A program made the position numbers and the translations under genes. The notes under the pieces are model-generated. The model saw nothing but the letters and a program-made list of their open reading frames with translations, made no database searches and was not told the origin of the DNA. DNA of 64,000 bases, taken from contig JAVJSV010000002.1 of NCBI GenBank assembly GCA_040219235.1, positions 62,001 to 126,000 on the forward strand, given 5' to 3'. Shown one piece after another: positions 1-64,000 of the stretch; the stretch's first letter is position 1, and each line of letters begins with the position of its first letter. The DNA is from Rhodospirillaceae bacterium. GTDB lineage: Bacteria > Pseudomonadota > Alphaproteobacteria > Rhodospirillales > Rhodospirillaceae.

Positions 1-18
1 GGATGACCTTTCCCCTGC

Positions 19-1623
19 TTATTTTTTCGCTGGCTTATGTACTGCTTTGATCTGAGAACTTAGGTTTTCAAGAATTTTGCGGCGTTCTTTATCATTTTGC
101 GCCTTCTCTAAAGTATGGCGGAGTGTGAGAACCGTATCTGCATAAAGATTATGCCAGTCGGCCACTGTATCTGCAGGTTCTATGAGTGGGGGGCGCTTGG
201 CGAGTGTCTTGGCTCCTTTGTTTTTGCTAAGTCGAACCGTTTCGCCGATGACAGGCATTCTGAGCGGAAAGTCTTCTCCGTAGGTGGCACGGACTGTACT
301 CGCAAAGCCAAGACGAGCTTCTTCTTCCCCATGCACTAGAAAGAGATCATTGTGAATGGGCAACCTGTCTCCAAGCCACGTCAAAAGGTTGTCTCGGTCT
401 GCGTGACCAGAATAATCGTCAATCAGTTCAATGCGGGCGCGGATCGCGATTTCATCACCATGTATACGCACCATCTTACGGCCCTCAAGCAGTAGGTGCC
501 CCATGGTACCTGGCGCTTGATAGCCCACCAACAGAACGGTGACGTCTCTGCGATGTAAATTATTCTTGAGATGGTGGCGGATACGACCTGCATCTGCCAT
601 ACCGCTGCCCGCCATAATGATGGCACCGCCGGTCAGGCGGGCGAGGCTCTTACTTTCTTCTACATCGCGGACAAACTTAACGTTTGCTCTGCGAAAAGGA
701 TGAGTGCCCGAAGCACCTGCTAAGCCCTCGAGATGCTGATCAAACACTTCCGTGGCACGGGTTGCTAGGGGTGAGTCCACATATAAAGGTACAGTCGGCA
801 ATGCCCCCGAATCAAATAAGGCATCCAGATCGACAAGTAATTCTTGAGTCCTTTCAACAGCGAAACAAGGGATGAGGACGAGACCTCCCTTTTCTAATCC
901 ATCCCCGATGATCTTACCTAACCGGCCACGCCGCTCTTCTGCCGATACGTCATCTCTCACGCGGTCGCCATAAGTTGTCTCCATGACGACAACATCAATA
1001 TCTTTTGGAGCGTCCGGATCATCATGGAGGACCTTACCTCCTGGTCCAATGTCTCCAGAAAACAGCAGCGACAAAGGTGAGGCTTCGCCAGGCAGATCAA
1101 CCGACAGCTCGATACTGGCCGACCCTAATATATGCCCCGCGTCCCAATAGCGAGCACGCATCCCATCCGCAACCTCAAACCAAACACCATAATCTGTGGG
1201 CACCAGTTGACTGAGCGTCGCCTCGGCATCCTTGCGGGTATAGATCGGGTGAACCTCAGCTTTACCGCGTCTTCTATTACGCCAATTGAGGCGTTCCACT
1301 TCCATCTCTTGAATGTGCCCGCTATCAGGCAACACATAACTGAGCAGGTCGCAGGTGGCTGCAGTCGCGTGGATATTTTTCCGATACCCCGAACGCACCA
1401 ACTTAGGTGATAGGCCACAGTGATCAATATGCGCGTGCGTTAGAAGTACGGCATCAATCGTTTTGGGATCAAATTGCAGTGGACCATAATTAAGCGCTCT
1501 CACCGTCTTTGTGCCTTGAAAGAGACCGCAGTCGATCAGGATCGTTGCAGCTGCCGTCGAAAGACGAAAGCACGACCCGGTAACGATACCGCAAGCACCA
1601 TGAAAGGTAAGAGTTACAGACAT
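19..1623 (-). CDS. MBL-fold beta-CASP RNA-processing hydrolase
   Basis: A 534-residue metallo-beta-lactamase-fold protein of the beta-CASP/CPSF-like RNA-specificity family, expected to cut or degrade RNA in the cytoplasm using two zinc ions. The zinc motif HAHIDH is at residues 63-68, further metal ligands include GHILGSAS and FSGDIGPGG in the middle, and the C-terminal DDYSGHADR and FLVHGE motifs are typical of this group. The ATG at 1621-1623 is chosen because the protein then begins directly with the first beta strand of the fold (MSVTLTFHGACG); a longer frame reaches 1692 but adds an atypical leader. The start overlaps the end of the PRPP synthetase gene by 10 bp, so the two are probably translationally coupled. 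The three-gene set with phosphorylase and PRPP synthetase suggests a role in RNA or nucleotide turnover; the substrate is unknown. Confidence 0.88.
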   Translation of the reverse strand: MSVTLTFHGACGIVTGSCFRLSTAAATILIDCGLFQGTKTVRALNYGPLQFDPKTIDAVLLTHAHIDHCGLSPKLVRSGYRKNIHATAATCDLLSYVLPDSGHIQEMEVERLNWRNRRRGKAEVHPIYTRKDAEATLSQLVPTDYGVWFEVADGMRARYWDAGHILGSASIELSVDLPGEASPLSLLFSGDIGPGGKVLHDDPDAPKDIDVVVMETTYGDRVRDDVSAEERRGRLGKIIGDGLEKGGLVLIPCFAVERTQELLVDLDALFDSGALPTVPLYVDSPLATRATEVFDQHLEGLAGASGTHPFRRANVKFVRDVEESKSLARLTGGAIIMAGSGMADAGRIRHHLKNNLHRRDVTVLLVGYQAPGTMGHLLLEGRKMVRIHGDEIAIRARIELIDDYSGHADRDNLLTWLGDRLPIHNDLFLVHGEEEARLGFASTVRATYGEDFPLRMPVIGETVRLSKNKGAKTLAKRPPLIEPADTVADWHNLYADTVLTLRHTLEKAQNDKERRKILENLSSQIKAVHKPAKK

Positions 1624-2507
1624 TTTAAAACAGCCTTTGCTAATAAGGGAGCGAGGGCAATACCATTGGTCTGGTGAGAAATGCCGTCGCACGAAACAAT
1701 TGCATCCACTCCAGCTGCCCGCATGACAGCTGCGTCTTCCCCACTAAACAAAGCATGGGTGGTATAGGCCACAACCGACGATGCCCCCTTTTCTAAAGCG
1801 GCCTGGGCGCAAGCGATTATTGTCGTTCCTGAACTGATAACATCGTCAAAAATGATCGCACGCTTGCCCGTTAGCCTCGGAGACTCTGGGAGTGCCAGAT
1901 CAACGGTTCTGTCTCCATGGCGGATCTTACGGCCAACCATCCAAGGGCATCCAGCGGCTTGTGCAGCGATGCGGATCAAGGGTGCTGATTCTTCATCCGG
2001 GCCGATCATTACCACATGGGCAACATCGTAAGATTTATCCACCGCCGCACCAACAGTGCTTGCAGCAGAACTAGCAACGGCCTGGATTCCTGGGAAGACG
2101 TCGCTAATATTAGGGGTCCGGTGCAAATGAGGGTCGACTGTAACAACGGCGTCCACCTGTGCTGCAATCATGCTGCCAATAACGCTTTGGCTCACGGCCT
2201 CACCGGGATGAAACGCAATATCTTGGCGCATATAGGGGAGATAGGGTGTTACGAGAACAACCTTGTTAGCACCCTGATCCCGGGCGGCGCTCACAGCCAA
2301 AAAAAGATCCACGAGCTTTCCATTTGGACGGTGCAAGGATCGATAGAGGATGATGGTTGAGGGGCAAACCTCCACGCGCACTAAGGACTCACCATCAGGA
2401 AACATATGATGGCTGATCTCCGACACCGTCGTGTCTAAGGCTACCGCAAGTCTGCTTGCTGCGGGCAGGTCTTCAGAAAAACATATTATGATCGGACCAT
2501 CAGACAT
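1614..2507 (-). CDS. prs: ribose-phosphate pyrophosphokinase
   Basis: A 297-residue PRPP synthetase, which makes 5-phosphoribosyl 1-diphosphate from ribose 5-phosphate and ATP. The PRPP-binding loop (IIFDDVISSGTT) is at 218-229, the catalytic loop region with PYLPYMRQD at 88-96, and the metal and ATP contact VDPHLHR at 124-130. It is shorter and more divergent than the housekeeping enzyme (about 315 residues), so it is probably a second, specialised copy. The ATG at 2505-2507 is preferred over a longer frame to 2648 because the added leader has no homology and because this start overlaps the upstream phosphorylase stop by 8 bp, as expected in a tight operon. With the phosphorylase it may channel ribose phosphate from nucleotide breakdown. 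Confidence 0.88.
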   Translation of the reverse strand: MSDGPIIICFSEDLPAASRLAVALDTTVSEISHHMFPDGESLVRVEVCPSTIILYRSLHRPNGKLVDLFLAVSAARDQGANKVVLVTPYLPYMRQDIAFHPGEAVSQSVIGSMIAAQVDAVVTVDPHLHRTPNISDVFPGIQAVASSAASTVGAAVDKSYDVAHVVMIGPDEESAPLIRIAAQAAGCPWMVGRKIRHGDRTVDLALPESPRLTGKRAIIFDDVISSGTTIIACAQAALEKGASSVVAYTTHALFSGEDAAVMRAAGVDAIVSCDGISHQTNGIALAPLLAKAVLKCL

Positions 2508-3990
2508 GATGCAAGGCGTATCCGTTATCGTCTTCAGCCATAGCTTTAGCGTGAGCAAAATCCGTCTCAAGCGCAGAGTAAACAGTGTATAGCCCTTCAC
2601 CCCTCTCCACTTGATCCCCGACCCTTTTATGCAAATCAAGGCCGGCACCCTTAAAACCTGGCGCGCCTGCTAATCGCGCGATCCGCGCAATACGAAAACA
2701 GTCAATTGATTCAATCTTCCCGCTTGCTGTAGCTGTCACCGCATGATGCAAGTTACCCAACGCATATTTGGCAGGTGGCGGCCCTTGGTAAGCGATAATG
2801 CGTTCCATGGCCGCTAATGCCTCACCCGAATCAAGTAAACTACGCGCCTGCTCAAACCCCTCTCCACCCCGTAGTTCCGGGTCAAATTCAAGAATGTGGC
2901 CTGCAAGCAGAACTGCGCGTTCGCGTAAATCTGTTGGTGCTCCATCCTCGCATCGCAGGACAGCCATAACGTCTCTTGCCTCCAAGAAGGGTCCTATCCC
3001 TCGACCAATAGGCTGTGAACCGTCAGTGATGACGACATCCAGATGTAACCCCGCCTTTTTAGCGACGTACTCAAAGAGCTTCCGTAAACGAATGGCCTCG
3101 CCACGCGATCGAATTTTTGCAGTTGGGCCGACTGGCATGTCGATAAGAAGGTGCGTGGATCCAGCCGCAATTTTCTTAGACAAGATAGATGCAACCATCT
3201 GCTCTGGCGTATCAATGGCTAAGGGGCGCTCAACTGAAATGAGAATGTCATCCGCTGGGGAAAGGTTGACGTGCCCGCCCCATGCGAGGCAACCGTAAAC
3301 CTCACCAACCATCTCTATGAGACGGTCAATCCCGACATCCACGTTTGCAAGAACCTCCATTGTATCAGCAGTGCCCGCCGGAGACGTAATCGCGCGCGAT
3401 GATGTCTTCGGAATGGGCAAGCCATAGGCCGCAACGATTGGCACCACAATCATGGACGTACGGTTGCCCGGGATACCGCCAATACAGTGCTTATCCACAA
3501 TTATGTCTTGCTGCCAATCCATACGGCTGCCGATGCCTGCCATAGCCAACGTAAGGTCCAGCACCTCCTGAGTTGTCATGAATGAGGCACAGGCCATAAG
3601 AAATGCTGTGATTTCCATGCGCGAATAACGGTGGCCAGCAATATCGTGAATGATGGCATCCAGCTCTTCTCTACAAAGAGTCCGCCCATAAACCTTGGAT
3701 CGAACATGATCCATGCTGGCAGGAGGCGTGGTCGGCACAAGATCAACAGCCGTTCCTTCTTCAAGACCAAGCTCAACGAATGTGTTTGTGGAAAGGCCGA
3801 TTTCATCACCGCGCAAAAGATGATCACCGTGAACAAGGTTCACCGCCGCCATAACTTTGCGCTCCGACGTGCCAACGTAAGCTTTGTTCATGCCTCTAAA
3901 GGCTTCAGGCTGATAACTCTGGCACTGGTCAGACAAGAAAACGACGTTCTCACCGAACGTTTCTATCGGGACGCGTTTTACTTTCAGCAT
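2500..3990 (-). CDS. thymidine phosphorylase / archaeal-type AMP phosphorylase family
   Basis: A 496-residue member of the long thymidine phosphorylase family that includes archaeal AMP phosphorylases. It has an extra N-terminal domain of about 85 residues, then the glycosyltransferase-4 helical domain, the phosphate-binding segment (KHCIGGIPGNRTS, about 168-180), the SSRAITSPAGTADTMEV block, and a C-terminal barrel-sandwich domain (LHKRVGDQVERGE). It would cleave a nucleoside or NMP with phosphate to give a base and a sugar phosphate. Archaeal members act on NMPs; whether this bacterial copy uses AMP or thymidine cannot be decided by eye. It is first in the operon, and its start faces pfk across an FNR box, which argues for low-oxygen induction. 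Confidence 0.87.
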   Translation of the reverse strand: MLKVKRVPIETFGENVVFLSDQCQSYQPEAFRGMNKAYVGTSERKVMAAVNLVHGDHLLRGDEIGLSTNTFVELGLEEGTAVDLVPTTPPASMDHVRSKVYGRTLCREELDAIIHDIAGHRYSRMEITAFLMACASFMTTQEVLDLTLAMAGIGSRMDWQQDIIVDKHCIGGIPGNRTSMIVVPIVAAYGLPIPKTSSRAITSPAGTADTMEVLANVDVGIDRLIEMVGEVYGCLAWGGHVNLSPADDILISVERPLAIDTPEQMVASILSKKIAAGSTHLLIDMPVGPTAKIRSRGEAIRLRKLFEYVAKKAGLHLDVVITDGSQPIGRGIGPFLEARDVMAVLRCEDGAPTDLRERAVLLAGHILEFDPELRGGEGFEQARSLLDSGEALAAMERIIAYQGPPPAKYALGNLHHAVTATASGKIESIDCFRIARIARLAGAPGFKGAGLDLHKRVGDQVERGEGLYTVYSALETDFAHAKAMAEDDNGYALHHV

Positions 3991-4052
3991 ACTGGGCCGT
4001 GACCTTCCTAAATCTGACGTGTATTGTATCCCAATATCCGTCTGTATGCACT

Positions 4053-4066
4053 TTGATGGGAATCAA
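4053..4066. promoter_or_regulatory. FNR/FixK/Anr box between the phosphorylase operon and pfk
   Basis: The palindrome TTGATGGGAATCAA is a perfect match to the FNR-family consensus TTGAT-N4-ATCAA. It lies 63 bp upstream of the phosphorylase start (3990) and 30 bp upstream of the pfk GTG (4096). From the site alone it could serve either divergent promoter; the spacing fits activation of the leftward operon better, and the pfk start is very close. Confidence 0.85.
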
Positions 4067-4095
4067 ATACATATGGCTGCAAAAGACATTTTGTT

Positions 4096-5190
4096 GTGGC
4101 TCTAAAACGCAGAATCGGCGTTTTAACCAGTGGCGGCGACTGCCCTGGGCTGAACGCTGTCATTCGTGGCGTCACACAACACGCCACAGAAAACTATGAC
4201 TGTGCGGTTGTGGGAATTCATGATGGACATCACGGACTGCTCACTTCTCCGCCCCAAACCGAAACATTGTCGCCCGCCTTGTTTTCAGGTGAGCTCCTAA
4301 GAGCCGGAGGAACCATACTCGGGTCGACGACCAGTGGCGACCCGTTTGCGTACCCGATGCCCGACGGAAGCACCCGTGACCGTTCAACAGAAATCGTTGA
4401 TGCGATAGCAGCGCTTAAACTAGATGGTCTTGTCGTGATCGGTGGTGATGGCAGCATGCGAATCTTTAATCGCCTGCTAACCTCGGCTGGCGTGCCATGG
4501 GTGGGTGTGCCCAAAACGATCGACAATGATGTGCCTGGAACGGATTTTGCGGTTGGCTTTTTTACAGCGGTTGATGTGGTCGGTGGCGCGCTCGATCGGC
4601 TTCAATCCACAGCTGCAAGTCACCGGCGCATCATGGTGCTAGAGACGATGGGGCGAGAGTCCGGTTTCCTTGCTCTTTTTGGTGGCGTTGCCGGAGGGGC
4701 AGATGCCATCCTGATTCCCGAGATGAAGTACGACATTGCAGATCTTGCCGAACATGTGTGTCGCATCCGGTCTGAACAGAGAGCCCATGTCCTGATCGCT
4801 ATTGCAGAAGGTGTGCCCGACCCAAGGGGAGAGATCGTGACCCTGCCCTATTTTGGGTCTAACCAAGCTTTTGGGGGCGTAGGGACCGTGCTTGCTGATG
4901 AACTTGGCAAACTCATAGACGTTTCAACGCGCTGCACGGTACTTGGACATTTACAACGTGGCGGCTCTCCGTCGATGTTCGATCGCCTTCTGGGATCAGC
5001 ACTCAGTGTGCGGGCCGTTGACGCCCTCATGAGTGCCACATCACCGCGCCTCGCAGCCTGGCGGGCTGGTCAAGTGACAGATATACCCATGTCAGAGACA
5101 ATAACTGGACCACGCAAAGTCGACGCTGGCAGTGAAATGCTCTCAGTCGCAAAAGGGTTGGGTGTTTATATGGGTTCGCCGCGCCTCTGA
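4096..5190 (+). CDS. pfkA: 6-phosphofructokinase (Gly/Lys active-site type)
   Basis: A 364-residue phosphofructokinase of glycolysis, making fructose 1,6-bisphosphate. TSGGDCPGLNAVIRG at 11-25 is the phosphoryl-donor binding loop, GGDGS at 116-120 carries the Gly associated with ATP use, and PKTIDND at 139-145 carries the Lys typical of PPi-dependent or mixed group-III enzymes. That pairing is known in ATP-using group-III enzymes, so ATP is the more likely donor, but PPi cannot be excluded. The start is GTG at 4096; no strong ribosome binding site is visible. It diverges from the nucleotide salvage operon with an FNR box between, suggesting glycolytic flux is raised under low oxygen. The gene ends convergently with ccoS, 85 bp away. 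Confidence 0.9.
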   Translation: MALKRRIGVLTSGGDCPGLNAVIRGVTQHATENYDCAVVGIHDGHHGLLTSPPQTETLSPALFSGELLRAGGTILGSTTSGDPFAYPMPDGSTRDRSTEIVDAIAALKLDGLVVIGGDGSMRIFNRLLTSAGVPWVGVPKTIDNDVPGTDFAVGFFTAVDVVGGALDRLQSTAASHRRIMVLETMGRESGFLALFGGVAGGADAILIPEMKYDIADLAEHVCRIRSEQRAHVLIAIAEGVPDPRGEIVTLPYFGSNQAFGGVGTVLADELGKLIDVSTRCTVLGHLQRGGSPSMFDRLLGSALSVRAVDALMSATSPRLAAWRAGQVTDIPMSETITGPRKVDAGSEMLSVAKGLGVYMGSPRL

Positions 5191-5246
5191 GCGAATGGCG
5201 TAAGATAGCTGCTTAAATCATACCGCGCCTGATTGCCTCACTATAA

Positions 5247-5260
5247 GGAAGCGAACTTCC
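5247..5260 (-). terminator. possible terminator hairpin after ccoS
   Basis: A 5-bp stem (GGAAG/CTTCC) that reads as a TTCG tetraloop on the minus strand, followed by TTATAG. It sits between the convergent pfk and ccoS genes. The stem is short and there is no clear U-run, so this is tentative. Confidence 0.35.
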
Positions 5261-5275
5261 ACTGACAACGTCACG

Positions 5276-5479
5276 CTAGGAGTCAGAGTTATCAGACTCG
5301 CGAGATTTTTCAGTGACAATACGATCTGGCTGAGGCGGAAGATCGTCCTCGAATAAGATACGATATGCCGCACCGTCTAGGTCTGAGTATTGCCCCGACT
5401 TAAGCGTCCACAAGAACGCTGCCAATCCTAGCCCCCCAAGTAAAAGCGCCGCCGGAATTAGGTAAACCAACGCATTCAT
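5276..5479 (-). CDS. ccoS: cbb3 oxidase maturation protein CcoS
   Basis: A 67-residue single-span membrane protein. Residues 4-26 form the transmembrane helix, and the following LKSGQYSDLDG segment is the hallmark of CcoS/FixS, with an acidic C-terminal tail. CcoS is needed for cofactor insertion into the cbb3 oxidase. It is the last gene of the operon; its ATG overlaps the ccoI stop by one base (TAATG), indicating translational coupling. Confidence 0.93.
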   Translation of the reverse strand: MNALVYLIPAALLLGGLGLAAFLWTLKSGQYSDLDGAAYRILFEDDLPPQPDRIVTEKSRESDNSDS

Positions 5480-7776
5480 TATATTTCTTTCCGGGAAAAA
5501 CCACGCAGAGCGTTTGCTGTCACCACAAGAGACGAGCCAGACATAGCTACAGCAGCAATGAGAGGTGTGACCAAGCCTGCAACCGCAAGCGGTAAAGCAA
5601 TCACATTATAGACGAGAGCCAAGGAAAAATTCTCCCGCACGCGGCGATTTGCAATTCTCGCCGCACTAATAATTTCTAGTACCGTTGAAAGCTTACCACC
5701 AAAGTAAACTATATCTGCAGCATTCTGGCTAATATCAGTAGCTGTTGACGGAGAAAGTGAGACATCTGCGGCCGCTAGCGCTGGAGCGTCATTGAGGCCA
5801 TCACCGACCATAGCGACCTTATGGCCTTGCGCCTGCAGATCACGCACGAACCTGATCTTATCTTCTGGAGACTGACCAGCATACCAATCGTCAATGCCAA
5901 CAGTCTCCGCTGCGCTCCGGACTGCCTCTGAGCGGTCACCAGAAAGGAGAATAACACCGTAACCTTGGGACTTTGCCCATTCGACGACTACATCAGCGTC
6001 TTTGCGAATATGGTCTTGGAAATAGAATGGAACTTTTTCACCCTTTGGTTTTCGTAACCATAATTCAGACACCGCAACCGCCTCATCCGACGGTGCAACA
6101 GTCTGAGGTACACCGCACCAAAGGCGGCTACCTAGGCGAACTTCTCCGCCGGCGGTCTGCATGACGAGCCCCAGCCCCGGTGACTCTTGCACATTTTTAG
6201 CCGGAGAAACGACTCCAGCATATTCCGTCAATGCTCTCGCAAGCGGATGGCGGCTGGTCGCCGCAAGGGAGGCTGCCAACGCGAGATCAGGGCTATCAAT
6301 GTCATGAGTCTTCATAATTTTTGGAGCACCCATAGTGAGGGTTCCCGTTTTATCGAAGACCAGGGTGTCCACTGAACTTAGGCGTTCGAGCGCATCTCCG
6401 CTCTTTAGCAATGCGCCTGCTTTGAGCAAACGCCCAGACGCGACGATTTGGACCGCTGGAACCGCGAGACCGAGGGCGCACGGACATGTAATAATCAAGA
6501 CAGCGATTGCTTTCATAACCGCTCCGTCCCAAGGACCACCGGAGATCCACCACCCAAGAAAAGTTAATGTGGCCGCAATGTGTACAGCGGGGGCATAATA
6601 ATCCGTAAGCCTGTCTGCCAAACGCACGTACTTGGAGCGGTTCTGTTCTGCACTTTCCATCAAATCAACTACATGACTTAGAAAAGTATCTGTATGTGAT
6701 TTTTCTACTCGGATTTCGAGCAGCCCTGTGAGCACCAGACTACCAGCGAATATCACATCTCCAGGCTGCGCTGCCTCAGCCGCACTTTCTCCCGTTAGAA
6801 TGCTCTTGTCTATATCTGAATGACCAAACTTGATGATGCCATCGGCTGGTATGCGATCGCCGGGCAGAACTCTGACAACCATTCCCGGTTGAAGCGCATC
6901 GGAGGCAACGGCTTTGGTGCTGCCATCAGGGTCAATAACCGTCGCACTCAGCGATTGAAGTGCAACAAGGTTTTCAGCTGCTGTGCTGGCTCTGCTGCGG
7001 CACCGGTAATCCAGGAAACGCCCTACCAGAAGAAAGAACAACAGCATCAGAGCTGCATCAAAATAAGCATGGGGGCCACTGATCGACGTTTGCCAAACGC
7101 TAACAACAACGGCAAGCAACACAGCTAAAGAAATTGGGACATCCATATTCAATCGGCGCCCGACTAAAGCCTGATAGGCGGATACAAAAAATGGTTGGCC
7201 CGCGTAGGCAACAGCCGGCAAAGCGATTAGGGCGGATATCCAATGAAACAAATCCCGTGTTGCGGCATCCATATCAGACGCTGCGCCAGCCCATACGGAT
7301 ACGGACAACAACATAACATTAGCCCAGGCAAAACCAGCAACACCCATGGCTTTGAGCAGCGTCTTCCCCTGACTGTCTGACAACTGCTCAACAACTTCGG
7401 CCTTAAAGGGCATCACTCGGTAGCCCAGATCACCGAGCAGCGTTACCAAGTCCAGAGCGGTTACCCCAGAGTCCTTCCATGAAATAGTGAGGCGCTTGGT
7501 TGACAGGCTTAAGCGCGCTTTAACTCCGCCTGGCCGCCCGTTCAGCGCCCGCTCGATATGCTGTATACAGCCTGGGCATGTCATATTTTCCACGAGAAGG
7601 TGAAGCACAAACGGATAATCCGGTGAGCTAATAACAAAAGCAGCAGGATCAGCATTAGGATAATCAAGAGGCGTTAACTCAGGGGCTTCAAACATATCTG
7701 CGGGCAATGAGGCAGATGCCGGACAACACCCTGAAGAAGAGGGTATAACCGCAGCGTTAGCACCCAGTGGGCTCAT
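5479..7776 (-). CDS. ccoI: copper-translocating P-type ATPase CcoI/FixI
   Basis: A 765-residue P1B ATPase that supplies copper for assembly of the cbb3 oxidase. An N-terminal cysteine pair (GCCPAS) precedes an HMA metal-binding domain with MTCPGC at about 64-69. The membrane domain carries the CPC transport motif (ITCPCALG), followed by the phosphorylation site DKTGTLT, the SRHPLA nucleotide-binding motif and the hinge GDGLNDAPAL. The gene overlaps ccoH by 4 bp (ATGA) and ccoS by 1 bp. Its position in the cco operon distinguishes it from a resistance-type CopA. Confidence 0.95.
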   Translation of the reverse strand: MSPLGANAAVIPSSSGCCPASASLPADMFEAPELTPLDYPNADPAAFVISSPDYPFVLHLLVENMTCPGCIQHIERALNGRPGGVKARLSLSTKRLTISWKDSGVTALDLVTLLGDLGYRVMPFKAEVVEQLSDSQGKTLLKAMGVAGFAWANVMLLSVSVWAGAASDMDAATRDLFHWISALIALPAVAYAGQPFFVSAYQALVGRRLNMDVPISLAVLLAVVVSVWQTSISGPHAYFDAALMLLFFLLVGRFLDYRCRSRASTAAENLVALQSLSATVIDPDGSTKAVASDALQPGMVVRVLPGDRIPADGIIKFGHSDIDKSILTGESAAEAAQPGDVIFAGSLVLTGLLEIRVEKSHTDTFLSHVVDLMESAEQNRSKYVRLADRLTDYYAPAVHIAATLTFLGWWISGGPWDGAVMKAIAVLIITCPCALGLAVPAVQIVASGRLLKAGALLKSGDALERLSSVDTLVFDKTGTLTMGAPKIMKTHDIDSPDLALAASLAATSRHPLARALTEYAGVVSPAKNVQESPGLGLVMQTAGGEVRLGSRLWCGVPQTVAPSDEAVAVSELWLRKPKGEKVPFYFQDHIRKDADVVVEWAKSQGYGVILLSGDRSEAVRSAAETVGIDDWYAGQSPEDKIRFVRDLQAQGHKVAMVGDGLNDAPALAAADVSLSPSTATDISQNAADIVYFGGKLSTVLEIISAARIANRRVRENFSLALVYNVIALPLAVAGLVTPLIAAVAMSGSSLVVTANALRGFSRKEI

Positions 7777-8285
7777 CGGATTACGGTACGGTAAGTCAGA
7801 ACATACGGACGCGCGAACTGATTGATTTGAGACGCGTTGTATTCAGCGATCAGCCTTACCGTCCATTGCCCTGCCAGAGGCACACTGGTCGCTGCAGTGT
7901 AGACCCCAGGCCCGGTCTGTTGAAGAAAAACAGAAAAGTCGTATCCTTGATGCACAGGACGAACAAATTCCGCGCGGACGTTCAAGTGGGTCAGAGCAAT
8001 GTTGCTTGAGTCCAGATACTCTGCACGGATATTCGCGACTAATCCACCAGGTCGGTCAAGGTTCGTAGATACGGACCAACCCATGGCCTGCTGCTCATCC
8101 ACGGCCTTTAAAGTCTCATTAAATGCAAGACCATCGACATAAGCCTCGTCTTCAGAAACGCCGTTGAAGGTCGAGAGCGCGAGGATAGCCATTGTTGCGT
8201 TCACGCCGATTACTACGGCAAAGAAAGCGGTTATCCACCAAAAAACATGACGCCCTGTGACCAGTATCTGAGATCCTGTTCTCAC
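7773..8285 (-). CDS. ccoH: cbb3 oxidase assembly protein CcoH/FixH
   Basis: A 170-residue inner-membrane protein with one N-terminal helix (about residues 14-36) and a periplasmic beta-rich domain. The order ccoG-ccoH-ccoI-ccoS and the FixH-like GWSVS and YNASQ... region identify it. FixH/CcoH associates with the oxidase and stabilises its assembly. It overlaps ccoG by 4 bp and ccoI by 4 bp. Confidence 0.92.
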   Translation of the reverse strand: MRTGSQILVTGRHVFWWITAFFAVVIGVNATMAILALSTFNGVSEDEAYVDGLAFNETLKAVDEQQAMGWSVSTNLDRPGGLVANIRAEYLDSSNIALTHLNVRAEFVRPVHQGYDFSVFLQQTGPGVYTAATSVPLAGQWTVRLIAEYNASQINQFARPYVLTYRTVIR

Positions 8286-9754
8286 TGCCGGCCCCCACTA
8301 AATACAGATTCTTTCGTCGCTGTAATTTCACCTTTGATATCAGAGACTTTAAATACGATAGGCGTTTGACCGCTCGGACGGTGTTCTGCAGGCAGAGTTA
8401 CAAACACTTTGATGGCTCGCAGATCATCACCGGGAACATTAACCATCACCTCTCCCTGCCCCGATATGGGTAAACTTACAGCTGACAACGTCGTCCCCGG
8501 CAAGCCCTCTATTGAGATAAAATACTGTTTCTCTTCGCGAAGCTTGTTAAGAATTTTTACCTCATACCCATTACGCACGCCGCCATCTGACAAAGCGACA
8601 TAGGTGGGGTTGCGGTCCTTGAGGACATTTAAACCGACCAGAGGCCGAGTAATTAGACCATACAGCATTATAGAGCCGACAACGGCGAGGATGATTGAAT
8701 AGGCAACTGTACGCAGTCTTACGGGCCGGAAGGGCATGGTCTTACCTTCCTGGCGATATTGAATTGCTAGATCATTATCATAACCGATTAAGCCCAAAGG
8801 GCGGTCGACTTTGGCCATAACGTCATCACAAGCGTCGATGCATAAAGCACACTGTATACACTCGAGTTGTAAACCGTCCCGAATGTCGATCCCCATCGGA
8901 CAGGCTGCAACACATTGTTTGCAATCGATGCAGTCCCCTCGTCCGTCCCACGACGCGCCCTTTTTATGAGCGGCACGAGGTTCACCACGATCAAACCGAT
9001 ATGTAACAGCTAGGGACTCATCGTCAATCATCGCAGACTGAATACGGGGCCAAGGGCACATATAGATGCACACTTGCTCCCGCATGAGTCCGCCAAGTGA
9101 GTATGTGGTGAAAGCAAAAATACCAATGAAGACATAAGCCGTGAACGGGGCTTCAAGATTGAACAATTGTTGAGCCAAAACAGGCGCATCTGCAAAGTAG
9201 AAAATCCACGCACCACCCGTGGCGATCGCAATGATGAGCCAAATAATGTGCTTGAAAATCTTCTTACTAGCTTTTGAAAGGCTCCAAGGTTGCTTATCAA
9301 GCCGAATGCGTTCGTTACGATTGCCCTCAACAGCACGTTCGACCCAGACAAAAAGGTCGGTCCAAACGGTTTGAGGGCAAGTGTAGCCACACCAAACACG
9401 TCCGGCCAAAGCCGTAACTAAAAACAGTCCAATTGCAGCAAGGATCAGCAATCCAGTGATGTAGTACACTTCTTGTGGCCAAAGCTCGATAAAGAAGAAA
9501 TAGAAACGCGAATTGGCAAAATCGACAAGAACGGCTTGGTTCGGTGCACCTTCACCACGATCCCACCTCACCCAAGGTAAGATGTAGTAAATCCCCAGGG
9601 TTATGGCCATCACGGCCCACTTTATCCACCGAAACGTTCCGTTCACCCGTTTAGGATAAATCGGTTCGCGCTTTTTGAAAAAAGAGCGTTTGTCTTTGCG
9701 GTTTACTGCTTCAACATCGAGAATGTCGATGGGGTGCCCATAAGACTTGTCCAC
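8282..9754 (-). CDS. ccoG: cbb3 oxidase accessory ferredoxin-type protein CcoG
   Basis: A 490-residue membrane iron-sulfur protein of the CcoG/RdxA/FixG family. About five membrane helices are present, with a GRVWCGYTCPQTVW segment after the first pair, then a cytoplasmic pair of 4Fe-4S motifs (CIDCKQCVAACPMG and CIQCALCIDACD) and a C-terminal Ig-like domain of about 110 residues. CcoG has been linked to Cu(II) reduction and copper supply for cbb3 biogenesis. It starts 3 bp after ccoP in the operon. Confidence 0.95.
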   Translation of the reverse strand: MDKSYGHPIDILDVEAVNRKDKRSFFKKREPIYPKRVNGTFRWIKWAVMAITLGIYYILPWVRWDRGEGAPNQAVLVDFANSRFYFFFIELWPQEVYYITGLLILAAIGLFLVTALAGRVWCGYTCPQTVWTDLFVWVERAVEGNRNERIRLDKQPWSLSKASKKIFKHIIWLIIAIATGGAWIFYFADAPVLAQQLFNLEAPFTAYVFIGIFAFTTYSLGGLMREQVCIYMCPWPRIQSAMIDDESLAVTYRFDRGEPRAAHKKGASWDGRGDCIDCKQCVAACPMGIDIRDGLQLECIQCALCIDACDDVMAKVDRPLGLIGYDNDLAIQYRQEGKTMPFRPVRLRTVAYSIILAVVGSIMLYGLITRPLVGLNVLKDRNPTYVALSDGGVRNGYEVKILNKLREEKQYFISIEGLPGTTLSAVSLPISGQGEVMVNVPGDDLRAIKVFVTLPAEHRPSGQTPIVFKVSDIKGEITATKESVFSGGRQ

Positions 9755-9757
9755 GTA

Positions 9758-10630
9758 TTATTCACCACCACCAAGGGCATGCACATATACCGCCAAAGCC
9801 TTTATCGTAGAAGGATCTAGCCGTTCACCCCACTGCGGCATTGTACTATTGCGCGCATTCGCAATCGTCGATTGGATACTCTCGCGATCACTACCATAAA
9901 GCCAAATCTGGTCGACCAAACTCGGCGCACCTTGCTCGCGATCACCAGTACCGTCAGCAGCATGGCAGGACTCACAGTGTGTAACGTAGAGCCCTTGACC
10001 ACGAGCAGCAGCAGCCTCTGAACTGGGTTCTTGATCGCTAATTAATAAAACGTAATCTGTTAAGTCTGACAGCTCCTTTCTATCGACCGTACCCACCTGC
10101 AAGAAAGCTGGCATTTCGCTGTAACGGCTATCGAAATTTTCATTCCGGATACCATGAGTGATTGTATATTCAATATCGGACAACGCCCCACCCCAGAGCC
10201 ATTCATCGTCGTTGAGGTTTGGATAGCCAACAGCACCCTGCGCACCAGAACCATGACAAGGTGCACAATTATCGCCAAAAGCAGCTTCGCCACTTGCCAG
10301 CGCGAACGTAAATAGATCTGGTGTCGCCTCAATTTCTTCAAGAGACGCTTGCAACAACTTCGCCTTGATTGGCTCACGGCTTTTCTTGATAGCTTCAACC
10401 TCTGCCATCACATTGGATCTCTGTGACCAGCCAAGCATGCCTTGCGTATAGGATGACACCATTGGCCAAGCTGGCATGGCAATCCAATACCCAACAGACC
10501 AGATGATCGATGCATACAGGATATAGAGCCACCAACGGGGGAGCGGATTGTTTAACTCCTTGATGCCATCCCATTCATGCCCCGTTGTTTCGACGCCTGA
10601 GAAAGAATCGACTTCGCGATTATTCGCCAT
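9758..10630 (-). CDS. ccoP: cbb3 oxidase diheme subunit CcoP
   Basis: A 290-residue membrane-anchored diheme cytochrome c that passes electrons from soluble c-type cytochromes to CcoO. Membrane segments lie around residues 33-60. Two CXXCH sites are present, C122-C125-H126 (CAPCH) and C219-C222-H223 (CESCH), with axial-ligand methionines downstream in each domain (SEMPAF, NSTMPQWG). The start overlaps the end of ccoQ by 11 bp. Confidence 0.96.
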   Translation of the reverse strand: MANNREVDSFSGVETTGHEWDGIKELNNPLPRWWLYILYASIIWSVGYWIAMPAWPMVSSYTQGMLGWSQRSNVMAEVEAIKKSREPIKAKLLQASLEEIEATPDLFTFALASGEAAFGDNCAPCHGSGAQGAVGYPNLNDDEWLWGGALSDIEYTITHGIRNENFDSRYSEMPAFLQVGTVDRKELSDLTDYVLLISDQEPSSEAAAARGQGLYVTHCESCHAADGTGDREQGAPSLVDQIWLYGSDRESIQSTIANARNSTMPQWGERLDPSTIKALAVYVHALGGGE

Positions 10631-10784
10631 GGCTGTGATCCTCTTCTAATGGCATCCTTGATGCGCGATCAAACTTGTCCTTGTTGCGCGGCCAAAGTGC
10701 GTAGCCACAGACCGCAACAAATAAAATTAAGAGGTAGACTAACCCCCAAGACTGGGCGAAAGCAGAGGCCGTTTGATGTGTCAT
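10620..10784 (-). CDS. ccoQ: cbb3 oxidase small subunit CcoQ
   Basis: A 54-residue protein with one membrane helix (about residues 13-32) followed by ALWPRNKDKFDRAS, the signature of CcoQ/FixQ, and an acidic, histidine-containing tail. The ATG at 10782-10784 is chosen because an AGGAGG ribosome binding site lies just upstream; the longer frame to 10904 is an overlap with ccoO. CcoQ stabilises the interaction of CcoP with the core. Confidence 0.93.
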   Translation of the reverse strand: MTHQTASAFAQSWGLVYLLILFVAVCGYALWPRNKDKFDRASRMPLEEDHSHGE

Positions 10785-10794
10785 ACATGGCCTC

Positions 10795-11517
10795 CTAACG
10801 TTTAAACGCTTCAGCGTCGTATTGAGAGAAATCGACCAACGTGCCCAACATCTGCATGTAGGCGATGAGGGCATCAAGCTCGGTAAGTTCTGCCACTTTG
10901 CCATCGAAGTTGCGGACGATAGCGTCGGGATAACGCGCTAGAAACGCATCATAATCAGCATCCGGATCCGCCTGCACTTTGGCGTCATCAACCGCATTTG
11001 CAAGCATGTCGTCTGTATATGGCACGCCGACCGTTCGCTGCGCTTGAACGTGATCCTCAAGGTTGCCCACTGTTAGGCGCGTTGTCGCCAAAAATGGATA
11101 TCCGGGCATTATCGACTCTGGAACAACGCTTTGTGGAGATTTAAAATGATCCTGATGCCATTCATCCGAATACTTGCCACCCACGCGAGCTAAGTCAGGG
11201 CCGTTGCGCTTCGACCCCCACTGGAAGGGATGGTCGTACATACTTTCAGCTGCCAAGGAATAGTGGCCGTAGCGTTCAACCTCATCCCTTAGTGCGCGGA
11301 TCATTTGGCTGTGACAAGTGTAGCAGCCCTCACGAATGTATATATTGCGGCCTGCAAGCTCCAGCGGAGTATACGGTCGCATTCCCTCAACCTTCTCGAT
11401 AGTGCTCTTGAGATAGAATAATGGTGCGACCTCAACTAGGCCGCCAATAGAAACAACAATTAGAATGCCGATCAACAAAACGATCGAATTCTTTTCAAAG
11501 CGTTCGTGGTTCAACAT
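10795..11517 (-). CDS. ccoO: cbb3 oxidase monoheme subunit CcoO
   Basis: A 240-residue membrane-anchored cytochrome c. A transmembrane helix at about 12-35 is followed by the heme c site C65-C68-H69 (GCYTCHSQ), with a distal methionine in ESIMPGYP. It relays electrons from CcoP to the CcoN active site. A GGAGGG ribosome binding site precedes the ATG, and the gene lies 12 bp after ccoN. Confidence 0.96.
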
Positions 11518-11529
11518 AGCGCGCCCTCC

Positions 11530-13194
11530 TCAAACCGCTGCCGCTTGGGGAGTGCCCCCCAGCGATGAGACGCTCGTCTCGTTACGAACATCACCACGGG
11601 CCGTCCGCCAGAGGTTGTAGGCCATGATCATGGCCCCGAAAGCAAACAAACCTCCCCCAAGCGCCCGGATCAAATAGAAGGGATGCATAGCTTCCACGGT
11701 CTCAACAAAGCTGTATTCAAGAAATCCAAGACTATCGTAGGAGCGCCACATGAGGCCTTGAAGAATACCCGATACCCACATTGAGGTGATGTAGAGCACG
11801 ATACCGATGGTCGAAATCCAGAAGTGTAGATTCACCAGCTTGAGGGAGTAGAGTTCTTTGCGCTTCCATAGCCACGGCGTCAGGCAATACAGGGCACCAA
11901 AGCTGATGTAACCGACCCACCCCAGCGCGCCAGAATGAGTATGGCCGACTGTCCAGTCTGTATAGTGACTCAGCGAGTTAACGGCCTTGATGCTCATCAC
12001 TGGCCCTTCGAACGTGCTCATGCCATAGAATGCGATCGCAACAACCATCATTCGTACAACTGGGTCTGTGCGAAGCTTGTCCCACGCGCCAGATAAGGTC
12101 ATGAGTCCGTTGATCATGCCGCCCCAAGACGGCATCCACAACATGATGGAGAAAGTCATCCCCAACGTTTGCGCCCATTCCGGCAGAGCTGTGTAATGCA
12201 GGTGATGCGGTCCAGCCCAAATGTATAAGAAAATCAAGGACCAAAAGTGAATAATAGATAGCCTATAAGAGTACACAGGCCGCTCAACACGCTTAGGTAC
12301 AAAGTAGTACATGATCCCTAAGAAACCTGCAGTCAGAAAAAATCCGACAGCATTGTGGCCATACCACCATTGGGTCAAAGCATCCTGAACCCCTGAGAAA
12401 ACGGAATAACTTTTGGCCCCGGCCAAAGATGCAGGAACAGCCATGTTATTCACCACATGGAGCATTGCCACTGTGACAATAAAGGCGAGATAAAACCAGT
12501 TGGCGACATAGATGTGAGGCTCTTTACGCTTAGCCAATGTTGCCAGGAAAACAATAAGGTAAGTCACCCATACGATCGTAAGCCAAAGGTCTGCATACCA
12601 CTCGGGCTCTGCGTACTCCTTCGATTGAGTAATGCCCAAAACATATCCAGTAGCTGCGATCACAATAAATAGTTGATAGCCCCAGAATACAAACCAGGGC
12701 GCAAGGTCTCCCGCCAAACGTGCACGACAAGTACGCTGAACCACATAAAAAGATGTCGTGATCAATACGTTGCCACCAAAGGCAAAAATAACTCCAGATG
12801 TATGGACCGGTCTGAGGCGACCAAAGCTTGTCCAGGGCAAATCAAAGTTGAGAGCCGGAAAAGCAAGTTGTAAGGCAATGACCAGACCAACCACAAACCC
12901 AACTACACCCCAAAACGTGGAAGCAATCACACCCGCCTTGATCACATCATCGCTATAAGAAGTAAGGTCTGGCGGGCTCCAACGTGAGGGGTTGTCACGC
13001 CCGATAATGCGATGACCTAAAGCCATGATAAAAAGGAAAAACGCAATCGCATATATGGCCGCATGAACTACCACCGGGTCTGAACCAGCTCCTCCGATCC
13101 AGAAAAGACAGCCAAAGATGGCTACGATAAGAGCGCAAATGAGCCCCGTATCTTTGCTATTAAGCGTATCTATACGCGCTGTTAATTGGGTCAT
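11530..13194 (-). CDS. ccoN: cbb3-type cytochrome c oxidase catalytic subunit CcoN
   Basis: A 554-residue heme-copper oxidase subunit I of the C family, reducing oxygen to water at high affinity. An N-terminal extension of two helices is followed by twelve or so core helices. The low-spin heme ligand lies in [13 protein letters not shown], the Tyr/His region in [11 protein letters not shown], the CuB histidines in [10 protein letters not shown], and the heme ligand pair in [11 protein letters not shown]. It is the first gene of the ccoNOQPGHIS operon. An FNR-type box 70 bp upstream implies induction at low oxygen. Confidence 0.97.
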
Positions 13195-13263
13195 TTTTAG
13201 GCGCTCCGACGTCCCCGAAACTGAAACTCCAGTTACCGATATAGGAGTGCAGACGGCACCTCC

Positions 13264-13277
13264 TTGACAAAAATCAA
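13264..13277. promoter_or_regulatory. FNR/FixK-type box upstream of ccoN
   Basis: The sequence TTGACAAAAATCAA matches the FNR-family site TTGAC-N4-ATCAA. It lies 70 bp upstream of the ccoN start, a distance suited to class II activation of a promoter just downstream. Oxygen-dependent control of cbb3 operons by FNR, FixK or Anr is well established. Confidence 0.8.
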
Positions 13278-13599
13278 CAAGGCTTGGTCTTCTGTTTGAA
13301 AATGAGGTCTATGCGGACCGCCACAGGCTGATGCCATGTGGCGTTATGCCATTCTTATTTGCAGAAAATTGAGCTCCATAGCCCATGCAGTGTCCAGCGA
13401 GTCAGGCCAGAATTCTTCGAAAATTCCAGTAATAATTGAAGATTTCTCTGTAAATTCTCTATTTTAATAGCAAAATTATATGAGAATGTTCTCCCATGGC
13501 TGCTGACACAGTCAGCCAAGATTGCCAGAAAGAAAAACGTCGTAAATCGGATCATCCCAATCCGATTACAAGTGATCAAAGGCTATTTCAAACGAATGA
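13278..13599. other. non-coding stretch with two hairpins
   Basis: No gene is supported here. A 6-bp inverted repeat (GCCACA/TGTGGC) lies at 13320-13342 and a perfect 8-bp one (AATCGGAT/ATCCGATT, 7-nt loop) at 13545-13567. A 74-codon minus-strand frame at 13355-13579 has no recognisable features and is not called. The stretch separates the cbb3 promoter from the recombinase remnant. Confidence 0.4.
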
Positions 13600-13800
13600 G
13601 ATTTTCGCAAGGGACAGCTTACACCAGAACGCAGTCTGCTAAGTATTGACCTGCATGGAGAACTCGCCGGCATCCTAAGCATCTGTTCTGGAGTGCAAAA
13701 AACCGCCAATCAACCGATTAGCGGCTTAGAGCGAGTAAAGATGGTTGCGGGAGGGCGCAGCCACCTTTACAGAACAATTTTCACGATCCGCTATAATTAA
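13600..13800 (+). pseudogene. remnant of large serine recombinase C-terminus
   Basis: An open frame of 66 codons, preceded by an in-frame TGA and without its own start, encodes the C-terminal tail seen in large serine recombinases: LTPERSLLSIDLHGELAGIL, then a degraded linker, then MVAGGRSHLYRT. The intact recombinase at 57606-59255 ends with the related IHLKGELAEMLAIST and LVAGGRSHLYRT. Nothing of the catalytic domain remains upstream. It marks a former recombinase gene beside the cbb3 operon and contains one copy of a 34-bp exact repeat. Confidence 0.8.
13742..13775 (+). repeat. 34-bp direct repeat, left copy (candidate att)
   Basis: These 34 bases are identical to 59206-59239 and in the same orientation. 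Identity starts and stops abruptly, and every third codon position within it matches, while the flanking codons of the two recombinase frames differ. That is more than protein conservation alone would be expected to give. It may be an attachment-site half or a scar of recombination. Confidence 0.7.
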
Positions 13801-14010
13801 ATGATTCCAAAAAGTCTAAGCTGCTTCAGCTTCGTTCCTTTAAAAAGAAAACACTCTCTTAGGCAATTACTCCGACCTGTTTCATTGATGCTAATGCCAG
13901 ACAAACTAGTCTGAATATGGCCATTAGTTCGAACTAGGTCTTATAAACCAGACGCATATCATTCTACGCGCCGATAATACTGACATTTGTGGTGCAATAA
14001 CCGAAAGAAA

Positions 14011-14040
14011 TGGGCCCGAAGCCTTACGGCTCCAGGCCCA
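14011..14040 (-). terminator. rho-independent terminator after the first TonB receptor
   Basis: A strong interrupted hairpin (TGGGCC...AGCC-GTAA-GGCT...GGCCCA on the minus strand) is followed by the T-rich TTTCTTTC. It lies about 30 bp past the stop codon of the receptor gene at 14072 and closes the methyltransferase-small protein-receptor transcript. Confidence 0.75.
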
Positions 14041-14071
14041 CTGAACACCGATCTTTATTCTTGGGAGAGAA

Positions 14072-16675
14072 CTAGAAATTGATCGATGTTCTGATACCAA
14101 ATTGGCGCTTTTGTTGTGGGTTGATGGCAATGCCTTGGAAACCATTGAAATTGAAGTTCCCGGCGTCATAGCCAAAGTCAATTGTCCGAGTCACACCGAG
14201 GTAGGTATCGGTGTCAAACAAGTTGCGTACATAGAATTCTACTCGGAAATCCTCCTTCGACACACCGGCTCTAACATGAGTCAGGAAGTAATCCGGGCCC
14301 TCAATAATGTTTTCAAGGTCAGCCCAGTATTCGCCCGAGTAGATAAAGTCCCCACGGATGAACCAGTCCCAAACATCATTCAGTTGGTCGGTATAAGTGG
14401 TGCTCAGGTTACCCTGCCACTCCGGATACCGAGTCGCCTCCAGACCGTTCATATTTGTCAGTCCGGTTTGTTGAACGGCTGATCTGTTATTGAAGTCAGT
14501 CCATTTATTCTGCTGCCAGCTAACATTCAACTGAGCATTCCAATTTTCGGTGATGGCAAAACCGGTTTCAACTTCAAGACCGTAAAGCTCTTGGCTGCCA
14601 GATACCGAAACGCCGAGACTGTTTGAGAAGGAATTGGGAATGCGGTCGCGCAAGGCTGGATCCTCAGCGTCCCTAACATAGGTAACACTCAGGAAACTGG
14701 GTACATTTTTCCATTCGTAATAGTAGGCCGCTGCATTGAAGCGCAACCGACTATCCAACAGGGACTGTTTCCAGCCAATTTCATAGGAGTTGAGCTTCTG
14801 GGCTGGCGTTGATCCTGCAGCTTCTCCTCCCGGCAACTGGGCTGCGAGCTGAGCACATTCGGAGGCCGTCGACTGCTGTCCGGTTAGGGGATTGGTGTAG
14901 GGCTGCAAAAAGGTTTCGTTGCTACAGATGGCAACCAAGCCGTTCGTCGCACCCGGCAGAACACCCTGTGAGAACTGAGCATAAACATTGGTGTCATCGG
15001 TCGGCTGATAGCTCAAAATCACACGTGGCGTGATTTCTTTGTAGGTATCAACAAAGGAAAAGCCGGATTGCTGAACCGTGCGCTCGTCTTCCGAATAGCG
15101 CGCTTCAACGTCCAGAGTAATTTCTTCGGTAATATCGTAGGAGACAGACCCGTAGACAGCCCAGACCTTAGCTTCGTTACCGCCTGTCGGGGGCAACGTA
15201 AATACACCCGGGCCACTTGTGGCACAGGCCCCAGATTGCAACGAAGCAGTACAGTTCCCTACAAGAAGCCCACCGGCCCCACTCTGCAGGAAGGTTTGAT
15301 CGTAATAGGTCAAGCCGCCGAGCCAGCGGAGTTTATTTTCCTGTGGTGAGCTGAGTCTGATCTCGGCGCTGTAATCCTCGCCGTATTTAGGATCCACTGA
15401 GTACCAGCCCGATGCATCGCGGCGGTCGTAATCACGTAAGAAGTTCACGCCGGTTTCGTTCCAGCCACCCAAAACCGTGAGGTTATAGCCATCCCAAAAA
15501 TCTACCCCACCGTTGAACGAGACACGTTTCTGATACCGCTCCATGCCGAAGCCATCAAGCGTTGGCACGTTGGGAACAAAAGTTACGTCAAGAAGCGCCG
15601 TTTGTATCAGGTCAGGTTGCGGCCCGATGAGAAGTTGAAACGGGCTGGCGACAAAGCCGACACGACCGGGTTGGGCCAAGGCCGCAGGAAAGATGCTTGT
15701 CTCGCTGGAAAAAGTCGGTCCGTTCGGATCACCAATTCCAGGAACTTCGCCGCAGAAGTAAGGCTGCAAGCCGTTTTGTCCAGGCGTAATTGTCAGAGGG
15801 CTTCCATCCGGCGCCAGGCGGTCATAAGACTTACCCGCACAAGAATTTGCATTGATGAAATCATCCGTGCCGATGAAAGCCGCAACGGCTGGACCATCAT
15901 CATCTTTCTGGTAATTCGCACGTAATTTGAAAAACGAGTTTTCTGTGGGTTCGCCGTACAGCACGGCGCTCACACTGCGAGTAGATTCATCACCGAGGTC
16001 GCCCCCGTCGGTCGCCGTCCATTCTGCGCCACGATGGTAGGCGCGCGCATTCAGTGAGTACCCCAGCTTGCCTTCTATGATGGGACCGTTGAAAGACGCA
16101 TGGACATCAAAATTGTTATAAGTGCCAGCAGTGGCGTTTATCTGGTTTTCATACTCTTCAAGACTTGGGTTTTTAGTGATGTAGTTAATAGCACCCGCAA
16201 AGGTATTGCGCCCAAAGAAGGCCGACTGTGGGCCTTTAATGACTTCGACACGCTCCAAATCACCCAACCCGATGACATTGGAATTCCCAAGCATAAAGAT
16301 GCCATCAACGAAGAGCGAAGTCGGCGCCAGATGATCGCCCGTCCCCCCTGCTCCGGTTACACCGCGCAGACGAATTAGGGAATCAATACGTCCTGGAGTC
16401 GAACCCGCCATGCGTGTTTCAAACACCAACCCAGCGGTTTGCTGAGCCAAGTCGCCGAAATCCTGAAAACCGCTGGCCACAATATCATCGGCGGTGTACG
16501 CCGTAATGGTGAGTGGAATTTCCTGCAGACTTTCTGATCTTTGCCGCGCTGTTACGACAATTTCTTCAACAGCAAGCTGTTGGGCAACCGCTGGTGAAAC
16601 GACCGATTGGCCGCCAAGCATGCTGGTCGCCGCTACCGTGCCAAGAAGCAAAGTTCTGATAGATGTAAAGCGCAT
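14072..16675 (-). CDS. TonB-dependent outer-membrane receptor (module A)
   Basis: An 867-residue outer-membrane transporter gated by TonB-ExbB-ExbD. It has a signal peptide (cleavage near AVAQQ, about residue 32), a TonB-box-like segment EEIVVTARQR, a plug domain (SLIRLRGVTGAGG, VEVIKGPQSAFFGRNTFAGAINY) and a beta-barrel ending in the aromatic GIRTSINF. The type is the catabolic receptor common in sphingomonad-like bacteria, not a clear siderophore receptor; the ligand is unknown. A GGGGAGG ribosome binding site precedes the ATG. It lies 33 bp downstream of the small protein gene and shares its transcript with the methyltransferase. A related receptor (30543-32891) occupies the same place in module B. 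Confidence 0.92.
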   Translation of the reverse strand: MRFTSIRTLLLGTVAATSMLGGQSVVSPAVAQQLAVEEIVVTARQRSESLQEIPLTITAYTADDIVASGFQDFGDLAQQTAGLVFETRMAGSTPGRIDSLIRLRGVTGAGGTGDHLAPTSLFVDGIFMLGNSNVIGLGDLERVEVIKGPQSAFFGRNTFAGAINYITKNPSLEEYENQINATAGTYNNFDVHASFNGPIIEGKLGYSLNARAYHRGAEWTATDGGDLGDESTRSVSAVLYGEPTENSFFKLRANYQKDDDGPAVAAFIGTDDFINANSCAGKSYDRLAPDGSPLTITPGQNGLQPYFCGEVPGIGDPNGPTFSSETSIFPAALAQPGRVGFVASPFQLLIGPQPDLIQTALLDVTFVPNVPTLDGFGMERYQKRVSFNGGVDFWDGYNLTVLGGWNETGVNFLRDYDRRDASGWYSVDPKYGEDYSAEIRLSSPQENKLRWLGGLTYYDQTFLQSGAGGLLVGNCTASLQSGACATSGPGVFTLPPTGGNEAKVWAVYGSVSYDITEEITLDVEARYSEDERTVQQSGFSFVDTYKEITPRVILSYQPTDDTNVYAQFSQGVLPGATNGLVAICSNETFLQPYTNPLTGQQSTASECAQLAAQLPGGEAAGSTPAQKLNSYEIGWKQSLLDSRLRFNAAAYYYEWKNVPSFLSVTYVRDAEDPALRDRIPNSFSNSLGVSVSGSQELYGLEVETGFAITENWNAQLNVSWQQNKWTDFNNRSAVQQTGLTNMNGLEATRYPEWQGNLSTTYTDQLNDVWDWFIRGDFIYSGEYWADLENIIEGPDYFLTHVRAGVSKEDFRVEFYVRNLFDTDTYLGVTRTIDFGYDAGNFNFNGFQGIAINPQQKRQFGIRTSINF

Positions 16676-16708
16676 ATGTAAATCCTCCCCAGAATTTAGG
16701 TGTTAGTC

Positions 16709-17059
16709 TTATTTATTGTCGCGGGTGAAGGCCGCAGACACGGGCAAATCGCCTTCACGCAGCAAAGGCGAATAAGTCAGATCAATGAAACGGTCTCGGT
16801 CCTTCTGCCATTCGACCTCTTGCTCCTCCGTCGGCATGTATTGTTCGACCATCGCATTGGTGACGCCTTTATCCTCGAGGAGGGCTTCGAGCACCTTCAT
16901 GCGGCGGCGGTTCGACCAAACTTCCGCGCCAATCGCAATCAAGCTTGTCATCATATTGTCTAAGACTGGGTTCCCGAGAAAAACAGCCCGTTCTACATCT
17001 GACGGAATGAAGTCAGACGCATAGGTCGGACGGTCGGTTTTGAGTTTCGTCGTTGCCAT
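16709..17059 (-). CDS. small helical protein of methyltransferase module A
   Basis: A 116-residue protein of a family I do not recognise. It shares clear similarity with 33356-33697 (RPTYxSDxxPxDVxxAVFLGN, EVWSNxRRxxVLEAxLEDKGVT, YMPxEE) and more distantly with 40771-41022 (SEVW...LEALK, ...FVSGVFKAL). It looks mostly alpha-helical and cytoplasmic, with no signal peptide or membrane segment. The ATG at 17057-17059 is chosen; a TTG two codons upstream is possible. Each of the three copies lies just downstream of a methyltransferase gene, suggesting a partner or regulatory subunit. The gap to the methyltransferase here is 172 bp. Confidence 0.8.
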   Translation of the reverse strand: MATTKLKTDRPTYASDFIPSDVERAVFLGNPVLDNMMTSLIAIGAEVWSNRRRMKVLEALLEDKGVTNAMVEQYMPTEEQEVEWQKDRDRFIDLTYSPLLREGDLPVSAAFTRDNK

Positions 17060-17231
17060 TTTCAATGCCTCTTCGTTATGCTGATTTGTCTCGTAAAACA
17101 GATAGGATTCTGTACAAGGTTAACCGGTTTCATAATTGACGCTGAACTCAACACGCCCAATGCCCCTCTAGAAATCGCCTTACTTCTTTTGCTGGTAGCC
17201 GCTACTGCTATGACAGAAGTCAGAAGAGCGT

Positions 17232-18434
17232 CTAAGCGGGTTTGATACCAAGGAGGTTGTTCGGCCCAAGCCACGCTGGCGGGCCGTCTTCCGTCGCTTC
17301 AAAACCGGCATCGCGCATGGCGGCAAGTAAATCCAGTCCTTCGTATTCATCCCACCAAACCTCATTGTTCCAGCGCATATCCCAAAAGTGACGATACTTT
17401 CTGTGGGCTAAAGGCGACGGTTTATTGCCACCAGTATAGTAATCAATCGGGAAAAAGACGCCGCCGGGGCGTAGAACCCGGAAGGCTTCACGGACATGCT
17501 GCTTAGAAATTTCCGCCGGCATTTCATGATGCAAAATGTACGACGTAACGATATCGAAGCTATTGTCCTCGAACTTCATATCTTCGGCCAAGCGCTGGGC
17601 AAGATTGATGTCAACACCCATATCCACAGCCCGCATGTGACCATATCGGACCATAGGCCCACCAGCATCAATACCCCACACTTCCGCGTCTTTGAATCGC
17701 TCCTTAAGTGCAACAGTCATTTGGCCGATCGTACAGCCAACATCTAACACGCGCTTGACTTTGCCGTCTTGCGGCACCGGAACCGAATTCGCGTAGACAG
17801 AATGCAGTTCATCCTGGTTATTCCGACTTGTGTAGAAATTATTTGTCCCATGATGGAACACATAACCACCCAGAGGATCACCGACGTAGCCACCTGGCAT
17901 GATATGAATTTCGTGCTTTGTGTGGTCCGGCAGATCCATATCAGGGTTCAGTTCAAGGGTGCCTGGCCCGATGTTATCCGCCGCTTCCAATTCAGCGAAA
18001 TATCTATCCGCGTCCGCGTGGAAATGATCCTGAATAGTTTTCCAGCTCAGGTACTGGTTATTGAGCCATGTATGTGCGGCAAGCCCCAGAACAGTATCAT
18101 TATCGGCGATGTCCAAGATGACATCTCTTGGTGGATCAGATTTAGGATCAACGCCCCTTTCCTCAAGACGAGCATTCATCCGCTTGGGCGCCAAGGTCCG
18201 GAAGCCCGTCTGAGTCCAAATTCTGAAACCTGTTAGGAAGTCCTGCTGACTTTCAAGATCAAGCGTCGGCAGCCGTTCGTTTCTGCCCTTTGTGCCTCGA
18301 TCTTCCACATCTCCTTTAAAACCGATCGCGGTAGAGGCACTGGTAGCGGCAACCGCTTTTTTATTTGTAAGCAAGGACATAGCCCCTGCACCTAGACCTG
18401 CGACGGCGGGAAACAATGTACGACGATCAAGCAT
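17232..18434 (-). CDS. SAM-dependent methyltransferase with Tat-like signal (module A)
   Basis: A 400-residue class I methyltransferase-like protein. The ATG at 18432-18434 follows a strong GGAGG site; an upstream frame start at 18458 would lie before that site and is rejected. The N-terminus (LDRRTLFPAVAGLGAGAMSL) has the twin arginine, hydrophobic stretch and following AVAA expected of a Tat signal peptide. A unique N-terminal domain (about 50-190) contains ELEAADNIGPG and HEIHIMPGGYVGDP, followed by the SAM-binding fold: motif I VLDVGCTIGQ (middle Gly replaced by Thr), the acidic loop WGIDAGGPM, and FDIVTSYILHHE. The protein at 33752-34888 is a close homologue without the signal. An exported SAM enzyme would be odd, because SAM is cytoplasmic. 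Substrate unknown. Confidence 0.82.
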   Translation of the reverse strand: MLDRRTLFPAVAGLGAGAMSLLTNKKAVAATSASTAIGFKGDVEDRGTKGRNERLPTLDLESQQDFLTGFRIWTQTGFRTLAPKRMNARLEERGVDPKSDPPRDVILDIADNDTVLGLAAHTWLNNQYLSWKTIQDHFHADADRYFAELEAADNIGPGTLELNPDMDLPDHTKHEIHIMPGGYVGDPLGGYVFHHGTNNFYTSRNNQDELHSVYANSVPVPQDGKVKRVLDVGCTIGQMTVALKERFKDAEVWGIDAGGPMVRYGHMRAVDMGVDINLAQRLAEDMKFEDNSFDIVTSYILHHEMPAEISKQHVREAFRVLRPGGVFFPIDYYTGGNKPSPLAHRKYRHFWDMRWNNEVWWDEYEGLDLLAAMRDAGFEATEDGPPAWLGPNNLLGIKPA

Positions 18435-18560
18435 ATTTTCCTCCACTACATGTGACAAAAATATTTAACGTCTGCAGAGGAAAATTAACCAATACAATAT
18501 CACTACTAATGCATAGGGTTATTATATTGGTGCGCCCATCACACAAAGAATAGCCTAGGT

Positions 18561-18657
18561 AGTCTAATGCAGGAGTAAGACTGCTACGCTGTTAACGGAT
18601 CAAATGATTGCGGTTGGACCACGTCGCGATAATAGAATCTATGAAATCGCCTGAGCA
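18561..18657 (-). pseudogene. remnant of a family-5 substrate-binding protein gene
   Basis: About 95 bp reading on the minus strand resembles the 3' part of the binding-protein gene at 19958-21505: SGDF...ATWSNRNH against SGDW...ATWSSRNH, with close nucleotide identity around 18599-18625. A stop and frameshifts follow, and no other parts of the gene survive. It lies immediately upstream of the module A methyltransferase, the place held by an intact binding-protein gene in module B (35094-36611). Confidence 0.7.
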
Positions 18658-18780
18658 CCTTGACGTAACAAACCGCCCCTCGCCATCGCAAAAAATGTGC
18701 GCCACATAACTTAAAGAGATTTTTTCGACCACCTACAGAATTTACGGTGACTCTGATTATACGGGAAGAATGGGTAGATC

Positions 18781-19752
18781 ATGGCTAGATTGATTTTTTC
18801 GGTCGCAGTGATGGTGGCCGTGATTGTGCTGCACTGGAACACACCGTTATCGGCGCAGGCCGTGCAATTAAGTCCGGGCGCAGTATTCCGTGATTGCGTC
18901 GACTGCCCGGAGATGGTGGTAATCCCAGCAGGGAGTGCCTTAATCGGGTCAAAGCAAGAAGAAACAACGCGCGAGGGATTCCCCGAAAATCTTTCCGGTC
19001 GGGAAAAACCTCAACATGAAGTTAGAATCACCAAACCTTTTGCTGTCAGTAAATTCGAGGTCACGAAGCGCCAATACGCTCAGTTCGTAAAAGAGACCGA
19101 CCGAGCCGTCGCAGGAGACTGCACTGTATGGGACTTCGCCACAGGCCGATTCAACAGGCAGCCCGAAAAATCTTGGCTCGATCCTGGGTTTTCTCAGGTC
19201 GACGTCGAGCCGGTGGTCTGTGTTTCGTGGGATGATTCAAAAGCCTTCGTTGCTTGGTTGAGCCGAAAAACGGATAAGGCATACCGCTTGCTTACTGAAG
19301 CGGAATGGGAATACGCAGCTCGGGCAGGAACAGTTACGACGCGGTATTGGGGCGACGACCGTGATCAAGCCTGTGCGTATGCAAATATTTTTGACCTGTT
19401 TGCAGCACAGAAATTGGATACAGCAGAAGCAAGAGCAAATCCGGAGAATCAGTTTCCATGCGTTGATGGCATTATTTTCACCGCGGAAGTAGGAAGCTTT
19501 TTACCCAATCCATTCGGGCTTCATGACATGATCGGAAACGCCTCAGAGTGGGTAGAGGATTGCTGGCATGAAAACTATGAGGGTGCGGCGTCCGACGGCT
19601 CTGCTCGCACCTCTGGCGATTGCAAACGCCGCGTCCTGCGCGGCGGCGGTTGGGATAACATACCGAGGAGCGCTCGCGCAGCCTATCGCGGCAGGACGAC
19701 CCCGGATAACAGCTACGTCATTCTGGGATTCCGCCTCGCCAGGACGCTATAG
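18781..19752 (+). CDS. secreted SUMF1/FGE-domain protein
   Basis: A 323-residue protein with a signal peptide (cleavage near LSAQA, about residue 26) and one formylglycine-generating-enzyme/sulfatase-modifying-factor domain. Motifs in order are VVIPAGSALIGS, KPFAVSKFEVTKRQYAQFV, VSWDDSKAFVAWLS, YRLLTEAEWEYAARAG, DMIGNASEWVEDCW, RVLRGGGWDN and LGFRLART. The domain also occurs in proteins that do not modify sulfatases, and no sulfatase is encoded nearby, so the function is open. Export makes a role in modifying a periplasmic or surface protein possible. It diverges from the module A methyltransferase across a 346-bp spacer holding the binding-protein remnant. Confidence 0.85.
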   Translation: MARLIFSVAVMVAVIVLHWNTPLSAQAVQLSPGAVFRDCVDCPEMVVIPAGSALIGSKQEETTREGFPENLSGREKPQHEVRITKPFAVSKFEVTKRQYAQFVKETDRAVAGDCTVWDFATGRFNRQPEKSWLDPGFSQVDVEPVVCVSWDDSKAFVAWLSRKTDKAYRLLTEAEWEYAARAGTVTTRYWGDDRDQACAYANIFDLFAAQKLDTAEARANPENQFPCVDGIIFTAEVGSFLPNPFGLHDMIGNASEWVEDCWHENYEGAASDGSARTSGDCKRRVLRGGGWDNIPRSARAAYRGRTTPDNSYVILGFRLARTL

Positions 19753-19957
19753 TTAATTCTAAAGTCTTCGCATCGTTTGACCTGAGTTAGGTTTTTCAAT
19801 CGGGCATAATTGAGAAAATCATACTCATTCTCCCACCTGGAATAGGAGCAAGAGATGAGCCTGAAGGGACTTCTTTAAAAAGGAAACCAATAGTTCAAAC
19901 TGGTTAATGATTCTGATCAACTAACTAATGCTGAGCGTTCCATGACTTCGAAAATGA

Positions 19958-21505
19958 TTAGTTGGCAAGCCAAATCTTTTCGAGAGGTATACCGTCACTT
20001 CTGAGTTCGTAGCCCATGATGTCTGAACGCATTCCGACAATATCTGAGTAGTTTACGAGAAATATAGATGGTGCCTGATCGACAGTCTCCGCCATTATGT
20101 CCATAAGCATCTTTTCTCTTTTTGAAGCATCAATCTCATACTGAACGGCTTCCAAGTCTTGCATGATTCGCTGATCACAAAAGAATGGCGTAGGTGTCCT
20201 TTTGCAGGAATGAGACTCTAATGCGGGCAATGCGTCAAAATGATTGCGGCTGGACCAAGTCGCGGTAAATGCATCGATATCATCCCAATCGCCTGAACGA
20301 ATACGGCGTGAAAATTCGGGAAACGACAGGCTGCGGAGTTCGACTTTCAACCCAACTCCCCTCAAGTCTTGCGCAACCTGTTGATACAGTAAGGAGTCTC
20401 CTGGAACTTGACCTACCGCAGCTCCAATTACTATTGAGAACCCATCCGGATAGCCACTTTCCGCCAATAATTTTCGCGCAAGCGCAACATCGTAGGAATA
20501 GGGTTCAATACTCGGATTAAATCCGAATACCCCAGGCGTAACACCTTGGCTCGCAACAGACATCTGACCCAAATGAATATACTTAACGATCGCCTCTTTG
20601 TTGACAGCGTGATTAAGCGCCTGCCTTACCCTTTTGTCCATCAGCGGAGATTCATCGGCATTTATGTTGCGTAGGCCAATACCGACAACGATAGGATTAG
20701 GTGTTGTAATTGTCTTATAGCCAGCGCTTTCTAGAATCTCAACGCCATCAGGATCTAAGTTCACTGCAATATCCACCTCTCCTGAGAGAAGAGCCTGCAT
20801 CCGCCTTGTACTATCTAGCACGACGTCCATCTGAATATTTGTGTAGTGTTGAGATCGGCGCCACGACGAATCAAAAGCATTCAGCTTGATCTGTGTTGCA
20901 TTTTCACCCCATGAACTGACAACGAAAGGCCCCGTTCCTACTGGTGAAAGTGTAAATTCGGCTTCACCTTTCTCTAGCCAAGCCGACATATCTATGATTC
21001 TCAATATGCTCATTCGTCTGGGCAGCAATGGGTCTGGCTTCGTAGTATTGATTTCGACTGTGAGTGTATCGAGAGCTCTCGCTGAACTTATTGATGATAA
21101 TTCTTGTGCCATATAAAAGCGTTCGGCATCAGGTAACTTCAGGTACTCAAAAATTTCCACTACGCTTTCGGCTGAAAATGGTTTGCCGTTATGGAACAAA
21201 ACGCCTGGCCTGAGTTTGAAAACCCACCTCGTATTTGTTTCTGCCTGCCAAGAAAGTGCTAACGCTGGTTTTAATTGGCCAGAAATAGTTATCTGCGTTA
21301 AACCGTCAAACACAGATGATTTGACGTGGCCACCCGCATATCTCTCGAAGGGATGCCCGAGAATGGGAGTGGTAGTTGAAACGGCCAGACGTAGTAGTTC
21401 AGCCTGAGCAGTGCCAGGCACCGGACATGTAAAAAAACCAGTCAGAAGCGCAAACAAGGTGCCAAGTAGTTTGCTAAGCTTTGGTCTCAATAATAAAACG
21501 TTCAT
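19958..21505 (-). CDS. orphan ABC-type substrate-binding protein, family 5
   Basis: A 515-residue periplasmic solute-binding protein of the DppA/OppA (SBP family 5) type. A signal peptide ends near GTAQA; then follow the typical VFDGLTQI...LKPALALSWQ and WVFKLRPGVLFHNGKPFSAE blocks and the long central domain with RQALNHAVNKEAIVK. The ATG at 21503-21505 is used with a GGTGA site upstream; a GTG three codons earlier is less likely. No permease or ATPase gene of an ABC transporter is present anywhere in the window, so it either works with a distant transporter or has a sensing or scavenging role beside the TonB receptors. It is homologous to 35094-36611. Confidence 0.9.
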   Translation of the reverse strand: MNVLLLRPKLSKLLGTLFALLTGFFTCPVPGTAQAELLRLAVSTTTPILGHPFERYAGGHVKSSVFDGLTQITISGQLKPALALSWQAETNTRWVFKLRPGVLFHNGKPFSAESVVEIFEYLKLPDAERFYMAQELSSISSARALDTLTVEINTTKPDPLLPRRMSILRIIDMSAWLEKGEAEFTLSPVGTGPFVVSSWGENATQIKLNAFDSSWRRSQHYTNIQMDVVLDSTRRMQALLSGEVDIAVNLDPDGVEILESAGYKTITTPNPIVVGIGLRNINADESPLMDKRVRQALNHAVNKEAIVKYIHLGQMSVASQGVTPGVFGFNPSIEPYSYDVALARKLLAESGYPDGFSIVIGAAVGQVPGDSLLYQQVAQDLRGVGLKVELRSLSFPEFSRRIRSGDWDDIDAFTATWSSRNHFDALPALESHSCKRTPTPFFCDQRIMQDLEAVQYEIDASKREKMLMDIMAETVDQAPSIFLVNYSDIVGMRSDIMGYELRSDGIPLEKIWLAN

Positions 21506-21602
21506 AAAGGTCACCCAAGTGGCTTTCTCATTTCAGTTGTCTTGCTCTCTAAAACGCAGCAATCCTTTGGTGACTATTATGTCACGGGAACAATGATCTT
21601 CT

Positions 21603-21929
21603 TCACGAGTCACCCATCTTCAAATGAGTGTAATAAGACAGCACATCATTTACTTTTACCTGCCCTTTACTTGCCATTAACGGTGACAAATCTATTTCGA
21701 GCAACCTACCGACTTTATTGGCTAAATCAGTTAAGCCGGGTTTTGTTATAGTCCTTTTGGGTTCCGGCAAAGCAACTTTAGGATAGAAATTTATTGAGTT
21801 CTTTTCTCGCGCTGGCATCGGGGAATTTCCATCAACCCGAACAATACCTTGACCCACCAACGCTTCCAGAATTTCGGTTAGTCGCAAAGGTGCCGAAGAT
21901 TCAAATAAAAAATACTGATCTTCGTTCAT
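21603..21929 (-). CDS. hypothetical protein coupled to IclR regulator
   Basis: A 108-residue protein that I do not recognise. The start ATG overlaps the IclR stop as TAATG and has a GGAGAAGG site just upstream within the IclR gene, strong signs of a real, translationally coupled gene. The sequence is soluble, with a winged-helix-like beginning (PLRLTEILEALVGQGIVRVDG) and a helical C-terminus (GLTDLANKVGRLLEIDLSPL). It could be a partner of the regulator or a small ligand-binding protein; neither is demonstrated. The binding-protein gene follows 97 bp downstream. Confidence 0.6.
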   Translation of the reverse strand: MNEDQYFLFESSAPLRLTEILEALVGQGIVRVDGNSPMPAREKNSINFYPKVALPEPKRTITKPGLTDLANKVGRLLEIDLSPLMASKGQVKVNDVLSYYTHLKMGDS

Positions 21930-22699
21930 TACCTTCTCCACTCGTCACTCGATTCTATCTTTCTGACAGAATCGAATAGTAAGGGGACTAAATCTTTGAA
22001 CATTGATGAATAAGAAACTGCTGAAGCAATGTACTTTATCGTGAGCATCGCGACCGGCTTGCCATCAGGAACGATAGCAACTGCAACTGAAGCTTCCTTT
22101 GACTCTTCTTCTTGATAGGCAGCATAGTTTTGGAAACGTGCTACATTCACCCTAGACTTAAATTCTTCTAGTTTTTCAGCAGTCATGCCGGTTTGTTCTA
22201 TTAAATTGAAATAATTCTTCCGAATTTGTTCACTTACTGCGGCCAAAAAAGCGCATCCAGACGCTGAATTGATTATCGGCTTTTTATCCCCTAAGCGTGA
22301 ACGCGATATCGCAAAAGGGTTGTCATACTCCGTAGTAATCAACGTCTCAATATCGGTGCCTTTGGGACTTGTTAGTATGATCGGCCAGATAATCTGTTGC
22401 GATAATTCTGAAATAACTGACTTTGAGCTGTTGAGCACTGCGTCTTCGACCCCATATCCTATAGATAGATTCATCACACGCCGCGTTAGTCGGTACTTCT
22501 TTTCACTCCGCTCTCTAGTTACGTACCCTTCACTCTCTAATGCGTTGAGTATGCGACATACAGCGCCTCGCGATAATGTTCCCTGCCGAACAATATCGCT
22601 CACCCTTGCCGAGTTAGAACGATTTAGGATTTCCAAAATAGACATCGTACGAACAGCAGTTAACGAGCTCCTACATGGGTCAATTTGGTATTTCTGCAT
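21929..22699 (-). CDS. IclR-family transcriptional regulator
   Basis: A 256-residue IclR-type regulator: an N-terminal winged helix-turn-helix (about 12-75, with ARVSDIVRQGTLSRGAVCRILNALESEGYV) and a C-terminal effector-binding domain (ISRSRLGDKKPIINSASGCAFLAA through SVAVAIVPDG). Such proteins control catabolic operons in response to small aromatic or aliphatic acids. Its likely targets are the adjacent binding-protein gene or the aldehyde dehydrogenase gene upstream. A small protein gene is coupled to its 3' end. Confidence 0.9.
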   Translation of the reverse strand: MQKYQIDPCRSSLTAVRTMSILEILNRSNSARVSDIVRQGTLSRGAVCRILNALESEGYVTRERSEKKYRLTRRVMNLSIGYGVEDAVLNSSKSVISELSQQIIWPIILTSPKGTDIETLITTEYDNPFAISRSRLGDKKPIINSASGCAFLAAVSEQIRKNYFNLIEQTGMTAEKLEEFKSRVNVARFQNYAAYQEEESKEASVAVAIVPDGKPVAMLTIKYIASAVSYSSMFKDLVPLLFDSVRKIESSDEWRR

Positions 22700-23054
22700 C
22701 TTTAACTCCCAATAAGCGCCCCTTTGTAAAAATGTAAAAAGAAACTCTTATGGACAATAAGAGGAGCAGCGCCTTCGTTCTGGTTTCCGACTGATTATTA
22801 GGTGTAAGTAAAATTAGAATAGCCACCCTGTATCTATACTAAGGAGCCTTATCATTGACTTTCATTACACATTAACGATGGATCGTTTGACTTATTGAAT
22901 GAACTCTCTGATGCGATTGCATAGTCCGTTATCGCCAGAACTGGCGTCAAACCGAAAGCCAATAAAAACAACTCAGTTGAAGTAATCATTATTTTTCCCC
23001 ACTGACCTTCATAGAAATTATTGCCGCCATTAAATCGTCAAAGAATAGACTGGC
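22700..23054. other. intergenic stretch with one possible tiny ORF
   Basis: AT-rich sequence between two minus-strand genes. The only feature seen is the possible 45-codon ORF at 22852-22989, listed separately. No clear hairpin terminator or repeat was found. Confidence 0.4.
22852..22989 (-). CDS. possible small secreted or membrane peptide
   Basis: A 45-codon frame starting ATG after GGGGAAAAATA encodes a peptide whose first 20 residues are hydrophobic (MITSTELFLLAFGLTPVLAI), like a signal or anchor, with a polar tail. It is too short to classify and may be chance. Confidence 0.25.
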   Translation of the reverse strand: MITSTELFLLAFGLTPVLAITDYAIASESSFNKSNDPSLMCNESQ

Positions 23055-24536
23055 TCAATGGACAGGCAGCGGTTCAGAAAGAAGTAAGGTCTTTGACTCT
23101 AAGTAAGAGATAAGTCCCTCCTCCCCTCCTTCTCGACCTAGACCAGATTTCTTAAAGCCACCGAATCCAATTGAAAAATCTGCTCGCGGCCCATTTTGTC
23201 CTATTGTCCCAGTCCTAACCTGGCGCGCAACACGGTAAGCTGCTTTCAAATCGTTTGTGTATACAGCGCCACCTAAACCAAACGCGGAATCATTAGCTAT
23301 ACGCACAGCTTCCTCTTCATTGTCGCAGGGAATGACAACGATGACAGGGCCAAAGATTTCTTGCTGAGCTATAGCCATCGAATTATTTACATTTGCGAAT
23401 AGAGTTGGCTCGATGAAAAAGCCGGTCTTAAGGTCTTGTGGGCGTCCCCCACCGAAGACAAGATCTGCTCCCTCGTCTTTTCCCTTCTGTATGTAGGATT
23501 CCACCTGATCTAACTGCCGTTTCATAGCTAGTGGGCCCATCTGCGAGTCTGGATCGTGAGAATATCCTACCTTTATGTTTTTCAGCTCAGATGCCAATAA
23601 ACTAACCAACTCATCGTGCCGCTCACGCGAAACTATAACGCGCGTAAGTGCCGCGCAGTTCTGACCGGTCATGTAACATAGTGCCGGAGCTAAACTTGCA
23701 GCAGCAGCATCTAAATCATAATCATCTAGAATAATGGCGGCTGACTTCCCCCCCAGTTCCAACGTTACGCGCCCAATGCGTTCACCACACACTGAAGCAA
23801 TGCGTTGTCCTGCAGCGAGGCTCCCAGTGAAACTAACTTTATCGACTCTGGACTGCCTTACTAGGTAGTCCGAGACGTCCCTTCCTGCGGTGAGAAGGTT
23901 GATCACTCCAGCAGGAAATCCAACTGCATCTGCACATTCTGCAATAATATATGCCTCAATGGGCGTTTCTGGTGCTGGCTTCATAATTACAGTGCACCCT
24001 GCTGCTAGCGCAGGTGCTATTTTGTTTAACATAGTGATTAGCGGGACGTTCCAAGGCGTAATAGCTGCCACGACACCAACCGGTTCACGGATCAAGTACC
24101 CGGCGCCTACTGCAGTTGGTCTTTGTTCCGCAAACTTGAAATCTGAGATCATTTCGGCATGTCGATCTAGTGTATTAATGGCGTTCTTCGACATCATCTC
24201 CGCCTTCGAGACCAAAGCGCCCACTTGTTCAGTAAACGCTATTGCCAATTCTGGTATACGTTTAAGAAGTTCTGTCGCCAAATCTCTCAAGTACTTAGCT
24301 CGTTCTTCTGGGCTGAATGAAGACCAGGGCCCTACGTCAAATGCTTGTCGAGCTGCTGCAACGGCCCGGTCAACATCTTCTGTCTTAGCCTCTGCAACAC
24401 GAAATACAACTTGTTCTGTATTTGGCGAAACCACATCAATGACATCCTTGCTGGACGGCTCAACCCATTCACCACCAATATAAAACTTATTGAAGTTAGA
24501 TACATCGATCTTTGCAGCGTCATTTATGTCAGTCAT
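23055..24536 (-). CDS. NAD(P)-dependent aldehyde dehydrogenase
   Basis: A 493-residue member of the aldehyde dehydrogenase superfamily, oxidising an aldehyde to an acid. Catalytic Glu260 lies in TLELGGKS and the nucleophile Cys294 in GQNCAALTRV; the NAD-binding PWNVPL (161-166) and FTGS (236-239) motifs and the C-terminal EIFGPVIVV are all present. It resembles the betaine- or phenylacetaldehyde-type enzymes common in catabolic clusters, without CoA dependence. With malonyl-CoA synthetase and decarboxylase genes in the same island, an attractive but unproven substrate is a semialdehyde leading to malonate. A divergent LysR gene lies upstream. Confidence 0.92.
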   Translation of the reverse strand: MTDINDAAKIDVSNFNKFYIGGEWVEPSSKDVIDVVSPNTEQVVFRVAEAKTEDVDRAVAAARQAFDVGPWSSFSPEERAKYLRDLATELLKRIPELAIAFTEQVGALVSKAEMMSKNAINTLDRHAEMISDFKFAEQRPTAVGAGYLIREPVGVVAAITPWNVPLITMLNKIAPALAAGCTVIMKPAPETPIEAYIIAECADAVGFPAGVINLLTAGRDVSDYLVRQSRVDKVSFTGSLAAGQRIASVCGERIGRVTLELGGKSAAIILDDYDLDAAAASLAPALCYMTGQNCAALTRVIVSRERHDELVSLLASELKNIKVGYSHDPDSQMGPLAMKRQLDQVESYIQKGKDEGADLVFGGGRPQDLKTGFFIEPTLFANVNNSMAIAQQEIFGPVIVVIPCDNEEEAVRIANDSAFGLGGAVYTNDLKAAYRVARQVRTGTIGQNGPRADFSIGFGGFKKSGLGREGGEEGLISYLESKTLLLSEPLPVH

Positions 24537-24859
24537 CTCTTGCCTATTTTCTTTAATATTTATCTAGAGTTTTATGTCGAGGTCGTGATCGCCGTACTCA
24601 TTCAAAAGATTCAACCGCATAAAAAATCTACGGCACTTAGCTGATACCAGTGGCCGTTCAGTGACTCCTAAAACTATATAAGACAAATTCGACAGATGGT
24701 TTTTCCCGCTCCTAGGATGTTGATCTATTATTAATGCCGCTGATCAAAGCTAAACTGAGTGTGGTTTTCATCTTGCAAATGCCTTCCAGTATTATGATAC
24801 AGTACTCGAATGGAGACATCCTTTAGCCCAGTTCCACTTAGTCTTTGAGTTGCGGTTCA
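24537..24859. promoter_or_regulatory. divergent promoter region, aldehyde dehydrogenase / LysR
   Basis: A 323-bp AT-rich spacer between divergent genes, the usual arrangement for a LysR regulator acting on the neighbouring gene. No single T-N11-A operator stands out by eye, and no ORF is supported. Confidence 0.45.
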
Positions 24860-25756
24860 ATGGACCTAAGGCAACTCAAATACTTTCTGACTGTCGTGGA
24901 AGAGTGCGGTTTTATAAATGCATCAATCAAATTGAATGTTGCGCAGCCATCTATAAGCCGAAGCGTCAAAATGCTAGAAGAGGAGCTGCAAGTGGCGCTC
25001 TTATTTAGAACTTCTCGCGAGGTCAGTTTAACTTACGCAGGTGAAGAACTAGCTCGACGTGCGAAACTTATTCTCAACGAAGTAGAACGAACTAAATCAG
25101 AAATATTGGCAATTGGGGCAGGGAAGAAAGGGCGCCTAATTTTTGGAACTGCAATTTCTGCATCAATTCCTTCAATAATTAAATGTGTTGCAAAAACTGC
25201 TGAAAAATACCCAAATCTAGACATTAATATTTGCGAAGATGTGGTTGAAAATTTATGGGGCGGTTTGTTTGATGGTTCTATAGATATGGCGGTGACGACG
25301 CTCTTTTCAGCAGAAGAAAAAGGTCTTGCTTCTATAGCGTTATATGATGTTCACGTTTTGGCCGTTTCCCACATTTCACACCCAATTGCCAACCACGGTG
25401 GATCACTTGAAAATCTTGCGGATTACAAATGGGCGGTCCTAGATGCGGAAGGTATACCAAAAAATATTAGCACTTACTTTAATAGGGCCGGAATTTCTCC
25501 GCCAGAGCATCCCGTAAGGGTCTCCACACGATCCGCATTAATAACTCTACTAAAGACTGGAAAGTACTTGGCGATAGTGCCTGACGTATGGGTCAGAGAA
25601 GAACTCAAGAAAGGTGAAATTATCCCGCTATCTAAACCTTTCTTCGACTTGACGGTTAGAGTTGGACTTGTCTATCGCAAAGACTTTGTCATGAACGAAC
25701 CTGCCAAAGACCTAATCGAAACAATTTGTTCTCTAAAGGAAATTGACTTCCAATAG
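24860..25756 (+). CDS. LysR-family transcriptional regulator
   Basis: A 298-residue LysR-type regulator with an N-terminal winged helix (MDLRQLKYFLTVVEE, AQPSISRSVKMLEEEL, LFRTSREVSLTYAGEEL) and a C-terminal periplasmic-binding-like effector domain. The ATG at 24860 starts at the conserved MDLRQL; a TTG five codons upstream is less likely. It diverges from the aldehyde dehydrogenase gene and faces the PhyH gene convergently, so one of these catabolic operons is its likely target. Confidence 0.9.
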   Translation: MDLRQLKYFLTVVEECGFINASIKLNVAQPSISRSVKMLEEELQVALLFRTSREVSLTYAGEELARRAKLILNEVERTKSEILAIGAGKKGRLIFGTAISASIPSIIKCVAKTAEKYPNLDINICEDVVENLWGGLFDGSIDMAVTTLFSAEEKGLASIALYDVHVLAVSHISHPIANHGGSLENLADYKWAVLDAEGIPKNISTYFNRAGISPPEHPVRVSTRSALITLLKTGKYLAIVPDVWVREELKKGEIIPLSKPFFDLTVRVGLVYRKDFVMNEPAKDLIETICSLKEIDFQ

Positions 25757-25808
25757 AAAGAGTTTCATTGGCTCAACTGTTGTTGAATTTAGGGTCAAAT
25801 GCTGACGA

Positions 25809-26822
25809 CTATTCGCTAATGAAGCTTGAAACATCAACTTTCGAAAGCCCGCCTCTCTCGTTCTTGATGCGCACTGACGGTTTAAGACCTTCTCTAATCT
25901 TATTGCCATCAATGCCCGGAGACCAGGTCGCAGAAAAGCCGCGTGGGAAATTCTCGTCTGTATCACGGTCGCCGTTCTCTGACCAAAGCAATGGGAATAA
26001 AGGGCCTCCTGGCTTTTCACCTTTAATCATCTCATCCCAACAGATACCTGCAAGGTTGATGCAATCTGGACGAGGATTCCAGGTAATATCGTCACCGAAT
26101 ATTCGTACGGATAACGCGTGACGCCAATCATTACTCGGATTGCCTGACGAATAATGATGAGCCCAAGGATGAACGATTAGCATATCGCCCGGCTCCATAT
26201 CCCAAGACAAGAAGCGAACACGAGGGTCACTGCGGAGAGCCTCGCCATCAGGATGAGAGATCCGGTCTGGGGGCTGCACCATTTGGCGCGCATTAAACCC
26301 AAACAGCCAATAGCGTGCATCGTATTTAAACGAACCCGCAATGACTTCCAAAGAATTTGCCTTAGTTATTGGAGTGAATGGTATCCACAATGAAGGCACC
26401 ATTACTCCATCGACTGGCCAGCCCATCCGATCCGTGTGCCAAGGTGTTGTTGCATCTGATTGAGGAGGTTTCGAAAATATTTCATCAAAATAGAACCTGA
26501 CAGCTTTCGAAGCTATCGCTTTACCGCATGCTTCGGCCATTGGTGATTCAAATATGAAATTCCTAAACTCTGGTATGCACCGAGACATATATCTGTTGTG
26601 ATAAGTTGGTAGCAGACCGAAATCTTCCCGATCAATCATGATCCGTTCAGTGAGAGTCTTTAACGGCTCTAGCCATTCAGGATCAAATACTTTTCTCAGA
26701 CAAACAGCACCATCTCGTGCGTAAGTGTCGATATCTTCTTGGCTTATCGGTCTAATAGGGTGCTTATTCAACATCAACTGTGCTTTCCCATCGCATAATT
26801 CCTTATCTGTGATTGTTGTCAC
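25809..26822 (-). CDS. phytanoyl-CoA dioxygenase (PhyH) family protein
   Basis: A 337-residue Fe(II)/2-oxoglutarate dioxygenase of the PhyH family. The iron triad is visible as H129-x-D131 (PWHTDRMGW) and a distal His in LIVHPWAHHYSSG (H218 or H222), with a 2-oxoglutarate-binding Arg in HALSVR. It would hydroxylate a small organic or acyl substrate. The annotated start is a GTG with a weak ribosome site; an internal ATG at residue 17 is an equally reasonable start. It is the last of a long run of minus-strand genes from the SDRs to here. Confidence 0.87.
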   Translation of the reverse strand: MTTITDKELCDGKAQLMLNKHPIRPISQEDIDTYARDGAVCLRKVFDPEWLEPLKTLTERIMIDREDFGLLPTYHNRYMSRCIPEFRNFIFESPMAEACGKAIASKAVRFYFDEIFSKPPQSDATTPWHTDRMGWPVDGVMVPSLWIPFTPITKANSLEVIAGSFKYDARYWLFGFNARQMVQPPDRISHPDGEALRSDPRVRFLSWDMEPGDMLIVHPWAHHYSSGNPSNDWRHALSVRIFGDDITWNPRPDCINLAGICWDEMIKGEKPGGPLFPLLWSENGDRDTDENFPRGFSATWSPGIDGNKIREGLKPSVRIKNERGGLSKVDVSSFISE

Positions 26823-26930
26823 TTAGAAAGTAGAGGTGCAAATATCAATATTATATACACCAATCGCTTTTCTGAATAAGGCGAGGTTCGGTATAAGCTA
26901 TAAGCTGAGAGGAATGATTAAACGTTATAA

Positions 26931-28442
26931 CTAAGTATTCTGCGACTCTAATTTGGTGAACCAGAGGTCCTTGTAACGGTCACGCAAAAGAGCCTTTTGC
27001 ACCTTCCCCATCGCATTACGAGGCAGCGAATCAACAAACACTATTGCTTTTGGGATTTTGTAATTGGCCAGTTGATTTTTTAGGGCGCCGATTACCTTTG
27101 ACTCAGTCAAGTTGGCACTTCCATCCTTTAGCGTGACGATAGCTAATCCAGCTTCCCCAAAGTCAGGATGCGGCATTCCCACAACCGCTGACTCATCGAC
27201 CCCTAGTATTTCGTCGATACAACTTTCTACTTCCTTCGGATACACATTAAATCCGCCCGAAATTATCATGTCTTTAGCCCGACCAATAATCGAAATCATT
27301 CCATCTTTTGCAAATGACCCGATATCACCGGTTTTGAAATACTTATCAGATGTAAAATTTGCGGCGGTTTCGTTTGGCTTTCCCCAGTATCCACTGAACA
27401 CATTAGGGCCTTTGATTTCTATCTCTTGGTTCCGTGCATTTAGGCGCAACTTAACATCAGGTAGGGGCCAACCGACTTTACCAGCGCGGCGAGGTTTATC
27501 GGTATGTGCGCTGGTTATCATACCTGCTTCTGTCATCCCATATCTTTCAAGTATCAGGTGCCCCGTACGCTTCTCGAAATCGTTAAATGTCCGTTCAGGC
27601 AGTGGAGCAGAACCGGATACAAACAACCGCATACCCTTACATACTTCCCGTCCAAACTCTTTACTCGCAAGCAAACGAACATAGTATGTCGGAACCCCCA
27701 TAAACACGGTAGCTCTCCGCAAATCTTCGATTACATGTTCCGCAACAAACTTTTCATGAAACAGAATAGCTGTTCCATTGAGTAAGGTAGTGTTCAATGC
27801 CGCGAATAGACCATGAGTGTGAAAAATAGGTAAGGCATGTAGCAACACATCTTTTGGTCCGAACTGCCATAACTGATGCAGAGTCTTCGCATTTGATGAG
27901 AGGTTCCCGTGGCTTAACATCACTCCTTTTGGCCGACCTGTCGTCCCTGATGAATATAGGATCGCTGCTAGATCATCTTGTGTGTTTCGATAGATTTCCT
28001 CAAACGGCTCAATTTCAGCGGCAAGACTAACCAGCGTACCGTAGCCATCGACTTCAAGCGTCAAAAATGCTTTTACAGCATGTTTTTTTACTATCGTCGG
28101 CAAACTCTTGGAGTCCGCTTCCCCGACAACCACTGCTGGTTTCGCGTCGTCGATAAAATACTCCAACTCGTCAGAAAGGTAAGCAGTATTCAACGGCAGA
28201 TAGACCAATCCAGCACGTAAACACGCTAGGTAAAGTGCAACCGCTGTAATTGATTTTTCGACCTGGACAGCAATGCGATCTCCAGGCCTAGCCCCTTCAG
28301 CGATCAAAACGCCAGCCAATCTAGCAGACAAAGAATCTAGGTCGCCGTAAGTCAGTATTTTTCCCTGGCGTTCAATCAGCGCCGGTGAGAACGAGTCACT
28401 AGGGAAGTGGGATTTGAATAACGCATAGAGATTTGCAGTCAT
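26931..28442 (-). CDS. matB: malonyl-CoA synthetase-like AMP-dependent ligase
   Basis: A 503-residue ANL-superfamily acyl-CoA synthetase. The ATP loop is YSSGTTGRPKG (about 167-177), followed by the RYGMTEAGM motif, KTGDIG, the hinge GRAKDMIISGGFNVYPKEVE and the catalytic Lys region in PRNAMGKVQK. Overall length, the MTANLYALF start and the RYGMTE motif fit malonyl-CoA synthetase (MatB), which activates malonate or methylmalonate. A malonyl-CoA decarboxylase gene lies 19 kb away in the same island, consistent with malonate catabolism. Related acyl substrates cannot be excluded by sequence reading. Confidence 0.85.
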   Translation of the reverse strand: MTANLYALFKSHFPSDSFSPALIERQGKILTYGDLDSLSARLAGVLIAEGARPGDRIAVQVEKSITAVALYLACLRAGLVYLPLNTAYLSDELEYFIDDAKPAVVVGEADSKSLPTIVKKHAVKAFLTLEVDGYGTLVSLAAEIEPFEEIYRNTQDDLAAILYSSGTTGRPKGVMLSHGNLSSNAKTLHQLWQFGPKDVLLHALPIFHTHGLFAALNTTLLNGTAILFHEKFVAEHVIEDLRRATVFMGVPTYYVRLLASKEFGREVCKGMRLFVSGSAPLPERTFNDFEKRTGHLILERYGMTEAGMITSAHTDKPRRAGKVGWPLPDVKLRLNARNQEIEIKGPNVFSGYWGKPNETAANFTSDKYFKTGDIGSFAKDGMISIIGRAKDMIISGGFNVYPKEVESCIDEILGVDESAVVGMPHPDFGEAGLAIVTLKDGSANLTESKVIGALKNQLANYKIPKAIVFVDSLPRNAMGKVQKALLRDRYKDLWFTKLESQNT

Positions 28443-28498
28443 ACGAACTTCACATGTCTTTTAAACGAATCACTTGGCGAATGGCGCTATCTTGGTAG

Positions 28499-29245
28499 CT
28501 AAGCAGTTTCATACCACTGTGAAGGGATCGGTATTGCACGTTGGTTAGAGAGAATCTTCGCGCGCCGCTCTCGTTCCTCTTGAGAAATTTCGCCAGCCTC
28601 CTCGTTTGTACTAATACCAAGTGCCATAGCTTTTTTTACAGCTGGCCGATCAGAAATACGCTGCATCCATTCCTGAACTTTTGGGAAGTCGGTAATATCG
28701 TTTCCGCGTAATTCCCAAAGACTGGCCCATGGATAACTTGCCATGTCTGCGATGGTGTACTCATCTCCAGCGAGCCATTCCCTACCGAAAAGTCCAAGAT
28801 TAATTACACCGAACAAGCGGTGAACTTCGTTATCAAAGCGTTTGATAGCGTATGATTGGTCTCCGTTTTTCTCATTGTCAGCGGCACCATGGAAATGATT
28901 TTGCTCACCCATTTTCGGCCCTTGGTTCGCTGCTTGCCAAAGCACCCATTTCACGACCGCATATTTTTCTCTTGGCTTTTGCGGCCAAAACTTACCCACT
29001 TTTTCAGCAAGATACATCATGATCGCACCTGACTCGAATAGGGCTACTGGCTCACCTCCACCGGTAGGTTCGTGATCTACCAACGCTGGAATCCGATTAT
29101 TAGGTGAAATCTTCAAAAAATCTGGGGCAAACTGATCGCCTTTGTTAATACGAACCGGTGTAATCGTATAAGGCAACGAGCATTCTTCTAACAGAATCGT
29201 GACTTTCTTACAGTTAGGTGTAGGAAAGTAAAAAAGCTCAAACAT
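28499..29245 (-). CDS. glutathione S-transferase family protein, Ure2p/YghU-like
   Basis: A 248-residue GST. The N-terminal thioredoxin-fold domain has the NCKKVTILLEE helix, the cis-Pro loop NRIPALVD and the ESGAIMMYLAE glutathione site; the C-terminal helical domain contains YTIADMASYPW. It is closest in type to the YghU/YfcG disulfide-bond oxidoreductase group. In a catabolic cluster it may open a thioether or ether bond or detoxify an intermediate. It lies between the ligase gene and the glycosidase-like gene on the same strand. Confidence 0.88.
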   Translation of the reverse strand: MFELFYFPTPNCKKVTILLEECSLPYTITPVRINKGDQFAPDFLKISPNNRIPALVDHEPTGGGEPVALFESGAIMMYLAEKVGKFWPQKPREKYAVVKWVLWQAANQGPKMGEQNHFHGAADNEKNGDQSYAIKRFDNEVHRLFGVINLGLFGREWLAGDEYTIADMASYPWASLWELRGNDITDFPKVQEWMQRISDRPAVKKAMALGISTNEEAGEISQEERERRAKILSNQRAIPIPSQWYETA

Positions 29246-29287
29246 TTTGATTATCCAGTGCTAGGGGTGATGACTGCAAAAAACCGG

Positions 29288-30334
29288 TTACGCGCTAACC
29301 CTTTTAAACTGGCGAAGATCGCCGGTCTTACTAATGGCCAAGCCAACACCACTTGTAACGTTATTGGAATTATTTGCTGCTGTGACGCCGTAGTAATATA
29401 GGTAAACTGCAGAGCCGTTCATGACTAATTGAGGTGTTTCAACACCGCCATCGTCCCATGCGCCGCTCTCTCCAGCATGTAAGATGGGTTCCTCATACAA
29501 GTGACTCCACTCTATACCGTCGTCAGAGTGAGCGGCACAGATAGATCGATCTGAGCTCGCTGAAGTAGCTGAGTAGATCATCAGCCATTTCTTGCCTTCT
29601 GCTAATGGGTTAATTGATATGTGACGGGACATCACCCCTTTTGCATCGATCTTTGTCGGAGGCGTTGACCAGATTATAGGCCCTCTTACGTTCCATGATT
29701 TAGCATCTTTGGAAACGGCATATTCCGTGACAAATTCCAAACTGCCCCAAATTGTGGCCGTGTAGTATATACGAAACTCATCATCATCAATCACGCCGTT
29801 AGGCCATGTCTTAAATGTATAGTCTCCCAACTCTACGGCAGCGCCACTAGGCGTATTAGCCCGTATCTTTGTGAAGGAGAAACCATCATCGCTAATAGCT
29901 AAGCCGGGTCTCATGCAATACCCACGTGGAGTGGTGCCCTCATAACCGTTTGGAAACTTAATGGGTTTTATATTCAGCGTTTGATGGTCACCACCAAAAT
30001 ACCAAAGGTACCACTTGCCCTTATTATATGTGACATCCATCACACCAATGTGAGCACTATCGAAGTCTCCTTCTGCTTGGCTTATGTCTAGTATACTGCC
30101 AGCGTGTTCTGGTCCGTTATGACGAAACCACTTAATACCATCTTCAGACGTCGCAACCGCGATACGTCCTGACCCCATCGAGGGTGCGACGTCACGTGGG
30201 AACTCACTGTCACGGCAGTAGTACCACATCATCCACTTATTTATTTTTGGGTTCCACCGAACGACAGGTGCCCCGATGGCAAAGTCGTCACATCTCCCGG
30301 ACGGCCCAACATCGAAGACTTTCCCTAAATCCAC
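29288..30334 (-). CDS. five-bladed beta-propeller glycosidase-like protein
   Basis: A 348-residue protein with the repeated WMMWYYCRD, WYLWYFGGD, FRIYYTAT, WLMIYSAT and VYLYYYGVT strands typical of the GH32/43/62/68/130 five-bladed propeller superfamily. No signal peptide is visible, so it appears cytoplasmic, and I cannot assign a GH family or confirm the catalytic carboxylates. It starts GTG with an AGGAA site. It follows the TonB receptor by 208 bp and may act on a sugar-like part of the imported compound. Confidence 0.72.
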   Translation of the reverse strand: MDLGKVFDVGPSGRCDDFAIGAPVVRWNPKINKWMMWYYCRDSEFPRDVAPSMGSGRIAVATSEDGIKWFRHNGPEHAGSILDISQAEGDFDSAHIGVMDVTYNKGKWYLWYFGGDHQTLNIKPIKFPNGYEGTTPRGYCMRPGLAISDDGFSFTKIRANTPSGAAVELGDYTFKTWPNGVIDDDEFRIYYTATIWGSLEFVTEYAVSKDAKSWNVRGPIIWSTPPTKIDAKGVMSRHISINPLAEGKKWLMIYSATSASSDRSICAAHSDDGIEWSHLYEEPILHAGESGAWDDGGVETPQLVMNGSAVYLYYYGVTAANNSNNVTSGVGLAISKTGDLRQFKRVSA

Positions 30335-30542
30335 GTTATGTTCCTATTGCTTCTATCTTTGGGGCCTACGAGGCTCTCTACGAGCCATTAATATCTATAC
30401 TCGCACGACGGATTATGGTCCGAATTTTCCCTTCAGGGATGAAAGCCAATCTGAATATCAAGAACCTCTTGTCAGGGCTCACCTACAAGAAGAGGCAGCA
30501 CGACCTTGCGGAAGTGCTACCCCTAAATGTTGGTCAGAATGA

Positions 30543-32891
30543 CTAAAAGTTGACGCGCGCTTCGATACCAAAGGTCCGCTTATCGTCATACGTAACAGCG
30601 ATTGGGGACGTAAAATTCGATGGATCCAAAATAATTCCGGTATTGACCGCAGAATCATCGTTAAACACATTGTCCACGTAAGCTGTCACCGAATACCGAT
30701 CAGACTCCACCCCAGCACGTAGGTTGGCACGATGCTTAGATCCTACATACGCTACGTTCGTCGGAGGTGAAACAGTGTATTGCTTGGACTCATATCTATA
30801 GTTGCCACGCAATGTCCAATCCCAATCTTCGGTCAAGGGCTGCACGATATCAACGGTCAGAGTTCCTTGCCAATCGCTTTGACGAGGTAACGAATAACCA
30901 CTTAGATTTAGGCCTGTATTGCCATTAGAATCAACAACGATGCGGTCCGCACATGCTGGGATATTAGCGCACTTCGCCACATCCGTGCCCCCGTTAACAA
31001 AAGCACCGTCTTTGAAACTTGGATTTGAGTAGGCCAATCCAATCCCAAATGTCACCCCATCTGCAACGATCGCAGCTACACTTGATTCGAAGCCATAGGC
31101 TTTTGCGCTTCCAGCATTCCGTATTGCTGAATTAACCCCAGCAAATCCCAGGAGCTGCAAACTCGAAAGGTCAGAATAAAACACTGCTGCATCTAGCCCC
31201 AACCGACCGTCGAGAAAATTAGTTTTGATGCCAGCTTCGTATGTCCAGTTTACTTCTGGATCATATTGTAAATCTGCTGCACCGACTACGAGGGAATTAA
31301 ACCCACCTGCTTTGTTTCCCTTCGCGGCGGATGTGTAGAGCTTGGTTTGATCAGTGACGTCGTAGTCTGCTGTAAATCTGAAGCTCCAAAAATCCCAACT
31401 GCCTTCAATCCCGTCCGGGCCATCAGCATCACTTGGAAACCTAAGAAAGCTACCGATCTGATTTTGAAATTTTTTCTGATCCGTCCATCGAGCCTCAGCC
31501 GAAACGGTGAACTGCTCAGTGACATCAAAGTCAACCAAACCAAAACCCGAAAGCTCTCTATCCTTTAGACGAGCATCTTGAAAGAAGGGTGGATTTGTAG
31601 GGTCACCCTGGCCAATGGGAAAGGGCACTATCGCAATTGCTCCTGCCGGAACGTCACCGTTATCGACGACGATAGTAAAACCTCCGAGCCGATTAAAGCG
31701 TGAATAAAATCCACCGAAAGACCAACGGACGTTTTCGTCTTCGTTGCTTGAAAGACGTAACTCTTGGGAAAAGGCATCGTCGTCTGCATCAGACAAGCCA
31801 TAAGTCGACAAGTTAATAGTAGGTGTTGGACCTCCAATCAAAGGATAGGCGCGACCGACACCCGTACCATCCCGATCTATTCTCTGCCCCTCGCTTCCGT
31901 CCATATATGACGTTACGCTGGTCAACGAGACTGGCCCCATATCGATTGAGACATTTCCTGTTGCCATGAACAATTCGCGCTTGTTTCCGAACAACTCGAA
32001 ATCAGGATCGCCCGACCTCGGCGTGCCATCTGAGTCACTAAAATCAGGCACTTTTCCGCACAGCGTAGTCTGAAATGCTCCCGCTGGTGCGCCACAGTTG
32101 CCGGTTGTAAGAACTCTGAGTGGCTGGTCATAATCATCGTTACTGTAATATAAGGTAGCCAAGATGTTCACAGACTCAGTTGGGTCAATTTCGAACGCTG
32201 CTTGAATTGCCTTTTTTTCATAGCCCTCAAAATCCACGCCGCTTATCGCATCTTCCCTTGTGCCGCCAAAGCTATCGAACCGACCAGAAAGACGAACGCC
32301 AAGCTTTCCATCAACAATCGGTCCACTTACTGACCCTTGAATGCCGTACCGATCATGATTTCCTCCCTCTAATTTGAGAGTGCCTTCAAACTCATCTGAT
32401 GGGCGTTTAGTGACATAGTTTATTACGCCAGAATAGGCATTGCGCCCATACAAGGCACTTACAGGTCCTTTTACAACTTCAACACGCTCTAGGTCGAGAA
32501 ATGTTACGTCGACCATATTCGAGTTCGCGAGATAAACTCCGTTATAGAAAACTGAGACATTGTTCTCTGCAAAGGCACCGCCAGTGAGGTTCGTTAACCC
32601 ACGAATGACCGGAAAATTCAACTGCCCAGCCCCGAATTCACTGATCGACAGGCCAGGCGTAAGGTCAATTATATCCCGTAATTCACTGACGCCTCTGTTA
32701 GCAATGTCCTGTGATGTCAGAGCCGTGATTGAGAGAGGTATGTCTTTGAGACTCTCTTCTCGTTTACGTGCTGTAACCGTGATTTCTTCTAAGGCCACCT
32801 GAGCGGCCACCTCTGGCACACACAACAAGACGAGTGATAGCGCCGTTGCGCTAAACAGTGAGGCCTTACCGCTATATAGATATTGAGACAC
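30543..32891 (-). CDS. TonB-dependent outer-membrane receptor (module B)
   Basis: A 782-residue TonB-dependent transporter. A signal peptide ends near EVAAQ (about residue 31), the TonB box lies in LEEITVTARKREE, the plug contains FPVIRGLTNLTGGAF and VEVVKGPVSALYGRNAYSGVINY, and the barrel ends in FGIEARVNF. It shares architecture and plug motifs with the module A receptor (14072-16675) but differs in length and loops, suggesting a related but different ligand. The start is GTG after GGGGGAA. A hairpin lies between it and the upstream small protein gene, so it may have its own promoter. Confidence 0.92.
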   Translation of the reverse strand: MSQYLYSGKASLFSATALSLVLLCVPEVAAQVALEEITVTARKREESLKDIPLSITALTSQDIANRGVSELRDIIDLTPGLSISEFGAGQLNFPVIRGLTNLTGGAFAENNVSVFYNGVYLANSNMVDVTFLDLERVEVVKGPVSALYGRNAYSGVINYVTKRPSDEFEGTLKLEGGNHDRYGIQGSVSGPIVDGKLGVRLSGRFDSFGGTREDAISGVDFEGYEKKAIQAAFEIDPTESVNILATLYYSNDDYDQPLRVLTTGNCGAPAGAFQTTLCGKVPDFSDSDGTPRSGDPDFELFGNKRELFMATGNVSIDMGPVSLTSVTSYMDGSEGQRIDRDGTGVGRAYPLIGGPTPTINLSTYGLSDADDDAFSQELRLSSNEDENVRWSFGGFYSRFNRLGGFTIVVDNGDVPAGAIAIVPFPIGQGDPTNPPFFQDARLKDRELSGFGLVDFDVTEQFTVSAEARWTDQKKFQNQIGSFLRFPSDADGPDGIEGSWDFWSFRFTADYDVTDQTKLYTSAAKGNKAGGFNSLVVGAADLQYDPEVNWTYEAGIKTNFLDGRLGLDAAVFYSDLSSLQLLGFAGVNSAIRNAGSAKAYGFESSVAAIVADGVTFGIGLAYSNPSFKDGAFVNGGTDVAKCANIPACADRIVVDSNGNTGLNLSGYSLPRQSDWQGTLTVDIVQPLTEDWDWTLRGNYRYESKQYTVSPPTNVAYVGSKHRANLRAGVESDRYSVTAYVDNVFNDDSAVNTGIILDPSNFTSPIAVTYDDKRTFGIEARVNF

Positions 32892-33355
32892 TTAGAGCTT
32901 CCCCCATTCAAGGACTAAAAAATTAAGTCTGAAATGTGACTATATTCTCGGGAAGGGGCAAATATAGTTAAGCTATCGATCAATGCGAATTACGTATACG
33001 ACATAAAGCTATGTCTGTTCTTATTTGCGATAAGAAAGCAGGCGGTCAAATGCTTTTGGCACTAATTAAAATATGACTGAAAAGAATGGAAGCAGCCACT
33101 TTGAGGCTGCTATAGATGTGTTGCGCCTCATACGAATGCAATCATGACACTGCTCAAGATGGAAACGCTTAAGACTTTGTAAATGTTTGAGTAACGGAAC
33201 GTAGTAAGCTTGCTTTTGATTTCTATTTTTCTGACCGCCGCAACATGCGCTGGAACGCCGAGTCCTTCCGGGTGAATATGTGGCATCACATTAGAACAGC
33301 GCTGATACGCAAAACTCTTAGAGGTAAACCAAAAACGTTTGTCCTACGCTGATCT
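32892..33355. other. intergenic stretch between small protein B and receptor B
   Basis: No convincing gene. It holds the terminator-like hairpin listed below and a plus-strand open frame of about 53 codons at 33191-33352 of unknown origin, possibly a gene relic. The part next to 32891 should contain the receptor promoter. Confidence 0.4.
33091..33111 (-). terminator. hairpin after the module B small protein gene
   Basis: A perfect 7-bp stem (AGCAGCC/GGCTGCT) with a 7-nt loop, followed on the minus strand by a T-rich stretch (TCCATTCTTTTC). It lies 245 bp past the end of the small protein gene and 200 bp before the receptor start, and probably ends or attenuates the upstream transcript. Confidence 0.5.
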
Positions 33356-33697
33356 CTATTTTTCGAACTTACGGTCTGTAGCCATAGTTTTCCCACCCGT
33401 ATTATTCAAATCTTGGAAAACACGGTTGATAAAGGCATCGCGCTGCTTCTGCCATTTCTCATTCTTTTCTTCAGAGGGCATGTAGGTCTCAATCATATCT
33501 TCTGTTACCCCCTTGTCCTCTAGAACGGCCTCCAGGACATTGATACGGCGCTTATTGCTCCACACCTCTGTAGCCAAAGCAATCAAAGTAGTAACGACAT
33601 TATCGAGTACCACATTCCCAAGAAAAACGGCCTCGTTGACGTCAGCTGGGAAATAATCCGACGTATACGTCGGGCGGTCATATTTTTTCTTGCTCAT
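33356..33697 (-). CDS. small helical protein of methyltransferase module B
   Basis: A 113-residue homologue of 16709-17059, with the same blocks: DRPTYTSDYFPADV, AVFLGNVVLDN, EVWSNKRRINVLEAVLEDKG and YMPSEEK. Mostly helical and soluble; no known family recognised. It starts ATG with an AAAGGTG site, 54 bp after the module B methyltransferase. The recurrent pairing suggests an obligate partner of the methyltransferase. Confidence 0.82.
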   Translation of the reverse strand: MSKKKYDRPTYTSDYFPADVNEAVFLGNVVLDNVVTTLIALATEVWSNKRRINVLEAVLEDKGVTEDMIETYMPSEEKNEKWQKQRDAFINRVFQDLNNTGGKTMATDRKFEK

Positions 33698-33751
33698 TGC
33701 ACACCTTTATTGAGTTATATCTTGTTGCTAGGTTATTCAGGCGAACTGGCT

Positions 33752-34888
33752 TTATGCCGCTTTCACACCTAGTAAATTACCACCTGGCATACCGGCAATG
33801 CGTGCGGGGCCATCTTGAATTTCAAAGCCTGCATCTCGCATTGCGCCAGTGTAGTCCATATCAATATAGTCAAGTGCCCACGCTTCATGGTTCCAGCGCG
33901 TGTGCCACCACAGCTGGACTTTCATTCCAGCTGATAATTTAGGAGCTGGTGTACTCGTATTGATGTCGTTGGGGTAATAGATACCGCCCGGTCGCAATAC
34001 TCTGTAGGCTTCCTTAAGGATCGCGCGCGTGCCTTCTTCAGCTGCTTCATGATGCAAAATATATGATGTAACGATGTCGAAGTAACCGTCCGGAAATTTA
34101 GTGTCTTCTGCGGGCCTCTGCCTGAAATTCACTTCAATGCCAAGGTCCACGGCACGTTTGTGAGCGTAGCGCACCATTGGTCCACCGACATCGACGCCCC
34201 AAACCTCGGCGTCAGGAAAACGTTCTTTCAAAGCGACCGCATGCTGACCAATCGTGCAGCCGAGATCAAGAATTCGCCGCACTTTACCATCTTCAGGCAC
34301 AGGCACCTGCTTAGCGTATTTCTCATGAACCGCATCTTGATAGTTAGTGCCTCGATAAAAATTATTTGATCCATAGTGGAAAATATAGCCGCCAAATGGA
34401 TCGCCCACGTAGCCACCAGGCATTATATGGACTTCATGCTTACAATAGTCGGGGATATCCAAGTCTGGGTTGAGTTCTAATTTGCCAGGACCGATATTGT
34501 CAGCCGCCTCCAACTCGTCAAAATACGTGTCTGCATTATTGTGGCACTCATCGTAAAAGTTCTGCCATGTCATTTTATGGCAACTTAACCATGTGCGTGC
34601 ACTCATGCCCACTATCGGATCACCGTCCACCAATTCAGCGACTTCCTTAAATGACAGATCTTCTTCTGAATCTATACCTTTCTCCTTCAGAATTTCATCA
34701 ACGCGGACATTCGCAACAGGAAAAGTTTCCCGTGCTGTCCACGTGCGGAAGCCAGTCAAGAAGTCGTCACGGCTTTCCAAATCAAGTTCGGGCAATCGTC
34801 TATGACGGCCAATGGCACCTCTGGACTGAAAGTAGTTACCGCGTGATTTTTTAGGTGCAACGCCATCGTTTTTGACTGATGATTCCAT
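33752..34888 (-). CDS. SAM-dependent methyltransferase (module B)
   Basis: A 378-residue close homologue of the module A enzyme, sharing LDLESRDDFLTGFRTWT, ELEAADNIGPG, HEVHIMPGGYVGDP, motif I ILDLGCTIGQ and FDIVTSYILHHE, but with no signal peptide at its N-terminus. The first glycine-rich motif has Thr where most class I enzymes have the middle Gly. The N-terminal domain of about 190 residues is characteristic of this family and may bind the substrate. A clear AGGAGAG site precedes the ATG. It lies between an orphan binding-protein gene and the small protein gene. Methyl acceptor unknown. Confidence 0.85.
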   Translation of the reverse strand: MESSVKNDGVAPKKSRGNYFQSRGAIGRHRRLPELDLESRDDFLTGFRTWTARETFPVANVRVDEILKEKGIDSEEDLSFKEVAELVDGDPIVGMSARTWLSCHKMTWQNFYDECHNNADTYFDELEAADNIGPGKLELNPDLDIPDYCKHEVHIMPGGYVGDPFGGYIFHYGSNNFYRGTNYQDAVHEKYAKQVPVPEDGKVRRILDLGCTIGQHAVALKERFPDAEVWGVDVGGPMVRYAHKRAVDLGIEVNFRQRPAEDTKFPDGYFDIVTSYILHHEAAEEGTRAILKEAYRVLRPGGIYYPNDINTSTPAPKLSAGMKVQLWWHTRWNHEAWALDYIDMDYTGAMRDAGFEIQDGPARIAGMPGGNLLGVKAA

Positions 34889-35093
34889 TTCTACATTCTC
34901 TCCTATAAACTTTTAACGCTAGCCCCAATTGGCGACGAAAATTCCGTCTTTTAGCAAACTTACTTCGCTAATTATTTCCGACACCGTGAGGTTTAAACTC
35001 GCCGAAACTTGCCTGTATCTTTTTGCCCGCACTACACTAGCCAAAGCCTCTTGAGCAGCGCTCCCCAAAGCGATGGCACTACCTGCAACCCCA

Positions 35094-36611
35094 TTAATTC
35101 AACTCCACATTCATACGATGGAAATAAATTTGATCTGTAGTAGCGGCAAAACTTTTTACAGTTGGCGCAACTGCGAACACGCTTGAATATTGGACCAGCA
35201 GTATTGTAGGGGCGAGCTCATGCATTTCCTGCATAATAGATTCCAGCGACTCTCGGCGCTGGTTCTCATCGACCAGCCGCCCGCTATCAATTATTCTCTT
35301 TGTTAATTCTGGGTCGCAAAACCACGGCATTGGATTCAGACATGAGGCGTTTTCAATTGTTCGACTGACATCCCCCAGGTAGTAATTGGACAAACCTGTG
35401 GAGAACGCATCGATATCGCCCCAATCTCCAGATGCTTGGCGCCGCATAAGATCTGACATTATAATTGGGCGCAGTTCCACATTGACGCCCACCGCCGCCA
35501 AGTCCTGAGACATAACTTGGTATACTAAGCTGTCTCCAGGCACTTGGCCCGGGGCGACGGCAATCTTAAGGTCAAATCCTTGCGGGTACCCTGCGTCGGC
35601 CATTAAGGCACGCGCTCTAATCGGATCATACGAATACGGGTCAACATCCACCAGATGCCCAATCAGCCCCGCCGTGGCAATCTGCTCCGCAACTCTCAGT
35701 TTCCCACCCAACAGGTTATTTGAAATACTTTTCTTATCTATAGCGTAGTTCAACGCATGACGAACCCGCTGGTCCTTTAAAGCAGGGTTTGAGCCGTCCG
35801 CTACGCGCAAAGCCACCGCCATATTAATGGGCTCTGGCTCCACAATGACTCGAAAGCCGTCCGCCTCTAAAACTTCAATCGCGTCCGGGTCTATACCTGC
35901 TGCTATGTCTACTGAGTCTGACAAGATCGCCTGCAGACGCGTAACAGCATCTGGAAATGTATCAATTATCACACGCTCAATTTGAGCCGATCTACGCCAG
36001 GAGCTCGGAACCGCTATTAGATCGACGGAACGACCACTCTTGCGCCAGCCCTCAACTTGGAACGACCCTGTGCCGACCGGTGACATTGCAAACTCAAGGC
36101 GAGAGACATTATCCAGAGCTTTGCTAGGAATTATCTTCAAGCGCGCCAGCTTTCGCATCAACAGACCATCGGGCTCGCTGGTCTCAATTTCAACCGTCAA
36201 CGGATCGATAGCGATCACTTTGTCAATCGTGCCCGCCTCTCTTTTGACCCCAACCGTCGCGTCATCGGTATTTGCAATCAACAATAAGCTGTAGACAACG
36301 TCATCTGCGTCAAATGTGGAATTATCACTAAAAACCACCCCTTCTCTTAACTTGATCCGCCAGCGTGTGTCACTTAAAGGCATCCAATCTGTCGCCAGTG
36401 CTGGCTCCAGGGCACCATTCCGCCCAATGGAGGTCAACCCGTCAAATATGGACGGTATGATGCTATTGGCAGCATCAAACATTAAGGGATCAGCGAAGTT
36501 CCTTGGTGCAACGGCAGATGCAACACGAACTGTAGGCACTTGAGCCATAACCGAAGGTACGCTCAAGACAACAAATACAAGAGCAAGAAACAAGGTGCGG
36601 ATATGGTTCAT
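35094..36611 (-). CDS. orphan ABC-type substrate-binding protein, family 5 (module B)
   Basis: A 505-residue periplasmic binding protein of SBP family 5. A signal peptide ends at VMAQ (about residue 24), then IFDGLTSIG...LEPALATDW and WRIKLREGVVFSDNSTFDADDV, and RHALNYAIDKKSIS in the middle. It is homologous to 19958-21505. No ABC permease or ATPase gene is nearby. It lies 205 bp upstream of the module B methyltransferase on the same strand, the order also implied by the remnant in module A. Confidence 0.9.
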   Translation of the reverse strand: MNHIRTLFLALVFVVLSVPSVMAQVPTVRVASAVAPRNFADPLMFDAANSIIPSIFDGLTSIGRNGALEPALATDWMPLSDTRWRIKLREGVVFSDNSTFDADDVVYSLLLIANTDDATVGVKREAGTIDKVIAIDPLTVEIETSEPDGLLMRKLARLKIIPSKALDNVSRLEFAMSPVGTGSFQVEGWRKSGRSVDLIAVPSSWRRSAQIERVIIDTFPDAVTRLQAILSDSVDIAAGIDPDAIEVLEADGFRVIVEPEPINMAVALRVADGSNPALKDQRVRHALNYAIDKKSISNNLLGGKLRVAEQIATAGLIGHLVDVDPYSYDPIRARALMADAGYPQGFDLKIAVAPGQVPGDSLVYQVMSQDLAAVGVNVELRPIIMSDLMRRQASGDWGDIDAFSTGLSNYYLGDVSRTIENASCLNPMPWFCDPELTKRIIDSGRLVDENQRRESLESIMQEMHELAPTILLVQYSSVFAVAPTVKSFAATTDQIYFHRMNVELN

Positions 36612-36818
36612 TTCATCCTTGAGGCAGATAGTGAGAATTCGTCAACAGACCGCCTCATAATTGTGGTTATATTGTAAAGACCATCATCAATAAGGTGTAC
36701 TCAAAACTGGGCCTTGGGGTCGCCAATGTCTAATATAGATTTTGCTTGGTATTATAGCTTTTCTCTATACAGACTTTGACGCCCGCACGGCTACGACAAC
36801 AGTAGCCGGAGCAACCTT

Positions 36819-37592
36819 CTATAACGCCCTGTTCTGCCCGCCATCCACCTCAATTATTGAGCCTTGGCAGTAACCCGATGCTGGCGAAAGAAGGAAAGCG
36901 ACCACTTTGCTATGCTCTTCTGGGGTGCCTAGCCTTGCAATACCTAGCCGTTCCGTGGCGCGCTTTATCCCGGCTTCTTCAGTAATACCGTCTGCATCCG
37001 CCCTATCTCTTATTGTCTGCAGAGTGGAATCCGCCGCGATGAGCCCAGGGCTAACGCCATTCACTCTCACGCCCTCCTTGATGCCAATTTGGGCAAGAGA
37101 CTTCGTGATACTAAATAGTGCCGCGTTAAAAGATCCGCCAATTATTGCGGCAGGAAAAGCCAAGCGTCCTGCGACACCTAAAACATTGACTATCGTACCT
37201 TTGCTTTTCACCAACTCTGGCCAGCACGCTCTAGAGCACCTAACGGTCGCCATATATTTGAGTGCAAACGCGTCTTCCCAGGCGCTATCAGGCAAATCTA
37301 CAAAGGACCCTCTTTCAGAATGGCCGGCATTGTTTACCAGTCCATCAATGCGGCCAAAACGGTCGAGTGCAGCCGCTACGACCGCTTTAACCTTATCACC
37401 GTCCCGCAAATCTGCTGTTACCGCCAAATAGTTTTCAGGATCTGTTGCAGCCAGCTCCTCCAATTTTTCAGTGGACCTAGCAGTAAGCACTACCCGAGCA
37501 CCCTCGCTTCGTAGATACGTTGCGATGTCCCGCCCCAGCCCCTGGCTTGCGCCAGTAACAATAATAACCCGACCGTCTAATTGCAAATCCAT
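36819..37592 (-). CDS. SDR-fold protein lacking the catalytic YxxxK, copy 1
   Basis: A 257-residue short-chain dehydrogenase/reductase. The NAD(P) motif TGASQGLG (14-21), NNAG and the RVNGVSPGLI segment are intact. In place of the YxxxK active site the sequence reads GGSFN before AALFSITKSL, so Tyr and Lys are both missing. Other SDR-like proteins with such substitutions exist, but classical hydride-transfer chemistry is doubtful. It is the downstream copy of a tandem duplication with 37890-38663. Confidence 0.85.
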   Translation of the reverse strand: MDLQLDGRVIIVTGASQGLGRDIATYLRSEGARVVLTARSTEKLEELAATDPENYLAVTADLRDGDKVKAVVAAALDRFGRIDGLVNNAGHSERGSFVDLPDSAWEDAFALKYMATVRCSRACWPELVKSKGTIVNVLGVAGRLAFPAAIIGGSFNAALFSITKSLAQIGIKEGVRVNGVSPGLIAADSTLQTIRDRADADGITEEAGIKRATERLGIARLGTPEEHSKVVAFLLSPASGYCQGSIIEVDGGQNRAL

Positions 37593-37889
37593 CGCCTAGA
37601 ATCTCTCCATCATTGAACCAGCCGACAAGTAAACCCTATCGGTCTTTTGGATCTCTTACCTGTTGTACTTTTAAGCATTGAGCACGCAGTTTTCATCTGC
37701 GCTCCAGCCCCACACCAGCGACTGACTATATTGGCAATGCTGGAGTTCTCTACGATAGTTTGTCGTCAATCTTCGACAGTCGAACTTTGTGCAGCTCGCA
37801 AATTTAGTGCTGCTCGACAACAAATTAGTGTTGCCAAGCAAAATAGTATGGGTCTTCACACTTCCATATAGTGCCGCTGAAAAGGCCTG

Positions 37890-38663
37890 CTATAGCGCCC
37901 TATTCTGCCCGCCATCGACCTCAACGATAGCTCCTTGGCAATAGCCCGATGATGGCGAAAGAAGGAAAGCGACCACTTTGCTGAACTCCTCTGGAGTCCC
38001 TAGCCGTGCAATACCCAGCCGTTCCGTGGCGCGTTTCAAAGCGGCGTCTTCAGTAATACCATCTTTACTCGCGTACTTCTTTAAATCTCCTAAGGTTGAC
38101 TCTGCCGCAATAAGGCCTGGGCTTGCGCCGTTCACTCTAACGCCCTCCTTGATGCCAATTTGGCCAAGAGATTTCGTGACACTAAACAGGGCAGCGTTAA
38201 AAGACCCGCCGATTATAGCGGCAGGAAAAGCCAAGCGTCCTGCAACACCTAGAACATTGACTATCGCACCATTGTTTTTGACCAACTCTGGCCAGCACGC
38301 CCGGGAGAACCTGACGGTCGCCATATATTTGAGTGTAAACGCATCTTCCCAAGCGCTATCAGGCAAGTCTGCGAAAGCCCCTCTTTGCCAGTTTCCGGCG
38401 TTGTTTACCAATCCATCTATGCGGCCAAAACGGTCTATTGCCGCTTTTACGACTGCATTGATTTTATCGCCATCACGTAAATCTGCAGGAACTGCCAAAT
38501 AGTTTTCAGGGTCTGTTGCGGCCAGTTCCTCCAATTTTTCAGTGGACCTAGCAGTTATTACTACTCGGGCCCCCTCACTCCGCAAATACATTGCGATGTT
38601 CCGTCCTAGCCCCTGGCTTGAGCCAGTTACGATCACAACCCGGCCATCTAACTGTAAATCCAT
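37890..38663 (-). CDS. SDR-fold protein lacking the catalytic YxxxK, copy 2
   Basis: A 257-residue tandem paralogue of 36819-37592, with TGSSQGLG, NNAG and RVNGASPGLI intact and the same GGSFN in place of YxxxK. The identical loss in both copies means it came before the duplication and is probably functional, for instance as a different enzyme activity or a binding protein. An AAAGGT site precedes its ATG. It heads the run of minus-strand genes that continues through the binding protein and module B. Confidence 0.85.
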   Translation of the reverse strand: MDLQLDGRVVIVTGSSQGLGRNIAMYLRSEGARVVITARSTEKLEELAATDPENYLAVPADLRDGDKINAVVKAAIDRFGRIDGLVNNAGNWQRGAFADLPDSAWEDAFTLKYMATVRFSRACWPELVKNNGAIVNVLGVAGRLAFPAAIIGGSFNAALFSVTKSLGQIGIKEGVRVNGASPGLIAAESTLGDLKKYASKDGITEDAALKRATERLGIARLGTPEEFSKVVAFLLSPSSGYCQGAIVEVDGGQNRAL

Positions 38664-39020
38664 ACCTTTATGTTCCCCTCAATATAGATCTGGCAGACAA
38701 GCAAACCGTCGTGGTCTTTGAATCGCCATCCTCTTGAACGAAAGCAATGAATACGTAGTGATTATTTGCGCTCAGGCTCGACAGTTAAGGCCGACTATAT
38801 TGGCTACGAGCGAATTTTCTTCGGTAGTTTGTCACCAGAATTCGACAGCCGATTTTTGCGCGACTGCCACATTGAACGCCTGGCGACAACAGACTACCGA
38901 TGTCGAAACGGACTAAGGATCACGAAGAAGTACCAACGATAAAAGCGCTTTGCGATGTCATTTTCGCGATCTGGAAATGCGGCCCCTATACTCATTGTTT
39001 AATTTATCGGGAGACTTGAA

Positions 39021-39662
39021 ATGAATACAATATATGGATTTGCAATGTCACCCTACACATCAAGAGTGATATTGGCTTGCCGGGCTGGCGATATCCCTTA
39101 CGAGCTCACACCTCCACCAGGGGGATTGAAGTCTGACGAGTTTCTACCCATGAGTCCCTTTGGCAAAATCCCTGTTTACAAGGACGAAGAAGTAACTCTC
39201 TGTGAATCAGTTGTTATTTTAGACTACTTAGACGAACGATATGACGTTACCGCAAGCGCTAAGAGCTCAGCAGCGACAAGAGCAAAAAGCCAACTTTACG
39301 TAGCTTATGCCGACTTATACTTGCAGCCAGCGATCAGCGCTCTTTTTCGGCTTTGGGTAGGTGGCGACCGGAGCAAAGAAACTGCATCGGAGTTGAGCAA
39401 GGATGTCATTAAATCCCTAAAAGTATTCGACGAAGACGAGCACTTTACTGATCGGAGCCTTGAGGTTCTAAGCAAAGCCGACTTTTGTGTTGCTCCTGCG
39501 CTGACATTCATGGAGCAGTTATATCAACGCTTTGAACTACCTAATCCATTGCCAGAATTTACAAGAGTTGCTCAGTACTGGGAGAGGTTATCATCGCACC
39601 CAATAGTCGGCGGGCATCTTGAAGTCGTAAACGAACTGCTAACCAAACGTTTAGATGGATAG
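39021..39662 (+). CDS. glutathione S-transferase family protein
   Basis: A 213-residue GST. MSPYTSRVILACRAGDIPYEL forms the first strand and helix of the thioredoxin fold, with the cis-Pro loop GKIPVYKDEE and the CESVVILDYLDE glutathione site; the second half is helical. It is unrelated in detail to the GST at 28499. It starts ATG after GGGAGAC and is the first gene of the plus-strand set with the module C methyltransferase (26 bp downstream), suggesting a joint transcript. Confidence 0.87.
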   Translation: MNTIYGFAMSPYTSRVILACRAGDIPYELTPPPGGLKSDEFLPMSPFGKIPVYKDEEVTLCESVVILDYLDERYDVTASAKSSAATRAKSQLYVAYADLYLQPAISALFRLWVGGDRSKETASELSKDVIKSLKVFDEDEHFTDRSLEVLSKADFCVAPALTFMEQLYQRFELPNPLPEFTRVAQYWERLSSHPIVGGHLEVVNELLTKRLDG

Positions 39663-39688
39663 AGCTTGGCCACATTTAGGAGATACTT

Positions 39689-40735
39689 ATGTCATTAGAT
39701 ATTTTGCAACGTGGGCGGGCTAAGCTAAGTTTTATTTGTTCAGTAGGCATAGAACGAGCACGCACACGCTCAGCCGTTTACGGCGAGGTGAAAGAGGCTG
39801 TTGATAACGGTGAAAGTCTACCCGAGGACCTGGATGAGCGAGCGGCAAAAATTGAAGGCCTGCTGAGAAATTCTGACAACTACGCCAACTACTTAGCCGT
39901 TCATAAATGGCACCTTCGCAACACAACTCAAGCTGCTTTTGATGCCTTTGAGGAAAACAACTCCGCTCTTATCGAAGAACTTGATAAAGGTCTTGATGGA
40001 GACACGGTGTTAACCGTCGACGAGAATCTGGTACATCCGGAGTATTGGAAGCACGATTTTCACGCCACCACTGGCGGCTATGATGGACATGAATATATGG
40101 GATTTATTCATGGTGAACTCATTCACAAGTGGATTGTGGATGCAGCATATGGCGGGGCCATGTTCGCGCAACGTTTCGATGCAACCGGAGAGACCCCAAA
40201 AAGGGAGTACCGCAGAATTCTGGATATGGGATGCGGCACAGGCTACTTCACGCTTGCTCTGTCACAAAGGTTCCCTGACGCCGAAGTACATGGGTTGGAT
40301 TGCTCAAGACGAATGCTGGAGTATGCCTGCAGGGTGGGGAACAGAGAAGGGCAGGCCTGGCAGCTGCATCATGGCTTGAATGAGAAGTCCGGCTTTCCAG
40401 ATGGACACTTTGACCTCGTAACCTCTTACATACTTCTGCATGAACTTCCAGTTGAGGCGATGAACGCAACATTCAGGGAAGTATTCAGAATTCTAGAACC
40501 AGGTGGCGACTTTATGATGTCAGACGCAACGCGGTACGAAGCGATGGACCCCATCGCTGTTTGGCAGCAGGACACTAACGCCGTTCGAGAGATCGAACCG
40601 TACTGGCGCGAGACCGCATCTTTGGACTTTGCCGAAGTGGCATCTGCCGCAGGATTCGAAAACGTCGAAAGCTATGGTACTGGGCCGGGTAAATACCCCT
40701 GGATTGTGCGCGGAACCAAGCCCGCTGACGCATAA
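39689..40735 (+). CDS. SAM-dependent methyltransferase (module C)
   Basis: A 348-residue methyltransferase, more distant from modules A and B but with the same layout: an N-terminal helical domain, a KHDFHATTGGYDG block matching HEIHIMPGGYVGDP, a classical motif I ILDMGCGTGYFT (here with the normal Gly), the acidic HGLDCS loop and FDLVTSYILLHE. No signal peptide is present. A GGAGATACTT site precedes the ATG. It is followed 35 bp later by the third small helical protein gene, but no TonB receptor or binding protein is adjacent. Confidence 0.85.
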   Translation: MSLDILQRGRAKLSFICSVGIERARTRSAVYGEVKEAVDNGESLPEDLDERAAKIEGLLRNSDNYANYLAVHKWHLRNTTQAAFDAFEENNSALIEELDKGLDGDTVLTVDENLVHPEYWKHDFHATTGGYDGHEYMGFIHGELIHKWIVDAAYGGAMFAQRFDATGETPKREYRRILDMGCGTGYFTLALSQRFPDAEVHGLDCSRRMLEYACRVGNREGQAWQLHHGLNEKSGFPDGHFDLVTSYILLHELPVEAMNATFREVFRILEPGGDFMMSDATRYEAMDPIAVWQQDTNAVREIEPYWRETASLDFAEVASAAGFENVESYGTGPGKYPWIVRGTKPADA

Positions 40736-40770
40736 GTATTGTTAGCTTAACGAGGAAGACGAGTAGAAAA

Positions 40771-41022
40771 ATGGAAAACAGCTCAGACGCATACATTCGC
40801 GACCGACTAGAGACCATTACAGAGGCATATTTTTCTCTGGCATCCGAAGTATGGGTTGTTCTGGACCGTCTCTATTGTATGGAGGAAGCTCTTAAAATAT
40901 CTGGCATCGACATTAGCAAAGATATTGAAACGCTCACTCCAGATGGGGAATACAAAGAAAAATTAGATCAAAAAAGAACAGAGTTTGTGTCAGGTGTATT
41001 TAAGGCACTCGAGAGAAATTAG
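40771..41022 (+). CDS. small helical protein of methyltransferase module C
   Basis: An 83-residue protein that aligns with the C-terminal two thirds of 16709-17059 and 33356-33697: ITEAYFSLASEVW, a basic helix, MEEALKISGIDISKDIE, TPDGEYKEKLDQKRTEFVSGVFKAL. It lacks their N-terminal RPTYxSD segment. Predicted helical and soluble. Its position just after a methyltransferase for the third time supports the pairing. Confidence 0.75.
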   Translation: MENSSDAYIRDRLETITEAYFSLASEVWVVLDRLYCMEEALKISGIDISKDIETLTPDGEYKEKLDQKRTEFVSGVFKALERN

Positions 41023-41107
41023 ATTAGGCTCAAACTAAGCTTCCAAACCCGTTTTCCCTAACTCAAATTGAAGCGATTAGAAGCTTGGGAGATTCTCAAG
41101 ATGCTTC

Positions 41108-42292
41108 TTACTTATGCGAACACACGTATCTGTATGCTACTCCGCAGAGCGGAAGAGCTATTGATGCGCTAATAAAAATCGGGGTGAGAATTCCGTGATC
41201 AGCCAAATTACTTGCTGCCGCCATGCCCAGAGACTGACCAACAAACAAAACACACGCAAACAACGATATTCCAAGTGGCCGGAATGTTGGAATTAATTCG
41301 GACGCCCTAATCTGAAACGTACTGTGAAGTAGGTAACCGCCGATCCCCACTAAGAGTAAAGATGGAACAACCACTACTAACATGCTGTGCGCAAATAGCA
41401 GGGATACAAACCCTATGCTCACAATCATACAACTAATGGTGACAATAGTATTCTCGTTTAGTTTTACTGAAACTTGCCGTGCAATTAGGGCGTAAATCAA
41501 ACCGCCCACCCCGAAAGCTGCGGCCATAAAGCCAGCAACTTCAGGTTTCAACCCATAGGTTAGCACCAAGTATGTTGGTAGAAAGCCAACGGCTCCAAAA
41601 AGAAAAACACCTTCCAAGAAGGTCAGTAGCAGAATGAGAGGATTATTCATCCGCTTTAGGAGTGTTGTCACTTTAAATTTCGCTGTGGAGACTCCCGGTG
41701 TTTGATGCGTCTCCAATTGAAAACTAATATGCATTTTGTAGGCAAGCATCAAAGAGATTGCGGACATAGCTACGAATAGGTAACGCCAAAGATCCGGAAT
41801 TGAGGCCGCAGCCCCACCTAAACTGGCACCAAGTATTCCACCTGAAATAGTTCCAAATAGCAGTTTAGCCAGGGGAAGCCTCCGGTTGTTATACTCGAAG
41901 GTATTGCCGACCCAAGCGATAGATAGGGGTACGATAGGAGCTGCCGCAAGGCCCCACATCGCTCTAAGGACTATTAGGCTTTCAACGTTCGGGGCGAATG
42001 CACATGATAAAGTCAGCACAAAGCATACGAAGGTCATTCTGGAGACGATTTTCGGTATGTTACGACCAGACGCAAGTTTCCACGTTATTAATTGCGCGAA
42101 ACCGTACGTAAGAGTGAAAACGTAAGCGCTCGCCGAGGACAGGGATAGCGATACCGAGAATTGGTTAGCGATACTCGGAACTAAGGGGTCACAGACACGC
42201 ATACTCATCATCGTGAGAAAGCTAGCGACCGCCATTAGCATTACAGGTTTCTGCGCCTGCGCGTCGTCCTTTATAATATCCATTGAACTCAT
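41108..42292 (-). CDS. major facilitator superfamily transporter
   Basis: A 394-residue inner-membrane carrier with about twelve hydrophobic helices, beginning ...MLMAVASFLTMMSMRVCDP and carrying an MFS-type loop between helices 2 and 3 (WKLASGRNIPK). It most resembles the drug or small-molecule H+ antiporter/uptake group. It could import the breakdown product delivered by the TonB receptors or export an intermediate. It is the last gene of a minus-strand run with the hydrolases. Confidence 0.88.
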   Translation of the reverse strand: MSSMDIIKDDAQAQKPVMLMAVASFLTMMSMRVCDPLVPSIANQFSVSLSLSSASAYVFTLTYGFAQLITWKLASGRNIPKIVSRMTFVCFVLTLSCAFAPNVESLIVLRAMWGLAAAPIVPLSIAWVGNTFEYNNRRLPLAKLLFGTISGGILGASLGGAAASIPDLWRYLFVAMSAISLMLAYKMHISFQLETHQTPGVSTAKFKVTTLLKRMNNPLILLLTFLEGVFLFGAVGFLPTYLVLTYGLKPEVAGFMAAAFGVGGLIYALIARQVSVKLNENTIVTISCMIVSIGFVSLLFAHSMLVVVVPSLLLVGIGGYLLHSTFQIRASELIPTFRPLGISLFACVLFVGQSLGMAAASNLADHGILTPIFISASIALPLCGVAYRYVCSHK

Positions 42293-42410
42293 AGAGTTAC
42301 TTCGCTCTTAGATCCGAAACTCGATTAAGCTTGTGCACAAATAGGAGCGCTAGCCCCTACCAGGATTTCTCTATCTTTTAAGCGCCATAAAGCTAGTTCG
42401 GATAATTTCG

Positions 42411-44129
42411 CTAGGCCTGCAAAGGAGGAATGTGCCCCCCAGACATGTAAGTTCCGATCCGATTACCTCGGGTGATAGGTAGCAGTAGGTGTGACGGATG
42501 GTCTGCGTCATGCAGAATAGTCACTCGACTAGCACTAGACCTAGCCAAGTGGCCGACCCCCACCGCATGCAAAGCTGTCTCAGGCTTCTCGTCGTCAGCG
42601 CACTTGATGGTTAGAGAAATTCGCTCGCCTTCTTTAAGCAAAATGCCGTAAGGCCGAATTTCGATATTGAATTCGTAAGCGCGGCCTGGCTCTAAATATT
42701 CCCGGCTTTGATGGGTGTGATAGGGTTGCCAAGGTTTTGATTTTTCTTCATCACGCTTACGTTGAGAACCTCTCAGCCACCCTCTCGTTAAACGCTTGCG
42801 CTCACCGTCTGCTGAAATGTGAAATAGACTCACAAACCAAAGGCACTCAGTGTTAGTTGTTGAAGCCCATAGATTTAAAGCGATTGGACCACATATCTCA
42901 GTATTTTCCCTGATTGGAGGGGAAGTAAATTCGACTTCGCCTCGCTTGTATGGCGAGTCTTCAAAAGCGGTCGATGTCTCGGCGGGCCAGAATTCGTGCT
43001 CACTCAGCAAGCCATTTTCGTGTAAGTAAAATGGTGTCCATCGTGTTTCGGGGAACGGCCATGCATCACCACTTTTCCATTCACCGCTCCCTTCAATAAA
43101 CACATTTACCAGCGCTTCTTCTTCCCAGCCGACAGCGGTGTCCTTTAGCCAATGATCAAACCACCTAAGGGATTCATAGGCATACTGATAAATAGGACGG
43201 TCTAGATAAGCGGCAGGCCCGATCGTTAACCTCTTTGGGCCGCTCCAGTCAGCCCAACTTCTTACATCACCTGGAAGATGCAAACCGTACATACCCCAGC
43301 ATCCGCCAAAGTATCCAGCAACTTCTGTCTCAGCTTGAGGGTCCACAGACATCTCCCTGAAGAGATCGCAGTCAAACTGATTTATAATAAAGCTGACAAT
43401 AAACGGATTCCGCCCACTGCGTGCGTTTTTAAGCACATCAACAAGAAACGGCACTGCGCAAATCTCTTCGTCAGCCAGAGCACGCGCGACTGCTTCGTCG
43501 TACGCCTTGTCTCCCATAGCTTCCAGTAGCGGGTTTTCAATGCGTGGATTATCAAACTTGGCGACCCAATGCTGTAGAAAACGCCAAGCCATAATACCAC
43601 CATGACAATGGCGATCCCTGTAGATATCCGTAACAGCAAACGGAGCAAATATTGCCTTTAATGCTGGTGGGTTTTGTGCGGCCACAAGCTTTGCGACAAC
43701 TGAGAAAAAGGAAGCACCAAACATACCAACGTTTCCATTGGACCATGGCTGCTTCGACAACCAATCAATAGCATCACAAATATCTTGGATAGCCGCTGGT
43801 GAGACGTACTCGAAAGCCCCTCCCGACTTACCTGTCCCCCTAATATTGGCTACAACATGTACATAACCTCGACGAACATAAAAATTCGGATCACCCATCT
43901 CGATGTGACCACGCGTCAAGCTCATAGCTTCAGGATGGAGGTACTCAGAGACAAGTTGATCAGCTTGCCGATAGGCGTGCACCCCAAGAATGACAGGGAA
44001 CTGGCCTGATTCACTTGGTCGAAATACTTCGCAATCCAACGTAAATCCAGCACTAACGGGAATGCTAATATTTTTTTCGTGTATTACGCTGTATTGGCGG
44101 GTCGAGGTTTCCCAATCTATCGAGTACAT
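42411..44129 (-). CDS. CocE/NonD family hydrolase
   Basis: A 572-residue hydrolase of the CocE/NonD, X-Pro dipeptidyl-peptidase S15 superfamily. An alpha/beta-hydrolase domain with nucleophile Ser140 in GMFGASFFS (the usual Tyr after Ser is Phe) is followed by a C-terminal jelly-roll domain (EVEFTSPPIRENTEICGP, RISLTIKCADDE). Family members cleave esters such as cocaine or acylated peptides and amides. No signal peptide. In this cluster it probably hydrolyses an ester or amide of the imported compound. Confidence 0.88.
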   Translation of the reverse strand: MYSIDWETSTRQYSVIHEKNISIPVSAGFTLDCEVFRPSESGQFPVILGVHAYRQADQLVSEYLHPEAMSLTRGHIEMGDPNFYVRRGYVHVVANIRGTGKSGGAFEYVSPAAIQDICDAIDWLSKQPWSNGNVGMFGASFFSVVAKLVAAQNPPALKAIFAPFAVTDIYRDRHCHGGIMAWRFLQHWVAKFDNPRIENPLLEAMGDKAYDEAVARALADEEICAVPFLVDVLKNARSGRNPFIVSFIINQFDCDLFREMSVDPQAETEVAGYFGGCWGMYGLHLPGDVRSWADWSGPKRLTIGPAAYLDRPIYQYAYESLRWFDHWLKDTAVGWEEEALVNVFIEGSGEWKSGDAWPFPETRWTPFYLHENGLLSEHEFWPAETSTAFEDSPYKRGEVEFTSPPIRENTEICGPIALNLWASTTNTECLWFVSLFHISADGERKRLTRGWLRGSQRKRDEEKSKPWQPYHTHQSREYLEPGRAYEFNIEIRPYGILLKEGERISLTIKCADDEKPETALHAVGVGHLARSSASRVTILHDADHPSHLLLPITRGNRIGTYMSGGHIPPLQA

Positions 44130-44243
44130 GTTTTATGCCCACCTAATAATTATAAAAAAAAACGACAATTGCTAGGATTCTATGCCACCTACGTGTTCCG
44201 ATGGTCGCCACGAATTATTGAGAAATCCTGAGTGCGAAAAATC

Positions 44244-45035
44244 CTATTGCTTAAGAAAGCCGAGAACTCTCTTGGCGAAATCTTCCGCCTCAACTATGGG
44301 TGCGAAATGCCCCCCTCTTTCGAGGGTTTCCCATTGCGCTGAATTAATTTTCTGCGCGAGTTCGGCCGAAAGATGCAGAGGCGTCAGCACATCGTCTCGA
44401 GCTGAGATTACTAACGTAGGACAGGTTATTTCCCCAATTCTGGCGCGCCTATCAAAGGCCCTGAGAGCCGCTAAACGTCTCTCCAAAATGTGTACGGGAA
44501 TGTTTGGATTACTGAGCGCTTTAGACTCTCGAGAGGCAAGTGTCGCCTCATTCTCCGAAATCCAATACGAAGGCCATAAATATAGGTTTGATGCTTTGGT
44601 GTACGTCTCCAGCCCATTCACCCTCAACAGTTCCTGCCTAATCTCAAAACATCTTTGGAAATAGGCGTCATAGCCAGCCCACGTGGCACTTAGAGTTAAG
44701 GTTTTGACCCGGCTCGAAAAGTCCTGGGCGGCGATCTGCCCCATTGCCCCCCCCGTTGAGTGTCCAATGAAGTGACAGGCCTCAATGCCGAGGGCATCCA
44801 GCAACTGGATCGCGTCCAATGTCATCTTGTCTACAGTGTACTCAACATCAGATTTCGTACTTTTGCCACAACCGCGATGATCGAAGGTAGTGACTTGAAA
44901 GAATTCAGCAAAGTAAGGCTTTACCTTATCCCAAAAGTCAGCCGTCCCCCCTAGGCCCGAAGCAAACAATAACGGTTCACCCGTGCCAGCTTGCTCATAG
45001 TAAATTTCAGCATCACCGATGCTCGCATAAGGCAT
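44244..45035 (-). CDS. alpha/beta-fold hydrolase
   Basis: A 263-residue serine hydrolase of the 3-oxoadipate enol-lactonase/RutD-like type. The nucleophile Ser93 lies in GHSTGG, the oxyanion region in GLGGTADFWD, the acid in SARDDVLTP and the catalytic His in RGGHFAP. It probably opens a lactone or cleaves a small ester or carbamate. It is on the same strand as the CocE/NonD hydrolase and a cupin gene. Confidence 0.88.
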   Translation of the reverse strand: MPYASIGDAEIYYEQAGTGEPLLFASGLGGTADFWDKVKPYFAEFFQVTTFDHRGCGKSTKSDVEYTVDKMTLDAIQLLDALGIEACHFIGHSTGGAMGQIAAQDFSSRVKTLTLSATWAGYDAYFQRCFEIRQELLRVNGLETYTKASNLYLWPSYWISENEATLASRESKALSNPNIPVHILERRLAALRAFDRRARIGEITCPTLVISARDDVLTPLHLSAELAQKINSAQWETLERGGHFAPIVEAEDFAKRVLGFLKQ

Positions 45036-45080
45036 ACTTTTTCTATCTTTTCAAAATTGGACTTGCAGATAAAAACTCAG

Positions 45081-45635
45081 TTAACTTGCTTCAGTACCAA
45101 GCGAGCGTTCAATCTCATATACATCTTCAGGCCTATCAAATGGATCCGGCGCCCCCTCTCCGTCTTGCACTTTTCGACCGATCTGTTCAAAAAAGTTTTC
45201 TAAGCCCCCCGGCGAGATAACCCACAACATGGTTAAGTCCTCGCCTTTATCTGCAAAAATTTCATGCTCCACATCAAGTCCTAGAAAACATGAAGTGCCG
45301 GACTGTAGCGGGTGCGTCTCACCATTGACGTAAACGCTTCCCTTTCCCCTAAAACAAATTTGCAACTCCACTTGCGCGGGATGTGAGTGCCGCCTCACGC
45401 GACCTCCATTAGCGATGGTTTGATATCCCATTGAAAAGCCTTGGTAGTGTATAGCTTCCATAGGCAGCATCGCCTCAGAAAAGCCATTAGCTGGCACGGG
45501 TTGCCAGTACTTAATTCCATCGCCAGGTTGAGTAACAACACCGTGGCCACGCGTGTCTCCCATAGGCGCGGTCATTCTATCGCCAGGTTGAGTTACAACA
45601 GCCTTCTGACCCGCATCTTCCTTAGGACTAGTCAT
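45081..45635 (-). CDS. cupin-domain protein with N-terminal repeat
   Basis: A 184-residue single-domain cupin with metal-binding pattern RRHSHPAQVE and later HEIF, flanked by GSVYVNGETHPL. It may be an isomerase, a dioxygenase-type enzyme or a small-molecule sensor; the family alone does not say. The N-terminus contains two VVTQPGD copies 20 residues apart, encoded by a near-identical 22-bp sequence repeated with a 60-bp period. It is the first gene of the hydrolase-carrier run. Confidence 0.8.
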   Translation of the reverse strand: MTSPKEDAGQKAVVTQPGDRMTAPMGDTRGHGVVTQPGDGIKYWQPVPANGFSEAMLPMEAIHYQGFSMGYQTIANGGRVRRHSHPAQVELQICFRGKGSVYVNGETHPLQSGTSCFLGLDVEHEIFADKGEDLTMLWVISPGGLENFFEQIGRKVQDGEGAPDPFDRPEDVYEIERSLGTEAS

Positions 45636-45827
45636 AAGAATAATTCCAGCTCAATTTCTTTCAATTTGGATAGTGCAGGGATTAAGCAAGCGCACCCAAT
45701 ATATTGGCAAAGTTCGGCAGGCGAGTTGCAGCACTTGAAGACTGTACGGATTATCAAAAACACGGAGAATGACGTGGTCTTTTTTAGTGAAATATCATGC
45801 TGGCTTGCATAACTTGGACGCAGAAAT

Positions 45828-46349
45828 ATGAACCACATTCGCAGGGTCGTAACAGGGCACGACGACAATAATCAATCCGTCGTCATTTCTGACGGCACAC
45901 CACCACGAAGTCTACAGCGACCATCAGGACTAACTACGACTTTGCTCTGGTCAAGCACAGAGATGCCTATTGCTGCCAGCGATGACGATAAAGACATGGG
46001 CGATTTAGATTACGGCATCCCACCTTCACCGTCGGGGACTATCTTTCGGATTTTAGAGTTTCCACCAGAAAATTTGAACCCAAGCCCTTCATATGATTAT
46101 CTGAAAGAAGATGGTGCGCACTCCCAGGCAGAAAAGCCTCATCCAGGAATGCATGAAACAGAAACGGTGGACTATGCCGTTGTTATTAGTGGCCGGATAA
46201 CTTTGATTTTGGATGCGGAAGAAGTCGATCTAAAGGCAGGAGATGTTGTGATACAACGTCTAACCAATCATGCTTGGTCCAATCGCGGCACAGAATCTTG
46301 CAGAATAGCCTTTGTTCTTGTTGATGCGCAGCCCAGATCAGGTAAATAG
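45828..46349 (+). CDS. cupin-domain protein
   Basis: A 173-residue cupin protein of a type that commonly starts NHIRRVVTGHD and carries MHETETVDYAVVISG and DVVIQRLTNHAWSN as its two cupin motifs. Such proteins accompany catabolic gene sets and may be metal-dependent lyases, isomerases or sensors. It is followed 84 bp later by an IclR regulator on the same strand. Confidence 0.82.
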   Translation: MNHIRRVVTGHDDNNQSVVISDGTPPRSLQRPSGLTTTLLWSSTEMPIAASDDDKDMGDLDYGIPPSPSGTIFRILEFPPENLNPSPSYDYLKEDGAHSQAEKPHPGMHETETVDYAVVISGRITLILDAEEVDLKAGDVVIQRLTNHAWSNRGTESCRIAFVLVDAQPRSGK

Positions 46350-46433
46350 GATTCAGTTGAAAGAACCATATGATGTGCAACAATTGGAACACGTTACAAT
46401 CATACTATACTAGACAATCCATTAGGGTCTATC

Positions 46434-47213
46434 ATGGACAACGATCTTCCGGTCCGGTCTGTTTCCAGGGCCATTGAATTATTACAGTACATAAATCGCG
46501 AAGATGGCCCCACCCTACTCCAACTTCAACATCTCTCAGGCCTACCTTACCCGACAGTTGGTAGGCTCGTAAAAAGTTTGGCCTTGATAGGTCTGGTGGA
46601 AGCAACCCCCAGCACCAAGCGATACTACCCAACTGGTTTGGTGCTCACGCTATCTTCTGGCTTCCAAGAGGATGACCAACTTGCTGAATCTGCTAGCCCC
46701 GTTTTGTCAGAACTTACAAGAACCCTCAATTGGCCAACTAGCTTAGCAATCCGAGTTGGCGGCAGAATGATGATCAAGCAGTCAACTCACAGAGAAACGA
46801 GCCTAGTCTTATCGCATTATAACGCCGGCTTTACCTTGCCATTGACCGAGTGCGCATCTGGACTAGCTTATCTAGCATTTTGCAATGAAGACGAAAGAGA
46901 TACAATCCTAGCTGGTCTGAAAGATCACCATCCCGCATCTAGTACAAAAGGCACTGCTCTAGCCAAGAGGATCGACAGTCTAGAAAAGATTCGTGACCTG
47001 GGCTACGCGACCTTTGATAGAACGATGCTATCAAGAGAACCTGGCAAAACTTCAAGCATTGCCGTACCTGTACTAGTTAACGACGTAGCCGTTGCTGCTG
47101 TTGCACTGGTCTTTTTTGCTAGCGCAATGAAAATGAGTGAAGCAATTGAGAAGTACGTAACAAGACTGCAAGAGGCCGCCAATGAGATCGGTCGCCTATC
47201 GCAAGAATCTTAG
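46434..47213 (+). CDS. IclR-family transcriptional regulator
   Basis: A 259-residue IclR-type regulator with a winged helix at about 1-65 (VSRAIELLQYINREDGP, LPYPTVGRLVKSLALIGLVEA) and an effector domain with LPLTECASGLAYLAF and SSIAVPVLVNDVAVAAV. It likely controls the cupin and hydrolase genes or the convergent malonyl-CoA decarboxylase gene. Confidence 0.9.
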   Translation: MDNDLPVRSVSRAIELLQYINREDGPTLLQLQHLSGLPYPTVGRLVKSLALIGLVEATPSTKRYYPTGLVLTLSSGFQEDDQLAESASPVLSELTRTLNWPTSLAIRVGGRMMIKQSTHRETSLVLSHYNAGFTLPLTECASGLAYLAFCNEDERDTILAGLKDHHPASSTKGTALAKRIDSLEKIRDLGYATFDRTMLSREPGKTSSIAVPVLVNDVAVAAVALVFFASAMKMSEAIEKYVTRLQEAANEIGRLSQES

Positions 47214-47243
47214 ATTTCCCGAAACCTGTGCAGAATGGTTTAG

Positions 47244-48476
47244 TCAATCACCATCGGCTCTTATAGCTCTGGAAGTGGAAATTTGACCATACTTTAAGAG
47301 TCTAAGGTGGTTACGCTCCATATACTCTAGGTCATAGAGATAGTTGACCATCACGCCGAATGAACTTTTTTGGCCAGCTGTCGACAAATTAGCATCTAAA
47401 CAAATTCTTTCGAGCCGTGCACCATTGTGTAGATGAAAACGTGCGACCGGGTCTAATACCTCGCCCTTACCGTTTTTTGCATTGGTTAAATACTCAGCCG
47501 CTAATGAGACTAGATTTTTTGTGTCGTGGGTATCGGAGTTTTTGCCCATTTTCCGCACCCAAGCTGCAAAACCTGGCATGGGCGATAATGTTACAAACTT
47601 TTTCAGTTGCGGCAGCTCTTGACGCATTTGTGCGACAACGCTTTTGATCAAAGTATTGCCAAAGGAAATACCATGCAGTCCAGCTTGACAACTGGATATT
47701 GAATAAAAAACTGCGTGCGTTGATTCGTTTTCTACTGTTGTAGTCCTTTCTTCGGACAACAAAGGCTCAATTGATGCGGGCATGTCACAAGTTAACGCTA
47801 CTTCAACGAAGATAAGAGGGTCATTAGGAATACGTGGATGAAAGAAAGCGTAGCTCCGTCTATCTGGAGGCTCAACTCGGAGGCGAAGGGCTTCCCAACT
47901 TGTAATAGCGTGGACGGCTTCATATTGAATCAGCTTCCCAAGAATTGAGGCTGGCGAATCCCAATCTAGTTTTCGTAACTCCAAGAAACCAGGGTTAAAC
48001 CAGGAAGAGAATATGCGCGAAAAGTCAGTGTCTAAAGCTTCAAAGTATGCACTTTCTGACCCTAGCTCGAGAAGGTCTCCACGCATTCTGATTAGTCGAC
48101 GCGTGGCGTCCTCCCCATGATTAAGTCGCCGGATTAAAATCTGCCGCCGAGATTCTGTCGCAAGATGAAGGATTTGTAGATTTCTCTCAGATTCACTCTG
48201 TTGATAATTTTTTAGGGCGGCGTCGATCGAATCGTTGTCTGGACGATAAAATTCTGAACTCAGTGACAAATAGAATTCTTGTTTCTCATCAGGTAGACAT
48301 TCAGCGTAGAGGGACAAAATTTGATCTGCTAAGATCGCACCTGATTTTTCGCCCCAAGATGACACCAAACGCTCACAAAGTTTTGTCATAGTCTCGACCC
48401 GCGACGTCTCTTGTGACAGCCCTAGTATCCGCAAAACATCTAAAAGACTTTGACGCATTACATCTGTGAATTTCAC
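47244..48476 (-). CDS. mcd: malonyl-CoA decarboxylase
   Basis: A 410-residue malonyl-CoA decarboxylase, converting malonyl-CoA to acetyl-CoA and CO2. The N-terminal helical domain and the C-terminal acetyltransferase-like domain are recognisable, including AITSWEALRLRVEPPDRR, FFHPRIPNDPLIFVEVAL, FYSISSCQAGLHGISFGN, LSPMPGF and the FHLHNGARLERI segment with catalytic residues. The start is GTG after AAAGGCAAG. Together with the MatB-like ligase it makes a malonate-to-acetyl-CoA route. Confidence 0.93.
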   Translation of the reverse strand: MKFTDVMRQSLLDVLRILGLSQETSRVETMTKLCERLVSSWGEKSGAILADQILSLYAECLPDEKQEFYLSLSSEFYRPDNDSIDAALKNYQQSESERNLQILHLATESRRQILIRRLNHGEDATRRLIRMRGDLLELGSESAYFEALDTDFSRIFSSWFNPGFLELRKLDWDSPASILGKLIQYEAVHAITSWEALRLRVEPPDRRSYAFFHPRIPNDPLIFVEVALTCDMPASIEPLLSEERTTTVENESTHAVFYSISSCQAGLHGISFGNTLIKSVVAQMRQELPQLKKFVTLSPMPGFAAWVRKMGKNSDTHDTKNLVSLAAEYLTNAKNGKGEVLDPVARFHLHNGARLERICLDANLSTAGQKSSFGVMVNYLYDLEYMERNHLRLLKYGQISTSRAIRADGD

Positions 48477-48606
48477 AAGCTTGCCTTTGGATTCAGTTCC
48501 TACACGTAACAGCGTTTTAGCCGTTCAAACCTAAGCATTTATGCAGAGGGAGAGTGCCTGTGTCTCTGTACTAGTCACCAAAACTCGACTACCGAGTTGT
48601 CCCTCC

Positions 48607-49462
48607 GGCAGTGTCAGAGGAAAATGGCTTGAGCTGCCGGTCTACGCCTCTTAGGGTACTGTCAGATTAACGCAGACAACCCAATAAGATGCCAAAACCC
48701 TAGTCGTTCAGGCAGCTAGGTTTAGCCATTCGCGCAGAGCAGCTGCACGATTAGTTTTGAAGGTATTGGCGTTATTTAGATGTCGGCCTTGATTGAAGTG
48801 ATTGTGAATCGAAGCGTGAATGGAGACAAATTTCTGAAGCGATTTGGTGCTCCTGAATTTTGCCATCCCTCGCTCTCGTCGTAGAAACGGCTGATGTGAG
48901 TTTTCAGCCCGATTGTTGAGCCATTGACCAGTTAATTGGCGATGATCAATACCTAACTCCTTCATTGCAGCGCGATATGACCCAAGCTTATCGGTGACCA
49001 TAACTTTTGGGCTTCTGTACTTTTTCATTATTTTGCGCAAAAACTGAAGCGCTGCCTTCCGATCTCTTTTCTTGGTGACAAAAGACTCCAGGACTTCGCC
49101 TTCGTGATCTACGGCACGCCATAAATAAAAATTCCGGCCACCTATCTTCACAAAAACCTCGTCTAGGTGCCACCGCCATTGAGTATGGGATGTAATCTGA
49201 GCAGAACGCTTCTTTCGTACCTCAGCCGCAAACAAAGGGCCAAACCTGTTCACCTGTAACGGATCGTCTCATAACTGATATCGACCCCCCGTTCATGGAG
49301 GAGGTCTTCGACTTGCCGCAAAGAAAGAGGAAAACGCACATACATCATCACGGCTAACTTGATGATCTCAGGCGAAGTCTTGAAGTATTTGAATGGATTT
49401 TTCATCCGAGGACGCTACGAGCCTCTAACCGGCGGCTCAAGCCATTTTCTTCTGACACTGCC
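48607..49462 (-). mobile_element. IS6-family insertion sequence, inactive copy
   Basis: The ends are a 34-bp inverted repeat with only two mismatches (48607-48640 and 49429-49462), each beginning GGCAGTGTCAGA. They enclose a single IS6-type transposase gene with a frameshift. The 856-bp length fits the family. No 8-bp target duplication is seen at the borders, so deletion or cointegrate resolution has probably removed one flank. Confidence 0.85.
48708..49405 (-). pseudogene. IS6-family DDE transposase, frameshifted
   Basis: The 5' part (49405 down to about 49255) reads MKNPFKYFKTSPEIIKLAVM and on to GVDISYETIRY, then loses one base where WVNRFG is expected. The rest (from 49253) runs VNRFGPLFAAEVRKK to the stop with the catalytic DDE context: HLDEVFVKI, VTDKLGSY and NRAENSHQP. 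The break makes it inactive unless frameshifting occurs. Confidence 0.87.
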
Positions 49463-49768
49463 TGTGGCAGGCTGCCGACGATGATCGAGAAATTAATGAG
49501 GAAGAACTATTGCGCATAAAACGTAACTGCGCGTTCGTTACAACACTAGCGAAGCGAGCAGCAACGCGAGTGATCGAAGCGATGGGCGCCGGGCATGTCC
49601 GACGACAATCCCGCTCATACATCGTTTTCAGACACATTGGCTGGTGGGGCTCATCGAGCGCTCCAGTGGGATATTAACGGTACTCTCTGGGGCAAGCAAT
49701 TATTTGGCCTAAATGATAACAAGTCCGAGCTCGAACGCCGCACCGATGCTGCAAATAACCGACAGTAA
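49463..49768 (+). pseudogene. 3' fragment of a class D flavin monooxygenase / acyl-CoA dehydrogenase-like gene
   Basis: Directly at the IS border an open frame without a start reads EINEEELLRIKRNCAFVTTL and then RVIEAMGAGHVRRQS; after a frameshift near 49625 a second frame continues FSDTLAGGAHRALQWDINGT and then LWGKQLFGL. Joined, this matches the C-terminal helical part of HsaA/HpaB-type or acyl-CoA dehydrogenase-like flavin oxygenases (AGAG...QS...RD...H.AL..D). The IS has removed everything upstream. A lost oxygenase step is implied. Confidence 0.6.
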
Positions 49769-49856
49769 ATAATTCATACACAAGTGCTTCAGAAAACAAA
49801 GCGTTTGTCATGAAACACACAAGTTACTAGATCAATGGACCGTGAAAGGATTAATA

Positions 49857-50774
49857 ATGGACAAGTTGAACATCACCCGGCGTGAGTCAATGACGCTCGG
49901 AGGAGGAATGCTCGGCGGCTCAATAATGGGCGGAATGATGCTAGGCGGCGCTTCACCAGCTTCGGCAGCATCTATTGATTTAGATAAGCCAGGGGTCCGT
50001 GCGCGCACTCGCGCTAAAATCATGGGCTCGACTGCGGCGGAAGACGTGCACACCTTTATGCGCATCCACTTCTACGCCTATCCTCATGAGGGTAACCTTA
50101 TTCCTCTCTATACCATGAACAATCTCAACATCCGCCGGTGGGATCCTCAGCCTGACGGCTCATTCAAAGTAAAGGTCTTTGAGTGCGGTACGCTGTCGAA
50201 ATTCGATACGGAAGAACCTCTGGATTACTGGGACAATCCAATCACCGGCGAACGGATTAAGGCCCATCACTTCCGCGGCGGACCGCTGAGTTTGACGATC
50301 GCCAAGGACGGTTCGATTTCCACCGGAGCCGAAGCCACAGTCAAGCCGGAACCACTGAACTATCAGTTCATCGACGACAGTGTCTTTATGCTCCAGGCAT
50401 CTGCCTTTTCCTACCCTAATCCGTTTCAGCCCGACGAATGGCCCAAAGAGTCTTCCGGTGCGGAAGCGTTTTGGGATTCACATTACATTTATATGGCTAA
50501 AGTCAATGAAGTGACGAACCCGGACATTTCTCAAGCACCAGCCTATATACAGTTACAAAATATGACATCATGGTCACCATGGCTGCGCATGGGGCAAACA
50601 CCGGGGCGCTCTTGGGGGCGTGGCTTCGGTAAAAAGATCGCTGGTGTAGATGACATTCCAACATTCGCCCGGGCCGACCTTGAACGGCGTCATCCGCAGA
50701 TCTTTAATCTCGACTCCTGGACGGAGCTAGTTGACGAGTGGGGTGATTACAAAATGGAAAATTCGCCTGATTAA
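49857..50774 (+). CDS. Tat-exported DUF1838 family protein
   Basis: A 305-residue protein of the DUF1838 family, function unknown. The N-terminus has the twin-arginine motif ITRRESM, a Gly/Met-rich hydrophobic stretch and an ASPASAAS cleavage region, so it is probably exported folded. Family features include RIHFYAYPHEG, TEEPLDYWDNPITGE, HHFRGGPLS and the tryptophan-rich WSPWLRMGQTPGRSWGRG. The ATG at 49857 has AAGGA upstream; an earlier in-frame GTG at 49842 is rejected. IS6 remains lie on both sides, with the monooxygenase fragment just upstream. Confidence 0.83.
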   Translation: MDKLNITRRESMTLGGGMLGGSIMGGMMLGGASPASAASIDLDKPGVRARTRAKIMGSTAAEDVHTFMRIHFYAYPHEGNLIPLYTMNNLNIRRWDPQPDGSFKVKVFECGTLSKFDTEEPLDYWDNPITGERIKAHHFRGGPLSLTIAKDGSISTGAEATVKPEPLNYQFIDDSVFMLQASAFSYPNPFQPDEWPKESSGAEAFWDSHYIYMAKVNEVTNPDISQAPAYIQLQNMTSWSPWLRMGQTPGRSWGRGFGKKIAGVDDIPTFARADLERRHPQIFNLDSWTELVDEWGDYKMENSPD

Positions 50775-50787
50775 AATAAAGACGTTA

Positions 50788-50874
50788 AACAAAGAACGAC
50801 ATCTAGATAACGCTAGAAACTTCAAGGCAGATCGTGCAGTTGCGCTGCGCGATTGTTGTGAGATATTTGCTTCT
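50788..50874 (+). pseudogene. 3' remnant of a second IS6-family transposase
   Basis: The frame reads NKERHLDNARNFKADRAVAL, matching the C-terminal FNQGRHLNNANTFKTNRAAAL of the IS6 transposase at 48708, but with many differences and in the opposite orientation. It is therefore a relic of another IS6-type element whose remainder is gone. It begins 14 bp after the DUF1838 stop. Confidence 0.75.
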
Positions 50875-50935
50875 TATACTGGAGCTAGGTTGCGCTGGAG
50901 CGGATCACCGAAGCAGTGATCCTCGCCAATGCCGC

Positions 50936-52654
50936 CTAACGTGGCAAGGCCAGCCCTTCACGGTATCCGAGCTCGGGCGGCACACGACGCTGGGTCGCCC
51001 GCTCGAACGCATAGGCCAGCGCCAGCAAGCGCGGCTCGCTACAGGCCGTGCCACTGAACGTGATGCCAAGCGGTGCGGGCTTGGGCTCGAACCCGTCTGG
51101 GAAACCGCCGCCGTTGGCGACCAAGCCGAACGGCACGGTGACGGACGGATAGCCCGCCTTGGCCAGAAAACTGGTGCTGCGGCGACCTGTGAAAATCACC
51201 GCGTCGAGGCCGTGTTTTTCGAGCGCTGCGTCCAGGCCCTCGGCCCCTGCGAGACGAAGATCATCTGCGCGGTCCTGTTCATAACGGGCGCGATCTTCCG
51301 CCAATGTAGGATCCATCTCATCTGAAATGTCCATAGAGCCTTGACCGTAGCGCAGCGTGCCGAGGTTTTCGTTGTCAATATTCCACTGCCGCATCTCCGT
51401 GAGAGTCGCAACGGGAGCCGCTGGTCCGAGACTGGCCAGCCAGTCGTTGATGTCCCGCTTAAAGCCGTATTTGAGCACCACCGAGCACTCATCGTCCTCG
51501 CCTTTGAACAGCGGGCCGGGTGAACACGACCCGCGAACCAGGACATTATCCTCCCACGCTTCGGCTATGGCACTCGGAATATCAGCAGGATCAACCACCG
51601 TGGCACCAAGTTCACGTAGGACCGCGACAGCCTCGTTCATCATCGCTACTTGATCCTCCGGTAGGCCACCGCTGGGTTCATCCGCCCGCGGCAACTTGTG
51701 GGGCTCGACAAACCAGGCGCGGGGCACACCGATGCGGGCGCCCTTGAGCGCGCCTTTGTCTAAGAATGGCGTGTAATCGCGTCCCGGCGGTGGATCGCAC
51801 ACGCCGGTGGCAGGGTCATTGGGGTCGGGGGTGGCACTTTCCATCGCCCCGAGCATGATGGCAGCATCCGTGACGGTGCGCGCCATCGGCCCAGCAGTGT
51901 CATGATCGTACGCCACGGGGATCACGCCCCAGCGGCTCACCCGTCCGACCGTCGGTTTGACGGCGGCCAGCATATTTGCGGAGGCTGGCTCAATGATGGA
52001 TGTGGTCGTTTCCGTGCCCACATTGGCGGCCCAGAAGCTAGCCGCGGTGCCGCCACCCGACGACGAACTGCCCGTTGGTAAAACGCCGCGACCGTCGTTA
52101 AACGGCGGACGCGGTTCGCGACGGATATCATATGGATTAAAGGCGTGACCGCCGATAGCGGAGTAATTGTTGGCCATGCCGAGGACCATCCAATTGGCCA
52201 TTTCCGTTAGCACGGTTTTGGCAAGGATGATCGCCCCGGCTTCGCGCAGGTTGGCCACCAGGGTGGCATCGTAAGGCGGGAAGAAGCCTTCCAGCGCCAA
52301 GGTCCCGGCCGTCGTTGGCATATCGATGGTGTGGATGTTGTCCTTTATCGCGATAGGAATGCCGTGCAGCGGCCCCCTAACCTGGCCAGCCTTGCGTTCG
52401 GCATCGCGTTCATCGGCAACTTCCAGTGCGGCGTGATTGACCGCGAGGCTCGCGTTGATTTCGTTCTCGTACTTACCCATGCGGACGAGATATTGGGTGG
52501 TCAATTCGCGCGAGGTGATCCGACCTTCTTCCAGCGCGACCTGCATCTGCGGAATAGTGGCTTCGACGACGGAGAAATCTTCGGCATGGGGTGATGCGCA
52601 TGCAAGCGTGACGCAAATGACGGCAACAGTTGCAAAGATTTTGGCGAGTGCCAT
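50936..52654 (-). CDS. exported amidase (amidase signature family)
   Basis: A 572-residue amidase-signature hydrolase. The N-terminus is a signal peptide (MALAKIFATVAVICVTLACA), so the enzyme is periplasmic or possibly lipid-anchored. The Ser-cisSer-Lys triad region is visible as the Lys in GIPIAIKDN and the glycine/serine-rich GSSSSGGGTAASFWAANVGTETT stretch (spanning two motifs). The ATG at 52652-52654 follows a GGAG site; a longer frame to 52840 reads through non-coding sequence. The gene is clearly richer in G+C than its neighbours, indicating separate acquisition. Substrate unknown; the cluster context suggests an amide. Confidence 0.9.
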   Translation of the reverse strand: MALAKIFATVAVICVTLACASPHAEDFSVVEATIPQMQVALEEGRITSRELTTQYLVRMGKYENEINASLAVNHAALEVADERDAERKAGQVRGPLHGIPIAIKDNIHTIDMPTTAGTLALEGFFPPYDATLVANLREAGAIILAKTVLTEMANWMVLGMANNYSAIGGHAFNPYDIRREPRPPFNDGRGVLPTGSSSSGGGTAASFWAANVGTETTTSIIEPASANMLAAVKPTVGRVSRWGVIPVAYDHDTAGPMARTVTDAAIMLGAMESATPDPNDPATGVCDPPPGRDYTPFLDKGALKGARIGVPRAWFVEPHKLPRADEPSGGLPEDQVAMMNEAVAVLRELGATVVDPADIPSAIAEAWEDNVLVRGSCSPGPLFKGEDDECSVVLKYGFKRDINDWLASLGPAAPVATLTEMRQWNIDNENLGTLRYGQGSMDISDEMDPTLAEDRARYEQDRADDLRLAGAEGLDAALEKHGLDAVIFTGRRSTSFLAKAGYPSVTVPFGLVANGGGFPDGFEPKPAPLGITFSGTACSEPRLLALAYAFERATQRRVPPELGYREGLALPR

Positions 52655-52994
52655 AGCACACTCCGGACCAGGAAAAGTAAAATGATAATCCTTATAATAC
52701 GTGACGTAGACCGCAACCTCAAGGCGGCGGCACATGACGTTTACCTTACTGCCAGTATTTCGCCCTTCTCCTCGTCTGCGTTCTGGTAGCGGTGTCAACG
52801 CTGGAGCAAAAACACGCCTTACATTAAATGGTGTTGTCATCTAGATCAGGTATTCGAAAAATTGGCGGGTAAACTTGCTGCCTTTGACGTGCGGCAGACC
52901 AGAAATGTGAAGTATTGGGGTGTCCCTTCTCTTTACCTCATCCGCAAGCTCCCATGGACTTTTTTGTTTTCTCGGTTTCTGGCAGTCTACGTAA
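52655..52994. other. intergenic stretch upstream of the amidase
   Basis: No gene is supported. The GC-rich character of the amidase gene fades within this spacer, which may contain the border of that acquired segment. The divergent hypothetical gene starts at 52995. No terminator or repeat was recognised. Confidence 0.35.
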
Positions 52995-54062
52995 ATGGCT
53001 GATCATTTATTACTTCATCAAGCTGTGTCGCAGATCGGGCATAAACTTGGCACTGACTGGCGTGATATTCAGCCGGATCGCAAAGATCGCAACTACCTTG
53101 CTTGGGAGATGTCTCGTGATGTCTGGCGTCATGTTTTGCACGGAATTAAATCTGGGCATCTTCTCGCGTTCATAGAGTCAGATATTGGCCGGACGCCAAT
53201 TCCTCGCACTACTTGGCCAGCTATTCCTTCCACGTCGGACATCAAAAGAAAAACCTTCGCCTCTTTGTTTGAAAGCACCGCGCTGTCATTAGATTACAAC
53301 ACCTCTGCTGGAACTTATCTTGATTCAAAGAACGTTACTCACGACGGGTTCATCAAAATTGATCAGCAAACGCTTCAGTCATTCAAAGCTTTTTTCAAAC
53401 CCGAACCCTATGCAGAAACGCTTTCCACAACGTGGAGAGACATTGGCCTAAAGGGAGACCTTCCTGCGTTAGCGCTGCGCGACCTTCTCGAAGAATGGTC
53501 TAAGACAGAAAGTGATGTTGAACTCAAACCCATGCGTCGCTCGATCATTTCTGCTCTCGAACAGTCACCGCAGCGGTTACCAAGACGGCAGAAGTGGCTG
53601 ACACCGCATGGTGTTTTTCGGAGCGACGGCTATCTGGTCACACCAAGCCACATTAAAACTATGTTTCAATGCACTGGAGCACAGGATGACGACTTGGAGG
53701 TACATTGGTCGGGCTCGTGGATCATCGGACGTGAATGGTTGCGGACTTATTGTAGCGAAGACCAAGCTAATCGACCGTTCCCAGTATTTTGGACAAACCC
53801 CACTCCCAGCCCTCCGATCCTTATAGAACTCAAAAAACGTCCTTCTCCGCTTAAAGATCGGAAGAGCAGTGATATTGAAGAACGCAATAAGGTGTGGCTC
53901 ACAAATGCCAAGGCGTTAAGAAAGCGACACCCAACTTGGACAAAGTCTAATATTTGCCGCCAACTGGCAAAGGACGATGGAAACGATGATAAGCAGGAAT
54001 CAATTCGCCGGGAGCTTCATCGAATTGACCCCAATTGGGACAAAAAAGTTGGGCAGAGTTAA
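52995..54062 (+). CDS. hypothetical protein next to integration module
   Basis: A 355-residue soluble protein that I do not recognise. It is rich in Trp, Arg and Lys, has no signal peptide or membrane segment, and ends with a basic helical region (IEERNKVWLTNAKALRKRHP, then SNICRQLAKDDGN and QESIRRELHRIDP) that looks like a helix-turn-helix. Its base composition differs from the adjacent GC-rich amidase. Position just upstream of the excisionase and recombinase genes suggests cargo or a regulatory gene of the mobile element. The ATG at 52995 has no strong ribosome site, so the true start may be internal. Confidence 0.65.
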   Translation: MADHLLLHQAVSQIGHKLGTDWRDIQPDRKDRNYLAWEMSRDVWRHVLHGIKSGHLLAFIESDIGRTPIPRTTWPAIPSTSDIKRKTFASLFESTALSLDYNTSAGTYLDSKNVTHDGFIKIDQQTLQSFKAFFKPEPYAETLSTTWRDIGLKGDLPALALRDLLEEWSKTESDVELKPMRRSIISALEQSPQRLPRRQKWLTPHGVFRSDGYLVTPSHIKTMFQCTGAQDDDLEVHWSGSWIIGREWLRTYCSEDQANRPFPVFWTNPTPSPPILIELKKRPSPLKDRKSSDIEERNKVWLTNAKALRKRHPTWTKSNICRQLAKDDGNDDKQESIRRELHRIDPNWDKKVGQS

Positions 54063-54209
54063 GCAGCGTCGCTAGCTTGCCCAACACATTATCTAAATAA
54101 TTCAGTCACTTAATCCTGATTCACACCGAAGCTGGGCATAGTTTGATGTGCCCGGCTTCTTGCCGCTCCATAAGCCCAATTCATTCGTCACTGTAATTGG
54201 GACCTCCTC
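54063..54209. other. intergenic stretch with 11-bp inverted repeat
   Basis: Between the hypothetical gene and the integration module. It contains the inverted repeat GAAGCTGGGCA...TGCCCGGCTTC (54128-54159, one mismatch), which could be a terminator without a T-run or a protein-binding site. Nothing else is seen. Confidence 0.4.
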
Positions 54210-54416
54210 GTGAGCTCTGGCAAAACTACTGATCATCAAAGGCAGAGTGCGCGCTCAGGTCATGGGGCGCTTCGTCAACCGCCGCAGCACCCCCAACCCA
54301 ATACCTTGACCGCGTTAGCCCGACTACTCGCCAGGTCAGCTGCGCGTGAACACCTTCAACAGTCCATCCCTCAAAGCCCCCCTCTTAGCCCAGGAGACCA
54401 GACAGATGAATCCTAA
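54210..54416 (+). CDS. small ORF upstream of excisionase-like gene
   Basis: A 68-codon frame starting GTG and overlapping the next gene start by 11 bp. It is polar, with a Gln/Pro-rich first half and a helical LTALARLLARSAAREHLQQS segment that looks evolved rather than random. No ribosome site is obvious. Coupled translation with the HTH gene is plausible. Confidence 0.4.
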   Translation: MSSGKTTDHQRQSARSGHGALRQPPQHPQPNTLTALARLLARSAAREHLQQSIPQSPPLSPGDQTDES

Positions 54417-54600
54417 CACCCCAGCACCAATCACGACCAAGCTCCTGACCCTTGATCAGGTTGCGGACTCCCTGGCTGTTTCCACCCGCACCGTTCGCCG
54501 TCTCATCGACAACAAGGACCTGCGTAGCGTTCAGGTTGGTCGGCAAAAGCGGGTTGATCCGAAGGACCTAGACGCCTTCGTAAACGCCCACAAAACGTGA
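54406..54600 (+). CDS. excisionase-like helix-turn-helix protein
   Basis: A 64-residue DNA-binding protein of the MerR/excisionase-like helix_17 type: LTLDQVADSLAVSTRTVRRL followed by a wing (VQVGRQKRVDPKDLDAFV). The ATG at 54406 has an AGGAGA site; a longer frame to 54346 is rejected. Small proteins of this kind direct excision or control recombinase expression. It sits directly before the AT-rich spacer and the three recombinase genes. Confidence 0.8.
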   Translation: MNPNTPAPITTKLLTLDQVADSLAVSTRTVRRLIDNKDLRSVQVGRQKRVDPKDLDAFVNAHKT

Positions 54601-54620
54601 CCTCTTATGACAACCATCAA

Positions 54621-54705
54621 GTAATAGTGTCTAATAATGTCAAACAATAGTGCAAATATAGTCACAGTATTTAGTACGTTATTTGGTTTTATATTTTCAC
54701 TATAT
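54621..54705. repeat. AT-rich cluster of AATAGTG-like motifs
   Basis: Four related motifs in direct orientation, AATAGTGT (54623), AATAATGTC (54633), AATAGTGC (54646) and AATATAGTCAC (54655), spaced roughly one helical turn apart, with an inverted CACTATATT at 54699. The stretch is much more AT-rich than the genes on either side. It may be an operator or arm-type binding site for the excisionase-like protein or a recombinase. Confidence 0.45.
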
Positions 54706-54778
54706 TGTACTTCTGTCCTCTTTTGTCTTCACTTTTCATTTAATGTCACTTAGCGTTGTGCACTACGGAGGATGACTC

Positions 54779-56539
54779 ATGGTTAAAATCAGTAAGATCA
54801 GAAACCCGTTTACCAGCCCAGACAGCCTGACGATTGCCGACGTATTGGTCCGGGTTGAATGCGACCCTCAGCTTAGCAGCCGCAAAAAGCGCGAAATCTC
54901 ATCCGCGCTCAGGCAAGTGCCTAAATGGCTCAACCGGTTACCAGCCGATGTGCCAGCCAACGCTGCGTTCTTGCGCAAAGCGTTAGAAGATTTCCATCCT
55001 GACCACGCTGGTATCTCCAAGCGTCGCTATCAGAACGTGATCAGTACGGTAAAGTTTGCGTTCAAGCACTGCGGCGTGTTGTTGAATAATCGCATATATC
55101 TGGCTGAGTTTACGCCGGAATGGCAGGCCCTTTGGGATCTGCTTGATGAAAAGTATCACCGCTCTGGCCTTTCTCGGTGCTTCCGGTTTTGTTCGGCCCA
55201 GCGGATCAAGCCTGAAGATGTTGATGACGCGTTCTTCGCTGCTTTCCTGAAAGCGCTAGAGGCGGAGGCCATCACCAAGAAACCACGCACCCAGCATCAA
55301 ACGGCCTGCCGGATCTGGAATATTTGTGTGAAGTCTATTCAAGGCTGGCCGCAGAAGCCAGTTACAGTCCCGGTCTATGGTGACTTCTATACCGAACGCC
55401 TTGATGCTTTCCCAGAAAGCTTCCAACAGGATTTAGCAAGATATATTGATCGGCTCACCCATGTAGACCTGCTCGACGAAGACGGCCCACCTAGAGCGTT
55501 AAGGCCACGCACGATTCACTCTCTTAAGATGCTGATCCGCCAGTTGGCCGCAGGATTGATACACCAAGGCCATTCCCTCGCGGACATCACCACCCTTACC
55601 TATCTGGTTGAGCACTACCAGGAGGCTTTGCGCTGGCATCTTCAGCGGACCAACAAGAAGACCTCGTCTCAACTTTCTGGCCTGGCGGACTGTATCCGAT
55701 CCCTCGCCAAGTATCACGTGCGCGTCGATCCTGAAACGCTCAAGAAGATCGAACAGATACGCAGCCGTTTGACGCACGAGACCACAGGCTTGACCGATAA
55801 AAACCGTGAACGTCTGAGACAGTTCGATGACCCGAAGAATGTCATAAAGTTGCTCTGGGCCGGTAAGAAAGCCTTTGCCCTTTCCGTAAAGCGGGATGAT
55901 GGCACTCGACAAACTGCACATGAAGCAAGCCTAGCTCTGGCCCATGAGCTTCTTTTGCACGCCCCCATGCGGATTGCGAACCTAGCGTCATTGCGGTTGG
56001 ATCAGCATCTGCACTGGGAGAAGTCAGGCTGCAAAGGTGTCTTGTCCATCGCTATTCCCGGACAGGAGGTTAAGAATGGTGAGCCGTTAAACTTTCCTTT
56101 TCCCCTGCCCGTCTCCAACATGGTGCACCAATATCTGGAGGTGTTCCGACCACGGTTATTTAAGGGATCAAATGATTATCTGTTCCCGAGCCGTGATGGC
56201 AAAGCAAAGCGGTCTGACACTCTAGGCAAGCAGATCAGCAAACAGATCTGGGACAAATGCGGCCTGAGGGTAAACCCTCATCTGATCCGCCACTTTGTGG
56301 CAAAACAGATTGTCGAAGCGACACCCGGTAATTACGAGGGGGCCCGCCGTATTCTGGCCCATAAAGACTCAAACACCACTTACAAATTTTACGAAGGTAT
56401 GGAGGCAAAGCCAGCGGTCAAGCACTGGCAAGATATACTGGTGAACAAACGCGGGCATACCGAGCCATACGGCGGTGATGGTCTGCGTGACACCCGGGTG
56501 ATGCGGCGCGGTTCCCATCCGAAACGGCGGCTGGCATGA
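54779..56539 (+). CDS. tyrosine recombinase (site-specific integrase) 1
   Basis: A 586-residue tyrosine recombinase. The N-terminal half contains SAM-like/core-binding helices; the catalytic domain shows the first Arg in LLLHAPMRIANLASL, H501-x-x-R504 in NPHLIRHF, His528 in RRILAHKD and the nucleophile Tyr in TTYKFYEG (probably Tyr538). It is longer than typical phage integrases. A strong CGGAGG site precedes the ATG. Its stop overlaps the next recombinase start by 4 bp, so the three recombinases form one operon. Confidence 0.92.
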   Translation: MVKISKIRNPFTSPDSLTIADVLVRVECDPQLSSRKKREISSALRQVPKWLNRLPADVPANAAFLRKALEDFHPDHAGISKRRYQNVISTVKFAFKHCGVLLNNRIYLAEFTPEWQALWDLLDEKYHRSGLSRCFRFCSAQRIKPEDVDDAFFAAFLKALEAEAITKKPRTQHQTACRIWNICVKSIQGWPQKPVTVPVYGDFYTERLDAFPESFQQDLARYIDRLTHVDLLDEDGPPRALRPRTIHSLKMLIRQLAAGLIHQGHSLADITTLTYLVEHYQEALRWHLQRTNKKTSSQLSGLADCIRSLAKYHVRVDPETLKKIEQIRSRLTHETTGLTDKNRERLRQFDDPKNVIKLLWAGKKAFALSVKRDDGTRQTAHEASLALAHELLLHAPMRIANLASLRLDQHLHWEKSGCKGVLSIAIPGQEVKNGEPLNFPFPLPVSNMVHQYLEVFRPRLFKGSNDYLFPSRDGKAKRSDTLGKQISKQIWDKCGLRVNPHLIRHFVAKQIVEATPGNYEGARRILAHKDSNTTYKFYEGMEAKPAVKHWQDILVNKRGHTEPYGGDGLRDTRVMRRGSHPKRRLA

Positions 56540-57609
56540 GTCCCGATAAAGCCCGCTATATCCTGCGCTTCGAAGACTGGCCGTGTGAGCATCAGCACGC
56601 CTTGCAGTCTGCCATAGACGCGGGTGACGTGTTCACAGATCAGGGGTTGGCAGCACAATGGACCCCAAAAACGCGCCGACAAATCGTCAAGGATTACGGC
56701 ATGTGGCTTCAACATCTGAGCTGCCAATCGTTACCGCCCACGTTAGGCAGCCAGCCCACGCCTTTGGAGAAAGACACCTTACGCTCCTATGTGGAAAGCC
56801 TTCAGTCACGCCTTGCGCCTATTAGTGTCTGTAGCCGGTTAACGGGATTGTCTGAAGCCTGCCGGGTCATGTGGCCGAGCATCGACCGTACCATTTTGCG
56901 TCGGATGTTAAGCCGCCTCAAACGTAATGCCGCGCCGTCTCGCAATAAGACGGCAGACCTGCTGTCGAGCCGCGAGATTCTACATGCGGCGCTTGGGCAC
57001 TTGGAAAGCGTTACAGAAAGCACTGCGCCATCAGACACCATTCAGGCCTGTTGGGGTCGCAATGCTTTGATGGTTGCCATCCTTGCTGTACACCCCATCC
57101 GCCTCGCCAATCTGACCATGATCCGCCTCGGGCTTCATCTGCATCAAGACGGCGATGAGATCTGGCTGCGTTTCTCTGATGAAGAGACCAAAGAGCACCG
57201 CTCAATGGAGTTCCCGCTGGCCGATGTGCTGCGCGAACCACTTAAAGTGTATCTGGAAGTTTATCGCCCAATCTTGCTTGACGGACGCGAAAGCGACGCG
57301 CTTTGGATCAGCGTGCGCAAAGGACCAATGAAGGAGCAGGCGGTTTACGATCAGATTGTGCACACAACAAAGAAACTGTTCGGCCACCCGATCAATCCCC
57401 ACCTCTTCCGGGACTGTGCCATGACCACCTTGGCCACAGAAGACCCTGCTCACGTGCGCGTTGGGGCCCGGTTACTTGGCCATAGTTCTCTAAAAACAGG
57501 AGAACGGCATTACAACCAGGCGACTATGGTCTCTGCTGTCACTCAGTACCATGACACCCTTGCCAAGTTGCGAGGAAACACGCCACCGCCTGAGGACCCA
57601 AAACCATGA
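56536..57609 (+). CDS. tyrosine recombinase (site-specific integrase) 2
   Basis: A 357-residue tyrosine recombinase with its own complete active site: Arg in LAVHPIRLANLTMIRL, H289-x-x-R292 in NPHLFRDC, His316 in RLLGHSS and Tyr326 in GERHYNQ. It is different in sequence from recombinase 1 and not a fragment of it. The gene overlaps both neighbours by 4 bp, so all three proteins are made in coordinated amounts. Confidence 0.92.
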   Translation: MSPDKARYILRFEDWPCEHQHALQSAIDAGDVFTDQGLAAQWTPKTRRQIVKDYGMWLQHLSCQSLPPTLGSQPTPLEKDTLRSYVESLQSRLAPISVCSRLTGLSEACRVMWPSIDRTILRRMLSRLKRNAAPSRNKTADLLSSREILHAALGHLESVTESTAPSDTIQACWGRNALMVAILAVHPIRLANLTMIRLGLHLHQDGDEIWLRFSDEETKEHRSMEFPLADVLREPLKVYLEVYRPILLDGRESDALWISVRKGPMKEQAVYDQIVHTTKKLFGHPINPHLFRDCAMTTLATEDPAHVRVGARLLGHSSLKTGERHYNQATMVSAVTQYHDTLAKLRGNTPPPEDPKP

Positions 57610-59255
57610 CCCGCGCCGTCATTTACGCCCGCTACAGTTCAGAGAACCAGCGCGATGCCTCCATCGAAGATCAGGTTCGGCTGTGTACCGCTTATGCAGA
57701 GCGACAGGGGTGGCGGGTCACCAACACCTATACAGACCATGCGATCAGTGGCGCCTCTTTACTCCGGCCCGGGTATCAAAAACTACTGGAGGATGCCCGC
57801 TCAGGTCAGTTCGAGGTGGTCCTGTCTGAAGCCTTGGATCGTCTTTCTCGCGATCAGGAGCACATTGCCAGTCTGTTTAAGAACCTCACCTTTGCAGACG
57901 TGCGGTTGTTCTCGGTCGCTGAAGGAGAGATTGGAGAACTTCACGTTGGCCTGAAAGGCACAATGAATGCGTTGTTCTTGAAGGACCTCGCCCTCAAAAC
58001 ACATCGGGGTCTGGAAGGGCGGGTTAGGCAAGGCCGGTCAGGCGGCGGCTTATGCTTTGGGTATGATGTTGTTCGAGAGCTTGATGCCTCCGGCAACCCG
58101 ATTAGAGGTCAGCGCGCTATCAATCAGGAAGAGGCTGCGACCATCATCAGAATATTTGAAGAGTTTGCGAGTGGACGATCACCTGTCGCGATTGCCAAAC
58201 AATTAAACTCTGAAAACGTCAAAGGCCCACGCGGAAAGGATTGGGGGCCTTCCACAATCTATGGCAACTGGAAACGCGGCACCGGCATCCTGAACAATGA
58301 TCTCTATGTTGGCCGTCTCGTCTGGAACCGGCAACACTTCATCAAAGACCCCGACACCGGCAAGCGTCAAGCCAGGCCCAACCCGGAAGCGCAGTGGGTT
58401 ATCGAAGAGGTGCCCGGCTTGCGGATTGTTCCGCAACACTTATGGGACGCAGTTAAAGAACGACAAAATGGGTTGCGCAGGACCGTAACGAGCACGTCTG
58501 ACCGAAGTATCAGATCAGAACGGGCCAAGAGAGCCGTCTACTTGTTCTCTGGCCTCCTAAAATGCGGCGAATGTGACGGCTCATACAGCATGGTAAATGC
58601 CACTAGCTACGGATGCAGCACGCGCAAAACTAGGGGCACATGCACCAACAATTTGCTGATAAAGCGCCTGGAGCTAGAAGACCTCGTTTTAGATGGCTTA
58701 AAAAAGCAGCTTATGGAGCCATCGCTGGTTAAAGAGTTCATCAAAACCTATCACCAAGACCTTAATCAGCAATTGGCTGGTGAGACCAATCGGCGTGAAC
58801 GGCTGTCCAAGCAACTACGGAAGGTGACACAAGAAATCGAAGAACTGATCTCTGCGGTAAAGTCTGGGATCAGGTCTAAATCTCTGCAGTCAGAATTAGA
58901 AATGCTGGAAGAGAAACAGCAGAAGCTGGAAGATGAATTAAAGACCGAACCACCACCGCCGGTCAGGTTACATCCTAACCTTGCTGAGATTTATCGAGAT
59001 AAAGTTCAAAACCTTGCCAACGCGCTAAACGCTCCCGACACGCGGCAAGAAGCTGGTGAGATACTGCGGTCGTTGATCGAGGAAATACGGCTTGTTCCTC
59101 AAGGCGAAGTGCTTGGCATCCATCTCAAGGGAGAATTGGCGGAAATGCTCGCAATATCAACAAATCAAAAGCCCGGCTCAATTGGAACCGGGCTTAAGAT
59201 AACGCTGGTTGCGGGAGGGCGCAGCCACCTTTACAGAACTGTACTTGAACTCTGA
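57606..59255 (+). CDS. large serine recombinase
   Basis: A 549-residue large serine recombinase. The catalytic N-terminal domain has Ser11 in VIYARYSSENQ, with EALDRLSRDQEH downstream; then a recombinase domain (RQGRSGGGLCFGYDVVRE through WNRQHF), a zinc ribbon with cysteines in LKCGECDGSYSM, YGCSTRK and GTCTNN, a coiled coil (about 395-450, RRERLSKQLRKVTQEIEELI) and a tail ending GGRSHLYRTVLEL. Such enzymes integrate and excise elements between short att sites. The gene overlaps recombinase 2 by 4 bp. Its last codons carry the 34-bp repeat shared with 13742-13775, and an 8-bp inverted repeat (AAGCCCGG/CCGGGCTT, 59169-59195) lies just before. Confidence 0.94.
   Translation: MTRAVIYARYSSENQRDASIEDQVRLCTAYAERQGWRVTNTYTDHAISGASLLRPGYQKLLEDARSGQFEVVLSEALDRLSRDQEHIASLFKNLTFADVRLFSVAEGEIGELHVGLKGTMNALFLKDLALKTHRGLEGRVRQGRSGGGLCFGYDVVRELDASGNPIRGQRAINQEEAATIIRIFEEFASGRSPVAIAKQLNSENVKGPRGKDWGPSTIYGNWKRGTGILNNDLYVGRLVWNRQHFIKDPDTGKRQARPNPEAQWVIEEVPGLRIVPQHLWDAVKERQNGLRRTVTSTSDRSIRSERAKRAVYLFSGLLKCGECDGSYSMVNATSYGCSTRKTRGTCTNNLLIKRLELEDLVLDGLKKQLMEPSLVKEFIKTYHQDLNQQLAGETNRRERLSKQLRKVTQEIEELISAVKSGIRSKSLQSELEMLEEKQQKLEDELKTEPPPPVRLHPNLAEIYRDKVQNLANALNAPDTRQEAGEILRSLIEEIRLVPQGEVLGIHLKGELAEMLAISTNQKPGSIGTGLKITLVAGGRSHLYRTVLEL
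59206..59239 (+). repeat. 34-bp direct repeat, right copy (candidate att)
   Basis: Exact, same-orientation copy of 13742-13775, positioned within the last 17 codons of the serine recombinase gene. The two copies bracket 45.5 kb that contain the methyltransferase modules, catabolic genes and recombinases. Confidence 0.7.
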
Positions 59256-59549
59256 CTATCTGAACGAAATACCAAGAAAGAATAAGGGCTGTTGTCTAGC
59301 TATGCCAACCTGAAGGATTCTGAATTTAGAGAAGAGGTAGCCTGTAGTTCTTTTCAATCACTGACATTTTCTTCAAATCATCTATTCGGAGAAACACACT
59401 CAGGCGCGTAAACCTTTGTGTTAATCACCCAAAAAGCCCTCGAACTGAACTTCATCGACACATTGCATCCGGTTTTTTCATGCAGCCTTTTACTGTTGCC
59501 CGCCATGAACTAGCGAAGCCCAGAAATAGACAGCTTTTGACGTAATTTT
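59256..59549. other. intergenic stretch between recombinase and efflux genes
   Basis: AT-rich sequence between convergent genes. No gene, strong hairpin or repeat is supported. If the element is integrated at the 34-bp repeat, this is host DNA just outside the right border. Confidence 0.4.

Positions 59550-64000
<4,451 letters not shown>

Follow-up and report, generated by a model that had tools for sequence, protein, structure and literature searches.

A multiplied family of methyltransferase genes linked to genes for a small protein

Introduction

Class I SAM-dependent methyltransferases (Pfam Methyltransf_25/11), such as RebM, the phosphoethanolamine methyltransferases and CysG(N-16), share a catalytic domain and the SAM-site motifs with the proteins analyzed here. 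Trm112-type proteins are small obligate activators of methyltransferases, and their way of working, as a small partner for such an enzyme, offers an analogy for the role that we propose for the small protein of this study. A further parallel comes from the Tat pathway, some substrates of which are exported as heterodimers, as described in PMC10924467, and in such a pair one signal could suffice for both proteins.

Here, we describe a pair of genes encoding a methyltransferase (MT) and a small protein (SP), which occurs three times in the window, the stretch of 64,000 nucleotides that was analyzed. Compared with the class I enzymes named above, MT has about 200 additional N-terminal residues, a likely partner in SP, and a Tat-type branch. 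Unlike Trm112-type proteins, SP is modeled as a helical hairpin, few SPs contain Cys (any number in just 16 of 66), and SPs tend to adjoin their own MT. The comparison with the heterodimers of PMC10924467 is likewise incomplete, as SP also pairs with signal-less MTs and MT export is putative. Among the matches listed, the literature contained nothing on the MT-SP pair, on the plasmid pJE1, or on an expansion of this kind. The result is an enzyme family, large and so far unnamed, that probably has a dedicated partner and in which about half of the MT copies adjoin an SP gene.

Three gene pairs in the window

A sequence-only reading of the window had reported three genes each for MT and SP, a TonB receptor gene after each of pairs A and B, and an SBP-5 gene before MTb. 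All of these are present where it placed them and appear below with the neighboring genes.

17232 to 18434, minus strand: MTa, predicted class I SAM-methyltransferase domain, family-specific N-terminal domain and Tat-like signal (Pfam Methyltransf_25, 5.5e-20; in the tree)
18345 to 18434, minus strand: Tat-like signal of MTa, from MLDRRTLF... to A-V-A-A, the cleavage point being a guess
16709 to 17059, minus strand: SPa, small helical protein of 116 aa, starting 173 nt downstream of MTa
33752 to 34888, minus strand: MTb, domains as in MTa, without a Tat-like signal yet within the Tat branch (Pfam 2.1e-22; in the tree)
33356 to 33697, minus strand: SPb, small helical protein of 113 aa, 55 nt downstream of MTb
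39689 to 40735, plus strand: MTc, divergent family member without a Tat-like signal (Pfam 2e-22)
40771 to 41022, plus strand: SPc, 83 aa, 36 nt downstream of MTc (in-window match to SPb, E 1.9e-6)
14072 to 16675, minus strand: TonB-dependent receptor downstream of pair A (Pfam 2.4e-30)
30543 to 32891, minus strand: TonB-dependent receptor downstream of pair B (Pfam 2.1e-29)
35094 to 36611, minus strand: SBP-5 gene upstream of MTb (Pfam 1.1e-61)
19958 to 21514, minus strand: full-length SBP-5 gene, 518 aa, near pair A (Pfam 6.9e-68)
18781 to 19752, strand opposite to MTa: FGE-like gene between MTa and the SBP-5 gene at 19958 to 21514

What had been read as an SBP-5 remnant at pair A is the intact 518-aa gene, which is parted from MTa by the FGE-like gene. 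When the two SBP-5 proteins were run with phmmer against the six-frame translation of the window (E 1e-3), their own genes were the only matches. The three pairs are real, and their description as a three-copy module understated the scale: they belong to a family of 44 MT and 27 SP genes in the source genome of 3.97 Mb. MTa and MTb are 55% identical, and MTc is 31 to 32% identical to either; among the small proteins, SPa and SPb share 60% identity, and SPb and SPc share 33% (E 8e-10). The Tat-like start on MTa, with none on MTb, had been missed by the earlier reading.

The methyltransferase family

The Pfam domain and SAM-site motifs of MT place it among the class I SAM-dependent methyltransferases, and it has a further N-terminal domain, about 200 residues long. 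All three window MTs match Pfam Methyltransf_25 above its cut-off (5.5e-20 to 2e-22), and the family has the glycine-rich loop and the acidic residue after strand 2 that make up the SAM-site motifs. Among the 44 MTs of the source genome, G210 is kept in 40, G214 in 41, and D233 in 43 (MTb numbering throughout). Residues invariant in all 44 are P146, H154, D271, H280, E281, G301, G302, and E335; of those that are the family's own, H154 belongs to the N-terminal part, and the methyltransferase part contributes H280-E281 and E335. If the reading proposed below is true, 60.8 kb, about 1.5% of the genome's length, is given to a single unnamed enzyme family with its likely partner.

Known families and structures account for part of MT. 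No NCBIfam model scored above its cut-off for any window MT among the best 25 of the 46 to 64 matches per protein, and most of the roughly 200 N-terminal residues lie outside every PDB sequence stretch among the matches listed. The AF2 model of MTb has a pLDDT of 90.6. The second Foldseek match of MT is PDB 7wdq, which we take to be DsyB, a DMSHB methyltransferase (TM 0.45, 18% identity); with an rmsd of 16 A over 389 columns, the overall architecture differs, and we rejected DsyB as a full-length fold relative. No characterized substrate was found for any family member.

Linkage of the methyltransferase and the small protein

MT and SP are linked by adjacency, co-occurrence, and a correlation of distances. 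SPs usually have an MT neighbor, as the pairing read from the window would lead one to expect: in the source genome, 22 of the 27 lie within 400 nt of a same-strand MT, against about 0.7 expected from rotated positions. Counted from the other side, an intact SP adjoins 22 of the 44 MTs, and next to one more, C21:177, lies a stub of an SP at the contig start. Among 385 genomes of the class, the source genome included, MT occurs in 25, SP in 24, and both in 23 (Fisher test, 1e-33; 2e-32 without the source genome). In a sample of 398 phylum genomes, again including the source genome, MT occurs in 4, and these are also the ones with SP; outside the source genome, all four SP matches in this sample lie just downstream of an MT. 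Of eight plasmid records with an MT, six were examined, and all six have MT and SP matches in adjoining or overlapping ORFs.

Adjacency is usual, not universal. An SP-seeded set (n=21) that leans towards lone SPs has an adjoining MT in 14 cases and no MT within 500 nt in the other seven, of which one is at a contig edge and one is a 138-nt stub. These lone SPs, along with the half of the source genome's MTs that have no intact SP, stand against strict pairing. No MT-SP gene fusion was found in four ORF sets (44, 150, 30, and 9 MT matches; 27, 57, 26, and 9 SP matches), the last two of which overlap. The pair reaches dozens of copies in one lineage; elsewhere in the class and in the Gammaproteobacteria, its distribution is patchy, often at low copy number.

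Within the source genome, the distances among MTs and among SPs covary in a mirror-tree comparison of 21 pairs (Spearman 0.63; p 2e-4), with the largest value in 5000 permutations being 0.38. Such covariation also follows from joint duplication, which suffices without contact between the proteins.

We place about half of our confidence in the reading that MT and SP form a two-part SAM methyltransferase, with SP as a dedicated subunit or chaperone, whose copies were multiplied in one lineage. In this reading, SP, a small and mostly acidic helical hairpin, would bind the class I enzyme MT with its additional N-terminal domain, either as a dedicated subunit or to help it fold. One lineage has built up dozens of copies of the pair, whose neighborhoods change and often look catabolic; different copies would probably methylate different small organic molecules, and one MT branch probably leaves the cytoplasm via Tat. 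The observations behind this reading are the size of the family, the adjacency, co-occurrence, and covariation of MT and SP, and the conservation of the SAM-site residues and of the twin arginines; physical binding, the methylation of small molecules, export, and a catabolic role are inferences. If the reading is true, the paralogous pairs would allow the influence of a small partner on a methyltransferase to be studied.

A branch with Tat-type signals

One MT branch is probably exported through Tat, to judge from its N termini. A twin arginine followed by an uncharged stretch begins 113 of the 136 members of one wider MT branch, compared with 1 of 52 others, a count that asks for these two features and not for A-x-A. 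In the source genome, where a TatC search found a gene at C16:429044-429703, this branch comprises 14 MTs; 12 have the twin arginine, the uncharged stretch, and A-x-A, one has the twin arginine but lacks A-x-A where it was looked for, and MTb, which the tree nests inside the branch, has no signal. At seven gammaproteobacterial loci, a Tat-type MT directly adjoins a signal-less one, and both have an SP of their own. We rejected the idea that SP serves Tat-type MTs alone, since it pairs with signal-less MTs too.

SAM is not expected outside the cytoplasm, which makes the Tat branch awkward for ordinary methylation; if the export is real, part of the MT family seems active where its usual cofactor is not expected. 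Tentatively, and leaning towards doubt, we suggest that this branch could leave the cytoplasm with SAM or a SAM-like cofactor bound, possibly accompanied by SP, and work outside it, while sister copies, whose partner is of the same type, would be active inside. Nothing on Tat-exported SAM methyltransferases was found in the literature among the matches listed, and, if the reading is true, the branch would allow the export of folded SAM enzymes via Tat to be tested directly.

The Tat-type branch would also suit a reuse of the fold, in which MT proteins would keep SAM, or a related compound, bound as a fixed cofactor and either catalyze another reaction or only bind a ligand, and the invariance of H154, H280-E281, and E335 is consistent with such a change of function. 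However, G210, G214, and D233 are conserved in both the Tat and the non-Tat branch, as expected for ordinary SAM turnover, and we regard this alternative as unlikely.

Gene neighborhoods

The sequence-only reading had envisaged import and capture, with the receptor, a periplasmic binding protein, and MT/SP acting jointly on an imported ligand. The TonB receptors and nearby SBP-5 genes of pairs A and B fit this proposal, as does the Tat-like signal on MTa, and a TonB receptor also lies within the same gene run as the module on the plasmids pJE1 and pTomTYG65b and in the run GST-SP-MFS-TonB receptor around a lone SP (L209). TonB receptors and SBP-5 were the two neighbor families compared with the genome background. 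By rotation, TonB receptors show no excess over chance at SP loci (3 of 25 within 5 kb versus 2.6 expected, p 0.5), and we rejected their linkage to the pairs; all module loci give 4 of 39 within 3.5 kb versus 3.4 expected. Around lone MTs, 6 of 16 have a receptor within 8 kb versus 2.6 expected (p 0.025, one of 12 tests). SBP-5 genes are mildly enriched within 5 kb of SP loci (7 of 25 versus 2.7 expected; p 0.01, one of 12 rotation tests, with six more besides), but this signal is missing at lone MTs (1 of 16 within 5 kb versus 1.75 expected), and the family-wide link to SBP-5 is weak. Neighborhoods also vary widely among loci. Taken across the family, joint import and capture is quite improbable. 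Several loci have catabolic-type neighbors (FAD oxidoreductases, hydantoinase A/B, HMGL-like, SDR, and nitrilase-like), which fits the catabolic role proposed for the two-part enzyme.

The small protein

The AF2 model of SPb (pLDDT 74.3) is a helical hairpin, with helices at residues 29 to 62 and 76 to 98, for which a fold search gave no match. Against PDB sequences, SP gave four weak matches, the best at E 0.005 (a uteroglobin fusion), and for the best three, no single stretch passes. No window SP scored above a Pfam cut-off, such that the likely dedicated partner, if it is one, fits no Pfam family in its window copies.

The commonest Pfam match of SPs is DUF1153, the SciP family (15 of 66 at E up to 1, best 1.7e-4, results for SPs other than SPb being E-values only), and W, R, G, Y, E, and W are spaced similarly in the hhalign alignment of the two. 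It could be argued that SP is a small regulator, distantly SciP-like, that controls the neighboring operon instead of binding MT, and two lone SPs (L197 and L205) do have long lysine-rich tails. However, SPb reaches 19.6 bits against a DUF1153 cut-off of 23.5, the profile comparison gives a probability of 5.4% (P 0.007), and we rejected DUF1153 as the parent family on these two results. SPs also differ from SciP in adjoining methyltransferases and in being mostly acidic (net charge from -12 to 7, with a median of -5), which makes general DNA binding unlikely. A regulatory role is, in our view, decidedly improbable.

A small gene adjoining a methyltransferase, with a variable C-terminal tail, might also encode a peptide substrate of MT, a candidate ribosomal peptide precursor, but we give this very little credence, as the conserved SP residues are found mainly in the helices (E44, R51, E56, G63, E70, P74, and R86) and the tail is almost absent in SPc.

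Gene pairs in the window and family expansion

The three methyltransferase (MT) genes and the three genes for small helical proteins (SP) lie in the window where the sequence-only reading had placed them; as it also reported, a TonB receptor gene follows pair A and pair B, and an SBP-5 binding protein gene lies ahead of pair B. What had been called an SBP-5 remnant of pair A is instead a complete 518-aa gene, located beyond an FGE-like gene on the opposite strand. All three window MTs contain the Pfam Methyltransf_25 domain, and none of the three SPs reaches the Pfam or NCBIfam cut-offs. The window also holds two tandem SDR genes (36819-37592 and 37890-38663) whose proteins are 85% identical, a fairly recent duplication.

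The genome carrying the window (G000; 3.97 Mb, 21 contigs, estimated completeness 99.85%) gave 28 matches with SPb as the query (E up to 1) and 46 with MTb (E up to 1e-3, the last two at 1e-5 and 1e-4). Iterating a profile over the 39 regions retrieved around these matches yielded a final family of 44 MTs and 27 SPs, together 60.8 kb. An SP stub (C21:3-101) comes before another MT, and SP-less MTs occur in tandem arrays of four (C16:368071-373226) and three (C16:229407-233055).

The family is as large in relatives as in this genome. All seven genomes of the genus, G000 included, have at least 32 scored candidates each, and 7 of 30 other genomes of the family have between 18 and at least 32; the other 23 lack a match at E 1e-20. 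Elsewhere in the order, 24 genomes were covered; one has a match, single and borderline (3e-21), and 23 have none, so that matches occur in 15 of 61 genomes across the three samples. The best-matching named loci belong mostly to Rhodospirillaceae or other alphaproteobacterial MAGs, which, with the DUF1153 distribution given below, points to Alphaproteobacteria as the class of G000.

Linkage of the two families

The MT-SP pair is real, and its distribution is wide but patchy; literature searches found no description of it. Scoring adjacency bore out the pairing seen in the window: 22 of the 27 SPs in G000 have a same-strand MT within 400 nt, against about 0.7 expected by rotation, and two of the remaining five are at contig ends. 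Conversely, 22 of 44 MTs adjoin an intact SP, including one that shares its SP. Among 385 genomes of the class, G000 included, MT was found in 25 (E 1e-40), SP in 24 (E 1e-6), and both in 23 (Fisher 1e-33; 2e-32 with G000 left out), the exceptions being G119 and G283 (MT only) and G430 (SP only). In a sample of 398 genomes from the phylum, some of which are also in the class draw, MT and SP occur in the same four (three without G000; Fisher 1e-7), and all four SP hits outside G000 lie immediately downstream of an MT.

How often a partner is seen depends on how loci were chosen. An SP-seeded set, biased towards lone SPs because its 20 regions surround class SP hits with no adjoining MT among the at most four MTs scored per genome, still has an MT within 500 nt of 14 of 21 SP hits; of the remaining seven, one is at a contig edge and another is a 138-nt stub. 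Two lone SPs of this set adjoin GMC oxidoreductase genes, and one sits in the gene run GST-SP-MFS-TonB receptor. Each of the lone SPs at L197:4011-4571 and L205:3779-4384 has a long lysine-rich N-terminal tail and a GMC oxidoreductase gene beside it. When 20 diverse regions were selected by MT, 15 of their 23 MTs had an SP. Among 79 named-genome loci (from the best 80 of 257 stretches), where selection by MT biases the counts, all 57 SPs adjoin an MT; of the 148 MTs, 58 adjoin an SP.

Distances among MTs and among SPs correlate over 21 pairs in G000 (0.63; permutation maximum 0.38 in 5000, p 2e-4), and still do (0.48) for the 187 pairs whose MTs are farthest apart. This covariation is compatible with joint duplication and is no proof of contact. 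A search for MT-SP gene fusions found none.

Neighboring genes

The sequence-only reading took the modules for a capture and import system. The MT-SP pair is classed here with class I methyltransferases instead. TonB receptors (46 in G000) show no enrichment around SP loci: 3 of 25 have one within 5 kb (2.6 expected; the count omits three receptors on small contigs). The same holds within 3.5 kb of all module loci (4 of 39 against 3.4, three small contigs entered with guessed lengths). Lone MTs have a receptor within 8 kb in 6 of 16 cases (2.6 expected; p 0.025, one of 12 tests). SBP-5 genes showed mild enrichment near SP loci (7 of 25 against 2.7, p 0.01, also one of the 12 tests) and none near lone MTs. 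G000 has 48 SBP-5 matches, including a short, broken one, compared with 19 for BPD_transp_1, an ABC permease family; many of its SBP-5 genes seem to be orphans, and SBP-5 is perhaps a second large expansion.

The remaining neighbors vary by locus (abhydrolases, FAD oxidoreductases, Rieske oxygenases, MFS, nitrilase-like, and FGE-like proteins). Around 20 loci from 14 class genomes and five sphingomonad-plasmid loci, raw counts of loci, taken with no background and from related loci that are not independent, were seven with a FAD_binding_4 oxidoreductase, five with a TonB receptor, four with DUF1838, four with an MFS_2 transporter, and three with a hydantoinase B-like protein. On plasmid pJE1 (Sphingomonas sp. 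JE1), the pair is annotated as methyltransferase and hypothetical protein and shares a gene run with two genes for FAD oxidoreductases, one for a zinc-binding dehydrogenase, and those for hydantoinase A/B; pTomTYG65b has a similar gene order upstream of its MT.

Several smaller observations concern these neighborhoods. A HapK-like protein (PF11639; L169:9526-9846) is encoded beside an SDR that adjoins the pair on pJE1, and in the corresponding position pTomTYG65b has a gene of equal length that carries no name. The window encodes a DUF1838 protein (49842-50774; Pfam 1.1e-17) with a Tat-like start, and among 25 other loci, four have a DUF1838 cluster next to their MT-SP pairs. A protein weakly matching a glyoxalase fold (5e-5; L182:9773-10660) is encoded immediately after MT-SP in L182 and L185 and adjoins the pair in L183.

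Protein features

Nine residues are invariant in all 44 MTs (P146, H154, D271, H280, E281, G301, G302, E335, and G354; MTb numbering), and of the SAM-site residues, G210 is conserved in 40 of them, G214 in 41, and D233 in 43. The MTb structure model is confident (pLDDT 90.6). PDB sequence matches listed start at profile position 162 or later. Among the 50 structure matches listed, TM reaches 0.45 by query length, and those with more than 350 columns have an rmsd of 14 to 21 Å, so these sequence and structure matches gave no known parent for the N-terminal helical part.

SPb is modeled with modest confidence as a helical hairpin, for which a fold search returned nothing better than E 6. SPs are mostly acidic (median net charge -5, range -12 to 7). 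Their resemblance to SciP/DUF1153 is weak. DUF1153 itself matched only Caulobacter among 14 controls, and 14 of 41 class genomes. We infer at about even likelihood that SP acts as a subunit or chaperone.

A Tat-like branch

The most interesting lead is a possibly exported, Tat-like MT branch. By profile score, 188 distinct MTs of at least 330 aa (G000 and the 79 loci) fall into two sharply separated groups of 136 and 52, and RR followed by an uncharged stretch occurs in 113 of the first group versus one of the second (Fisher 1e-26). The twin-arginine pattern permitted K, yet all 113 carry RR. Some of the 23 first-group MTs without the signal have ORF starts that look miscalled, and some begin at the mature domain. 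In G000, where TatC is present, the branch forms a single clade (support 100/99) that unites 13 Tat-labeled MTs with the signal-less MTb.

Export of this branch would be a tentative reading, on balance doubtful. The periplasm is not expected to contain SAM, so SAM would be carried out bound, the fold would be otherwise used, or the signal would act otherwise. Tat-type and signal-less MTs stand back to back, each with its own SP, at seven loci in Gammaproteobacteria MAGs (L109, L111, L116, L118, L123, L137, and L155).
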